A stretch of 64,000 bases of DNA from Owenia fusiformis (lineage: Eukaryota > Annelida > Polychaeta > Sabellida > Oweniidae). Below, one piece after another: positions 1 to 64,000 of this stretch. The translations under genes and the position numbers were made by a program. The stretch is taken from positions 15,025,915-15,089,914 of the forward strand of contig CAIIXF020000001.1 of assembly GCA_903813345.2 (NCBI GenBank). Reading direction: 5' to 3'. The notes under the pieces are model-generated. The model did not search any database, was not told the DNA's origin, and was given only the letters and a program-made list of their open reading frames with translations. The first letter of the stretch is position 1; every line of letters starts with the position of its first letter.

Positions 1-93
1 CTTCATTGTGGTGGCAGTTGATGTTCGGCAGTTGGCATTTGGCATCTGAACAATAAATGGTAAATGTTAACATTTTGTATGTTAATGCCTTGT
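1..93. repeat. Dispersed repeat R1, partial copy
   Basis: GGCATCTGAACAATAAATGG...GTATGTTAATGCCTTGTTT matches other R1 copies at 3484, 7421, 15345, 21400 and 57160; all are in the same orientation. Confidence 0.6.
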
Positions 94-608
94 TTATCAG
101 TATGAGTGATGGATAAAATCAGCGTTAGTTGAAATGATGTATTTTAAATATGTGAAATTTAAAAAAAATTATTACTGTATTCTCTCTAATGAGCGCACAG
201 TACGCTTCACAAATTGAGATTTAGAAAGGATTAGATATTGAGAGATTCCAGTAAATACACATACAAAAAATAAAAAAAATTGCAGATAGAAATTGTTATC
301 ATTAAGGTTTTCATACTCTACGGCTCCAGTATTTCTTTCTCTGGATTAAATATTGAAACTAATACACAAAACTTCTTGTTTTCCCTAGACGATATTGAAC
401 ATAAAAGTTGCATTTGCATGCATTGAAACTGTGCACTCATAATTGAGAACATCGGTACACTCAAAAATGAATTGTCAATGGGGAAAATTACTTCAATATT
501 TTTTATCCTTTTCCATTGCATTTATTTACCCAAATGGCAACATTTTCATGTACATCAATACTGAGTTTAACAACATCTTATAGCATGATTCATCATTTGC
601 TTTCATAG

Positions 609-682
609 GTCTTCCTGCACAAAACAATGCTAAAGTGAAAGTGAAGGCACAAGGAAAAAAGAAAAACAGAAACCTAATTAAG
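609..682 (+). CDS. stau: Staufen exon: basic linker before dsRBD4
   Basis: A short exon preceded by the acceptor TTTCATAG and followed by GTTTGT. With one incoming base it encodes 25 residues, [20 protein letters not shown] then NLIK, a Lys-rich linker like the one before dsRBD4 in other Staufens. Its outgoing phase 0 fits the exon at 15587. It is too short for ordinary ORF finding; recognition rests on the linker and on phase. Confidence 0.72.
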
Positions 683-3600
683 GTTTGTACATTGCAATTT
701 TTCCTATTGTGATTTGTAATTGTGGTTAAGATGATGTTCACAACTCTTCCGAGTATTGCAAAGAGGGGTTTTCTCCACAATTACAATAATTTAGATATAG
801 GTTGCACATTTTAAGCCCCACCTGATAATATTGGGTTAGACTACATGATAAGCCAAAGTGATTTAAACGTTATATGGGGCCTTTAAGTATATCAAGTCAA
901 GTCAAGGTCATATTTTATCCATTTATATTTCCAGTTTATTTATCATTTATCAATGATACCAATTAAAGCAAATGATTATATGGAAAAACAACACCTACAC
1001 GTAGTTTCATTTTTCATCCTTTGTTTGTTTTAGTTTATTAACTACATTGATACTTTGTTTGAAGATAGTCTGTCAGTTGAGAATGCAAGTTATTATCGAG
1101 AATATCAAGAATACGTTTTTTATTAGTATGACGTTCAATATGAAGTTCCCCTTGCATAAGTTCTAATATTTCCAATTCAGTCGATCGTTTTGATAAATTC
1201 AGGATCTTTGTAGGAACTTTTACCCATATGATTTCTGCTGAATGTTTCCTTTTCAATTTGTCCATTGCTTGATCAGATAGTTGCTGATGTTTTTCCCCTG
1301 TGTTACGGCCATCGCCAAATATGACAACAATACTCCGGCCTCTTTTTCGAATTGTATCAAATAATTCTACAGCCTTCTTGTATGCTTTTTCTCCATATGT
1401 CTTGCATTCAGTATTGTTTTTCAAAATGTGTTTAAGACCTTTTTGAATCGCACTGCGAGATCTTTTAAATGGAATCACCGAATCTTCGGCAGTGTCTGAG
1501 AATGGCACAACAGCTACATTGGACAGTCTGTTGGACATGCTGCTCTTGTTTTGCGACCTTTTTTCATTCTTCAGTTTAATTTCATAAAGAAATCTGTTGA
1601 TTTCCTCAATAGCATTTTTCTTGTATTTCTTCGCAATGGAACAGGAAACATCAATCAAGAAGATGATATCGACACAAAGTGTACTATCTGTTAAATGAAA
1701 CATAGATTTTGTTGACATTTGATATGTGAATACTAGAAGCATATTACACTGTCCAATGACACTTTGGCTAGTAAGTGGCCATATTGAAAAATGATAGCCA
1801 TTTTTATTTGTGTCATTTACATTTTTTATAAGAACTAGAAAAGAAAGGGAGCGATTTCATTGAAATATTACATGTGAATGCTTAGAAGCATTAACATGTG
1901 TTAACATATACAGGGTGTCCAAAAAAAACAGGACCGTAAGAAAGTTGAATAACTCGGTCAATTTTACATATTTTGCCTTGAAATTTCAGAATTATTTAGT
2001 TCATTCAATGTGAATTTTGTTGTGAAAGTTTGATAATAATCTACCAATTGAGTCAAAAACTACAGCTCCTTACAAAACATGCCCCAAATGTGCAAATCTC
2101 ATCTCTATGCAAAATTCAATCTGGCGAACAAAGTTGTTGATGATCCTCCTACACACATGTCTTTCTGAATAGACAAGTTTGTTGCCCCAGCTCATCAGTT
2201 GCAGAACGCAAACCATATGGGCAGCTCATTCGCCTGATCTAAATCCCCCAAATTTTTATCTTTGAGGATTTCTCAAAGTCAATGTGTATACTGACAGGCC
2301 CTAACAATCTAAAGAGGGCAATAACTACCCCAATATTTACCATCCACGTTAATGTGTATAGGTAAGGGTCATTAACAACTTTGTTCGCAGGATTCGTTTG
2401 TGCATAGAGAGGAAAAGTGCCCACTTTGAGCATGTTTTGTAAATGACTGTAGTTTTTGACACAATATACAGATTATCATCACTTTCACAACAGAATTCAC
2501 ATTGAATGACCTAAATAATTCTTAAATTTCAAGGCAAAATATGCAAAATTGACCGAGTTATTCATCTTTCTTACGGTCCTGCTTTTTTTTGGACACCCTG
2601 TATAATGTTTATGAAAGTGATAAGGCATACAGTTTACCTTGTATTTTCTCTATTTCAGGTAGTTTGGGAAGGGATAGTGGGGGTTCTAACTCTGTACAAG
2701 CAATTGTTGTCATAGCTCCACAAATTTTCTGGCCTGTCTTTGAAAACCTAAGAGACAAAAAAGTAAAAACGCTTGTGTGTACATATTATCTTGATTATTC
2801 CATGGAAGAAAGTTCAAATAAGGATTGAGAGGAGCTTACTCCTGTCCCTCTCTCTGTCTGTTTGTTGGTCTTGATGATAACTCAAATACAAGTTGGCAGA
2901 TTTGGTTAAAAGTTAAAAGGCTTAATGTTTAATGGGCATGGGACCTGTGCTCAAGAAGAGATCTTCAAAATCGTAACATTATTCAAAATGACTGTCATTT
3001 TTACATAATACATATTATCTTTGATAACTTAATGTGATAAAAACTCTAATTCATAATGTCATATATTACTCTCGATAATACTCTTTAGAAAAAAGTGATA
3101 TATTGTCCCACCAACTAAACAAAAAGGATCTAGTAGGTGATGTGTGGTCTACCTACCAATACTGTCTAACCAATATTGCAATCTTACTTTAGGATTAAAA
3201 TGTGAGACTTTGGTGTCTTAGCCCTACCTTTTTCTCGATAATCTCAGGACACCATTTGTTTCTTTTCCAATACAATTTATTTTGAGTGTGACTTTCTGAT
3301 CTTCCGGGGGCAGTCCAGTTTCACATTGACTTCTTATCTTTGTCACCTCTGCGATGAAATTAGACTCTGCATGAGCCTTTGCATTGAGATAGGTGACAAC
3401 AAGCATCAAAATGATTCGACTGGATGCTATCTGAAACTCAGTTTATAAAGAAGATACATCACTTTTTCTGTTACCTCCTCCAGAAGTGGTGACATATTGT
3501 TATATTCTCCAACTTTTTTGTGGACAATTTTCATTGGTCGGCATCTTATCCAAATGGTAGGTGGTGGCATTTTGCATGTTTAAATGACTTGATTTTATTT

Positions 3601-6600
3601 GGCATTAGTCAACAATAAAATAGTTTTCCAAAATTAGTAAGACACTGCAGAATAAAAGTTGATTTACCATAAATGCCAAAAGGATCTTATTTATGTACAA
3701 CTACAGTAGTTAATTGACAAGAAAGGATATCCTTAAACATATTTTATCTCAAGCCTCCTAAACCAATTATTTTTGGATACAAGTATTCAGGCTTCCCACA
3801 TATACATTACTAAAAGGCATGAATCTCATCATATGTTACATAATGCATGATTACCCTCAATGAATAATAAACCGAAATATATTATTAGTAAACATCTTTT
3901 AAGAATGCGTTCAAGTCATATATTTTTCTCTGAGTGTTTAAAGCTAATTTAAGAGATAAGACTAAACAACTTACCATTTTGTTGGGAAACCTTTATAAGC
4001 ATCAGCAAAGTGTCTAAATATAGTTTACAATTGATTGCTGGATCATCGAGCCCTTATTAATTTTATCTAATGTGTATGTAGGCTGAGATTGTTATTTTAC
4101 ATTGAAATTTATGTAAAATTTATGATGTATCTTGAGATCAAATATTTTCTGAAATTAAAATGAGTTATTCATGTATTGAATTAATCTCCAAAAATGGAAA
4201 GATGCTATATTTATTGTTTTTAGTCCTCCACTGTCCAGTATATCTATTCTAATCATAATAAGTTCTCCGATTAACAATAATAAAAAGCCTGCTATAAGGG
4301 AGAATGAATAAACAAATTATCAATAAGACAATGTTTGATGATTGTCCTTATTTATGTGCTTGCTTTCAATACTATAACATTTAAACATGTCATAGATTCA
4401 TACTGTAATTTTATGCAAACTAAATACTTATCAAAGGTATATTTAGTGGTTATGTTACTATTACAGGAAATATGCCTGAGTTCTCCCAATATAGGCAACC
4501 TTGGGCGGCTCTATATTTGAGGGAGAACGAAGGCATATTTTATGTCATAGTGACATAACTGATGTATTACATACCTTTATTCTCTTGGCTACTTTGTATC
4601 AATGATGTCACACATCTGTGTGTGAGTAGAATTTGATCGAAGTGAAACATGACATCATGCTATTGTCACTATTAAAGAATCTAATATCAAAACGAGGTAA
4701 GCAGGCTATATGAGGATAATCGGACAATATCGGTTGATATAGCCTGCTAACTTTCCCATTGACTTCCATACAAATGCTTTAATAGGTATGTTATACAAAA
4801 AGATATATGTATGTACTGTATGTATATTTATTTATCCCATACGTGGACGTGTTACGGGTACATAAAGCTGGTTTGTAAAAACTTATATTTTCATCAGCGG
4901 GCAGATATAGCTTTACGTCCCGCTCCGAGCGGGCAGATATAGTATATCTGCCCGCTACGTCACAATCGCTGTTCCCGTATTGGTTCTTTTTTGTAACGTT
5001 CGCATACTGAATGGATAAAAACGCAGGCAATCGCGATCTGTTTGATGCTTTAAAAAGGGAAGGAGCAGTATGCCCCGTTAATAATCAAAGATTTGAATGG
5101 GAAAATCTGGCTACGGACAAGAATACAAAACTGGACATGAATATTTTAAAATAATTCCTCGGTTGGTTGCAAAGTTTCTGAACTTTGGCCAATTAAACAA
5201 TGTGATTGGTATGGGATAAACAGATCATCCTATAGTCGGTTCAGGATAGATGTATCTTTATTTACCAGCAGACAATTCACCTGTAAGGGCATTTACCTTG
5301 GTTGCATTAATGGACATTTATAGAGATAAATTCAACATGTTTTATAGTAATGGCTTATTAGCAAACAAGGTATTATTCTTTATCTCTGTCATTGGCCTTG
5401 ATAGTTGATATTCTTATAAATCAAATCAGATGTCAGGATACCATGCTCAATTGATTTAGCATTGTATGTCCTTCAACCTGAAGGACAAATTACTGTATAA
5501 CATGAAATATTGCCGTGGATATAAAGTTGCCGATTGCCGATTGTAAAACAGAAACGGCAACATAAAATTCGGAAATATAATTTAGTAATTGAAGATCGAT
5601 CTTAGTGGGCGATAATAGTTGTTGTCTAACGTGTGTCAACTTACTGTAATAGGGTAATTTTATAACGAGTATCAACTTACTATACTTTAACAAAAATCAT
5701 AAATAAAATACGATAAAATCAAAGCTTTATTTCCCAGCATTACAATTACAAAAAAGGTTAATAATAAAAATCTTGCAGTTAAAATGCATGCAGTAAATTC
5801 GACAAAATATTAAAAGGATTGTCATGTTAAAAAGTTAAAATGTCAGAAGATATAATCGTATCCAAGTGCTTTGGAAATCCCAGTATTAAAAGTTTTTAAT
5901 CCCGATATTAAAAGTTTTTAATCCTGGTATTAATTGTCCTGAGTCTATCAAATGCGGGTATTATGTGAATAAATCACTCAAATTGTCACTCATATAATGT
6001 CAGGATGTCAGGTTTTCTGAGTCAGTCAAATGAAGGTGATTAAAATTCAGTTGTAAATCAAAATTATATTATAGTCAGAAACCCATGCCTCTCTATCGTT
6101 TCAAAAAATTTACCCAACGTGTTCGTCTCTGTTAATTTATGGCATCCATACTTTTTTGAAAGGTAACACTTTGAGGTTCAATTTTCTGCCGGATGCCCTT
6201 GCAAACTCTCATTGGTTGCTCTGTATTGTAGCATTCCGTTACCATGGTTACGCATCTATAGACACCTTACCTTGGAATCTTAAATCATTTGTAGCTTTGT
6301 CATTATTTTGTCTATAGAAATGATATTGGTATCAAATTAAACCTAAAACAATTTCCAATATAATTACAATATTCAATTATGCAAATTAGCTCATTTGCAT
6401 AAATTGTGACGTCATAAATCCATTTTTGGTTCAGAATTTTCAAGTATAGCAATGTATCTTTAAGAACTGAAGCCGTACGGTAGAATTTCTTCAAGGTTAT
6501 GACTTTTATTCTATGTGCAAAAGGTTTAAGCAACATAAAAGTGACAACAGATTCAAAATTGGATCAGAACAAACAAAGTTATTAAGCTTTCTAGGCAGCT

Positions 6601-9600
6601 ACCATGAACGTTATCATTTAACAATTAACTTTAAACATCTTACCTTAGAATTGAAATGTTTGGTAGCTTTGTCATTATTTGGTCTATAGAGGAGATCTTG
6701 GTATCAAATTGATCCGAATTGAATAACCGGTATGGTAACGATATTCAATTATGCAAATTAGCTAATTTGAATAAATCATGATGTCATCAATCTATTTTTG
6801 GTTCAGAACTTCCAAGTATAGCAACATATTTATTAGATCCGAGGTTGTATGGCGTAGTTTCTGCATAGTTTGTCATTTATTCTATGAGTGGAAGAGGTAT
6901 GAGCAACATAAAAATGATTCAAAATTGAATTAGTATTAGCAAAGTAATTCATCTTTTGAGACAGCTACTATGAATGTTACTATTTGACAATCATAAATAA
7001 AACACTAAAATAACAAAAAGGAAACAAAGCTGATTCAAGCTTATTGAGTGAAAAATATATAGTTTCCATGTCACTGAATTAATTGGTCTATAGAAATGAT
7101 ACAGGTATTTGTAATTTTGACTATCATTGACAGGGGTCAAAACAATTTTTTTGATTCATAGGCGTCAATCTATTTAAAAAGGCGAAACATCATGACTACA
7201 TGGTCAAACATAAATATTTGTGCTGCGATTCAAGCAGTGAACATCTACATGAATTTTTTAACTGATTTGCTTCATAGGCATCAATCTATTTAAACATCAT
7301 GAAAGGTCAAACATTAATATTTGTGCTGGGTTTCAAGCAGTGAACATCTATATGACCTGTTTATACAAATTGATGACGTTATATCACAAAATGTATGTCA
7401 TTGCTGTTTTTTTTATGTCACCATCAAAAGCGGTGACATATTATTATGGTCTCCATTTATTGAGATGGCGTTTGGCATCTGGTGTCTGGCCTTGGCCATC
7501 TGTAACAAATGGTAGGTGGTGATATTTTGCATGTTTATGCCTTGTTTAAATCATTTACAAAATGTTATAAAAAATATCAAAATAATATATTTTTTAAAAA
7601 CCTCATTTAAAAAACAGCAAGAACATTCATTTTGTGATGATAACGTGTTTTCATTTATTACAGGTTGTTTAGACCTCCACTGCTTGATATTGGAAAAAGA
7701 TTGACTTTTTGCATGCTGGTGACTTGGCGCCATTCTTACACCTAAAACCTAACTTATTTTACCATACTATATGCTTATTTGTTGAATTTTCTAGCAGAAA
7801 TCGGCTCCCCTTCATTCATTTTGTCAGATTATTGGCAGTGACATTAAAAATACAATTTTTATTATTATTATCTAGGGTGTCTCAAAAAATGTACCCAAAA
7901 GTATATCAACAGCAAAGATAAATCAATCAATATTTTCAGATATTTTTTGCATGGTAATTTAGGAAAAGCATTTAAGTTTTCTCTCCAAATCTAAATTTAT
8001 AGTTCAGTCTTGCCTTTTTGATGCTTTAACCCTTTTTATTCCATGTGTTTAATTTAACCTCCTTACATTTCGATGAAAGACTGCATCCTTACTGCTACAT
8101 TGTCTATCGTATATGATAATGTTTCTGGTGGAATGTTTTGAATTTCCTTTTACATGTTGATCTCAAGTTGTTCTATGTTCTCTTGGCTTGGGATAAGCAT
8201 AAACATGGTTCTTGAAGTCACCCCAGAGAAAATGTTTGGGGTGTCAAATCTGTTGAATAGGGAGGCCCTCACAATGTCTTTACACAGAGAGAAGAAACTG
8301 CTTTCATGGGAATTTTTGTGTGGTCCTTGCTGTACATGGAGGTACTCAAACTGTCTGGAACCACAGTGTTCTCATTTGTATATCATTCAGTCTCCGTAAC
8401 TCTGGCAGATGGAACTCCATTATCAATTAACCGCTAAATCATTTGACGATAATTGACCTGGTTCTCTGTGATTGTTCTGCCATATTCAACCTTGGAACTT
8501 CTTTCTCTGGGGTTATTTGAAGGAGCATGTTAAGCTAACCCCAAGCCAAAAGACCTGGAACAACATAAGGCCAATACCCAAAGAGAAAATCAAAACGTTC
8601 CACTTGAAACATTATCAAATGTAATGAACAATCTAGCAAAAGGATACAGGCTGTCATCGAAATATGAAATAAAAAGTAAAGGGTTAAATCATCAAAAAGG
8701 CAAGACTGAACTAAAAACTTTGTATTGGGGAGGAAACTTACATGCTTCAGCAACATGACCATGCAAAAATATCTGAAAATATTGATTGGTTTATCTGTGC
8801 CATTAATATTCTTTTGGGTACATTTTTGAGACACCTAGTACCAAGCTATTATAGTTCATAGATAGTATTGCATTTTTATATTAAGTGTTAATGAAGCGTA
8901 GAAATGAATAGTGAGGACTTGTGTGAACCCTAGTGAACCCAAGAGTTCCTACATCCAAGTGTCACTGATTTCCATGTGACTAACATCACCTTAATAGTGT
9001 AACTTTGAACAAATTAACGATTTATCACCATGTCATCCATGTGACATTGATATCCGCGTTAACATCACCTATATGGCATTCATTCATGTTATAATCTTCA
9101 TGTACCATTATCCATGTCCGGAACCTATATGGCAGTGGTTGAGTTTTTCTTTTGTATCTATTTCAGTGGTGACTTTCATGACAGGGATGCTTTTTATTCT
9201 TAATGTATCCATCATCTTTGTCAAATTGATCTCCATGTTCACCTCACCAGTGTGATTTGACTTCCAAATATCATCTGTATGACATTAATCTCCTTGTTTT
9301 TGATATAATCTGTTATATTGATTAGATCTTCAGAAACCCTTGTCTGAAAATAATTTAAATATCTGCAATGAAATAATATCTCTGCTCCCTAAACTACATA
9401 CTGTATGCTATTTTCATGCCACATTTAAGCTTCTAAACTATAAAAAGTATATTAAAATAGTTTAGATTCAACCTCTGTCAATCATGTTACTTGATTAACT
9501 CCTTTATTTTGCACCAAAATCTCCTGTTGTTACTGTTCTCAGTTTTGAATGGTATCCATACTCTATGGGGGTATACCTGAAATCCATCCATTTGAGACTC

Positions 9601-12600
9601 ATATTTTTTCATAGATTTTTACATATTTCATATTTTGGAAACCCCTTTTAAAACAAGTTTAGATAATAAGTTCTATACCACACATACTTCCATTGGAGAT
9701 GTAGGAAACCTATAAATAGATATAGGAAGGGTTAGTTAAAGAGGCTCTATGCCATAGGATAACACAATCAAGACCCCTCTGGACTTTTTTTGCATATTGA
9801 GTTTCACCACATATATACCCATCTACTTACCAAAGAAGAAGTCCCAAATCCCCCTCTTTCAGTGTTAAGTTTGCGATTGTGCTGGCTGATCTAATTATTT
9901 TCGAAGAAATTAATTCAATCTGAAGTTTGAATATACCAGGAAAGTCATCCTGTTATCTGATTGGTGGTTGAATCTATTTATCATAAACCTGATTGCCTGC
10001 CTGGTTCAAGGTGCTTGTGTGACTCAATGGGGATTCCCCTCGCTAGCCGAGGAATCGATTGTGTTTAATTCTGGAGTTTGGTTGTTCTGTTGATTATTTC
10101 CGATATTTCGGCAATAACATACCCAAAAGCTATTCTCAAAATATATCCATGGTATGTGAGATATTATATGAGCAATAACAATAGGACATCATTGATTGTC
10201 TGGGGGAGAAACCTATGGCATAATGCATCTTTAAAGTCCTACGAATATCACTTCTTTTAAAGGGCATTTTTTCTTCGTGGCTATTTCAGCAGACTTTAAT
10301 TTCAGGATTACAAGTACTACTACTGAGCTCTTTGTATGGATTTGGTTATCATTTTTCATTGCATATCAAAGAGGTTATACTATGTAAAAGTATATAAAAA
10401 TCATTCTAAGGTTGAATCACCAAGGATTTTGAAGGTTACAAAAATCCCCTAAAGTAGTTGTCATATTAGTAGACTGTACCCTACCATCTGCCAGAAAGTA
10501 TTCACACAGTGGCGTACACTGAGCTAAAAGGCCTAAGTGTGACAGCTCCATCAAAGGAATGCATCCTGGAGGTGTGATGTGACTCCCTCAATACTTGACA
10601 CAAGTTCTAAAATTGACACTCTATCTGTATTTTGAATATAAAATGGTAATTAAGATGTATTTAGCTTACGTCCAAATATCAACAAAATTTTGTTTTCAGC
10701 TTTTTCACATGTTAGAAATCAAATGAAACCAAGAACACTCCTCCATATAAATTTTGTAAATATTAATATGTATACTAGTCAACATATGTCAAAATAGCAT
10801 AATTAAAGCATTACTATGTATTTATATGAATCATTGACAGTGTATGGTAAATTATAAAATTGGATTTTAAAATACAGGATCGAGATCACACGATTTTGAC
10901 CCCTGTGAATGATAGTCAAAATACATGTAACATCTCCACATACTTACATGTTCAGTTCAATGGAATAATATGAACAAGTCATGTACATTTTTACTCAATA
11001 AGATTGAAACAACAATGTTTGTTTCTTTTTTCGTTATTGTAAAACTTTTTATAATTGTCGTTCCCAGTAGCTGCCCCAAAAGCTGAATAACTGCTAATTC
11101 TGATCCAATTCTGAATCTGTTGTCTCTTGAATGTTGCCTATATATCTTGCACTCATCAAATAAAGGTCAAAACTATGCACACATTCTGTCATACGGCCTC
11201 AGTTCTAATAGGTATGTTGCTAAACTGGGATATTCTGAACAAAATAGATTGATGACGTCACACTTTATGCAAATTAGCTAATTTGCATAATAGAACATTG
11301 TAATAGTACAGGAAATTTAATAAGGTCTAATTCGATACCAATATCATTTCTATAGACCAAATAATGACAAAGCTACAAACATTTTAAACTTCCATAGTAA
11401 GATGTCTGAATATAAATGTCAAATAATGACATTCACAGTAGCTTCCTCGAAAGTTTAATAACTTTGGTAATACTGATCCAATTTTGAATCTGTTTTCACT
11501 TTTATGTTGCTTATACCTTCTTCTTATAGTCTGAAGGACCAAATTTTGCAGAAATTCTGCCATACGGCCTCAATTCTAATAGATATGTTGCTATACTTGA
11601 AAATTCTGAATCAAAAATTGATTGATGACGTCACAATTTATGCAAATGAGCTAATTTGCATAACTGAATATCATTAGTTTATGGGAAATTTAATTAGGTT
11701 TAATTTGATACCAATATCATCTCTGTAGACCAAATAATGACAAAGTTAGAAATGATCTAAGATTCCAAGGTAAGATGTTTATAGATGCGTAACCATGGTA
11801 ACAGAATGCTACAATACAGAGCAACCAATGAGAGTTTGCAAGGGCATCCGGCAGAAAATTGAACCTCAAAGTGTTACCTTTCAAAAAAGTATGGATGCCA
11901 TAAATTAACAGAGACGAATACGTTGGATAAATTTTTTGAAACGATAGAGAGGCATGGGTTTCTGACTATTAGGGGTGTCAGCTTAGCAATATTTTATTTG
12001 GCTTTTCATTCAGGGGTGTCAGGTCGGCAAACTTTTATTCGGCAATAACAATTTTAATCCAATTCGGAAAATAAAGCACCCGGATTTAATACATGTTATA
12101 CAGTAATTCTTGATAAATTTCGTAATGTAAGAATCCCATATATCATTTAATGTCCCTGACCTTCGACAAGAATGTAAAAACATATGAAAAATGATAATCT
12201 TAATATGATGAATGAGGTCACAATAACAGTTGAATGAGAGTATCAATATTTAGTCCTGTGTGCATTATGTGTATTTGTAGTACAGGCCCTCATCCTTTTA
12301 AATTAGCAATATAGAATGATACATGATTCTTTATTCCTTAAATATATGATCAGCACTGATTTTATCCTGGCCAATGCCAACAGCCTCAATCATTGCAGCA
12401 TTTCAGCCAACAATCACTGGTCACTATCAAGATGCAGTAACAGCCGTTACCTTCTCATCTAAGATGGTGGATGGAAAGTGTCGTTTTTGATATTTTTGGT
12501 TTTGGTGGAATTAAACTACTTTATAATTGACTTAATGCTTTGATATTTGAACTTGATAAGCCTTATATATCATTGAAACTTTAAAGTATGACAATTTGTT

Positions 12601-15600
12601 CTTAAATCATGCGGGGGTGCCATGATTCAACTATATGTTACATCGCTTAAGGGAAGGTAACTGAGATTTTGATTTTGCAAATGATACGATAACTGATCTG
12701 TGGTGATGCAGTAACATTATGAGAGTTTATAATGGAGGGCGAGTTCACATAGCAAAACCTGATATATGACAAGTGGGGATTCACATTATCTCGATTCCCA
12801 ATTTCAATTAATTAATCGACATTGACACCTGTCCCGACATTTAGCTCCAATTTTTTATAAGAAAAGTTGCTATCTGGGACGTCTATTGCATGGCATTGTA
12901 TCGTATGGTCCAGGATAAATGCTACACTTTCCAACCGTAATGTACAAAAACTGCACATTATAGCGAAGTGCATCATTTTGGTCTGAAACAAAAAAATCTA
13001 TATCATTAACTTCATACAGTAACCGCATCATCTTGGAAACAGACTTGTCAGTTATAAATGCAGACATGCACCTCCAGTTACCTTTCCTTAAGCGGTGACA
13101 TAGAGTTGAATTATGGCGTCCAAGTATGATTTACGAACAAATGGTCATACTCCAAAGTTTCCATACTATGTAAGGCTTATCAAGTTTAAATATCTAAGCA
13201 TTACGTCAATTATAAAGGTTACCATTATAAAGTAGTTTAGTTCGACATAAACCAAAAATATCAAAATCGACACTTTCCGTTCGCCATCTTAGATGAGAAG
13301 GTAACGGCTGTTACCACATCTTGATACTGACCAGTGAACAATGAACAGAATAAATTGAGCAGTTTTATATTTTGCCATATATCATAAAGGCCTTTATTCC
13401 TTATTTGATATCTAGGAAAGCTATTAGAAAGTCCTTTCTGGCTCCTCATATATCCAGTTGGCTATGGTATCCACGAGCTTGTTTAAGAAATACGAGTACA
13501 GGGTGACCCAAAAAAAATGCAACCCTCCATTTCGTCAATATTTTTCTTAAATGGAGGTGAATTGCTCTGAGATTTAGCACACAAGGACTTCATTCTATGT
13601 GGGATCCTTTGGCAAAGTTTTAATAATCATAGTATTATATTGATAGAGTTCTGGTTGTTTCAAAATATGCTCCAGATGTCGTCAATTTCCCTAAAAACAA
13701 ACTTGCAATGTTCAAGGAAAACTGTTCATAACACGTATGTATTCTTCCCCATGGATATGGCTCAAATTTTTGCAGCCATTGCTTATTGGAGTTCTGCAAT
13801 TGCGGTAGGGTTATTTTCATACACATTAACCTTTAAATAACCCCGTATATAGAAGTCAGAGGCATTGAGCTCAAGACTGTGGGATGACCATGGGTCCTCC
13901 ATCCTAGGAGAGATAATCTTCTCATAGAAATGACTAGTGAGCCAGGCTATGCTATCATTAGAAGTGTGAGGAGTAGCTCCATCCTTCTAGAACCACTGTT
14001 CTTGTCTATTGAAGCCTCTGTGTCACTCTAAAACTGCCTGGGGAACACCAATATTGCGCTGTGTGTTAACAGTAACAGTGTTGGCATTATCAACCTCAAA
14101 CCAAAAGGGGCTGATGATTTCATGTTTGAAATTGGCAGCCCAAGCTGTGCATTTAACAGAATGTAGGGGCCTGTGAAGCACTTTATCTGGAATTTGTGAT
14201 CCCAGAACACATTATTTCTTGAGTTTACATGTTCAGAAAGAAGGGAATGTGACTCATCCGAAAACCTAACATCGGAAATGGAAAACATAAACTCTATCAA
14301 TATAAGACTATGATTATTGAAACTTTGCCAGAGGATCCCACATTGAATGAAGTCCTTGTGTGCCAAATTTCAGAGCAATTTACCTCCATTTAAGAAAAAT
14401 ATACAAGAAATAGAGGGTTGCATTTTTTTGGGGTCACCCTGTATAACTATTATTCATGAATCTGTTAATGTCTTTATATTTCTTATAAAGATGTCAGGCT
14501 TGATATTTAGCATCCATAGCTCAGCAGTAGTGAGGCATACTTTCTGCAATAAAAGCACAGTGGAATGGGACACTTTCAGCCAACTGTCCCTTGTGCAATC
14601 ATTTCCCAGAAAGATCCACAATTTTTGAATTACATGTAACTAATTGGGTATAGATTTTGTACAGTGCAACTTTTATGGAAGAAAGTTTTACTGCACATAA
14701 CATACATGATATATTAAATTTCATTCCTATAAGTCATGATATTCTACCTAATAATTAACCATGTCTATACTGATGTTGAACACACAATCAAAATCAACAA
14801 AAGAAACAATCTGACCATTGATAAAGATACAATTGTAGTATAACTGATTGAAGTTAGTATTCAGCATACATGATATGCATTCCATCCTAGTATGTATATC
14901 ATGTGTAAGTATGGTCAATATTCTCATATCCCATCACTCCATCCATACTTTTTTGTAAAATTATAATTCAGTTTTCTTAACTTTTACAGAAACTTTTATA
15001 TATGTTTGCAATAAATACATGCAAGTTATTTCTGTGCAAGTGTTATGGATCAGTCACACAGTACCTTAGGAATCAAATGGATTACTAACAGTCCTCTCTC
15101 AATGGACTTTTCTTTGAATTGGTGAAAAATTTGTATTTTCACAGATCTTACCAAAATTGGCCAAATGTTTTTGGATCATATGATGGTAAGCCTATGAAAT
15201 CACCTACTGTTCATCTGTCTATCCCTGGTGTATCTAGATAGTACAAGATCTATTCAAACAGTCAAATAGAAACTACCATTCATCTGAAGCAGTGCTTGTA
15301 TCAATTTCATGGGGAAGGGGTTCTTTGAAAGGAGTTCACTTTTTTGTTGTGATGGCGGTTGAGATCCAGCGTTAGGCATCTGTAACATATGGCAGGTGGT
15401 GATATTTTGCATGTTAATGTCTTGTTGTATTTCTTTTCTAATCTCATTTATAATTAGGTGCAAATGGAGAATCAAGTCTGTCCTAGCCTAATTTCAAAGC
15501 TTCATATGGGGGAGCACCCTTTTCATTCATTCAATACATGTGGTGTGTTGTTATCTACATATGGTTTGGTTATTTTGAAGATGCAGAAGACGGTGGCTGA

Positions 15601-18600
15601 TTATGGTGTTGGCATCAACCCTATATCTCGCCTTATCCAGATCCAACAAGCCAAGAAGGAGAAAGAGCCAATATACACACTTGTTCAGGAGAGAGGACTT
15701 CCAAGGAGAAGAGAGTTTGTCATACAGGTCAGTTTGGATTTTCACCATGGACCTAAAAGTGAAGACAAAGTTGTCAAAATACAATTTTACAGGATAGCAT
15801 GAATACTTTTGGTACATACTGGCTGGTAACCTAGGATAACAATGTTGCTTAATGCAACCCTGGACTATAACAGTCCATACTGTTTGCCAGTAGAACCTAC
15901 AGCCATTTATCAAATAGACACAGAGCGAGTCTTCAGCCATGGCCTCATATATTAATTATCATTATATGTTGAACTATTAACATTTACTATGGCAAATATT
16001 ATTGCAATTGTTTAAATACAATTTCTGTAAATATAGGTTGGTAAAGGAAAAAGTATTACTCTTTTTATTTGGAATACATAATGAGGTATGTAATAAAACA
16101 AATAGAGACTGCCAAATTTTCAGGAAATAGTGCTTTCAATCCCTTCATGATTATGGAAATGAACCATAACTGTCTTTGCACCAACAGAATGATTTTTCAA
16201 AAGTTTAATTTCATTTTAAAGTTATTTAGTATTATTAAAGTGATTTAACAATATTTACAATTTCAAGTAACAAACTCATTTATTAAATAAATAAATACAT
16301 AATATTTAAAGGGACAAAGTGCGTAAATGAAGTCTCACTTTTTATCTTCATAGTACTTCCAATGGATTAATAAGTACCCAATCTTTCATTTGACACTAAA
16401 AAAAGCTCAAACAGACCACATCAGAGTTGACACTAGATCATGACAAAATATTTTTGATCTATCAATTTATATATGTCAAGTTTTTAGCAATGCCATAGAA
16501 AGATGGCATTGTTGTTTGCATTAATTATCAATTCATTTTTGACAAGATTTTCAAGCATACGCCATCTTTTAATCCAAGAGTTATTTAAAACATACACTAT
16601 TTGTGAAAAGTGGTAATTCACTTTTTTCAATCTCTGAACTTCAAGTGCTGTTTTCTATCCGAGTAATTTTTTTTTCACTTCAGTATTATCCCAAATTAAA
16701 GTTTTTATCATATTTGATTGACTGTATGAGTGACATGTCTCAAACAATATTTTGTCCTTTTTCCTGCAAAAATAGGCGCATTGCCTGTTTAATCAAGAAT
16801 CTTGTTAAATCAATCATGTTCTCATGATATTTATTCAATTGATATCTAATAAATTAATAATTCATTAACTCAGTGTTTTGTAAGACAAAAGCTGGCCATG
16901 GCATTGTACACCATGCCGATAATAATCCCACCGAACGAAGTTCGAGGGGGATATAGAGAAGCCGTCCGTCCGTCCGTTTGTCCGTCCGTCCGTGTGTCCG
17001 GGCGATAACTCCAATACCAGTGGACAGATTTGGTTCAAATTTTATAGACTTATGCCTTATGAGTGTAGGACCTCTGCTCGAGAAGGAATTTTCAATATGG
17101 CTGCTCAATTCAAAATGGCCGCCATTTTTCGTAAAAAATGTAATTGTTGATAACTCAAATACAAGTTGATGGATTTGGTTCAAATTTTATATGCTGATGC
17201 CTAGGGACTAAGGAGTTTTGCTCATAAAGAGATTTTCAAGATGGCCGCTTAATTTCAAATTGGCGGCCATTTTTCGTAAAAATATGTAATTTTTGATAAC
17301 TCAAATACCAGTGAACGGATTTGGTTCAAATTTTATATGATGATGCTTAGGGACACAGTGGCTATGTTCGACAAAAAATTTCCAAGATGGCCGCTTAATT
17401 TCAAAATGGCGGCAATTTTTCTTGAAAAACGTAATCTTTGATAACTCAAATACCAGTGAACGGATTTGGTTCAAATTTTATATGATGATGCTTAGGGACA
17501 CAGTAGCTATCTTCAACAAATTTTTTTCAAGATGGCCGCTTAATTTCAAAATGGCGGCAATTTTTCGTAAAAAACGTAGTCTTTGATAACTCAAATACCA
17601 GTGAACAGATTTGGTTGAAATTTTATATGATTAAATCTAGGGACACGGTAGCTCTGTTCAAGAAATAATTTTCAAAATGGCGGCTGAATTTCAAGATGGC
17701 GGCTGAATTTCAAGATGGCGGCCAATTTTCGTAAAAAATGTAATCTTTGATAACTCATATACCAGTGAACAGATTTGGTTCAAATTTTATATGATGATGC
17801 CTAGGGACACAGTTGCTATGTTCGACAAAGAATTTTCAAGATGGCCGCTTTATTTCAAAATGACGGCAATTTTTCGTTAAAAAAACATAATCTTTGATAA
17901 CTCAAATACCAGTGAACAGATTTGGTTCAAATTTTATATGATGATGGCTAGGGACACAGTTGGTTTGTTCAAAAATGAATTTTCAAGATGGCCACTGTTC
18001 GGTGGGATTTGCTACTCCGTGGAGTTGCTGTTTTTCTAGTTGATAATGAATTGATCAATTAGATAAAAACAGAGTTCAAAATACTGTATTCTACTTTGGA
18101 AAATGATCATAACTTATTGAAGATCAATTAGATGAGGACTTCATCTAGTTAACAGGGGGTGGGGGTTATCCTTGAGTTGAACTTTTGCATTGGTTTCTAA
18201 TCATCCTGGCAAATTTCATAGTTTACTTGTGTAAGTCGGAGCAAAAATAAGTCGATGACAAAAGATTTCTGCTTCAGAGTGTACTTAATCACTCAGGTGT
18301 CAAGCTAGTCTGTAAAGGTGATAACAAACACCTGCTTTGTGGAAACATATTGAAAAAAACTAAAAATAGGGGATTTTTTCTAAAGAGCCATTGTTATAAT
18401 TAGCTCTGAGTTGGGATCACCCGAACCTCTTTACCTGCCATTTATTCAATAACTATTTTGCTTACTCTATTTTATTAATTATATATTTCCTATTACTGTC
18501 TTCAATCAAATCTCAGCTAAATTTCAAGTTCTATTGTTACTATGGAATGCATGTCTGTTTGTCTGTTACTATGGAGTGTATGTTTGTCTGTTACTATGGA

Positions 18601-21600
18601 ATGTATGTTTGTCTGTTACTATGGAGTGTATGTTTGTCTGTTACTATGGAGTGTATGTTTGTCTGTTACTATGGAGTGTATGTTTGTCTGTTACTATGGA
18701 ATGTATGTTTGGCTGTTACTATGGAGTGTATGTTTGTCTGTTACTATGGAATGTATGTTTGTCTGTTACTATGGAGTGTATGTTTGTCTGTTACTATGGA
18801 GTGTATGTTTGTCTGTTACTATGGAATGTATGCTTGTCTGTTACTATGGAATGTATGTTTGTTACTATGGAGTGTATGTTTGTCTGTTACTATGGAATGT
18901 ATGCTTGTCTGTTACTACGGAATATATGTTTGTTACTATGGAGTGTATGTTTGTCTGTTACTATGGAGTGTATGTTTGTCTGTTACTATGGAATGTATGT
19001 TTGTCTGTTACTATGGAATGTATGTTTGTTACTATGGAGTGTATGTTTGTCTGTTACTATGGAGTGTATGTTTGTCTGTTACCATAGAATGTATGTTTGT
19101 CTGTTACTATGTATGGAACGTGTGTTTGTATTGAGCTGAACTGACATCCAGATTAACCCAAGCTTGGTACATGCTTCTCTGTGTGCTGAGTTTATCATCA
19201 TCTAAAAGTTGACTCAGGCATCATAAGATGAAGGTTTTATTTTCCTCCCTTAACTTATCTCAGTTCCAGTTTGTTTCAAAATATCAATGACATTTTAATC
19301 TTCAAAGTTTTGTGATCATTATGTCCTCACCACATAGTGCGGGGCCATATTGTCGACCTAGGCGCATCCGTCTGTTTCCGTCCATCCGTAAGTCCAGCAG
19401 TTTTTTCCAAAACTGCTACAGATATCACCTTCAAACTTTCAGGGATAACTTATGAGTGCATACAGATGTGGATGAAAAATATTTAACTTGATACCTACTT
19501 CCTGTCGGTCATTTTGAAGTCAAATGCTAAAATCCTTGTCTGCAAACTTTAAGAAAAACGGCTTCACAGGCAGCCATTTTGGATTTTCCGTCCTAAAATC
19601 TTGCCTGTAAAGTCTTGTCTACGCATTTGCAGGTGAACCGTTTGGTAGATAAATTTCAAATTTTCAGGGATGATTTTTAGTATGAAAATCTAGATCTAAT
19701 TAATTTTTTGGCATTCTGGATAAATGTCAAGGCAGCCATTTTGGATTTTCCGTCTTAAAATCTTGCCTGTAAAGTCTTGTCTACGTGTTTTTAGGTGAAC
19801 CATTTGACGGGATCACCCATTGGTGGAGACATTTTGTACACATTTGTGTTCTTGTTTTTATTTGCATCCATATCCACAAATGTTTAGAAAATTGGATCAA
19901 TGTAGAAGCTGTTAAATGTTTTCTTTTACTGAATTCAATTATGTGTCTAGGTGACTGTTGGGTCTCAACAGTGTACTGGTGTGGGCCCAAACAAGAGACT
20001 AGCCAAGCGTGCAGCCGCAGAGGCCATGCTCCAACAACTAGGATACAGCCAACGTATGCCAGAAGCTGGAAAGCCAGCCATCAAGCTTGGGGCACATGAG
20101 AATGCTGGGGACAAGAAAGTGAAGTTTGTTGACCAGGAACCTGTAGCAACAAGTTAGTGAAGAAATATTTAAATGGTTTGCTATAGTTGAGTAAAGAAGA
20201 TTGATATAATGATCTATTTGCCAGTTTAATTATACCACTGGAAAGGAAAAAGGATCCTGCTTTGTAAAATGCATCTGAACATTGATTTAAACAAACCTAT
20301 TCGTAAAAGTGTGCCGCTGATTGAAAAACACAAGTCTAAGTAAATAACATCCAATAAAAAAGCAAAACTAAAAGTAACGTGAAAATATTCATTAAATAGT
20401 CGTTTCATGAATAAAAAAACATATTGATATCATTTTCATTTATTCCTATAATGATTTGTTATACTAGAATTCAATGCATTTCACAATTCACCAAAAATAA
20501 TAACAGCATGATGATATTTATATCTCAATCAATTAGCCCTTTGGAAGCATCCAAGATCTAATCAGGAGGTCATGTGTTCAACAAACCACATGGTGGAGTG
20601 ACTTTTTCACATCAGCCCTTAGCATAAAAGTTGATCCTATGTTTCAAAGAAACCAATAAGCCCTTTGGAAATGTTCAACTTGCCAACTTTGTTACGAGTG
20701 ACACTTGATAAATTGACAATAAATATCCATAAGGCTACCACTTCCATCTTTCCAATGGTGTATTGAAAAATTGGGCAACTCGCATCAATTGTTGAATCTC
20801 CACTTTGCTTATTAAATAGAGATTTTAAGTGGGAGTCTCAGTCTAAATACAATATGCCGAATGAATTATTAATCATCATATTTTATGAAAAAACACATAT
20901 CTTATATGGTTTATTATTATTTTTTTATATACTGATGAGTCATAGATGTCACGCATGATAATTTTCCCATTAGGGCCATTAGGCTGTCATCCTCCTTAAA
21001 TATGCAATATGTGATCTTTTATATCAGCAAATATTGAATATATTTATTATCATTTCATGAGCAATGATTCAGAATCACAACAGTCTGAGAAAACTAATAT
21101 TTTTCCCGATTATGAAATATCAGGGAATTTTAGAATTGCCTCAAAAATGGCTATGACGGTCAATCAATTTAAAATATTTTAAAGAAATTATTTTTAAGAA
21201 AAGTCAAGGGGTTTTAGTTAAGTAGACTTTTGAAGTAAAAAATTGAACCACAAACTGATAAGATAAACTTATGAAAAAAACTCAGTGAAAACTACCAAAA
21301 TCATGCATCATGTGTGAAATACTAACAAAAGTCAAATGTCTTACACATTTGCTTAGGGAATGTAAAACTGAATCCGAAAAAGAATTTTTGATTTTTATTT
21401 CACCACCACTGAGTGGTTGGTTTTCAGTAGTCAGTCCGCATTTAGCAACTGTAACAATTGACGAGTGCTGACATTTTGCATGTTAATGTCTTGTAATATG
21501 TAGTGGCAACCCTGAAATGTTTACACATAGCCACCTAGAGCATTTGAGGGTTGTAAAACTGACCAAATGTAATTAGTTAATAACATATAAAAATCAATCA

Positions 21601-23176
21601 TCAAACATTTAACTTGATTTTTTGTAGCATCATCCGATGGTTTAGGCCGGCAAGTTGTGCCTGGAATCTTACTGATGCCTGACCCTAACAGACCTGGTGT
21701 GCAGGGAATACAGAACTACCCAGTGAACCAGCAGCCTGGACTGCAGCGCTCCCCTGGGCCACACATAGGCATGGGCTACTCCCCACAGACAACAGCAGCC
21801 ATTGCTAAAGAACTCTTAGACCAAGGTATTTCATCATAATACATGAATGTTCCTGATTATCTCAATCCTGACTTTTCCAATCATCTCCAATTTTGTAAAA
21901 TGTGTTAAATTCACCTACCGTATTTGAAAAATTAATGTCATGTTTCTGTATGTACGCGCAAATGGCAGATTTCTAATCTGGTGCCATTGATCCCCATCTG
22001 CCTCAACCCACTCATTGTACTTATTACAATTATTAATTCATAAACTTTGGAAGATAAGTGAAGTTGATAATTGCTATTATAGGTTCATCTCCCACAGCTG
22101 AGGCACTTGTTAAATCTACAACAAAACCTGTATCTCCTCAGCAGTCCAATGTCATCAGACCCAAACAGCAGCTATTATACCTGGCTGATGTACTCAACTT
22201 CCAGGTTCAGTTCACAGACTTCCCCAAGGTCAGTACTGTATGTTTTGAGAACATCTGAAAAGTTTTGCCCTAAATTCTACATTTAATCCCTTTTCATTAA
22301 ACACACATTTGTTTATGTAACAGACTTTTTGCAAGTCGTATAGGAATGTTTGTACATTTGATATAGATTATCTCATATCAGAGGCTTGAGAAATTGTGTT
22401 ATCTTCATCTACTAACCAGTGGAAATATATTCTTTTATGTCTTTGGTCACAAAGAATTTTTAGATTGTTTGTTCTCATTGGTCTCCCTTTCTCAGATAAA
22501 AAATTATTTTGTTTAGATGTTGACAAATCAAGTTCAATACAAAAAACTTTTTCTCGCTTTCAGGGCAGTAACAAGAGTGAATACCTTTCACTAGTGTCCC
22601 TCTCCACGAATCCTCCACAAGTTAGTCATGGTGCAGGAACAACAATAGAGGCTTCCCATGATGCCGCAGCACTGACTGCATTGAAGGCACTCTCTGAGAT
22701 TGGATTGGGTGCTGTGACCAGGGATAGTGGGGAGAAACTTGCAGCTAGTGGGCCTAGTGGTGATGGGTAAGTAATATGTCCATTGTCATGACAGCAAAGA
22801 TCATGGTTCGACATTGTATATTGTAACTTAAAATTGTAAGTTTAGAAGAGACTCTCTTGCATTCATTCTTAAAATCTGTATTTTGTATTGAATCCTTAAT
22901 CACCACATAATATGTGAGTACATTACAATTTACATTATAATTTTGGATTAAAACATATTTGCATCAGCATGTTGCGTTTCTTGTACATAAAATAAAATGC
23001 CTTGTCATTTAAATTCATATTACAATCATCATCTTTTTTAAATATCTTGAGAAGATTTAATTAATTGATCTTAATTTGATGATTTCAGTCCTCATCTAAA
23101 TGAGCTAAATGGGAAAGCTCCAGTTGCGGGAAGCGACTCAAATAGCACGAGTGTTCCCATCAAACAGGAGAAGTAA
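609..23176 (+). CDS. stau: Staufen, double-stranded RNA-binding protein (3' two-thirds; 5' end outside window)
   Basis: Staufen proteins bind double-stranded RNA and act in mRNA localisation, translation and Staufen-mediated decay in the cytoplasm. Seven exons are visible: 609-682, 15587-15727, 19951-20152, 21628-21825, 22083-22228, 22564-22766 and 23089-23176. All have GT/AG borders and matching phases. Exons 15587-15727 plus 19951-20152 encode dsRBD4, including [28 protein letters not shown] and the C-terminal helix [13 protein letters not shown]. Exons 22083-22228 plus 22564-22766 encode dsRBD5 ([16 protein letters not shown], then [21 protein letters not shown]), the region used in vertebrate Staufen for self-association. 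No exon for dsRBD1-3 was found, so the gene must start left of the window. The 14.9-kb intron 683-15586 contains an antisense gene and many mobile elements. The TAA at 23174-23176 overlaps a possible donor (AA|GTAAGC), so a further C-terminal exon cannot be excluded. Identity is very secure; exact ends are less so. Confidence 0.93.
1034..1039 (-). terminator. Poly(A) signal overlapping the gene C stop codon
   Basis: AATAAA on the minus strand starts within the TAA stop. If used, the 3'UTR would be only some tens of bases. Motif match only. Confidence 0.35.
1038..1687 (-). CDS. Gene C exon 3: vWA domain and stop
   Basis: Acceptor TTTCATTTAACAG, incoming phase 1, 217 codons including TAA. The complete vWA fold signature is here ([19 protein letters not shown]) with an unusually Lys-rich composition. 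It is the best-supported exon of this gene. Confidence 0.85.
1038..3406 (-). CDS. Gene C: secreted von Willebrand factor A domain protein, nested antisense in the Staufen intron
   Basis: Three exons, 3406-3228, 2747-2638 and 1687-1038, total 939 nt or 312 residues plus stop, with every junction in phase (2, then 1). The N-terminus ([13 protein letters not shown]) is a short but plausible signal peptide. A Cys-containing region that I do not recognise follows (about residues 14-96). The last exon is a vWA domain (about residues 99-285): [12 protein letters not shown] supplies a MIDAS of D-x-S-x-S form, ECKTYG the MIDAS Thr, and [11 protein letters not shown] the MIDAS Asp loop. vWA domains bind protein ligands through a metal ion. 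The start is uncertain: an in-frame stop lies upstream of the ATG, and an upstream exon spliced at 3434 is possible. AATAAA (1039-1034) overlaps the stop codon, suggesting a very short 3'UTR. The whole gene lies inside the Staufen intron on the opposite strand. Confidence 0.72.
1911..2600. mobile_element. Foldback mariner-derived element (family 1) with two inverted transposase 3' ends
   Basis: TIRs begin CAGGGTGTCCAAAAAA and run inward for at least 130 bp, flanked by TA at 1909-1910 and 2601-2602. The right half on the plus strand reads W-A-A-x-SPDLNP...GFLK-V-N-V-Y (2217-2288) and [13 protein letters not shown] (2371-2409), the C-terminus of a mariner-type DDE transposase, with stops. The left half contains the same C-terminus inverted ([12 protein letters not shown]). 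The element therefore consists of two head-to-head copies of a transposase gene end. It sits in intron 2 of gene C, 37 bp from exon 2. Confidence 0.85.
2638..2747 (-). CDS. Gene C exon 2
   Basis: A strong acceptor (TTTTTGTCTCTTAG) and a strong donor (CAAG|GTAAAC) delimit 110 nt. In the only phase fitting both neighbours it is open and encodes [20 protein letters not shown] plus a Pro/Glu linker. No domain was recognised. Confidence 0.6.
2839..2990. repeat. Fragment related to the 145-bp tandem unit
   Basis: GATGATAACTCAAATACAAG...AGATTTGGTT...GGGACCTGTGCTC matches the first units of the 16.9-18.0 kb array. It lies just upstream of gene C exon 2. Confidence 0.65.
3228..3406 (-). CDS. Gene C exon 1: signal peptide and Cys-rich start
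   Basis: From ATG (3406-3404) to donor AAG|GTAGGG. It encodes a hydrophobic start and a segment with two Cys ([22 protein letters not shown]). It leaves two bases, exactly what the acceptor at 2748 requires. Translation might start further upstream through another exon. Confidence 0.55.
3484..3590. repeat. Dispersed repeat R1 copy
   Basis: GTGGTGACATATTGTTAT...CAAATGGTAGGTGGTGGCATTTTGCATGTT. Confidence 0.65.
3591..4440. other. Staufen intron, no gene seen
   Basis: AT-rich sequence to the right of gene C; the gene C promoter may lie just right of 3434, but no motif stands out. Confidence 0.5.
4447..4790. repeat. Hairpin element, copy type I
   Basis: A palindrome at 4447-4560 (GTTATGTTACTAT...ATGCCTGAG with ...GGCAT...ATAGTGACATAAC) is followed by TGTATTACATACC, then GATGTCACACATCTGTGTGTGA. 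Same architecture and partial identity as 48468-48800. Confidence 0.75.
4896..4955. repeat. Palindrome of the CGGGCAGATATA type
   Basis: 4927-4955 is a perfect 28-bp palindrome around TATAGTATA with CGGGCAGA arms; another AGCGGGCAGATATAG copy starts at 4896. GCTACGTCAC follows, as in the other hairpin elements. Confidence 0.75.
7155..7370. repeat. Tandem duplication, about 115-bp unit
   Basis: TTCATAGGCGTCAATCTATT...GTGCTG...TTCAAGCAGTGAACATCTA occurs twice in direct order. No coding signal. Confidence 0.7.
7421..7555. repeat. Dispersed repeat R1 copy, most complete
   Basis: CACCATCAAAAGCGGTGACA...CTGTAACAAATGGTAGGTGG, TGATATTTTGCATGTTTATG, CCTTGTTT. The short open frames here are not conserved between copies. 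Confidence 0.7.
7873..8838. mobile_element. Foldback mariner-derived element, family 2, copy 1
   Basis: Ends GGGTGTCTCAAAAAATGTACCC and its inverse, with arms of more than 400 bp that pair with each other. Both arms carry degenerate transposase 3'-end sequence. It is the same family as 56156-57146. The left flanking TA is degraded. It is nested inside the spacer of the larger 6.07-11.97 kb foldback. Confidence 0.8.
12409..13346. repeat. Foldback element, about 250-bp arms
   Basis: The left arm (CACTGGTCACTATCAAGATG...) pairs with the inverse at 13073-13346. Both arms include GTAACRGCYGTTACCWTCTC-like sequence. The spacer of about 400 bp has a short minus-strand open stretch, unassigned. It lies within the Staufen intron. 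Confidence 0.8.
13499..14441 (-). mobile_element. Degenerate mariner-like element with transposase remnant
   Basis: TIRs CAGGGTGACCC of about 150 bp, TA duplication at both ends. On the minus strand, in pieces with stops and frameshifts, transposase motifs run in order: [59 protein letters not shown], then [10 protein letters not shown] and [11 protein letters not shown]. These are the central and C-terminal catalytic parts of an IS630/Tc1/mariner-type enzyme (second and third DDE acids in KDGATPHT and the SxxLN region, the latter mutated). It is inactive. Confidence 0.85.
15345..15427. repeat. Dispersed repeat R1 copy
   Basis: GGCATCTGTAACATATGGCA, then GGTGGTGATATTTTGCATGT. About 160 bp upstream of a Staufen exon. 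Confidence 0.65.
15587..15727 (+). CDS. stau: Staufen exon: N-terminal half of dsRBD4
   Basis: Forty-seven codons, phase 0 to 0, between acceptor GATGCAG and donor CAG|GTCAGT. It carries helix 1 and the first strands of dsRBD4 ([20 protein letters not shown], then [13 protein letters not shown]). The acceptor could instead be AAG at 15580, adding two codons. Confidence 0.93.
16924..18009. repeat. 145-bp tandem array with inverted ends
   Basis: Seven units start at 17004, 17149, 17295, 17440, 17585, 17749 and 17895 (GATAACTCMAATACCAGT...). The period is 145-146 bp, except one unit lengthened by an internal 19-bp duplication. A CCGTCCGTCCGT tract precedes it. The array is bracketed by AATCCCACCGAAC and its inverse GTTCGGTGGGATT. 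Staufen intron. Confidence 0.88.
18539..19115. repeat. 25-bp minisatellite, about 23 units
   Basis: Unit TGTTACTATGGAGTGTATGT-TTGTC, with A/G variants and several 21-bp units lacking four bases. It contains no stop in any forward frame, so long Cys/Tyr-rich open frames appear in all three. It lies in the intron splitting Staufen dsRBD4 and is not coding. Confidence 0.95.
19330..19810. repeat. Dispersed repeat with internal 164-bp duplication
   Basis: GCCGCGGGG-like start with CCGTCCATCCGT, then two direct copies of CAGCCATTTTGGATTTTCCG...TCTTGCCTGTAAAGTC at about 19569 and 19733. It ends about 140 bp before a Staufen exon. Confidence 0.7.
19951..20152 (+). CDS. stau: Staufen exon: C-terminal half of dsRBD4 and linker
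   Basis: Acceptor GTGTCTAG, then [20 protein letters not shown] and [12 protein letters not shown], the last strand and RNA-binding C-terminal helix of dsRBD4. A charged linker follows. The donor is A|GTTAGT, leaving one base. Phase agrees with both neighbours. Confidence 0.93.
21400..21492. repeat. Dispersed repeat R1 copy
   Basis: CACCACTGAGTGG...CAACTGTAACAATTG...GACATTTTGCATGTTAATGT. About 130 bp upstream of a Staufen exon. Confidence 0.6.
21628..21825 (+). CDS. stau: Staufen exon: Pro/Gln-rich linker between dsRBD4 and dsRBD5
   Basis: Phase 1 to 1. It encodes a Gly/Pro/Gln-rich linker ([18 protein letters not shown]) ending in [13 protein letters not shown]. That last stretch resembles the conserved A-x-ELL-x-G-G-T/S-SPTAEA segment of animal Staufens, and it continues correctly into the next exon as GSSPTAEAL. 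Confidence 0.9.
22083..22228 (+). CDS. stau: Staufen exon: start of dsRBD5
   Basis: Phase 1 to 0. It begins [15 protein letters not shown] and ends with the first helix of dsRBD5 ([20 protein letters not shown] then PK). The donor is AAG|GTCAGT. Confidence 0.92.
22564..22766 (+). CDS. stau: Staufen exon: remainder of dsRBD5
   Basis: A strong polypyrimidine tract and CAG precede [19 protein letters not shown] and [20 protein letters not shown], matching the strands and last helix of Staufen dsRBD5. Donor GG|GTAAGT, outgoing phase 2. Confidence 0.93.
23089..23176 (+). CDS. stau: Staufen terminal exon (probable)
   Basis: Acceptor GATTTCAG. In phase it encodes a short Asn/Ser-rich tail ([20 protein letters not shown] then SVPIKQEK) and TAA. 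No poly(A) signal stands out nearby; AATAAA occurs at 25956 and 26146, too far to assign with confidence. The stop overlaps a potential GTAAGC donor. Confidence 0.75.
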
Positions 23177-26100
23177 GCAGTTCATTGGTCAAACTACATC
23201 ACATGATAGTCACGTGATCATCACATGATCATCATCTGATACATCATGATTACATGTGAAGACAACCATGTTATATTTGTAGTCCAGAAAGTGTTCTTCT
23301 TTATTCTTAAGCAGTCAGTCTTTAACACCATAAAGTGGAAGGAAATATATGGATGTAAGTGCTGACAGGGTGCTACGATTAAAACAATGTATCATTAACT
23401 CTAATAACTTCTGGACTATCAATATGAGAGAAAAAAAACAGTTACATATTTGTGGAAATGTTTTCAACGAGGGTTAGCTAATAGTGTGAATACCTTGAGT
23501 AAAAGTGTTCACTTAATGATTTTATTGTAATTATATATTCATAATGAAATTATTTCTGAATTAGATGATCATAAAATTGGAATTTTAGATTAAACAAATC
23601 CTTTTTTCTGTCATCACATTCTGTTTAACAAATAACGTTTTCAACATTTTCATGATTTAAAACAAATTATGAACTTTAATTTCAAGTCTGTTCATCCCAT
23701 TAGCAGATTGCTATTGTTATGCTGCATTGCTTATATTTCATGTTAAAGTACAGTTCAGGTTTTCTTACTGGTAAAAAGACTGGTTAAAAGAAATATGAAT
23801 CACTCTCGATAACTTGAAATTAAAGTTTCAATTTTACATGTATATTGTATTTAATCAAATATGATTTTTAAGTGTGCATACAAACATCTTGGTGGCATTA
23901 ATATACAAATGTGGATTACATTTTGTAAAGGTTATTCATAAATCGAGAATTAATGAATACATTTAGTTTCATTGTTAAACAGATCAAGAATATTATTGCA
24001 TCACAAATCACTTTATCACAATTGTTTAACTGTAGATTTGTTTGATGAAACCTCCACAAATCACCAAGTTGTTTGTATTAACTATTTGAAAATGATTACT
24101 TTCAAGTTGTTCTTCCTATTTGCAAGGTTGATATAACATCCAAGTCTTGATCAACAACCAGCAAACTCTTTGATGTATGTTTCAATTATGGCTTAAAAGC
24201 ACATACTAAAAAACACATATTTGCAGTCAGATAAAAAGTATGCCTGAGTAAATAGACTTATCATTTATCAACGTTGCAAAATTGGAGATATGGGTTGGTT
24301 AGAAATCATTAAATACATTTTTGATTTGTTGTCTTCATGTCTTATCATTAACTATAAAAACAGACTGAAGACATCAACACTACGACAAGACAAGACAACT
24401 CTAATTTATGAAAACACTTGCAAAGTACTATTATACCCTTAATATTGACTTGTCTAATGTTTCATTAATTCGGTTTGTAAAAGTAGAAGTCAGCCTATAA
24501 AGAAGACTTGGATTGCTGGGTTTATGAAGTGGAAATGGAATAAGACTCTTTTATGTAAATTATTGATGATTGGTAGTGTTTAACGATTTTGGTGACAAGT
24601 TTATGTATCACGCGTTGTATCTGTGAATGGCTATTCAAAGTATTGAATATAGAATATGCATTCAGATGAATGACGTCAGTGCCATAGTTTTGATAAGAAT
24701 TTGATCTCTAAGCTACCCAGATGGTGCATTTGGGATTTGATCATGACAACAGTTAGGATTTTGATCAATATGTTAGTGCTGGTTTTACCCTAAAATCTGC
24801 TTTTTCCCAGCAGTCCAGTCACCTTGACTGTTGTCTGTACCACAATATGTTCTATCTTCCCATGATTCATGCAGTCAAAGACTTTTGGTTGGTCAATAGA
24901 GACCATGTGACTGAAAGATGAATGCATTCTTTGTGGTATAAGACAAATAGGTTGACTTAATACTGAAGTAGCTGTATATGAACTTCTCAGTTAATGATTA
25001 TTGTTAAGTACTTGTCTTACAGTGCTCTGCAAACATATTATTATAATTGAAGTTCTTCATAGTAATCTACAACTGTTGTTGGAGAAAAACTCACTTTATT
25101 AAACTTTGATGAATTAATTAGCCACTAATTGCTTTTTTGATCATCAATACAAAGTATTTAATAATCTGATAATCTTGGGCTAACAGAATTATTCAAATGT
25201 GAAAACCATTTATATTCAATTTTATCCTAGTTTATGGAAATGTAGTTTTTTCTAGCATCTAGTTATAGATTACCTTCATAACAAAGTAAAGCAAAAAAAA
25301 CGAACTTGTATCCTATATTTGAACAATGTGTGGGCTGAGCGCAGATATTGATGGAACTATTTGTTTGATCATTTTAACAGCTGATTTCTGAAATTCAGTG
25401 TTATTGGTAATTGCTTGCTGAGTTGTAAGGAATGATATGAGAGATTCCGATCAATGATCAGATAGTAATCACTAATCAATATGACAAATCTACCAATATA
25501 CTGAAAAGGAGTACTCATGTTTCAGTCTGAGAAGTTGTACGTCACATGCATTTCACTGAACTTGGCAGAAACCTGTTATATTTAACTGGTAAAGGTTCCT
25601 TTAAAGGATCATGCTTTACATCACTATGTGTTGAGTGTTGTGATTCATTTAAAGTCCTTTAAGAAACAGGAATGCAATATGTGTGGATAGAAACATTTTT
25701 ATTACGTTTTAAGTTGTTTTTTTATTACATATTAAATTTTACAGAAGATGAAGGTAAGGATGAAAGATGAAGATGAAGGTAGTAAAATTAAATAAGCGTA
25801 CAATATTAAAAGTAATATATGTTCCAGTTCACTAACTTGATGTCTTATTACGAAATGGATGATATCACTTTGTTTAAATAAAGGATAAAAGTTATGACAA
25901 GATATTGTGTTATGTTCAAATATAACTTGTTTATCCACCTTTTTGTCTTATTAACAATAAAAAGTAATTTTCTTAGTTTACCTAGAAAGATTCTATTTTT
26001 AGAAAACATAATCCTGATCCTTAATGAGAAAGGTTTTCCCTCTGTGTTTGATTAAAAAATTGACCATCAAGAACATTTCTGTATATATAATATTGTTTTA

Positions 26101-26379
26101 TGTTACATGTACAAACATCAGTTATAGATGGATCAAATAAGCATAAATAAAATGCTGTTAAGAGTTGCATTTTGCAGGTCAAAGAATAGCGTTTAAATTT
26201 TGGTTATTCTCTGGCTAGTAGCTTTTGTGGTTGGGCCCTCTCAGCCATATTCCCGGGCGTTTAAAATGTTTAGATAGTATTTAACTTTTTCTCAAATATA
26301 ATTCTAAGACTTACAGGCAACGAAGGATATTAAAACTTAAAAAACAAATGGTAGTGTGCTTTTTGTCTGAGCAAGCGGT
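23177..26379. other. Staufen 3' flank, no gene seen
   Basis: AT-rich, no domain, RNA gene or clear splice pair recognised on either strand. The first part may be Staufen 3'UTR. Confidence 0.5.
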
Positions 26380-27052
26380 ACTCTGCGAGTTGTTTGTAGA
26401 ATGAATCGGGGTAGTTTTTTCATGCATTTCGCTTGTGTTTTTCATCTAAAAAACATCAATACACTTTAAAACATCTAATTGACTACAAGATTGCACCATA
26501 TAATCCCTAAAAATATTTCTCATTTTCGAGGATTATCTCTGGATTAACGCCCAGATATTGTTATTTCTCGAACTACAGAGGGCTGGAAATCATTATTACG
26601 ATCGCTTTTGGATAATATTAATGCTGTTTTAAATAATTTCCATGTGTGCCAATAATTTCTCAAATTGTGTTAATGGTACCCCTTCCTTAATCCATAGAAT
26701 TTTATCTTTGATGAATTTCCCATAGTAATTCAATGGTTTAGTTTCTGAGTTTCAAGCAGATTTTGAGATAACAAGAAAGTTAACTATTAATACACACCTT
26801 ATTTGGTTGTTTTGGCTTATATTACAAGCCAATGAGGTGTGTAGAAAGCCCTATGAAGTTTGAAAAATAACAATACCAAGGTGTTAATCCAGAGACAATC
26901 CTTGAAAATGAGAACTATTTTTTAGGATTATATGGTGCAATCTTATCGTCAATAAAATGTTTTAAAGTGTATTGATGTTTTTTAGATGAAAAACAGAAGC
27001 ACAACGGATGAAAAAGCTCCCCAGATTCATTCTACAAACAACTCGCGGTCCT
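26380..27052. repeat. Foldback element, about 200-bp arms
   Basis: GCGAGTTGTTTGTAGAATGAATC on the left pairs with GATTCATTCTACAAACAACTCGC on the right; the arms continue through TTTTTCATCTAAAAAACATCAATAC and TATATGGTGCAATCTT. Non-coding. It lies in the region between Staufen and gene B. Confidence 0.82.
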
Positions 27053-27576
27053 TTGACAAAATTAGGCGTGACTCTCATTGGATTCCACATTAAAATCAGA
27101 TGTTCACCACTTACTAGTATTGAACTTTTTCTTAAACTCATAGAAGCACAATTTATGGAATTTACGTTACATTTTGAAAGGAAATTATGGGTTGTTGACA
27201 CTAGTTGTTCATCAATTTTAATCTTGTACAATGTTACTCACTTCGAGAGCCATGTTAGATTTTGAAACTTATTATTCGCAGGAAGTAAGTACAATGGACA
27301 TACTAGAATAGTACTAACATACATTTTTGATACCTCATATTCGACTTACTGCTTGCGGCCATTCGTATTGATGAAATAGGCTTGTCTGGATCATATGTGA
27401 TCCGGTTTTACAATCAATCTGATGTGAGTTTTTCACGATCCTTTAACAAAAGAAAAGTATCTCTGCAACATTTGCATGAAAAACATCATTACTAACTTAT
27501 GCTGAACGTAAGTGACACAAGCCTGTAGTTAGACGATATTAAAAGTGACATAATTTTCCGTCTCACTAATGCCTCA

Positions 27577-27740
27577 CATTTGATCTACGGCAACCATACG
27601 GCGGTCGTAGCTTCCCAAAATCGAGAGAAATATGCATCATTAATATAGGGATAAGCGGTCGGCCTACAATAAAGATCTTCTACATCGATTTTGTGAAGCT
27701 ACTTGTACGGCCGTCGTAGAGGAAATGTGACCAAGGCTTC
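27577..27740. repeat. Imperfect palindromic element
   Basis: CACATTTGATCTACGGC... with ...GTCGTAGAGGAAATGTGACC; the GTGACCAAGGC end resembles the hairpin at 57965-58107. Degenerate. Confidence 0.5.
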
Positions 27741-28950
27741 TCTTGATGTAATTTCAAGAATTTGATATATCACTTTTTTAAAATAAAGGGCATGAATTAT
27801 GATAAACTTGACATGGTACTAATATTTTCTGAAACATATAATAATAAAAATCAGATCTAGAGAGCATCTCCACAGAGTAGTCCGAAAAAGTGAATCCTTC
27901 CAACAGTATATTTCAGTTATAACCCGCATCACTGGGCTAATATTCTAACATGTTTTTGAGGACGCTCTTAAAAGGTCACTCAATCTTAAAGGGTGACGCA
28001 TATCGTTTAGCAAATCGAACGCTCGTTTCTGGTGTTGCTCACCGTTTAGTATAAAAGGCCCGATCCCGGAATAATACTCAAGGGTTCACAGGCTCGAGGT
28101 CGTTGTGTCAACACCTCTAACTGTTATATAGCATAAGTATATTATAAATCGTCACATATTTATAAAACGGTGATTTTTATTTTGACAAATCAATTCCACA
28201 TTTATGGGTGAAGTTTCAGGATCTTCTATTTGTGTATAATAAGGAAAAATTGACATCTTTTCCCCATAACGTAATAGCACACAGCTTGGTATATGAAATA
28301 TCCTACAAATGAAACAAAGCAGTTCTAATACAAGGATTTATATTGGCTGTTGTACATATTCTTTGAACGCAATCACTCTATGGATAATGTTTTCAAAATC
28401 ATTATAAACGGATTACTTTATCTCAAAGACAATTTCAATAAACTGGATTTTACAGAACTCCCCTTATTTCTTAAAAATGGACTGATCCGGTCGATTCGCC
28501 TGGAGCCGCCATATTGTTTTTATACGGGATGCTTATCGGAACCCTTTAAATCTTTCAGAAGTTAACGAACAAGTTTAGATTGGAAGATGTGGGATAAAGA
28601 AAACCGTAAAGATTATTTTTGGAAGTTATGACCAAAATGGAGCTGAAAAATAACTACCATAATATAAGAGAATTTCAAATGAACGTTCTTCCTTTGTTTA
28701 TCAATATTGTTTATTCCATTTTACGCTACTATTGTATCAATAGTCATAAGTCATAAATATGTACAATTATAAAAGCTGAACAATATATTGGTAAAGAATA
28801 TATCGAGTACTATGTAAATAATAAAATCTATACTTTTAAATCCACAGGATATCTTATTATGCAAAGTCTAATTATTCTGGTAAGAATTGAATGTAGAATC
28901 TCTACATTGCATTTATAATAGAAAACCATGCCTGGTGTTTGATTAAGAAA

Positions 28951-29290
28951 TATAGACCAAGATCGGGTGTTATATCGACGAATAAAACCCGCAGGGTTAG
29001 GAAAAAACCTTATCTGTACCCCGAACAACCGAAAGGTTTTGTGCCTAGCCCTAAGGGGTTTATTCGTCGATATAACACCTAATTTGAGGTCTACATTACG
29101 ATTCGAACAATGAAAACTCCCTTAAATGATGTTTCGAATATTCATTATTATGACCCGACGTTATGACTCGTCACACATTACTCGTATGACCAGGGGTAGT
29201 GGTAACGAATATACCCCGGGTGAAATGTTGACTTTGTTCACAGTTTATAGAAGGCGTGAACACAGTCATGTTCGAACTCGTATTAAATGC
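28951..29290. repeat. Hairpin element, copy type II
   Basis: The palindrome at 28951-29094 (TATAGACC...CCTAGCCCTAAGGGG...GAGGTCTA) is followed by CATTACGATTCGAACA and CGTCACACATTAC. Closely related to 44551-44890. Confidence 0.82.
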
Positions 29291-29329
29291 ACGTCTTTCA
29301 GTGGAGCTATCAATGCTCGTGAAAACATA

Positions 29330-30312
29330 CGAGGCCCGATCAGAAAGTAAGTAACCAACTGCTCTTATTTCTTCATACTTCATTCAATCACATTGAAATT
29401 TTCACAGATGATGTAGAAAATATTAAACTATTAAATAAGACCAAGGACAATGGGTTAGCGTCAATTTCATTGTTATTGATGTTGCTATGGTGACAATTGT
29501 TTCGGGTAGGCGGGGCACCCTGTTTTAAGTGGCGTTTGAAGATAATTTGTAGAGTTTTTCTACATGTTGTAATACCTCCAAATATATCAAATTCAAATGT
29601 AAGACTACATTTCAACACAAAGTCCTTCAAATTAATCGCCACAAAAGTCAATGCAGTTGAGGCAATGTTTTACTCCGTCCTTAAAGAAGTGCAACATGGC
29701 ACCATTCAATGACTGCAAACTGCCATTGAAATTTTGGCCTTATTGCTATCCAAACGGACTCTACATTACAAGATATTTGCATTTGGAAAGAATTTGGCCA
29801 CGTGGGGCCAGGTCTGTGGAATAGTGAGAATGGGGTAGTTGTGTGGCCATGGAAAAGGCTTAATCTACTGTATCGTCGGTAATTTTGGCTCTGTGGAGGT
29901 GGACCAATTATCATCATGCGAGTAAAATCCCCCTTCAACAACATTTGACTGGATTGAAACTGTGACTGAATCATGACCATCATTATGACAGATATACCCT
30001 TGATATCTTGTCGATAAAACAAATTATTCAGTCTTGCATAAAAAAATGTTAGGTCATTTGGAGGAATACAGCATGTAAAAAACTCTATAAACCATCTTCC
30101 AAAGCCGCTTACAAAAGGGTGCCCCGCCTACTCAAAACAATTATCATTATCATATAGCAACAGCTATAACAATGGCATTGGCGCTAATCCATTGTCCTTG
30201 GTCTTCTTTAATAGGTTAATATTTTCTACATCATCTGTGAAAATTTCAATGTGATTGAATGAAGTATGAAAAAATGAGAGCAGTTGGTTACTTACTTTCT
30301 GATCGAGCCTCG
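29330..30312. mobile_element. Inverted-repeat element with mariner-type ends (CGAGGC...)
   Basis: TA at 29328-29329 and 30313-30314. Inverted ends of about 190 bp beginning CGAGGC-CGATCAGAAAGT and including GGGGCACCCT near the arm ends. The interior has no recognisable transposase; a short open stretch on the minus strand is unassigned. Confidence 0.75.
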
Positions 30313-30726
30313 TACATACATATACAGTATATCAAATCTGTGTTACAGACATCTTTGCCTTATTTGTCTACTATCCATGTATATTTGTTTGACTAAAGTT
30401 GTGTATCTGTTGCCTGTTTGTCGATGTTGGAATCGTTTATACTATAGATTGTTGGTCGATTTATTTGTCTCGATTAGTAATCAAGCGTTCCTTTAAATGT
30501 AGATTCGAGTTCGATCTTTATTTTAGAAAGGGAGGTAATCACCTGGACCTGAAAAAACACAGACAAATAAATGAAAATGCGAAACGATACCTATCACAGA
30601 TGAAAGTTTTTCTGTTAAAATTAATTGTGAATAGAATGTAATTTCTATGTCTGTGCAAGTAGTATAGAATGACAATTCGCACGACTCCAATTAAACAAAT
30701 AGATTATACAAGTTATATACCGGTAA

Positions 30727-30929
30727 CAGGCCCGTAGCCAGGATTTGCCAAGGGGGGGGGGGTCAGTTTTCAAAAGTTTCTAGGGGGGTTCACATTTGAC
30801 AATTTTGGTCCAAATACGGCTAAAATCACTTGAGAAGTGCTCAAAATGGTGAAAAACTGCATGATTTTGGAAGCATTTTTGGCCAGGGGGGAGGGGGGTT
30901 CGAATATACACCCCTTGACTACGGGCCTG
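30727..30929. mobile_element. Small TIR element, CAGGCCCGTAG family, copy 1
   Basis: Ends CAGGCCCGTAG/C and inverse, G-rich subterminal runs, and an exact 5-bp duplication GGTAA (30722-30726 and 30930-30934). No coding capacity. Second copy at 52760. Confidence 0.85.
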
Positions 30930-31436
30930 GGTAAACATACGATCGTATTAGAGAAATGATCATGAAACGGATTTAGTGGAGTCCCTGTTAAAAGTATGTA
31001 TGAGAAATGTATTCTTAGGGACAATATCTTTATAGTGCTCGTATGTAAAACTCATTTCTCATCCTCGGCATTATGATTTATTACATGAGAATGAAATAAC
31101 ATTAAATTACAATAAATAGTTATGAGAAACGTTTAATATAGTGATTTGTATTTAATTACTATTGATGAATGATATTGATTTAGATCAAGTTCATGGAAAA
31201 AGAAAACACAATAGCGTTTGTGGAGCCAACCTATGTCAAATCTAACAAACAAAATACTGAATGCTGGAATAAAATCAATTACTTTCACTGCTTGGCTAAG
31301 AGAATATGCAAATTATCTACAGGAGTTGGGGAACAAAGGCGTAGCGTGTCTAGAATGTCCCATTAGGTCGTTTACCCTGTTTTAGAAATTGTATTGATAA
31401 CAAAGTCTATCAGATGAAAATAAATACTTGACTCAC

Positions 31437-31574
31437 CTGTTGAATACATACACCTGCTCCCTGAGAAGCCCTCGTTGCATTCACATTTGAAGTGGAAGTC
31501 GGTGCCGCCATTGTCCACAAACACACACTTGCCCTGGTTATAATCCTCGCTACAGTATCGTGGGCAAAGATTAT
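31437..31574 (-). CDS. Gene B exon 4: EGF-like domain
   Basis: Phase 1 to 1. Six-cysteine EGF pattern: LCPRYCSEDYNQGKCVF then CECNEGFSGSRC. Strong donor ACAG|GTGAGT, so the gene continues to an exon not identified here. Confidence 0.88.
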
Positions 31575-34208
31575 CTGAAAGTTCAAACATGAACTTGAAC
31601 TTTTCCTTTTCAATATGTGAAATAAAAGTGAAAATACTGATTGTTCTAAAAATGTTCCAAAATGATACGGAAACAACCCTTTTTTCCTTCATAGAAAAGG
31701 TACGTTGAATTTTTTACTTGATGAAGAACAGAAATTTCCCAATAAGCAGTTTAAAATTCAACGAAATATTTCTATGCTCTAAAAGAACTCTATCACGATC
31801 GATGCATGGTTGAATACAATTCCAAACATGGAAAAATGGGTGATGGTGCTAAAACAAGCTTTTCTTTCAAACTTCCAATAATATTTCCCCATCACAAACA
31901 GAGTCATTTCACGTTTGTATCGGCACAATTTTCCAAACATGGAAAAATGGGTGAAACATATGTTCCTCTAAAACTAAATAGAATTACTTTCAGAGATTTT
32001 TGAGAGTCAAATTCTCCACCAGATGACTAAATTTCTAAAATATTATTTTATTCACTTATAAAGTTATTCCATATTAGTCTCGGTACAATATTTTGGGCTA
32101 CCCTGTATAATATATTTTAAATATTTTCGATTTGTGATTTATTTTTCGCTTCTTTAGAAACCAATTTTAGGTCTGATCGAAAAACACAAAGGCAAACATT
32201 TGAAAAGTTTATTAAAACGATAAGACCGATTATATATCTATTATATCCACGTAAATCACCTGATGGTATAGAGCAGAATCGTCCTTTCCATCCGGGTCTA
32301 CAGACGCACATGGCCAAGCTAGATTCCCCCTCCACCATACAATAGCCCCCGTTACTGCACAGCTTTCTCTCATAAAACTCCTCACAGTCACTCTTATACT
32401 CGTAATCATCTGGTATATTATCTGAAATTAATAAATGAATAAATAGATAAATAAGTATAAAATAATAAAATGACAGCAGAAAAGTGTCTTCGGATCGTAT
32501 AGTAGTTGTATTAGTTGTTGGTCTATAGGTGCGCACTTTTTTCATATTTTCATGATATTTCTGGCAATATCGAAACGTCATTTTTGATCATATGTTGAAC
32601 CAGTATATGTTTAACAGAGCCCCATGACTCGAATGGAAAACATTGTTCGTGAATTAGAAGTACATAATTCAACAATGCAACCTCAAAGTGAATGCTTGGA
32701 CGTTTTTCATTTTATGTAGAAGTATACAGAGTATACATTTAGGTTAGGATTTGAATACTATACGTACTGATATCAGCTGGTCCAGCACACCAGGGGTTAC
32801 CGGGGTATTCTTCCTCTTCTTTGTCTTCCATACCCCATTCAGAGATCCACTTTCCCTCTCTACACTCAAGGTAGCTAAACGGATAGACAGTCTGGTATTC
32901 GCCATTGCAGGCAAACGTCACTGTACTTCCGCATCTGTTCGCTTTTGAAATATATGTATTTCCTTCAAGGGGGTCTAATTTTTTGACTGGACTGCATCTT
33001 TCGCATTCTCCTTTCTCCAATTGCCGAGCTCGTCGATGTGCACTGCGACCTCGTGCTGCTAATGTCCCTTGAAAAAATGAAATTATAAAAATTCATTTCT
33101 ATCGCCGTGAAAATATTTTTGTTTGAAAAGTAGATTATGGAAGTTATTATCATTTACATAACTCGTTGACTGGTTTGATGATCATGACAGTTTTACAAAG
33201 TTTACAAATGTCGTTAAATATCAAAGTTGATTTCTAGGAAAGGGGTGGCTGGTCTTTTAATTTTAATTTATTTCCCCCATTTGAGTAGCAAATGTTAAGA
33301 TTTTGATACTTTTCTCTTATATATCTTTTATGCTTTGCTGCAAATATTATTCGCCTGTCTCATAGTTAAAAGTCAAGTTTTAGAAATTTCTATACGATTG
33401 GGTCTACGAAAAAATAGAATGATTTCTTTTCTCTGAATCAATATTATCTGTGATTATCTTTTTGCTTTTGATTAGTAAAAGTGTATAGTTCTGACTTAAT
33501 TATTTTGCCATTAAAATATAAGCTTACATTATGTCTAGATTTAAGATCTAATATTAGAGTATGACCCTACTGTGTAATAGTAAACCAGCTGTTAATTATA
33601 TAATATAGAATATGTCCATTATTATCCAAAAATCATAATTCAAAAATTGGTATCACCCTGTTTGTCCACCAAACCATGGCATCTCATTTCTTCTCGGCAA
33701 TGATATCATGGTGGATATAATGAGCTAGATTCAGAGATCCAAGAGAGTCATTAAGGGCAATGATTACGTAATAATTACAACCATCGACTCTTTCCATCGG
33801 ATTAACTGATATTAGAGAATATGTATCATACTAGTATTATCATTTTAATATTTTTCTTGAAATATATTTAGCAGGAAGATGTGATGTATATCATAATGTC
33901 ATTTGAAATGATATTATCTCATTTAATATTTTCAAAATTTCGTTATTTTTCGTTAGGTACGCTCCCGTCAGATTCATGTGCACTAACAATGTTGGGGGAC
34001 ATTAACGCATATGAATACGTTTTTTATAATTAATTTTCATTGTGATTTGTGATGAGTCCTAAATTAGGAATCAATACTGAATTTTTCCAAGCACTGTCAA
34101 CCACGTTTAAGTCCGATAAAATATTATTGAATAAAATTCTTAAAAATGCTTACCGTATATGCATATTTGTAATACTGATAAACCCAATAAAAGTGATCGC
34201 AACTGCAT
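31437..34208 (-). CDS. Gene B: secreted CCP-EGF-EGF protein (3' end not found)
   Basis: Four exons: 34208-34154, 33067-32768, 32421-32260 and 31574-31437, 655 nt giving 218 residues so far. All introns are phase 1, the usual arrangement for shuffled extracellular modules. Exon 1 is a signal peptide (MQLRSLLLGLSVLQICIY). Exon 2 opens with a basic stretch (RGRSAHRRARQ), possibly a protease-processing site, then a CCP/sushi domain (CERCSPVKK, CGSTVTFACNGEY, YLECREGKW, NPWCAG) with an acidic insertion EDKEEEEY. Exons 3 and 4 each encode one EGF-like domain (CSNGGYC with CVCRPGWKGRFC; YCSEDYNQGKCVF with CECNEGFSGSRC). The last donor (CAG|GTGAGT) leaves phase 1 and I could not find the next exon; reading through it meets a stop at 31372. 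Such proteins usually act in adhesion, matrix or innate recognition; the specific function is unknown. Confidence 0.82.
32260..32421 (-). CDS. Gene B exon 3: EGF-like domain
   Basis: Phase 1 to 1. Six cysteines in EGF order: DCEEFYERKLCSNGGYC then CVCRPGWKGRFC. The acceptor TTTCAG and donor CAG|GTGATT fit. Confidence 0.88.
32768..33067 (-). CDS. Gene B exon 2: CCP/sushi domain
   Basis: One hundred codons, phase 1 to 1, between acceptor TTTTTTCAAG and donor A|GTACGT. The four CCP cysteines and the core Trp are present; the domain carries an acidic insertion between the Trp and the last Cys. Confidence 0.85.
34154..34208 (-). CDS. Gene B exon 1: signal peptide
   Basis: An ATG followed by a textbook signal peptide: a basic residue, then a Leu-rich core. 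It ends at donor G|GTAAGC. The single leftover G joins GG of exon 2 to make Gly. Found from the phase requirement and hydrophobicity rather than ORF length. Confidence 0.78.
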
Positions 34209-36105
34209 TGTCCCCCTTTGACTGCTATCCAAATACGATGTTTACTGTGTAAAGTTGGAATCGCGTAAATGGAAGATAATGTGGCTTCCCTTCATTGATA
34301 TAGGCCATCCTACGTTTGATTGACATTGATGATTTAATCTTTATCCTGAACATTAATATTTATCGGAATAAATATCTAATACTGAAGAATATATTATTAG
34401 GGATCCCTCTTCAGGTAGGCCTATTTTATTGGTTCATAAATGGGCGGACGTTGCACAATTACATTACAGAAATTTATACTAAAATAAGAAAAATAGTATA
34501 TTAACGGTATTTGTAACAAAATAAAATAAACATTGAATACTTCGAGAGAATGTCATTAAGTAAATGATGTAGTGCATTTATGTTTATTTTTATTATGTTA
34601 CCCCTGTTAAGGCCTGTGAGTCTTATGTTGCTATGTAAGTCCAATGGACAAAGTCAAGATTTATATTTTATTTTTTGCGGCGGGGAGATACCGTATGTTT
34701 ATTAATTTTCTGTATCTTTATTCCATGCCTTATGCTCTGGTGGGGATTCGTATAGTATCTAATTTCTAAATGAGAAACGGATAAGATCATAAACATGGTT
34801 TAATTTCTCGGAGATAATTAATCACCACTTCTTTACCTTAGTATACTAATCATTTATTTCTCTGTAAATTAAGTCAATATAATTCAAATGGATGTAATAA
34901 TACCGGTACAAGGATCAAGACAGAAGGAAGCATTAATCCCAGAGCTGTAATTAATTTCATTCGCCCTCATGTCTGACATTCAACAAAAGATCGACTTCTT
35001 CAAATATTACATTTATTTCATACAACGTAAGTTTTTAGTAAGTATTTACAAATAGTATTATCCTGAGGGAAATATATTACAACATAGATAGATATATTGT
35101 ATTTCCCGAGGGTTACACCCTTTATCCCATCGTTACAAGGATATAGATCGAATATCAGGTGAAGATATATTTGATATGTTTATCAAGATATCATATCTTA
35201 GCAAAGAATCCACAAACCATCGAATATCACTTCTCAAAAAGCGATATTCGATGGTTTCAAAAGTGATATTCGATGGTTTAGATTTTAAAATCTTTTCGAT
35301 TTTTCACTTTTTTCAATAAAATTTAATTTTTACATTTTGAAATTCTTTTTTCAATTTTTTAGATTTTATAATTTTTTTAAAAAGATTTCCCATGAGATAA
35401 ACGGACAATCCTATGGTTTTTCAAATAATATCAATTATATTCACTAATGGATATAAATGATATTTTTTCAAAACCATAGGATATTCCTAATAGTATCCAA
35501 AACCGAACATTAAGTAACTGATTTATCCTATACTTCGATTTCAAATACACAGATCTCTCTGATTTCAACTTTTTTTGCCAAGTAGCCCTTCAGAAATTAT
35601 ACGTCAAATTTGGTTTTACGGCTTATTTTCATTTTTTCTTTGATTTAAAAATTTATCCACAAATTCATCATTCATTCATTGCTAAACCATAAAAGTTGAC
35701 CTTGACCATATTTCACCTTATCATAGGCCGCCAATGGACACATCAGTCTCAAATAAGTCTTAATACACCAAACACCTTTATATTGAGATTTGACCGTAGA
35801 ATACCTTGACCATTAAACGTTGGCCTTGATCTCAGATAGCAAAATCAAGTTTCACAACGACTTCACTAGTATAGGGCTTCGAAAGGGCTTAAAACGCCAA
35901 ATGCTTAGATATTGACTTTTACGCCCCACGATAACGATTATGTTTTTATAACACCGGTGGTTTGATAAAAATTGCCTCCAAAAGAATGTAGCATTTCTAA
36001 ACAAAATTTATAACTGGGGCCAACAACAATGGCCAAGAAGTGCATGTCTTTTTCGCACGTTTTTTATATTTTTCATTGATAAAGTGCCTAAGAAATCGAT
36101 CAATA
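34209..36105. other. Region between genes A and B
   Basis: Holds the putative gene B promoter (right of 34208) and gene A 3'UTR (left of 36106). Only short hairpins are seen, including 35402-35490 with CCTATGGTTTT arms. No additional gene. Confidence 0.5.
35215..35278. repeat. Short hairpin and direct repeat
   Basis: AACCATCGAATATCACTT and its inverse AGCGATATTCGATGGTTT, followed by a second GTGATATTCGATGGTTT. Downstream of gene A. Confidence 0.7.
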
Positions 36106-37253
36106 TCATGGTTTATGGACCACTCGAACTAGTCGAACTGGAACATCACGTCTTACCCGTTCCTCTAAAAGTCTCTGACGCCCAGAAAACCGTTTGAATG
36201 GGTTAAAATTCTCTCCTAAGAGATTACGCTTCATGAGGCAAAGACCTTGTTTAAGGGCTGGAAGGTCCAAAATAAATATAATCAGGAAAAACAGCATTAC
36301 AAAACCTGATGACGTAAAACCCAAGGCCTTTGCTGACACTCTTTCATCAGGTTCGAACACGTCAAACAGTAATTTTTTGTGTTCTGTCACTTTGGCTGTC
36401 GTCTTTATTGCTACAATTGCCTGTCCTAATGTACCGGTTGATGTAAATGAAGCGTTTGTAGAATTTACATGTTGCGTTGTGGTCTCTGTTGATCCATTTA
36501 TTAAAATTGCTGTGAACTCTGATGTTGGGCTCTTTAGTGTTTGATTTGAGGATAGCGAGGAAGTAGGTTCACTTGTGGGTATTTTAGTAAATTCAGTTGT
36601 GCGTATTGTAGTAAACTGCGTTGTAAATACTGTAGTACGCTCAGTAGTGGGAATTGTAGTAGGCTCCGTTGTAGGCTCTGTTGTGGGTTCAGTTGTTGGG
36701 ACTGTGGTGGGTATTGTTGTAGGTTCCGTTGTGGGTATTGTAGTATGCTCCGTTGTGGGTTCAGTTGTGGGTGTTGTAGTAGGCTCCGTTGTGGGTTCAG
36801 TTGTGGGTGTTGTAGTAGGCTCCGTTGTGGGTTCAGTTGTGGGAATTGTAGTAGGCTCCGTTGTAGGTTCTGTTGTGGGTATTGTAGTAGGCTCCGTTGT
36901 GGGTTCAGTTGTGGGTGTTGTAGTAGGCTCCGTTGTGGCCACCACAGTTGTGGGAATTGTAGTAGGCTCCGTTGTAGGTTCTGTTGTGGGTGTTGTAGTA
37001 GGCTCCGTTGTAGGTTCTGTTGTGGGAATTGTAGTAGGCTCCGTTGTAGGTTCTGTTGTGGGTATTGTAGTAGGCTCCGTTGTAGGTTCTGTTGTGGGTA
37101 TTGTTGTAGGCTCCGTTGTGGGTTCAGTTGTGGGTATTGTAGTAGGCTCCGTTGTAGGTTCAGTTGTGGGTACTGTGGTGGGTATTGTTGTAGGTTCAGT
37201 TGTGGGTACAGTAGTAGGTTTTGTTGTTGGTATTGTTGTAGGCTCCTTAGTAA
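36106..37253 (-). CDS. Gene A exon 10: mucin-like Thr/Pro repeat, membrane helix, cytoplasmic tail
   Basis: Incoming phase 1 after acceptor TTGCAATTTCAG. About 240 residues of near-perfect TEPTT[I/T/V]PT-type repeats, a dense O-glycosylation substrate, are followed by a Ser/Thr/Asn-rich stem with N-x-S/T sites. Then come a hydrophobic helix (SSGFVMLFFLIIFILDLPAL) and a basic 48-residue tail ending VVHKP. The coding strand frame is fixed by the helix and by phase from exon 9. Long open frames on the other strand and in other frames are by-products of the repeat. Confidence 0.92.
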
Positions 37254-40200
37254 CTGAAATTGCAAATTATCTTTCAGATTTACTGAAGGATTAACAATGA
37301 GCCTTGGGTCTAATGTGAAATATTCGCTATTATTGTTGCAAAGTGTACATTCTTTAAAAACAATAATTGCACTCCTCTTTGTTATGGCTGAAGATTCTTT
37401 AAAATAAAATACATCATTCTATTGTGTTGTGTGGTTAACACCCCAGTCACATTTGTCGTACGGCGGCAGATCCATCAAAATCAGAGAATTTCTGCGGCGG
37501 GCGTAGGAAAACTACGGTCGCCTTGCGGTCTCCGTACGGCGTATGCAGATCTTTACAGGCCGCAGGGTAGGCGTAGGAAACAGGTTTTAGGCCAGGTTTT
37601 AATTCTTGTCGTATCTTTGCTGTGAACAAGTTCGCAAGACGTTTGACCCAATTTCCCCGAAGATCCAGCTCGGATTGAGCTTGCAATAGGCAGAAGGTTA
37701 TTAAATATCAGCGAGTATGATTAAAAGAAGAAAAAAGCTTTCTGTTGGTGTGTTGGTTTATTGTACAGAGTCCCTAGCTGCGAGAAGTGCTTCTCACAGC
37801 TAGGGACCAAAACGCCGTTAAAATTAGGGGCCCTTTATAACAGAATAATGATCAACAGGAAAGCATGTTTTGCTTTGAATGGAACAAGTGTGAAGAAAAA
37901 CGGTGCAGTATGAGACTCACAATCCTTGATTTTCAAACATCTGTTGGGTTTAAACTTCAAATTAACAGTTTTTTTTTGTATATAGTGGACCCCCATTCTT
38001 TGTTATTGCGGTATTTTCATGGTGGAGGTCAAACAGGTATAAATGGGCCTCACAAAATTCTATAATCTTCTGAATGTCAAGGAAATCATCTTCCTCTTCA
38101 TCGCCCGATTCATCAGGAATGACATCCTTGTTCTTCCTTTCCTTTAATACGCTTATATGTAATGGCATTTGCCAGAGTTGTCATAATATGTGACCGGGGT
38201 CTTGGGAAGACCCCAACACTTTTTATTTGATATTAAGGATTTAAGACCTGGGCTCAGTGCATTGTTTGCTGAATCATACCATGAACACGTGGTACTAACT
38301 CACCGGGGCGTATCGAAACCAAAACGCCCCGCAAAACCGTTAATTTAAATTTCAAATCTACCATGTCTTTGGAAAATCAATGATTGTGAGTCTTACACTA
38401 CACCTTTTTTCTCCAAACTTGTTCCATTAAAACCTTCACAGAAATACCTCTCAGTCGAGACATTGCTTTTGTTTACAAAGTCCCTCGTTTTAGTGGCGTT
38501 TTGGTCCCCAGATGTGAGAATTTGCAAATTCTCAGAGATTACAACCACAATCCTTGATATCTCGCCAGTTCTTCTATCACTCTCCCCCATATTCTGCGCA
38601 AGGACACCCATTACAACCCTCCATCGCTGCATCAACATGTTTACTACATGAAACGCAGAAATTCTACGCAACTGTTCGAAATTGACCAAAACGCCCCGTT
38701 GTCTTCCAAAACGCCCCACAGAGTCTTTGACTACAAACGTGTAGTTTCAAGGTGTATATATCCAACGGGGCGTTTTGGAAGAGAACGGGGCGTTTTGATC
38801 AATTTCGAACAGATGCGTAGGACTTTTGGAAATTGCTGCGTTTAATGTAATAAATATGTTGATGCAAGGGCGTTACAATACCCGGGAATTTATCGGTTCG
38901 TGCAGTACTTGTTTGTGATAGCGCCCTCTGTAGGTCACTGTGCTTAAGCCTACATTAATACGGGGTAGGATATCGGGAATTCGGTCAGTTTCCATCCGTC
39001 GATTTCGCTATGAATTGAAGCAAGTGTGACCACTTTATCCACTTAAACAATTTGATAATTGATTAAATCTTTAAACAAAATCGATAAACACGTTATACAC
39101 TTCCTATCTCCTTAGAAATTAGCATGTATTTATGGATTGTGTTTTCGAACAAGGCTCGACCCAAACCAATAGGGAAATCCTTATGCTAATTAGTATGACG
39201 TCATATTTTCCTGGGGAATCCTAGATTTCAAAGCCTCAGTCTGTTATTGTGTCAAATGTAAACGCTCTTTTGCAGACAGAAAATTGACAGATTAGCTTTT
39301 AACTTTCAGCTTTGATGTTTAAATATTCTGTATTTCTACCGGACTTCTTGCTGAATATCATATAATGTTATAACTTGATTTGGACCATTGCCTGATTGAT
39401 CATTCTGAAATTTTGATTGTGACCGTATGATTGATTGGCGAGAAAAATAATTCCTATTGTTTTCCAGCGAAGTCAAAATGTTACAGCATGAGTTATAATG
39501 TCGAGTTTGCATCATGTTAAATTCTGCTAGTGATTAGAAGTCCATGCACAAGCATACACATAACTTGAGAGACAAACACACCCAGGCTCCAGGCCGTGGA
39601 TGGAAATATAAAACTATTTAAGGCACAAACTTGTATTTAATAGGCCGATATGTAGTGTCTGCCATGTATTGAAGGTAAACAATCTGCATTATTAATGTTA
39701 CTTCTATCAATACATGGATTGTACAATGGAAAAGCAATGGCACAATCAAAAATGTGCATATCAATCGTGAATATCTCTCGGTTCAAAGCTTATTTCCAAC
39801 AGAATCGTGTCAAAATATGTGTCTGAGTAACAGTTATACATTATAAGATCGCAAACTCTTACCAATTATCAGCCGAATGGCTCATTTTCAACGAAATGTC
39901 CTTAAGACAACAGCCCTGGGTCGCGCCTGAGACCAAAAACTATTTCAAATAGCCCTCCCCTAATTATATTGGATAATCACATTTATGCGTGCGCGCGCAG
40001 CTCATCCACTGAACGAAACGCCACTTCCCGCTGAAATCACCGGGTATTGATCTTTCCCTTGGTTGATGCAGAGATGGAGGGTTCTAATGGGAGTCCTAGT
40101 GCAAAATATAGGGGAGAATAATAAAAGAACTGCGATATATCGAGGCTTTTGGTTGAAATCTCTGAAGATTTGCATCTTCTCACATCTGGGGACCAAAACG

Positions 40201-43200
40201 CCGCTAAAAAGCAATGTCTGAGTGAAAGGTATTTCTGTAAAGGTTTTAATGGAACAAGTTTGAAGAAAAACGGTGTACTGTGAGACTCGCAACCATATAA
40301 CTCCGAGTTATAATTTCTACGCCTTAATTCCCTGCGGCCTGTAAAAATCTGCAAACGCCGTACGGAGACCGCAAGGCGCCCGTAGTTTTCCTACGCTCGC
40401 CGCAGAAATTCACTGATTTAATTGATCTGCGGTCGACTCATTTCTGAAGTTATGGTTGCTATGGTAACCTCAATAACGTCATAGCGGGATAGGGCAATAT
40501 TTGTGAAGTTTAAAATTAGTTCTCTTTCGGATATAATATCAAACCCCGTGTAATCTTTATTTATGGAGGAAATAAAGAAAATACATATACACACGGTAGG
40601 GATTGTCATCACGTGACCTTCGCAGTTGATGGTGTCTGAACAAGATGTAAGATTTTCTCGATTAAGCAAGAAAAACGAATATTTTTCATATTTATACTTT
40701 GTTAAATGCTTCAAATCTCTCCCCACTTGTGCATATTATCTCAGTCTCTCAAATGAACCTAAATTTACTAACAGAGTACGCATATTTTTTGAGATATCAC
40801 TGTTTTTTGTTTCGAAAAATGATGGTGTCCGAACAACTTTAAAATTCTGTATGATGGTATCTGTACATATTTTTAAATACACTACTTGGATGGTAGTCCT
40901 CGTGTTTTCGTGTGTTATTTAAATATATATCCTTCTTTCCAATGTGTTGTAGCACTTGAACATGCTAATTTGGAAACTCTGTTTTCCAAATCCAAAGAGA
41001 GGGGCATGTTATTTTATTTATTTTTATTCCAAATGCTATTGTTTAATTTTGGATTAAACCAAATCAACCTAGAATCGTGATGTTTGCCTGTTATCACTGC
41101 TATCCATTGGTTGAATTTCCAACGCTGAACGATTTGCAAATCATGTGTGGCACAATCATCCATCAGAGGAATTTAGATACATTGTGTATTGTCGCCAGAA
41201 GCTGGGCGATTGAGTCATTTGATCAAACGTTATCTATTCCATATTACAAATTAAAGATTGAATACTTGAATAAAACAAAATAAAATGAGTTCCATCAATC
41301 GATTTAGACTGCCCAGGGATGGTATTATTCAGTAAAGCCTGCCACCCTTTGAGAGGCCAGAGAAGCTATGCAATATTGGTGATGTCATTGGTTGTAAGTA
41401 GAAATCTGACCAATCAAAATACAGGATTTCGTGTGTCATTGTCCTGATTAAAGTGCTATGCAAAATTATTGCACATTAGTAGGGTCTAGCTTCTGCACTG
41501 AACCTCATACCCGCGTACATGGTAGTAATGTAGCCTAAATATTGCAATATAGTCACACCTTAAAGACGACTTCCTGGAAGTCCACAGCAAGTGAAAAACA
41601 ATCTTAGTGAAGATTGCTTCTAGTGAACGAGCATTCAATAGATAAAGGATCCGTCATACTCAGTATATAAAAATGCCCCAAGGTCTCTCATAAGAGTCAT
41701 AACCATTATGACATATAATATGGAATTTAGTGAGGAGTTAATTATGGCATAGTGTTCAGTTGCATCCTAAGTGTTATTGAGGTCATAGTGACCTTGTAAA
41801 GGTCAAGTTGGTGCATATCTGAAAATTAAAGATTCTTGTGTACAAAATCATCATTTACAAAATTTAAAATGTGAAAATATGATTAAGAATGTTAAGAAAT
41901 TTCAAATGAGCTGCTTCACTTTTACGGTGCTTCCGCAGGCTTAAGCCACACTAATTTCATCACTAAATTGTACCCTTGGTAATAATGTTTATATTGAGGC
42001 ATAAATAAGAGTGGCTTAGGCCCGCGGAGGCAATGAATCATTCAAATATATAGAACAGGCATTGAATTTGCTAACTTTATTTAACCAAAAATGCATACGT
42101 TTCTTCAGGTTCAACGAAGTTATAGGTCTTTAAAGTCAAAATTGTTTTCCAAAAAAACTGTCCCATTAAAATAACATAGGAGGCGAAAAATGATTTTCAA
42201 AAATTACTTTGAAGCTCTGTAGCTTTAGTGTTCATCAAGTAAACCGAACACTTAGTGTACAAAAAAGTTAGACAATTCAATTTTCTATATAAAAATATTT
42301 TTTGCTAAATCTTTTACTGAATAGATATCCTGATTTCTGATTTGCCCCGAACCCGCCATTCCCTATTGGTTAACATGGGAATGACGATTTTCAAAAATTC
42401 ATCAAATTTACCATCAATTTTCGACCTATTGTAATTGAGGAAAAAAATTGAGAAAATTTGGAGGTATTGGAAGTAAAGTCAAATTACGTTTCCGTTAATA
42501 GTAAAAGTATTTTCACCGCAGGTTAAGTAAATAAAAATTCAAAAGTAAAGAGGCTTTAACACGTAGTTCAATGGGGAGCAAATGTTGCCAAACTTATGGA
42601 GGGGAGTGTACATTTTTTTTTTTTTGGCAGTCATCTTGGACATCCATATAAATAAATTATTCAATGATTTTGTTCAGACAAAATTAAAATCATTGACCTC
42701 ACAAATTAGAAATGATGTCCTAATTGCTCTATGTTTAGATCAAAAGTTACATATTCACTTCTGCAGCCATTTTGGCGGCCTTCTTGATGTTCAAATGAAG
42801 GAATTATTTGATGACTTAGTTATTCATATAATTGAAATTCTTATCCCATTAAACTTGAACATGGTCTCCAAATTTGACTGTTCTTAACTGTTCTATGAGC
42901 TTGAATCAATAGTTACATATTTGCTTTGGTACCAATTTGGTAGCCATCTTGGATTTCGATAAAAAGTAATTATTTGATAACTGAGATTTAGACATAAATG
43001 AAATCCTTGGCCCCTACTAAATATTCATGGTCTACAAAATCACTGTTCACTGTTCTTTGACGGCTTAAATCAATAGTTACATATCCATTTTGGTACCCAT
43101 TTTGGTGGCCATCTTTGATTTCTATATAAAGTAATTGTTTGATGACTTGGATTTAGACATAATGAAATCCTTGACCGTAAAAACGTAGACATGGTCTCCA

Positions 43201-46200
43201 AAGTCACTGTTCTCAACTGTTCTTCTGAGTTAAATCAATATTTACATATTTGTTTCGGCACCCATTTTGGTGGCCATCTTGGATTTCTCTAAAAAGCTAT
43301 TATTTGATGACTTCGATTTAGACATAAATGAAATCCTAGACCCCGAAAATGTATTAATGGGCTCCAAAATCAATGTTCTTAAGTGTTTTTTTAAGTTTAA
43401 ATCAGAAGTTACATTTTCGTTTTGGCACCAATTTTGGTGGCCATTTTGGATTTCTATGAAAAGCAATTATTTAATGAGTCAAAGATTTAGACATAAATAA
43501 AATCCTTGACCCTTAAAATATACACATGGGTTCCAAAATCACTGTTCTTGAGTGTTTTGAAGCCTAAATCAGAAGTTACATATTCGTTTTGGCACTCATT
43601 TTGTCGGCCATTTTGGAAATCTATGAAAAATAATTATTTGACAACTCAAAGCTTTAGACATAAATGAAATCCTTTACCCTTAAAATGTAGACATGGGCTA
43701 CAAATTCACTGTTCTTAAGTGTTTTCGAGTTTAAATCAATAGTTACAAATTCGTTTTGGCACCCATTTTGGCAGCCATCTCGGATTTCTATGAAAATCTA
43801 TTATTTGATGACTCTGATTTAGACATAAATGAGATCCTTGACCCCTAAAACCCATACATAGATCCTACAATCACAGTTTTTGTATCTCGGTATCGTTAGA
43901 TATACACAACCTACTTTTATATTGTAACTCACGCACCTAGCCATTTTGAAAAATGGGTGATAACACCTATTTAGCTACAACTGTTGCAATGCTATCGCAT
44001 ATTTTCTTACTCTAGAGGTTTTAACCGTCCCAAAAATCACCATGGTGATTATTCCCCTAACTTGATACCGATAACCTAAATTTTGGAGCGAAGCTGATGG
44101 CCTAAACAGCCCCCATAGACAAGCTTCCGAACCCCGTTTTATATTTTCCTTCCGCATTTTACCCCTCATATTCCTTCCTTTCTATTCCTTCTACCACCTC
44201 AATACGAATGAGTCCGTATTATCCTTTCAGACAGTTTTACGGACCCGGCCCCACTTATATATTTTCCCCTCTTCCCTCCTTCCATCCCATAGCCAATTAA
44301 CCCTCTCCTGACGTGAATATAAGAGCAAAATGTTGGCCTGGTGACGGATAAGTAAGAATGGTTTTAAGGGAAAAACTGCAAATTACCTATTCCCCGGGAC
44401 CTTTACCTTGAATTTATCAATGAAATATAATTTTTAGTAAGGATTATCACATTCATCTTGTTAAAATTTGGTGTAAAAATACTGAATAGAACTGGTATAT
44501 AAAAACAATGGTGCCAAAAGGAACCTATCGTCTTGAATGGTATTTAAGAAATATAGACCGAAAAGCAGGGGTTATATTGTCGAATACACCCCGCAGGACT
44601 AGGCACAAACGTTTTCTGTTCGAAAGCTTTTGTGCCTAGCCCTAAGGGGTGTATTCAACGATATCACCCCTGCTCTGAGGTCTATATTACGATTCGAACA
44701 TGAAAACTCACCAAAATGTTTCGAATATTCATCATGGTCCGCCATTACTACGACCCACCGTTATGACGTCACACATTACACGTACTACCAGGGGTATTGA
44801 TCGCGAATATATCCCGGTGAAACGTTGACTTTGTTTACAGTTTATAGAAGGCGTGAATACAGTCATGTTCGAATTCATAATAGGGCTCCATATGGAGCCT
44901 ATCGTCATGAAAGGGTTAATAGGTTTACAATATTACCCTTTTCACAGATGTATCGATAGGCAGTTGAACAACCGCGATCCTTCCAATATCCACCGCTTAA
45001 CACAACGCTTGCACAGGTGCCAGGCTCATTCGGGCCCATAGCAGACCAGCTGGAAGCGAATTAAAAGAATATCAAATTGTAGCGTTTCCACTTGTTTGAT
45101 TCCACTTCTTTAAAATGTAAGTTTATCTCACGAGCTAGGCTCTAATCATCAGGATTAATCTAAGTCTGTGTTGCGGCGCAAGTATATAATATGTTGCATA
45201 ATATTTGATAAGTTTTCCCCCTAGGTATCATGAAAAAGAACAATGAGCCAATGCGTTGCAAATTACATGCTCACACGATTTCATCAAAATCAGCCGCGTC
45301 TGCCCGTTGCTAGTGCACCGCAGGAGTTCGACTTCAATAAACAGCGGTATCTTTTAAAAGGATTATTTGAGTGTATGTGCGCTATTTTTGTTGAAAACAC
45401 ACGAGCATGTAATTTGCACTGCATGGCTTATTGCTCTTTTAGTGGTGCCTGGAGAGAAACCTCGTTAAAATATTACGCAATTCACTAGCACCGCGAGCAT
45501 ACAAAACTACAGTTTCAGAGTGATTAAGAGTACTTCAATACTTAGAGAAAGCAATGTTTCGAGATTAAAAGTCCTGGTTAAAAGTATCTTGAATTACTCA
45601 CTCTGAATAATATGACTGACCGGGTACCGGGTTGCCAATTGTCCCGTCCACCCAGTAGAAGTTCGAGAGGCTTGATCCCATGTAGAGTCCTATGAGATGG
45701 TCATAAAAACTACTCACGCTGAAAATATTAGTACCAGCACACCGGAATAGCCTGACAACGGTAAAGTCAGGTATACCGTTGTCACATATGGCGGACATAA
45801 TCGTCGCTTCAATTAGATTTTCATGAACTGTATGTTTAATAGAGCACCTAGACTAAATTCCTTTGGAACAACAATCAAGCAAAGTGTCTTAATATTCATT
45901 ACACAGTTACATATGTAATAATGTTTTACCATCGAAATGAAGTCTTTAATTTAAGGGATCAAAATGAGATACGGGACAACGGCCACTGTAATTATTACCA
46001 TATGCCATTGTCTTTTTAAATTACTCAAATTCAGATTCTGTTTTGTTGTCATTGACGATATCGGAGACGCTATATTGTGGCAATTCACGACCCAATAGTA
46101 TAGTTTCCATATAGCTTTTGAAATCTCGCTAAATCTCGTTTTTCGTGAGATTTTAAGAGACTTGCATATTAGACCTCTAATGACTTACATTACCTTCTTT

Positions 46201-49200
46201 TAAATGGTATATTTGAATTCAGTGGAATGTTTTCTCCTAAAATAGCTTTGATTTACACAGTTATGTAATTTGAATAATTTTCTATGACAATTTAAAAAAA
46301 GTTGGGCCAAATGTCCATAGATGCAATGCTAAAATTCTTTAAAACCGTGGATTATTTGTATGTCAATCTACATTAGCATGTTTAATCACAACGTGTTCAT
46401 AAACAGGGTCATCATGTGGTATATCATTCAAGTTTTATACAGATTCAACAAACACACTTTGATAAATCATGAAATTAAGCCACTTTTCCAAGATTTTAGC
46501 ATGTAAGTGAATGGAGCTCTAACCAGAGTTAAAAGCTGAATAAAAGATGGCAGCACGAGATTTCATTGATTTTTCTGCTAATTAGAAACTATCCTATTTG
46601 ATAGAAATTGAGATTTCATATGAAACATCATCACAATAGCTTAATACGTGCACAGGATTAGTGACGATAAAATCCCATGAAATGAAGTGATTGACGGTTA
46701 TGTCCGTCATTTGTGACAACGGTATCTGACTTTACAGTTGTCAGGCTATTCCGGTGTGACCAGGGGATATTTCGGTTAGTATTTGAAGAATAATTGCAGG
46801 GTATTTGCAGATACATTAATATCACGTCAATTAAACATAGGTTCGCTAATAGCTATATCTATATCTATGTTAAAGAATGTGGGATCGATCGTGGACAAAA
46901 AGCTGACATCATTATTTGTGATCTCTTCTGAACCTGCTTTGAACAGAATAGCAAGATAATAAAATATAAAACTAAACAAGCAAAGTTATAATTCACCAAT
47001 ATAAAGCAAATTATGGGGTTATGAATAGATCATGATCTACAAATGTGATTTCTAGAGTAACACGAAATAACATAAAGGCACACGAAGCACTTATATGTTA
47101 GCTCTTTGGTAAAATATAATTTTCTGGATCATTCTGAACAATAGAACAACACATTTACAATGCAAACTCCGAATAACACAATACAATGACGTAAAAATAT
47201 GAACTTAAATCAAGACGCAGAAGACCCAAAGGTGATCCAATTCTCACCTTGTGATGGCAACCATTTGTTTTAGAAGCAAGTATCTCTCTCAACAATAGAA
47301 ATATCAATCTTATGACCCAAACAATTACTGCAGGTGAAACATCTGAATTATATGATTACTTAATACGAAATGTCATAATGATTTCTATAATCAGAATATA
47401 TAAAACATGTGTATCAGAAGTCATGATATATGTTACTTTAAAAACACTATTATAAAGACAGTAGTTTTACAATAAGGTTTTACTCACTGTCCATCTATAA
47501 AGGCCATCTCTGCCGAGTCTCCTATACTGACTAAGTTGGCATCTTGATTAACACATATAGCTTGGGCGGAGTCTCTCTTTTGAAGATCATTGCTGACGAC
47601 CAAGTATTGGTGCCCAGTATTTGGATCAGTCACCCAACCATTGCATATCTTCATGGAAAACGTACCTTTTAAAATAAAAGGATGGTGTTCTATAATACTA
47701 AATGTGAGAAGAAATAATCTTGATTTACGTCATTAAATATTCAAAAGGTCTATGTTTTAGACAGTCATTTTTAACCATGAGTACTTTCTGGGCATAAATA
47801 AAGTGTTTTCTTTATCAAAACAATATGTTTTCTTTCAAGTGAAGTACCCATAATGATAAAAATATCAATCGAACAATTCAAAAAATTATGGATAGGGACC
47901 CCCTGTCAACATTTTTTTCAAAATGTTGAAAAAATTTTCAAAAGAGGATCTTTTTCTGTTTTTTATTGCATGAAAAGATTATTCAACAAGGGGTCTAAAA
48001 CTTCTTCAAAAGTAGAATGGTATTGAAAGTCTAGTTTTGAAGATATCCATTTTTTATGACCAAAATTATGCTTAAAACAATGGATAGCACGAGTTTTCCC
48101 TATGAAAAAATAACATGGGAAATATGGTTTTTAACTTTAACGCATTTCAATACGCATCGGAAATATGCTTTTCAGAAATTGTTAATGTAGTGTTGAAGAA
48201 ACTTTTGATATGTTTAAATTGAGAAAAATAAGATCGTCTTTTTGGAAAATGAGCCTAACATCAGAGATTTTGATTAATAGTTTACTTTCATGGGGACTCT
48301 ACTTGAAAGAAAATATAATTGCTTTAATAAAAACCGCTGTATTGATGGCCAGAAAGTACCCATGTTGAAAGATATGACCATCTAAAATCACTAGCCATAC
48401 TGCACACGGACCTTTAGTTAAGGAAAGCATCAAAAGTTCGATGTCGGATCAAAAACTATATATTTAGCAGTTATGTCCCTATCATTGAATATATGCCTGA
48501 GGTCTGTCACCAATATAGCCCGAGCTTGCGAGGGTTATATTACGACAGACCGAAGGCATATATTCAATGATACGGACATAACTGTTGTATTACATACTTT
48601 TATATCATGGCTACGTTATATCAATGACGCCACGTGTCTGTGTGCGAGTGAAATTAGGAATAAATGAAACATGACGTCCCGATGACGTCATAAGATTGTC
48701 ATGGTAAAAGGTTTGGCGGCTATACAGGAATATATAGCCGACCTTCAGCTCCATTGACTTCAATACAAATGCTTCGCTGGGTATGTAATACATATATATA
48801 TATATAGTTAGGGGGGAGGGGGTTCAAAGCCATTTCAGTTTGCTATCCGACAAATCTCAAAATTCCATTTTTTTTAGGATAGGAATTAACAAAAACTAGA
48901 AAGTTTTCAAATTCTCAAACCGGAAGTCAGCGATCAACTTTCATGGTAATTAGTTTGCTTTTTTTTGGGGGGGGGGTCAGATTTATTTAGTTTTCTGTTC
49001 CGACATCGAACGTTTGATGCCTCCCCTTAAAAGGGATATCATATTTGAAATGTAAAATTACATCTAGAAATGTGTTTTTGAAAAGTGTTTATCAACTTTG
49101 GAAATTTAATCTTCTTTGAAAATGTAACTTCTAGGTCGGGGAGATTCACCATAGACCCCATTTTACAAAGTCACAAAAGGTGAAATATCTTTTCTTGTGT

Positions 49201-52200
49201 TGAGCAGATAATATTTTCTTTAACTGGACATATTTTCGTTTTTATAATTATCAGACACATAAGGGTTATATGAAAATGTTTATATACCTGCCATGTTAAT
49301 TAACCCAAACCAGTCACCTGGTGGTGAAACTGGTAACTACCTACTCGCATCTGGGTAATTAATTCCCTGGAATGTCTTTATGGTAGTGCATAAAATATAA
49401 ACACGCAAGGTGTAAATTTCGCATAACAATCTATGCATTTGAAGTGACTACCAAGAATAGAAAATAGTGGAAAGTACGTTTCGAAACTTGTTACAAATTG
49501 ACAACAAATCCCTAGTTTTTCAATAAAGTTAGGTTAACCAAAGAGTTTTTCAAAATCTTTGGTTAACGCCACATTGTGGAAAAGATGGTGGCTGTCAATT
49601 TATAATTAAACGCTGCAGCGTTGTACTTGGAACATCACGAACGTATTACAAGGTAATGCCGGAAAACTACAAAACGTTTTTACTGAATAGAATTTCACCT
49701 CCTGTTTTCCGAAAGAAAATACTCTTGACGTGTACAGACCTGGGAACAATTCGAGAAATACGGGAAAATGTCTCATATAAGTGTTAGTCCCCGCGTTATC
49801 AATAAAACTAACCATGTGTTTCATGTTTTTTGTGTTTTAAAGTACTCTTCATGCGCATTTTAGTGATACTAATTTTTCTTGAAAAATTTGATCTACCATT
49901 TTTAGGATTAAATATATCCCAACATCGCAAAATTTGTTGTAAGACGTAACACTTTACCCCTGCACTGCTAGTTTAAATAGACTAGATGCGAGAAGAAATA
50001 ATCTTTACTTACGTCATTAAATATTCAAAATTCAGTCAAAGTGATATCATATTTGAAATCTACATGTAAAAGTACATCTAGAAATATGGTTTCGAAAATT
50101 GTTTATCAACTTTGAAAATTTAATTTTTTTTGAAAAAGTGACTTCTAGTTCGGGTTGATTCCCCATAGACCCCATTTTACAAAATCACAAAAAGTGAAAT
50201 AGTTTTTCTTGTATTAGACAGATAACATTTTCATTTACTGGAGAAATCTTAATTTGCATAACTATTAGATACATAATAAGGGTGATATGAAAATCGAACC
50301 ACTAAAACAGATTTAATTTAAGTTAAAGGGAACTTTCTACTATACCCGCCATGCTATCTGACCCGAACGAGCCACCTAGTGGTGCAACTGGTAACTACCT
50401 ACTCGCATGTGCGTTATTGGGATACCTTTTTTATTTAGAACACATTTAAATTTTGTGCGAAAATGCGCAGCGCGCACATAAAATGTTACGAGTGACGCCG
50501 TTTTTAACATTTTGATCAAGTAGAACGCTCTAAAATCTCTTATAGAATAAAATATATACTTGAGATTTTAGAATCATATAGCATCATTATGAAGATTTTG
50601 GTAGAAACAGTAACATTAATGTTCGTTCCGCATACTATTCCAGTATTTACATGTTAATAACGCCAATACGTCAAAAATTGAAACATACCCCAGTATTGAA
50701 CTTTGGTTCTATATTATTGCGTTTTCGGGTACATTTTATCAATTATTATAAAAATTTGGAAATCTGAAATACTTACATAAAATAATTAATATGTTAGTTA
50801 TCTTCCAATCAAATGCGACAAACGCAGATTTTTCCATGTTCAGTATTGTCATTAAACAAATGTTTATCTATGTACATTCAGTCAAATCCTTAATGAAACA
50901 AAAATCACACATCGAACCGATTTTAAAGTGAGATGCGCAGTAACTAATAGTTACTGTCGTTTATACAATCATGTAGTTCATGGTATCACCCTTTTGTACT
51001 CGTATATGATCAATCCATTGTTTATACTTACCTTACGGAACCGATAATCAAGTCACGATCAAAATAATTTTAGTCATATCCTCAATACAAGGCGTTCAAT
51101 AAGTTTTGATAAAAAGGCTGTAATTTTATATTTCTGATTATCTTTTCAGCTGCGTAATGTTTTGAGGTAGTGTTACAGTTTCAAAAGTCTACATGTTTGA
51201 GAAAGTGCAGGTATGGTGGAGATTCAAGTATACATCAAAAATTGACAAATGTCATATGGAGGGGTATGTGATGTTATCTTGCAAGAGCATGAGTATGACA
51301 ATTTCATTGTCTATGCCACATCTGCCACCCCTTATTCCAATAGCACCTTTGCCCCGTGCACTGACTTTTGCAATGTTTTAACGCTTGGTCCTGAGCTGAT
51401 TTTGCCCCACTTTGTGAAAGCAATTTTTATTCGGTCAACCATGACGCCATGTCAATAAATGACGTAACATTGCAGAGAGGAGAAATTTGGCTTTCTGGAA
51501 CATTGAATGAAAAGGATGCAGTCATCACTGCTAGTTTCTTCCAAGAGTCTGTGGTTCTGTGCACTGACTTTTACGATGTTTATAACTTGGTCCCAAGCTA
51601 ATTTTGGCCAACTTTACAAAAGGAATGATTATTCGCCCAAACATGACCCAATGCCAATGAATGAAATACCATTGGAAGGAGGTGACGCATGGCTTTATGG
51701 TACACCAGATTAAAGCAATGATGCTTTCACCAGTTTTATGCTATTCAGAGATAACAGTCTGTTTCAATTTTTTTAATACGCTCTGTATATTACGGATAAG
51801 CAAGGATATACTTACGAGGGCCAATCATATTATTTGAATAATGGTCAATAACGTTTTTGAAGTGTTCTAAACGTGCAACATTATAAGTCATTGAATGATT
51901 TGAAGTGCAATACAGGATATATTCTGCTCGAGAAATTCTGCATTGGAACGAGACGAAGTCGAGTGTCAATACAGAATATCGAGGCAGAATGTATCCTGTA
52001 TTGCACTTCAAATCATTCAATAACGTTTTTATCGTGTGATCTTATGTCAGTACATTTTACTTGGGAGATAATCCCTAAAAAATATTCTGTATTGCTACTG
52101 AGATTGTCCCCTCAGTACCAATATTTTCTGTATTACTACGGAGAAGAATGGGGACAATCTCAGTAGCAATACAGATTGATACAGTACAAGAACTGACCAA

Positions 52201-55200
52201 TCAAAGGGCTTCATATACGGTAATATCGCATAATGGGACATTGAACCAGGAATTAAACAAGGTTATTCAAACTAGCTCATCAATATTCAAGCCAATCAAT
52301 AGGGAAGTTCAGTTATTTGAAATAAAACGTGAACCTGAACGTCGATACTCATATGTCATATTGATTTATTTGCGATGTTGAATTCTTGACTAAATTGCCA
52401 TATTTACTTAACCCTATCAATGCTACAAAAAGCAAAATATCTCATTTTGCTGCTAATTCAAGAGTGAAGACTTTTCATGGTAAATATGGCAATTGAGTCA
52501 ATATTATATTTGATCAGAGACAAATAAAACATATCTCTGATTGAATGCAGGTTCATACCATCCCAAGTAAATTGTGCACCACACCATACAAAACGTATAT
52601 GTCTACAAGACAGAATTATGTAAAGAAATTGTTAAGTTTTCCTTTCAATAGAAAATACTTATCACCCTTTATAAAGTATAACAATTTTAATTTATCAAGG
52701 TTTATATCAAGTACATGCATAAAAAGTCTGTTTAAACAATAAAAATTCAACAAGAATTGCTTGCTGCCCGTAGCCAGCTTTTACCAGGAGGGGGAGCTTT
52801 TTCCTAGGGGGGAGCTTTTTTACAATTTTGGCTAAAAAGCTAAAAAATTCTCAGAATGGTGAAAAACTGCATGATTTTGAAAGAATTTCTGGCCAGGGGG
52901 GGGAGCTTCCGCTCCCTCAGCTCCCTAAACTGGCTACGGGCCTGAATTGTACGTACAATTTTCTTTTCAACTTCTCCATTGATTTATTAGATAAATTGAA
53001 ACAAACATTTGAATTTTTAGGTAGGCTTGGTACAAGTCCCCGAGTTGGCAACACACGCCTTGAGGTTATTATCCCATTCCAATCGTTCTCCAGTGATGGG
53101 ATCTTTTACGGGGCAGTCCATGACCCGCATTCCAGTGTCTGAACAGGATATGTACTGGTTACAGGATTCACATGATTGGTACAAGCCGCTGGGCATGTCA
53201 TCGCAGGAACGAATACCCCCACCGGTGGGGCAACAGGAATTTTCATTACATGAACGCGTCTGTAAACATAACATATATCATCAATACGGTCAATGACATT
53301 TCTGATGGTGACATTATAATAAAATCGTACACCTTTCGATCTTCACAGTTCCAAGCCTTTTGTAAGTGTCATTATAACAGAAAATATAGATTTACCCAAT
53401 GTAGAACAAGACAAACGTTTTTTTGGATCTGTGATCCAATAAACCTCAAGTACGTATTTACTACTAGTAATCCAAAAAATCAGTCTGTAGGTCTGATCTA
53501 TTCGCCAATTCTGATAGGGATAACATTTTTGGATGACTGCTGAAGCGCGTATTTATCTTGACCAGCCTATACGCATGATCATCTGATACGTCCTACACAT
53601 GTACATGTACATTGAATTATTAAAGTAACATATGCATATGTGCGGTAGGTGCGGTTAATCTACAAACAATCGATAATTAATCGGATATTGATGAACAAGC
53701 AATAACACCAAATCAGTATGTGAAGGAAAAAAGAAAATGCATTAGCTGACATCTTTTGAAATAAGTGAGATCTTTGTGTTCATTTTATCCAAGTGAAGAC
53801 ACTCAATTAATGTACTGTATTAAAGCAATGTTTATGCTAGAACTAGCTAGACGATGACAAAGTGTGATACACCAATTGCGGTCGTCACCACACTCGCTCG
53901 TGCAGATACAGACTCAATCATGATTCAAAATCCAGCCCTAAAGAGGGATCCGAGTGTCTCATGTTTTAGAACATTTGTTCAAATCAAGAGTGCTTGTTGA
54001 CACCTGAGGACTGCAAAATGTATGCAAACACATAGATTGGATAGATACAATGCAGTGTTTTAATGCTAGAAGGACATTGTTTTGAGTATCTTTATTGAAC
54101 TTTATCTCAAATTACTAGTAAATATAGGATTTCACAGTTGGATTTAGTTTTCAGATTTTCAATTTAAATTAAAGCGTCTAATGAGTCCTGGACCAAGTGC
54201 CTCTACCATGGGGTAGTAAAAGTGTGATTATATAATTTTCTGTCAATCAATCGTCCCTGCGGTGTATAGGCATATAAATTATATAAATTGTGTGAAAATG
54301 TCAGGTGATTTCCTTTACTTAAGAAAAAAAGACAGCATTTTTATCAGAACTTATGGATCGGCCTATGTACGAGGGGTGATCCAAAAGTTTTGGACGCCCC
54401 GCTCTAACTTTGCTATTTTCTAATATAATTACATGAAACTTTCAGATAATAAAGATCAACATCTTAACAACTTTGTGTATAAGTTTCAAAAGTTTTGTTA
54501 TCTCATTTTAAACAAATATGCGTCTGTCACATACATAGAATTTGATAGTTTTAATGTACGTATTAGTCTGAAGCACCCACGGGTAGTTAGTCAACAATCG
54601 TCATCAAATGATTATTAAAATACTAGCAATACAGCTTTTGTATCTTATTTACCTCAATCGAAGGTCCTTCACAGTCTTTGCCCCCGTTTGCTGGTTCTGG
54701 ATTATTGCATAACCGTGTTCGGTTTTGTGTTCCTCCTCCGCACGTTTTGGAACATTCTCCAAAATCTGACCAAGGTCCATAACCACCGTCCACAGGGCAT
54801 GGACTGGTACTACATTCTCTCGTTTCCGATGTTGGACCCTCACAGGGTTTACCTCCATTTTCAGGTCCAATGCAGACTCGTGTGCGGGTCTGTATTCCCC
54901 CACCGCATGATACGGAACACACGGAATAGTTAGACCAAGATCCAAACCTTCCATCAACAGGACAAAGTGGGTTGTCGGGACAATTTCTAACTTCTGTTGA
55001 TGATCCTGAGCAATCGGATCCACCATTTCTGGGTGGAGGGTTGTTGCAGTAGCGGTTTCTGGATTGGGTCCCCTCACCACACGATGTAGTACATGCCGAG
55101 AAGTTACCATAGGAACCCCAAACTCCATTAACTACAAGCAGTAGGGTCAATGATGATAAATGAAACAAACTGTCACAATGATCTTATACACCAATCTCGA

Positions 55201-58200
55201 TAAGACTCTCGAATGAACGAGTAGGCCTAGTACGTAGCCCGGTACGTAGTAGATTACATTACGTAAAAGTGTTTTAACCTAGTATGATATGTAGTCACAT
55301 CTGATGTGCAAAGAAGGATAGATCAAAAGGTCTTATAAAAACACAAAAGAACGTAATCAATCATGAGGAAAAAGAAAACAGATCCCCAATATCCCAAAGT
55401 ATGATCCAATGCACAAAGAGACAATGTCTAACAATCCAGCCTCTCCCAAAAGCCTACACATTCATTCCAGGATTCATTATCACAATCCAAATCAACAAAA
55501 CTATGGAACTTTTGTTGAGTACTCGTTGGAGAACATTATTAATAAATTAAAAAAGTGCATTCAGTCTCAATTGATATTTGACAGACAAAATCCAATATAA
55601 TCAACATATTAAACATAATGCCAAAACAATATTATTATTAGCAACGTATAAGCTCGTGTTCTTGATTAGGCTAGCATTCGCAAATTCAACTGCCGGCTGT
55701 CGGCTGACGACTCGACTGCCATCCCATGGCCAACTCATTTAAACATGAATATGAATAGTAGCAGCCTATGGCTTCGGGAATAGTACTTTTTAGAGGATAT
55801 TCCATCGGGGAAATAATTTACACTATTGCCCTCAATGGCAGTCACTATTTGTATACTATTCATATTTAAATGAGTTGGCCACAAAATAGAAATCAAATCG
55901 CAGTCAAATCGTCAGCCATCAGCCAGCAGTTGAATTCGCGAATGCTAGGTCTTTTCTTTATCCTGGATCGAGGGGATAGAATATAATACACTCACCTGTA
56001 AATGAAAATGATCTCTGCTCACTTTCATTCGGCCTGAACCAGCAGTCACACGCATTTTCATTGGTAAGACCACGTGGCCGATCGGTGATAGTAACCTGGA
56101 GAGAAGGAGGTGGTCGTGCAGTTGTAATAGGTAAGTTACGAGGAATGTTAATATACAGGGTGTCTCAAAAAAATGTACCCAAAAGTATATCAAGAGCACA
56201 GATAAACCAATCAATATTTTCAGACATTTTTTGCATGGTCATGTAGCCAAAACATGAAAGTTTTCTCCCCAATACACCATTTTTATTTCAGTCTTGTCTT
56301 TTTGATGCTTTAACCCTTGACCTTTTACACCACATAATCGATGTACCCTCTTATTTCGATGACAGCCTGTATCCTTACTGCTACATTGTTCATCACATTT
56401 GATAATAATTCTGGTAGAATGTTTTAGATTTCTCTTTGGATGTTGCCCTTAAGTTGTTCTAGGTCTTTTTGCTTGGAATGAACATTAAAACACTTCTTCA
56501 AATAGCCACAGAGAAAGATGTTTGAGGATGACGATGGCAGAACAAACACAGATAATCAGGGCAATTATCGTCAAATGATTCAGGAGTTACCTTCCAGAGT
56601 TAGACAGGCTAGCCTGGAGACCAAATCATATCCAAATGAAAACACAGTGGTCTCAAATTGGTACACAAACAAAAGCTACATTGGAATCCCAAGCAATGTA
56701 GTTTCTTGAACCTCTGACCTCTCTGTATAGGGGGGCTATAAGACATCGTGAGGGCCTCCCTATTCACCATATTTGACGGCCCATACTTTTTTCTCTGAGG
56801 CTATTTGAAGGACCATTTTTATGCTAAACCCAAGCTAAGAGACCTAGAACAACTTAAGACCAGCATCCGAACAGAAATCAAAACATTCCACCAGATATAT
56901 CAAATGTGATGAACAATGTAGTAGTAAGGATGCAGACTGTCATCGAAATACGAGGTTACATTGAATATGTGGTGTAAAAGGTTATGGGTTAAAGTATCAA
57001 AACGGCAAAACTGAATTAAAAACTGTGTATAGGGGAAAAAACTTTCATCTTTTATCTACAAGACCATGCAAAAAATGTCTGAAAATATTGATTGGTTTCT
57101 CTATGGTGTTGATATACTTTTGGGTACATTTTTTTGAGACACCCTATATGTACTCATTTTTGTGGTGACATATTGTTATGGTTTCTTACGTTTTCGTGGA
57201 CGATGTTCGGCATTCGGTGTCTGTTACAAATGGCAGGTGGAGACATTTTGCATGTTAAAGCCTTGCATCGATTTGAATTGAATATGTTATACATGTATGT
57301 CTTCGCTAATTACAAATAATAACGTCAATTTACTTTTGCGAGTTTCCAATCTGGACCAAAACCACAATCGTTCGGATTCATGTATATATCGGCTTGATGT
57401 ATCGCTCCATAATCTTCATAGATGAACGTATCGGCCTTGCTGCAAATACAGGAATCATTATTTAGACGCAGATGTTCCATATGTATTATCTGAGACCATC
57501 TATGTTAGTCTCAGGTATTATGTATGAAGCAAAACTGATCCTGAAAAGTGATACAGGAACGAACATTTCCGGGTCTTTTCACAATTGATCTGAGTGGTAC
57601 ATGGTCAACTCGGACCCTAGTTAACTCGGACACTAGTCAACTCGGACCCTAGTCAACTCAGACACTAGTCAACTCGGACCCTAGTTAACTTGGACCCTAG
57701 TGAACTCGGACCCTAGTTAACTCGGACCCTAGATTACAACTCTAGATTATAAGTTCCCAGTTGTGGGTTGAACCATGATATTTGGCAAATCAATGTACCT
57801 TTGGATAAGCTTTAAAATGATATACATGTATGACACATTCTATGGAGACATTGGTAATGGTATATGTCTGCCTGAGGGCATACTTTCGCGACACCCTGTA
57901 ATACCTGTATATCCAATTTTCACACGATTCGAAAAATCATGTCAATGTACACATTACAGCGTGTAATGCCTTGGTCACATTTGCTCCGATTTTCACTACG
58001 GCGCCCGGCCGATTGAGTATTTTGTTCAAAATTGAATACAATATTGAACAAAACACTCAATCGGCCGGGCGCCGGTCGATGGATCGGAGCAAATGTGACC
58101 AAGGCATTAATGTCGATATAATGCTCCATATGAATTATCAATTCTTACTCGTTTATTTGAAAATTTCCATCTAATCGGCGCCTGTAAAGTGTACCAAGAT

Positions 58201-58687
58201 GACCATAAAGAGAGATATAAATTTTACAATCTGTACCGGCAAAGAATTCGTCAGCTGTGTGGATATTGACATGGTAGACGTATGACGTCACTCCACCTGT
58301 GAAAGTAAAGGATAAAAGAAATATGTTTCAATATGTAATTAGTTCATTTTGAAAATGTATAATGTAAGCGTTAAGAGCAAAATATTGGAGGTGAATTTTT
58401 TTGGAAAAATCAAATTGAGAATATTTTTTTCTTGTCTTAAAATAGTACATGTAGTTATAATATCAAATATCTACAAAAATCTGCACAGATTTCCAAAAGA
58501 AAATGTACGATTAGTTTGGAATCGTGTTACGGTAAAAATACATATAATATTGTAGATTGTACAATTATTCTTGAGTTATTGTAATATCATGGTATTGTCA
58601 CTATTTTTAAAGTGATACAAAGGGTTACCAATGCAACTTACCCACAGCAATTGCTAATAATACCAGAATTGCATTTATAAACGCCAT
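36106..58687 (-). CDS. Gene A: membrane-anchored PLAT-TSP1x3-ChtBD2-C-type lectin mucin-like protein, complete
   Basis: Ten exons (58687-58642, 58296-58149, 57439-57334, 56095-55996, 55131-54653, 53259-53034, 47665-47488, 45718-45602, 45049-44937, 37253-36106) sum to 2661 nt, 886 residues plus stop, with all phases consistent. Domains by residue: signal peptide 1-16; PLAT about 18-130; TSP1 repeats about 137-303; chitin-binding type 2 about 305-368; C-type lectin about 370-504; Thr/Pro mucin stalk about 506-750; membrane helix about 815-838; basic cytoplasmic tail of 48. It is thus a predicted type I surface protein with two potential glycan-binding domains held off the membrane by a stalk. 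The lectin domain has the canonical cysteines but no EPN or QPD calcium motif. The tail has no recognised signalling motif. I know no named protein with this architecture. An innate recognition or adhesion role is inference. Confidence 0.88.
37457..40436. repeat. 3-kb foldback complex
   Basis: 37457-37600 (GTACGGCGGC...CTTGCGGTCTCCGTACGGCG) is inverted at 40312-40436. 38390-38640 (GTTCCATTAAAACCTT...TTTTGGTCCCCAGATGTGAG) is inverted at about 40050-40270. A partial third copy lies at 37755-37930. It occupies the 3' part of gene A intron 9, starting about 200 bp from exon 10. Confidence 0.78.
38648..38842. repeat. Inverted repeat with AAAACGCCCCGTT arms
   Basis: TGTTCGAAATTGACCAAAAC...CTTCCAAAACGCCCC is inverted after a spacer of about 50 bp. 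Nested in the 37.5-40.4 kb complex; GACCAAAACGCC recurs nearby. Confidence 0.8.
42600..43890. repeat. Tandem array, about 165-bp unit, 8 units
   Basis: Units contain TTTTGG(T/C)GGCCATCTTGGATTT, then GATTTAGACATAAATGAAATC, then CACTGTTCTTAA. Anchors recur about every 165-168 bp. Divergent, non-coding, in gene A intron 9. Confidence 0.88.
44551..44890. repeat. Hairpin element, copy type II
   Basis: The palindrome at 44551-44688 is followed by TATTACGATTCGAACATG and TTATGACGTCACACATTAC, a perfect CRE. Flanking sequences CCTATCGTCTTGAA (about 44524) and CCTATCGTCATGAA (about 44898) form a near-perfect direct repeat. The right edge lies within 50 bp of gene A exon 9. Confidence 0.82.
44937..45049 (-). 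CDS. Gene A exon 9: end of C-type lectin domain
   Basis: Phase 2 to 1. WSAMGPNEPGTCASVVLSGG and RGCSTAYRYICEK give the last three lectin cysteines. The sugar-site triplet is not EPN or QPD, and the usual WND is replaced by YWKD. Acceptor CTTCCAG, donor AAGG|GTAATA. Confidence 0.87.
45602..45718 (-). CDS. Gene A exon 8: middle of C-type lectin domain
   Basis: Phase 2 to 2. HLIGLYMGSSLSNFYWVDGT corresponds to the W/L-IGL...W-x-DG core of lectin domains. Its acceptor lies about 20 bp from the arm of a foldback repeat. Confidence 0.88.
45740..46763. repeat. Foldback element abutting gene A exon 8
   Basis: CACACCGGAATAGCCTGACAAC and following sequence to about 45830 are inverted at 46690-46763. 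The left end is about 20 bp from the exon 8 acceptor. Gene A intron 7. Confidence 0.78.
47488..47665 (-). CDS. Gene A exon 7: first part of C-type lectin domain
   Basis: Phase 1 to 2. KICNGWVTDPNTGHQYLVVS and SAQAICVNQDANLVSIGDSA match the N-terminal C-type lectin signature (C-x-x-GW, then A-x-x-C-x-x-x-x-A-x-L-V-S-I). Donor CA|GTGAGT. Confidence 0.9.
47762..48381. repeat. Foldback element, about 100-bp arms
   Basis: GTACTTTCTGGGCATAAATA...TTTTCTTTCAAGT pairs with the inverse ending AGAAAGTACCCATG. It lies in gene A intron 6, about 100 bp from exon 7. Confidence 0.7.
48468..48800. repeat. Hairpin element, copy type I
   Basis: The palindrome at 48468-48584 has about 40-bp arms (CAGTTATGTCC-TATCATTGA...ATGCCTGAGGTCTGTC). 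Downstream are GACGCCACGTGTCTGTGTG and a perfect CRE TGACGTCA at 48683-48690. Gene A intron 6. Confidence 0.8.
49030..49370. repeat. Direct duplication, left copy
   Basis: ATATCATATTTGAAATGTA...CATAGACCCCATTTTACAAA...AACTGGTAACTACCTACTCGC recurs at 50040-50420 with roughly 80% similarity by eye. Gene A intron 6. Confidence 0.82.
50040..50420. repeat. Direct duplication, right copy
   Basis: Copy of 49030-49370, about 1 kb apart. Non-coding. Confidence 0.82.
51310..51700. repeat. Two-unit tandem repeat, about 215 bp
   Basis: GTGCACTGACTTTTGCAATG...CTTGGTCC...ATTATTCGCCCAA-like segments occur twice, at about 51355 and 51558. No gene recognised. Confidence 0.7.
51891..52022. repeat. Hairpin element
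   Basis: ATTGAATGATTTGAAGTGCAA with its inverse at 51997-52022; the loop contains GAACGAGACGAAGTCGAGTG. Part of a run of repeats in gene A intron 6. Confidence 0.8.
52760..52944. mobile_element. Small TIR element, CAGGCCCGTAG family, copy 2
   Basis: Right end intact (GGCTACGGGCCTG), left end altered by a few bases. 5-bp duplication AATTG (52755-52759, 52945-52949). The interior shares GGTGAAAAACTGCATGATTT with copy 1. It lies in gene A intron 6. Confidence 0.82.
53034..53259 (-). CDS. Gene A exon 6: end of TSP1-3 and chitin-binding type-2 domain
   Basis: It starts TRSCNENSCCP, completing the third TSP1 after ...GPSIE of exon 5. A peritrophin-A-like domain follows (CDDMPSGLYQSCESCNQYIS, then CPVKDPITGERLEWDNNLKA) with the usual Cys spacing and aromatic positions. 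The donor splits the codon of the final Cys. Confidence 0.9.
54372..54400. mobile_element. Solitary mariner-type terminal sequence
   Basis: TACGAGGGGTGATCCAAAAG resembles a mariner terminal repeat preceded by TA, but no matching inverse end was found nearby. Gene A intron 5. Confidence 0.4.
54653..55131 (-). CDS. Gene A exon 5: three TSP1 repeats (third incomplete)
   Basis: 479 nt, phase 1 to 0. Three thrombospondin type 1 repeats in tandem: WGSYGNFSACTTSCGEGTQ, FGSWSNYSVCSVSCGGGIQ, YGPWSDFGECSKTCGGGTQ, each with R-x-R or R-x-C strands. The third repeat's last cysteines are in exon 6. Confidence 0.95.
55671..55948. repeat. Foldback element, about 95-bp arms
   Basis: CTAGCATTCGCAAATTCAAC...GGCCAACTCATTTAAA pairs with its inverse. 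It is compact at 278 bp and lies in gene A intron 4, about 50 bp from exon 4. Confidence 0.88.
55996..56095 (-). CDS. Gene A exon 4: end of PLAT domain
   Basis: Phase 0 to 1, acceptor TTCTCTCCAG. VTITDRPRGLTNENACDCWF supplies the last PLAT strands and the terminal C-x-x-W-F/L pattern. Too short to be prominent as an ORF, but all phases fit. Confidence 0.8.
56156..57146. mobile_element. Foldback mariner-derived element, family 2, copy 2
   Basis: Flanked by TA (56154-56155, 57147-57148). Ends CAGGGTGTCTCAAAAAAATG. Each arm, read inward to end, encodes a decayed transposase C-terminus (LEQLK-x-N/S-I-R, then SNVMNNV-x-VR-x-Q-x-VIE). It lies within gene A intron 3. Confidence 0.85.
57160..57262. 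repeat. Dispersed repeat R1 copy
   Basis: GTGGTGACATATTGTTATGG...GTTACAAATGGCAGGTGG, then AGACATTTTGCATGTTAAAG. Immediately right of a family-2 mariner element, in gene A intron 3. Confidence 0.65.
57334..57439 (-). CDS. Gene A exon 3: second part of PLAT domain
   Basis: Phase 2 to 0. KADTFIYEDYGAIHQADIYM and GFGPDWKLAKV match the F-x-V/I...lG-x-l...P-x-W-x-L-x-x-V half of PLAT domains. Confidence 0.86.
57606..57732. repeat. 16-bp tandem repeat, 8 units
   Basis: Unit AACTCGGACCCTAGTT with C/A and C/T variants. Gene A intron 2. Confidence 0.93.
57965..58107. repeat. Near-perfect hairpin element, about 60-bp arms
   Basis: AATGCCTTGGTCACATTTGC...GGCGC...CCGGCCGATTGAGT pairs with its inverse across ATTGAATACAATATTGAA. 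It lies in gene A intron 2, 40 bp from exon 2, and is GC-rich relative to surroundings. Confidence 0.92.
58149..58296 (-). CDS. Gene A exon 2: first half of PLAT domain
   Basis: Encodes YVYHVNIHTADEFFAGTDCK and IYISLYGHLGTLYRRRLDG, matching the PLAT/LH2 start (hydrophobic strand, T-A/G-D, AGTD, V/I-Y-I-x-LYG-x-x-G). Donor CGA|GTAAGA gives phase 2. Confidence 0.86.
58642..58687 (-). CDS. Gene A exon 1: signal peptide
   Basis: ATG followed by MAFINAILVLLAIAVG, a compact signal peptide, then donor G|GTAAGT. One leftover base joins GT of exon 2 to make Gly. Confidence 0.85.
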
Positions 58688-59818
58688 ATTGGAAAGTTGT
58701 TGTTGAAAATGTTGAATCAACACATGGCCAAGTTTAAGTACTCTATAGACTGATAAGAATAACATTAATCATTCTTTTTTGCATATTTTTGATATGTGCC
58801 CCCTCTTATTTTTTAAATTTGCAAAAAGACTGTATCGGTATAACTTCATTAATCATGCTTTTGAGTCAAGTTGAGAAGTTGATATTAAAAAGATTTCATA
58901 ACTTTTATTATGCCGAGAATTTATTCACTATGGCGTTGTTTTTCAAAAATGTTATAACTAAATTTGTCTATTATCATGTCTTATCATTTAGGACCCAAAT
59001 TGCAAAAAATAATAAGATGATTATTTGGTTTTCGTTGTTTTATTGTATCTCTTTAGTCTTATAAAACTACAAAATCATTGCTCCCATTTGCTTCTTCTAG
59101 GAAATCACATCTCAATCTCATCCTTATTGTTGTGCTATTTTTTCGTTGAAACAGCTCCAAAGATGGAATGAATGGGCGTATGTATTTCATAGGAAAGCAT
59201 CTCACATATTTAATGTTTAGTAATAGCTTCATGATACAGGAGTCGTTCAAAATATTCTGCGGGAAATATTTTCAAACAATCGTGTTGTCCAGCTGCATGT
59301 TTTCTACAATACAGAAATCAAGACCGCGATATACCTATTAAAACAAAGGTAAAAATATAAACCCAGAATATATAAAACAAACTGCAATGATATGAAGCTG
59401 GACACATAATGGGAATGGAACATATAGGGATACTGTTCGCAACTGATGACGCAAGGTTGAAAGCACACCAAACAACACGTTTAGCTTTTCTCACACTAGT
59501 AACATGAAACGAGGACCTTTGGATCAAACCCTTCGAAAATGAACAAAAGTACTGTAGGTCCACAATCATTTTGTAATAAGATCAACGCTACAAAATCTGT
59601 CTGAGTTGTAAATGTACTTATTTTGAGTCATTGTTTCATTATTTTTTTGTTTCAAAGGGCATAAAAGTGCAATGTGTTTAAAACGTTCATGAATACTTAA
59701 AACGTTTTATTTTTTCTTAAAAACACTTAACAATTATATATTCAGGAATGTCTGGCGGATGACTAGTGTGTCGATCAACGTTTATGGAACAATTTAAAAG
59801 AATTAAAAATAATGCTCC
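58688..59818. other. Upstream region of gene A
   Basis: Expected to contain the gene A promoter. AT-rich; no gene or distinct motif seen. Confidence 0.45.
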
Positions 59819-60845
59819 AAAGGATTGGTATCGATATGGTGAACTTTTTAAACACATGCTTCTCTTAAACCAGTCATAGAAAAATTCTGAAAATTTTACA
59901 CATCGTCAGTGGTCATCTATTAAATGGTAACAATATAATTAATTTGAAAAATAAATATTTTTTTCTCTTTATTGTTTTAGAAACCACACCAGGCACCACC
60001 TTTGGTCTTGGTATCATATGTTTGGAATAAATATATCCGAACCTCATTGGAACAAAATGTCATAAACACAACGTGTTTAGGTCTCTCAATATTGTAATTG
60101 TACAAAGGAATTTTTTAAATCTATTTTGGGGGTTTGTTTTAATTTTTTTAATACTTTTTCAACCAAAATCAACCAAAAGGAGTGGTATCGATAAGGTGAA
60201 CTTTTTGAACACACGTTTCTCTTAAACCAGCCATAAAATAATCTAAAAAATTAACACATCGTCAATTTATATTGGGGGGATTTTGTTTTAATTTTTTGAA
60301 TACTTTTTAAAATCAACCAAAGATTCCTTTGTATAACTATAATATTGAGAGCCCTAAAACATGTTGTATATGCTATTTTGTTCCAACAAGGTTCGGAAAG
60401 ACATTTTATTTCATTCTCAAGAATTGGTAGAAGGGAGCAAAAACAATTGCAAAACAAAAACAGATTTTTTTCAATGATTGGTTTAAGAGAAAAACATTTT
60501 TGAATTCAGTTCACCTTATCGATACCTATCCTATCCTTTGTATAACTATAATATTGAGAGGTCTTATAAGAAAATGTTGTATATGCTATTCTGTTCCAAC
60601 AAGGTTCGGAAAGATATTTTATTTCGGCATTCTCAAGAATTGGTAGAAAGGAACAAAAAACAATTGCACTTAAAATGTTAACAAAAACAGTTATATAAGA
60701 TATATATAAATAAAATTCGCATTTAATTGTTGTCAGTAAGTCAACATTACATAAAGGACCGTGTTTTTTAAACAATGTTTTCAATAATTGGTTTAAGATA
60801 AAAACATTGTTGAATTCAGTTCACCATATCGATACCAATCCTTTG
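59819..60845. repeat. Nested inverted and direct repeat cluster
   Basis: AAAGGATTGGTATCGATATGG at the left end is inverted at the right end. Internal direct copies of CTTTGTATAACTATAATATT...GTTCCAACAAGGTTCGGAAA lie at about 60328 and 60537. No coding signal. Confidence 0.82.
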
Positions 60846-62139
60846 AATTGTACAGAAAGAAGACCCAAAACCAAAAATCAGAGCCGCGCAAAATTGTATC
60901 AGTTTCTCAATATCTATGGAATCAACCAACTGCTGGAATTTTTTACTTACACACAGAGTTTGTCATTAAATCATTAATTTACTACTTACATGAAACTTGT
61001 TTTACACATTACAAAAAAGGTTCAGGACGACGATGAAATATAGCGTATATGCTTCTATTGGACAAAGATGATGCTCTTTACAACGAGTACCATATGTGAC
61101 GTATTTATCCTATTAATTAAGGAGTGCAGCTTCTGTGAAAGTGTTCGACAAGTGTTACCAAATGTTACAAGTTTGAAAAACATGCGGTCCATAGTGACCT
61201 CCACATAAGGGTTACCTCTTAAATGACAGACAATGAAAAGATCAGACAAGATATTGTTATTTTTGTGGTGGATTCGGGTTTTGCTGTCCAATATTTTGTA
61301 TCCTCCAAACATTAAGATGTCATCAATGCACATAAATGATTTCAAACAATTATTTTCAGAAATGAGACTAATTAAATTAAGTATTTAAATGATTGTTATA
61401 TAAAATCTCAATTTTATCGAATTTTTTAGTAAATTAAATATGTTGAGCATGTGTTGGAGGATACAAAACATATGGACATTATAAAACGTGTTATTTTTTA
61501 ATGAGTACTACATATCTACAACCCCTTTTGAGAGATGGTCGGAAACATAATTTATTAACCAGTTAGAAATTATCGACGTACTTGATGCATATTCTGCTAT
61601 GTTGTTGTCCGAGTCTCCATAGCAAAATTTGATTTTTTTGTCAAAAATCACAATTCAAGCTATTTTTAAGAAGCAATATGTTTAATATATATATCGCATG
61701 GTCATGGTAAACAGTTGTGTTGACATCACGATAGCACATATATAATGTCGTTTATATCAATACACTTGGCGCAGGATGTGGTGGACCTAGAATAGCAGAA
61801 TTCATGGCCGGATTTCAAAAATATCAATTATCGTAAATTTGCCCTTATGTACGAAATATAAGAGAAGATAATATTTATTTAACGTCGGTTTTCATGTACA
61901 GGCAACATATTAGCGCAAGCGCTATTCTCCGACTAGTGTATAATAAAATATATGGTAAAAAGTGTAACAGATATTAAAAATACATGCATACAATAATTTG
62001 ACAGAGACATCTATAAGACTTTATGACTAGAATAAAATTGATACACAGTAAAGACTGGCTAAATGACTGAGACATCTAGTGACTATAGTTTATAAAAATT
62101 GAGTGAATAGAAATTATTTGCAACTGCACATAGCACATT
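60846..62139. other. Intergenic, no gene seen
   Basis: Short open frames only, without recognisable domains or splice context. Confidence 0.45.
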
Positions 62140-63115
62140 TACAATCCTGACCCTCCAAATGGGAGATTAAACGTTTGAACTCTCCCAGGGAAATAGCCAA
62201 TCTGCATTTATTGGAGAGGCTGTTCCAAATGAAAGCAGCATCCACTCTGAGTGTTTCCATAGCGAGAACTACGGTATGGAGGGACATTGATTGTTTTGGT
62301 TGATCTTAAGGAGTATCCATGAGTGTTAGTTTGAAATAAATCTGACAAGTAAGATGGACACGTGCCTTTAATGATTTCACGAGGTTTCAATTGCGATTTG
62401 TCGCATTCGACTGAATGTCAGAGTGGGGCCTCAGATTTAACAAGTAGTTCTTCATAGCTAGACTTGTAATCATTATGAACAAATCTGAGACATCGTTTCA
62501 TTTTGCCTGAATTGAGTTTACCACAGTGATGTCATATGGTTGGGCAATAATTGAAGCAGGACAGGATAAATGCCTTGAAGATGACCATTCGGGTATTTAC
62601 ATCCAGGTGTTTAGAGATTCTCTTAACCCCGGGGGGTTCACTTCAAATAACAGCCTGTCTTGCTACTTTGAGACATAGGCCTATATCTTTGACATGTACG
62701 TTAAAATTAAGTTGATTATCAATGGTAATAATACCTTGAATGTTAACATTATCTTCAGTTTTGATAGTTTTACCACTAAAAGTCAGTTCAGAGGGTGCAC
62801 CAGTTTTACAAGGCTTTAAAAACATACACTGAAACTTTTCAGGGTTTGCTACCATTTTGTTCGAGTTAAACTAGCCTATGTGACAGCTTGCATCAGTTTG
62901 GCCTTCACTTGGTCCATGGTTTCACCCGCAAAACATATAGACCAGTATTGTCGTCAGCATAGTTATAGATACTCATATCTTTCATTACTCGAGATATGGG
63001 AAGTTGCCTACACTTCTTTTGAAAGCCCATGAATATGGAAAGTTTCAATCTTTCCAAATAGCTATAGTAAAATGCAATTTGTGCTAGGAATAAATTTAAA
63101 ACTCCCGGCAAAATT
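62140..63115 (-). pseudogene. Degenerate non-LTR retrotransposon (LINE) reverse transcriptase fragment
   Basis: On the minus strand in broken frames: NYADDNTGLYV (RT catalytic YADD, 62950-62961), ANPEKFQCMFL, then IQGIITIDNQLNFNVHVKD, matching the RT palm-to-thumb region. LKPREIIKGTCPSYLSDLF and YSLRSTKTINVP follow, typical of LINE C-termini. Stops and frameshifts interrupt it and the 5' part is absent, so it is a dead, 5'-truncated copy. It ends just upstream of the Y-box gene promoter. Confidence 0.85.
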
Positions 63116-63122
63116 TACAAGT

Positions 63123-63130
63123 TTACGTCA
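63123..63130 (+). promoter_or_regulatory. CRE/ATF-like site
   Basis: TTACGTCA, one mismatch from the CRE, lies 10 bp upstream of the Y-box in the presumed promoter of the Y-box protein gene. Sequence match only. Confidence 0.3.
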
Positions 63131-63139
63131 TATTAGTTC

Positions 63140-63151
63140 TTAGCCAATCAG
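63140..63151 (-). promoter_or_regulatory. Perfect Y-box / inverted CCAAT motif
   Basis: TTAGCCAATCAG on the plus strand reads CTGATTGGCTAA on the minus strand, a full match to the Y-box consensus (CTGATTGG followed by YY). It lies about 130 bp upstream of the Y-box gene's ATG. Y-box sites are bound by NF-Y and were the sites by which Y-box proteins were first named. Confidence 0.6.
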
Positions 63152-63281
63152 CTTTAGAGATGCTTGCGTTCATAGGCAGCATGTTGCGCTAATCTACAGC
63201 AGTGAGAACAAAAGCAAACTGCATGTGAGTCCAGTGGCGAAAGGACACCAACAATTTACCATCTTTTTACCATCTTGAATC

Positions 63282-63342
63282 ATGTCCGACTCCGAGAAAC
63301 AACAGGAGGAGAAGCCAGAAGTTGCCGAGAAGAAAGTGCTAG
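63282..63342 (+). CDS. Y-box protein exon 1
   Basis: Start ATG and 20 codons, then donor AG|GTTAGT, phase 1. The Lys/Glu-rich leader ends KKVL, directly before the conserved A-x-K-V-x-GTVKWFN start. Confidence 0.9.
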
Positions 63343-64000
63343 GTTAGTTTTTCTATTTTACTCGAGTTTTTAGGAGTTATCAAAGTTTTAGTGGAGAGAA
63401 AAAAGTAGGTCAAATAAAAAAAATGGCGGCCAACATGTGAATCACAAACTATTCCTCACTTTACGTGAACTTTTATGTTAATATTGAGGCATTGATGCCA
63501 AAGGTTTATCTTTTTTCTAATACTTGGGATATTTTTCGATTTAAAAATTGTATCTTACTCTCACTTGATATCATATGTGTTTCAGCAAACAAAGTTACCG
63601 GCACAGTAAAATGGTTCAACGTCAAAAGCGGATATGGCTTCATCAATAGGTATGTTCTGCACCCCAAAATAGCTCGATGAGCAATGCTTTAACTCTTGTG
63701 TAACTCACTGAACGCTTCTTTTTAAACAAAATGGCATATTGCTGGGTGGATGCATTCATGAATAACATCATAGCCTTTTTAAATTGTTTCCGAACAAAAC
63801 AAAAGTGAAATTGTCTTGACTTGGTGAGATGGACAGGAATCAAGCTGCAAGTACAGTTGATGATGAATAGTTCATTTTGCCTATTACAGCAACTGCAGTG
63901 TTTGGTTTATACCTCCTGCAATTCTCACAGTAAATGTATACAGTGCTCGGCATAATTATAATAATTGATGTGAGAGTTCCTTCCAAAACAGATTCGCCTA
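63282..64000 (+). CDS. Y-box (cold-shock domain) protein, first two exons; continues beyond window
   Basis: Y-box proteins bind nucleic acid through a cold-shock domain and control transcription, mRNA packaging and translation. Exon 1 (63282-63342) encodes MSDSEKQQEEKPEVAEKKVL; exon 2 (63586-63649) encodes NKVTGTVKWFNVKSGYGFIN, the RNP1-bearing strands of the cold-shock domain. Junction phases agree (1, then 2) with donors G|GTTAGT and AG|GTATGT. The GYGFI RNP1 core and KWFN are intact. Remaining cold-shock strands and the basic/aromatic C-terminal region should follow right of the window. The start has a hydrophilic acidic leader as in other animal Y-box proteins. A perfect Y-box lies 131 bp upstream. 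Confidence 0.92.
63586..63649 (+). CDS. Y-box protein exon 2: start of cold-shock domain
   Basis: Acceptor TGTGTTTCAG, donor AG|GTATGT, phase 1 to 2. GTVKWFNVKSGYGFIN is unmistakable for Y-box cold-shock domains. Confidence 0.95.

Follow-up and report, generated by a model that had tools for sequence, protein, structure and literature searches.

A predicted ten-exon membrane receptor of Owenia fusiformis is most likely two neighbouring genes, one from a PLAT-TSP1 family

Does the minus strand of this locus encode one large membrane receptor, or have two adjacent genes been read as one? We analysed a window of 64,000 nucleotides from the annelid Owenia fusiformis, in which the initial annotation had placed a single complete membrane receptor gene with an unfamiliar combination of domains. 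Its exon model could be rebuilt exactly: the ten exons lie on the minus strand where the model places them, with GT/AG borders, and their join comprises exactly 887 codons in frame with a single terminal stop. The claim of one receptor gene was not supported by analysis of the junction between exons 6 and 7. Judged from the sequence, the ten-exon receptor is most likely two neighbouring minus-strand genes read as one, here called gene A and gene B.

The exon 6-7 junction

Gene A (58687-53017, minus strand) has six exons with a coding length of 1122 bases, corresponding to 373 amino acids and a stop. Its features, with splice-site scores and the basis of each assignment, are as follows.

58642..58687, minus: exon 1, ATG and signal peptide MAFINAILVLLAIAVG, ends in phase 1 (donor 9.0; hydropathy)
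58149..58296, minus: exon 2, first part of PLAT, with loop EFFAGTD (acceptor 11.7, donor 6.1; Pfam PLAT)
57334..57439, minus: exon 3, middle part of PLAT (acceptor 9.5, donor 3.6; Pfam PLAT)
55996..56095, minus: exon 4, last part of PLAT, CDCW motif, ends in phase 1 (acceptor 14.6, donor 13.2; Pfam PLAT)
54653..55131, minus: exon 5, TSP1-1, TSP1-2 and most of TSP1-3 (acceptor 6.2, donor 7.7; Pfam TSP_1, three stretches)
53017..53259, minus: exon 6, end of TSP1-3, chitin-binding domain and TAA stop at 53019-53017 (acceptor 5.7; CBM_14; three related last exons)
53032..53033, minus: GT by which the ten-exon model bypasses the stop, considered not to be a splice site (donor -0.7; GT absent in two of three related exons)
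52983..52988, minus: AATAAA poly(A)-type signal, 28 bases 3' of the gene A stop

The encoded order is signal peptide, PLAT, three TSP1 repeats, one peritrophin-type chitin-binding domain and stop, and hydropathy analysis finds no hydrophobic stretch C-terminal to the signal peptide in the gene A protein. Joining exon 6 to exon 7 (53034 to 47665) removes the in-frame TAA (53019-53017). The donor that skips this stop, CTT/GTACCA at 53033, scores -0.7, compared with 3.6-13.2 for the eight other donors. The same last exon is present at three other loci in the genome, with 48-62% identity to that of the window. All three related exons read through the equivalent of the donor at 53033, encode T and P without variation and only then reach a stop; two of them lack the GT at the equivalent place, and none of the three has a donor scoring above 2 between the last codons and the stop. 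Because of the in-frame TAA, the AATAAA, the poor donor and the related last exons that stop, gene A probably encodes a complete secreted protein, and the lectin, mucin and transmembrane (TM) exons would form a second gene or transcript located behind its stop.

We consider two adjacent genes the best explanation of the locus, with a probability of roughly 0.6: gene A as a secreted member of a matrix protein family with PLAT, three TSP1 repeats and ChtBD2, and gene B as a lectin on a stalk with a TM segment. A single 887-codon membrane receptor, running from PLAT through three TSP1 repeats, ChtBD2, a C-type lectin domain and mucin to TM, would explain why the reading frame closes exactly, why the exon 6-7 join retains the final cysteine of the chitin-binding domain, and why donor score and hydropathy reveal no signal exon belonging to the lectin part. 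It requires, however, a donor scoring -0.7, and it conflicts with the in-frame TAA followed by AATAAA and with the related last exons, which extend beyond that donor before stopping; we regard it as highly improbable. A single transcript that carries both the extracellular domains and the TM segment is not supported, given the in-frame stop, the poor donor and the related last exons that stop. It is also unlikely, to a lesser degree, that one locus produces alternative forms, in which exon 1 or exons 1-4 are spliced either to the TSP1-ChtBD2 part (secreted) or to the lectin-mucin-TM part (membrane-bound). The first lectin exon starts in phase 1, which fits the phase-1 ends of exons 1 and 4, a match that carries little weight because phase-1 borders are common among extracellular modules. 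Such forms would also fit the failure to find a convincing signal exon in the 5.3 kb that separate the two parts, but roughly 1.8 kb of this interval match dispersed repeats in the other stretches compared, and a short first exon could easily escape detection there. We know of no alternative splice form of the kind proposed, with PLAT or signal exons joined to lectin-mucin-TM exons.

Gene B, a probable second gene for a stalked C-type lectin

In the two-gene reading, four exons were found for gene B (47665-36106, minus strand).

47488..47665, minus: first exon found, first part of the lectin, begins in phase 1, without its own signal peptide (acceptor 5.4, donor 6.8; Lectin_C)
45602..45718, minus: middle lectin exon (acceptor 4.2, donor 6.7; Lectin_C)
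44937..45049, minus: exon with the last part of the lectin (acceptor 7.9, donor at 44936 4.5; Lectin_C)
36106..37253, minus: last exon, mucin-like Thr/Pro stalk, TM-like segment, basic tail and stop (acceptor 1.9; hydropathy, composition, tandem repeats)

The C-type lectin, mucin stalk and TM segment of the initial annotation were all recovered. Lectin_C (PF00059) scores 53.5 bits against a cut-off of 22.6 in a copy with a shortened stalk, the stalk consists of 62% Thr/Ser/Pro over 314 residues by composition, and the TM-like segment is recognised by hydropathy. The best PDB matches of the lectin are the IgY receptor, the PLA2 receptor and mannose receptors. Glycan binding, which had been expected of this domain, is less secure. 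We take EPN or QPD to be the sugar-binding motif of C-type lectins, and the EPN/QPD motif is absent at the site compared in gene B, which reads GPN where an EPN-type motif is expected. With GPN in place of EPN, ordinary sugar binding by the gene B lectin is doubtful.

Donor score and hydropathy revealed no 5' end or signal exon of gene B at 47.7-53.0 kb. The screen returned three ATGs there, compared with 1, 7, 1, 1, 1 and 1 in six other stretches of equal length, and four entries once the donor limit was relaxed. In neither case does a candidate resemble a signal peptide leading into a good donor. The lack of a signal exon leaves room for exons shared with gene A. Relatives do not settle the status of gene B, because its lectin has no genome match outside the window at E values up to 0.001 (three matches, all in the window); the Lectin_C search of the genome scored 150 of 565 candidates and does not show absence. 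The stalk and TM part has eight genome matches, one being the window itself, and the other seven (E 3.8e-8 to 8.8e-4, 25-43% identity) may reflect chance similarity of Thr/Ser-rich sequence.

Gene A and its family in the Owenia fusiformis genome

Left uncorrected, the gene model would have been recorded as a new class of receptor. The smaller and better supported finding is a family that joins PLAT to TSP1 and, in some members, to ChtBD2. Pfam PLAT (PF01477) covers residues 23-129 of gene A with 36.7 bits (cut-off 23), so that the PLAT call is confirmed, which was one of the refutation tests set beforehand (on residues 18-130). The three TSP1 repeats are equally clear, with TSP_1 (PF00090) matching three stretches at 114.8 bits (cut-off 21.6). 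For the chitin-binding domain the scores fall on both sides of the cut-off: CBM_14 (PF01607, peritrophin-A) reaches 18.5 bits in the whole protein, below its cut-off of 22.1, and 24.9 bits in exon 6 alone, with four of four related exons matching. There is also a match to a CBM14 structure (4z4a, E 4.2e-6); the AlphaFold model of the exon as a single sequence is poor (pLDDT 54.6). No Ig domain was found in gene A by the Pfam scan.

PLAT followed by TSP1 occurs in the window and at six other loci, with largely shared intron phases, and by its sequence gene A is a member of a gene family within this genome. The search with gene A scored 110 of 670 candidates and is no proof of absence. The window's own PLAT, divided among three exons, is missing from the results of the Pfam PLAT search of the genome. 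The chitin-binding exon is not matched at four of the six other loci (two on C1, one at C2:5.246 and one on C8), and chitin anchoring is therefore not general in the family. At one further locus, two C-type lectin domains replace PLAT on the same TSP1-chitin-binding tail, and heads of either kind meet this tail at phase-1 joins. The presence in a single genome of PLAT heads and lectin heads on the same tail makes this a clear case in which to study domain shuffling at phase-1 introns.

The combination that had been called unfamiliar remains so for PLAT-TSP1-ChtBD2, which appears to be a new combination of ordinary parts, seen in one genome; this does not extend to the full PLAT-to-TM architecture. 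Among the literature matches listed, none describes PLAT together with TSP1 and a chitin-binding domain. In the accessible part of PMC4890752, PLAT is named only in a PKD1-like protein, and as a whole word it is absent from the main text of PMC12549020.

Putative function and comparison with known systems

PLAT is best known from lipoxygenases and polycystins. The PLAT profile matches 11R-LOX (E 1.6e-13) and 5-LOX (7.9e-11), and also AOS-LOX and polycystin-1. At least one of F, W and Y is present in the loop pair of all ten PLAT exon-2 pieces, and this pair aligns with that mutated as Trp13Glu/Phe14His in stable 5-LOX (PMC13014066, in the part available); coral lipoxygenases are without F, W or Y there in the same alignments. 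With aromatics where 5-LOX has its membrane-inserting pair, we infer that the PLAT head binds lipid or a partner protein.

The best reading of the family is that of extracellular matrix proteins, the tail held in chitin and the head binding lipid or a partner. The gene A protein would be secreted by an epithelium and anchored through its chitin-binding domain in a matrix that contains chitin (that of the tube, cuticle, chaeta or gut lining), the TSP1 repeats may act as an adhesive spacer, and the PLAT head would complete a bridge from the cell surface or a lipid phase to chitin. If PLAT binds lipid, such proteins would tether lipid layers or the surfaces of cells to chitin and thereby serve a step in the formation of tubes, cuticle or gut linings.

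To our knowledge, PLAT is not a known microbe-recognition domain. We doubt that the heads serve immune recognition of microbes, although different heads (PLAT, two C-type lectin domains) share one tail at phase-1 joins, several gene copies exist, and VCBPs, which bind gut chitin, likewise combine a recognition head with a chitin-binding domain (PMC4757023, in the part available); lectin heads occur, however, at one locus only. Similarly tentative is the broader proposal of an expanded secreted set in which swappable PLAT or two-lectin heads, binding lipids and glycans, are exchanged at phase-1 introns on a common TSP1-ChtBD2 tail, forming a chitin-anchored recognition repertoire not described before, with the lectin-mucin-TM exons perhaps a membrane-bound form of the window gene.

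Gene B shares Lectin_C with mannose-receptor-type lectins and differs in having one lectin domain on a Thr/Pro stalk, with GPN for EPN. Gene A shares the PLAT/LH2 domain with the lipoxygenases (5-LOX, 11R-LOX, AOS-LOX) and polycystin-1, and the aromatic pair with the insertion loop of 5-LOX, but its product is predicted to be secreted, TSP1 and chitin-binding domains replace the enzyme or channel, and its PLAT has extra cysteines in the loop region. The tail domains of gene A, ChtBD2 and TSP1, are those of annelid tube matrix proteins: the tube proteome of Paraescarpia echinospica is enriched in LamG, VWA, ChtBD2 and TSP1, whereas PLAT, present in gene A, is not mentioned in the accessible part of that report (PMC8476170). 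As in VCBPs, so far as the available text describes them, gene A would encode a secreted protein with a head and a chitin-binding domain; the heads are Ig V domains there and PLAT or C-type lectin here, with TSP1 in between, and the comparison concerns only how the proteins may work.

Exon structure and the predicted end of gene A

Translation of the minus strand together with splice-site placement reproduces the ten exons, from 58687 to 36106, that the initial annotation had proposed as a single membrane receptor gene. Joined via the GT at 53033, they yield 2661 bases with a single, terminal stop codon, and because the total of 887 codons agrees, this is the same model. Its domain content stands. 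In Pfam searches, PLAT scores 36.7 bits (cut-off 23), the C-type lectin 53.5 bits (Lectin_C, cut-off 22.6), and TSP_1 matches in three stretches. The peritrophin-type chitin-binding domain (CBM_14) scores 18.5 bits in the whole protein (cut-off 22.1) and 24.9 bits with its exon scored alone, and is matched by all four related chitin-binding exons. The single ten-exon gene was not borne out, and the exons are predicted to fall into two genes:

58687-53017, minus strand: gene A, exons 1-6, PLAT, three TSP1 and chitin-binding domain
47665-36106, minus strand: gene B, lectin, stalk and transmembrane-like exons

The predicted end of gene A is 53017, with the lectin exons not joined to exon 6. This exon stays open from the last part of TSP1-3, across the chitin-binding domain, until an in-frame TAA at 53019-53017, the fifth codon past the last cysteine, and an AATAAA lies at 52988, 28 bases beyond the stop. 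The ten-exon model avoids the TAA by leaving exon 6 at CTT/GTACCA, a donor scoring -0.7 with an approximate textbook donor matrix, against 3.6 to 13.2 for the other five donors of gene A; the three donors of the lectin part score 6.8, 6.7 and 4.5. A search of the animal's own assembly with the last exon gave 11 matches, three of which (E 3e-23 to 6e-19) lie outside the window at C2:10.324 Mb, C2:33.038 Mb and on contig C315, with 51%, 48% and 62% identity, respectively; the next best has E 9e-4. Beyond the donor of the ten-exon model, a T and a P are invariant in all four last exons. The stop follows the last cysteine after 4 residues in the window, 10 at C2:10.324 and 6 on C315, and C2:33.038 carries a 63-residue tail, the first part of which is acidic. 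TGC stands in place of the required donor GT in two of the three relatives, and no donor scoring above 2 was found between the last codons and the stop of the relatives. Retention of codons past the donor is unexpected for an intron, which argues that gene A terminates at 53017.

Gene B and the remainder of the window

The exons of gene B, at 47665, 45718, 45049 and 37253, encode a C-type lectin, a stalk of 314 residues (62% T, S and P), a transmembrane-like segment and a basic tail. Exon 10 (acceptor score 1.9) is provisionally grouped with the lectin exons on phase alone. The first exon found starts in phase 1 and lacks a signal peptide, and scans of the 5.3 kb between the two genes revealed no convincing signal exon. 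A 5' exon may have been missed, or gene B may be an alternative form that begins with exon 1, or with exons 1-4, of gene A. EPN is the canonical motif of mannose-type binding in C-type lectins; because GPN replaces it here, ordinary mannose-type binding is unlikely.

Approximately 1.8 kb of the 5.3-kb interval matches dispersed repeats that also occur in other genomic stretches taken for comparison, including 49972-50419 (about 81% identical to copies in stretches L002, L006 and L009) and 49035-49363 (73-77% identical to its copies). Tandem arrays occupy 42733-43851 (period 167 or 330 bases) and 57604-57732 (period 16 bases). Intron 3 of gene A contains a long palindrome (56144-57158) with 261-base arms that are 88% complementary, an identical 23-base terminal repeat at each end and a related copy in stretch L008; it looks like a mobile element. 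On the minus strand between 1038 and 33092, open frames match VWA (40.7 bits), EGF (22.7 bits) and, weakly and below cut-off, Sushi (18 bits), pointing to at least one other multidomain extracellular gene downstream of gene B. Overlapping open frames in all three plus-strand frames at 18400-19139 consist of a short repeated unit and probably represent a tandem repeat rather than a gene.

The PLAT-TSP1 family in the genome

Gene A, its last exon and its PLAT domain were each searched against the genome. With E values of up to 10 allowed, PLAT gave 31 matches, and the searches led to 16 stretches that were taken for comparison; further PLAT matches lie at C1:58.0 Mb, C6:29.1 Mb and elsewhere. 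Within the window and the stretches taken, PLAT is followed by TSP1 on the same strand in the window and at six other loci:

C2:33.03 Mb: PLAT-TSP1, with eight TSP1 stretches in a single exon and one in the preceding exon
C5:12.80-12.81 Mb: PLAT-TSP1
C1:6.128-6.131 Mb: PLAT-TSP1
C1:6.137-6.146 Mb: PLAT-TSP1
C2:5.246 Mb: PLAT-TSP1
C8:28.07 Mb: PLAT-TSP1

No TSP1 was found near four more PLAT pieces (C5:12.93, C5:13.10, C5:13.13 and C258) within the stretches taken; two of these may be one gene. Many PLAT matches cluster at C1:58.02-58.07 and C6:29.07-29.10 Mb, perhaps as multi-PLAT genes.

Intron phases were counted at placed exons, including the window, with a miss meaning no above-threshold site in that phase. 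PLAT exon 2 has a phase 1 acceptor in 7/9 and a phase 2 donor in 6/9, exon 3 a phase 2 acceptor in 9/10 and a phase 0 donor in 10/10, and exon 4 a phase 1 donor in 6/6. The first TSP1 has a phase 1 acceptor in six of seven cases, and the chitin-binding exon a phase 0 acceptor in all four.

Neither the genome search nor the stretches taken gave a chitin-binding match at four of the six other loci, so the chitin-binding tail is not a general feature of this family. The C5:12.80 copy (L006, L007) is interrupted by a 500-base gap; in the alignment, contig C315 (L005) starts at that very residue, and the two may be one gene with the architecture of gene A. Because PLAT exon 3 of the C5:12.80 copy reads in two frames, this copy is either broken or misassembled. 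At C2:10.31-10.325 Mb (L001, L002), the same TSP1-ChtBD2 tail, here with 11 TSP1 stretches, ends in the same last exon and follows a pair of C-type lectin domains, with the joins in phase 1; PLAT had no match in the stretch taken.

Predicted properties of the gene A protein

Gene A encodes 373 residues, comprising a signal peptide, PLAT (exons 2-4), three TSP1 and one peritrophin-type chitin-binding domain. Because it has a signal peptide and no further hydrophobic stretch (beyond residue 30, 17-residue means peak at 0.65), the product should be secreted, and the proposal that the PLAT-TSP1-chitin-binding part belongs to a membrane receptor was not upheld. All three TSP1 contain CxxS/TCG, the O-fucose motif.

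The PLAT profile matches 11R-LOX (E 1.6e-13), 5-LOX (7.9e-11) and polycystin-1 (6.9e-7). In all ten PLAT exon-2 pieces, F, W or Y occupies at least one of two positions ahead of an AGT-type motif (FF in the window; WW, WR, WW, WY, FY, MW, NY, NF and MW in the others). The pair aligns with E-H of crystallised 5-LOX, in which Trp13 and Phe14 were replaced (PMC13014066). In contrast to the window PLAT, coral lipoxygenases have no F, W or Y at the pair in the same alignments. The aromatic residues suggest that PLAT may insert into membranes or lipid.

Among proteins of solved structure, the chitin-binding exons match 4z4a, which belongs to CBM14 (E 4.2e-6). Judged from its sequence, gene A most likely encodes an extracellular protein, the tail of which would anchor it in chitin while the PLAT head would bind lipid or a partner. 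Among the matches listed, no description of PLAT, TSP1 and a chitin-binding domain together was found in the open-licence literature, and the search for relatives covered this one genome. The animal is probably an annelid, given three above-cut-off matches to the haemoglobin linker family PF16915, which is not known outside annelids. In the tube proteome of a deep-sea annelid, LamG, VWA, ChtBD2 and TSP1 are enriched (PMC8476170). Gene A would appear to belong with known multidomain secreted matrix proteins.
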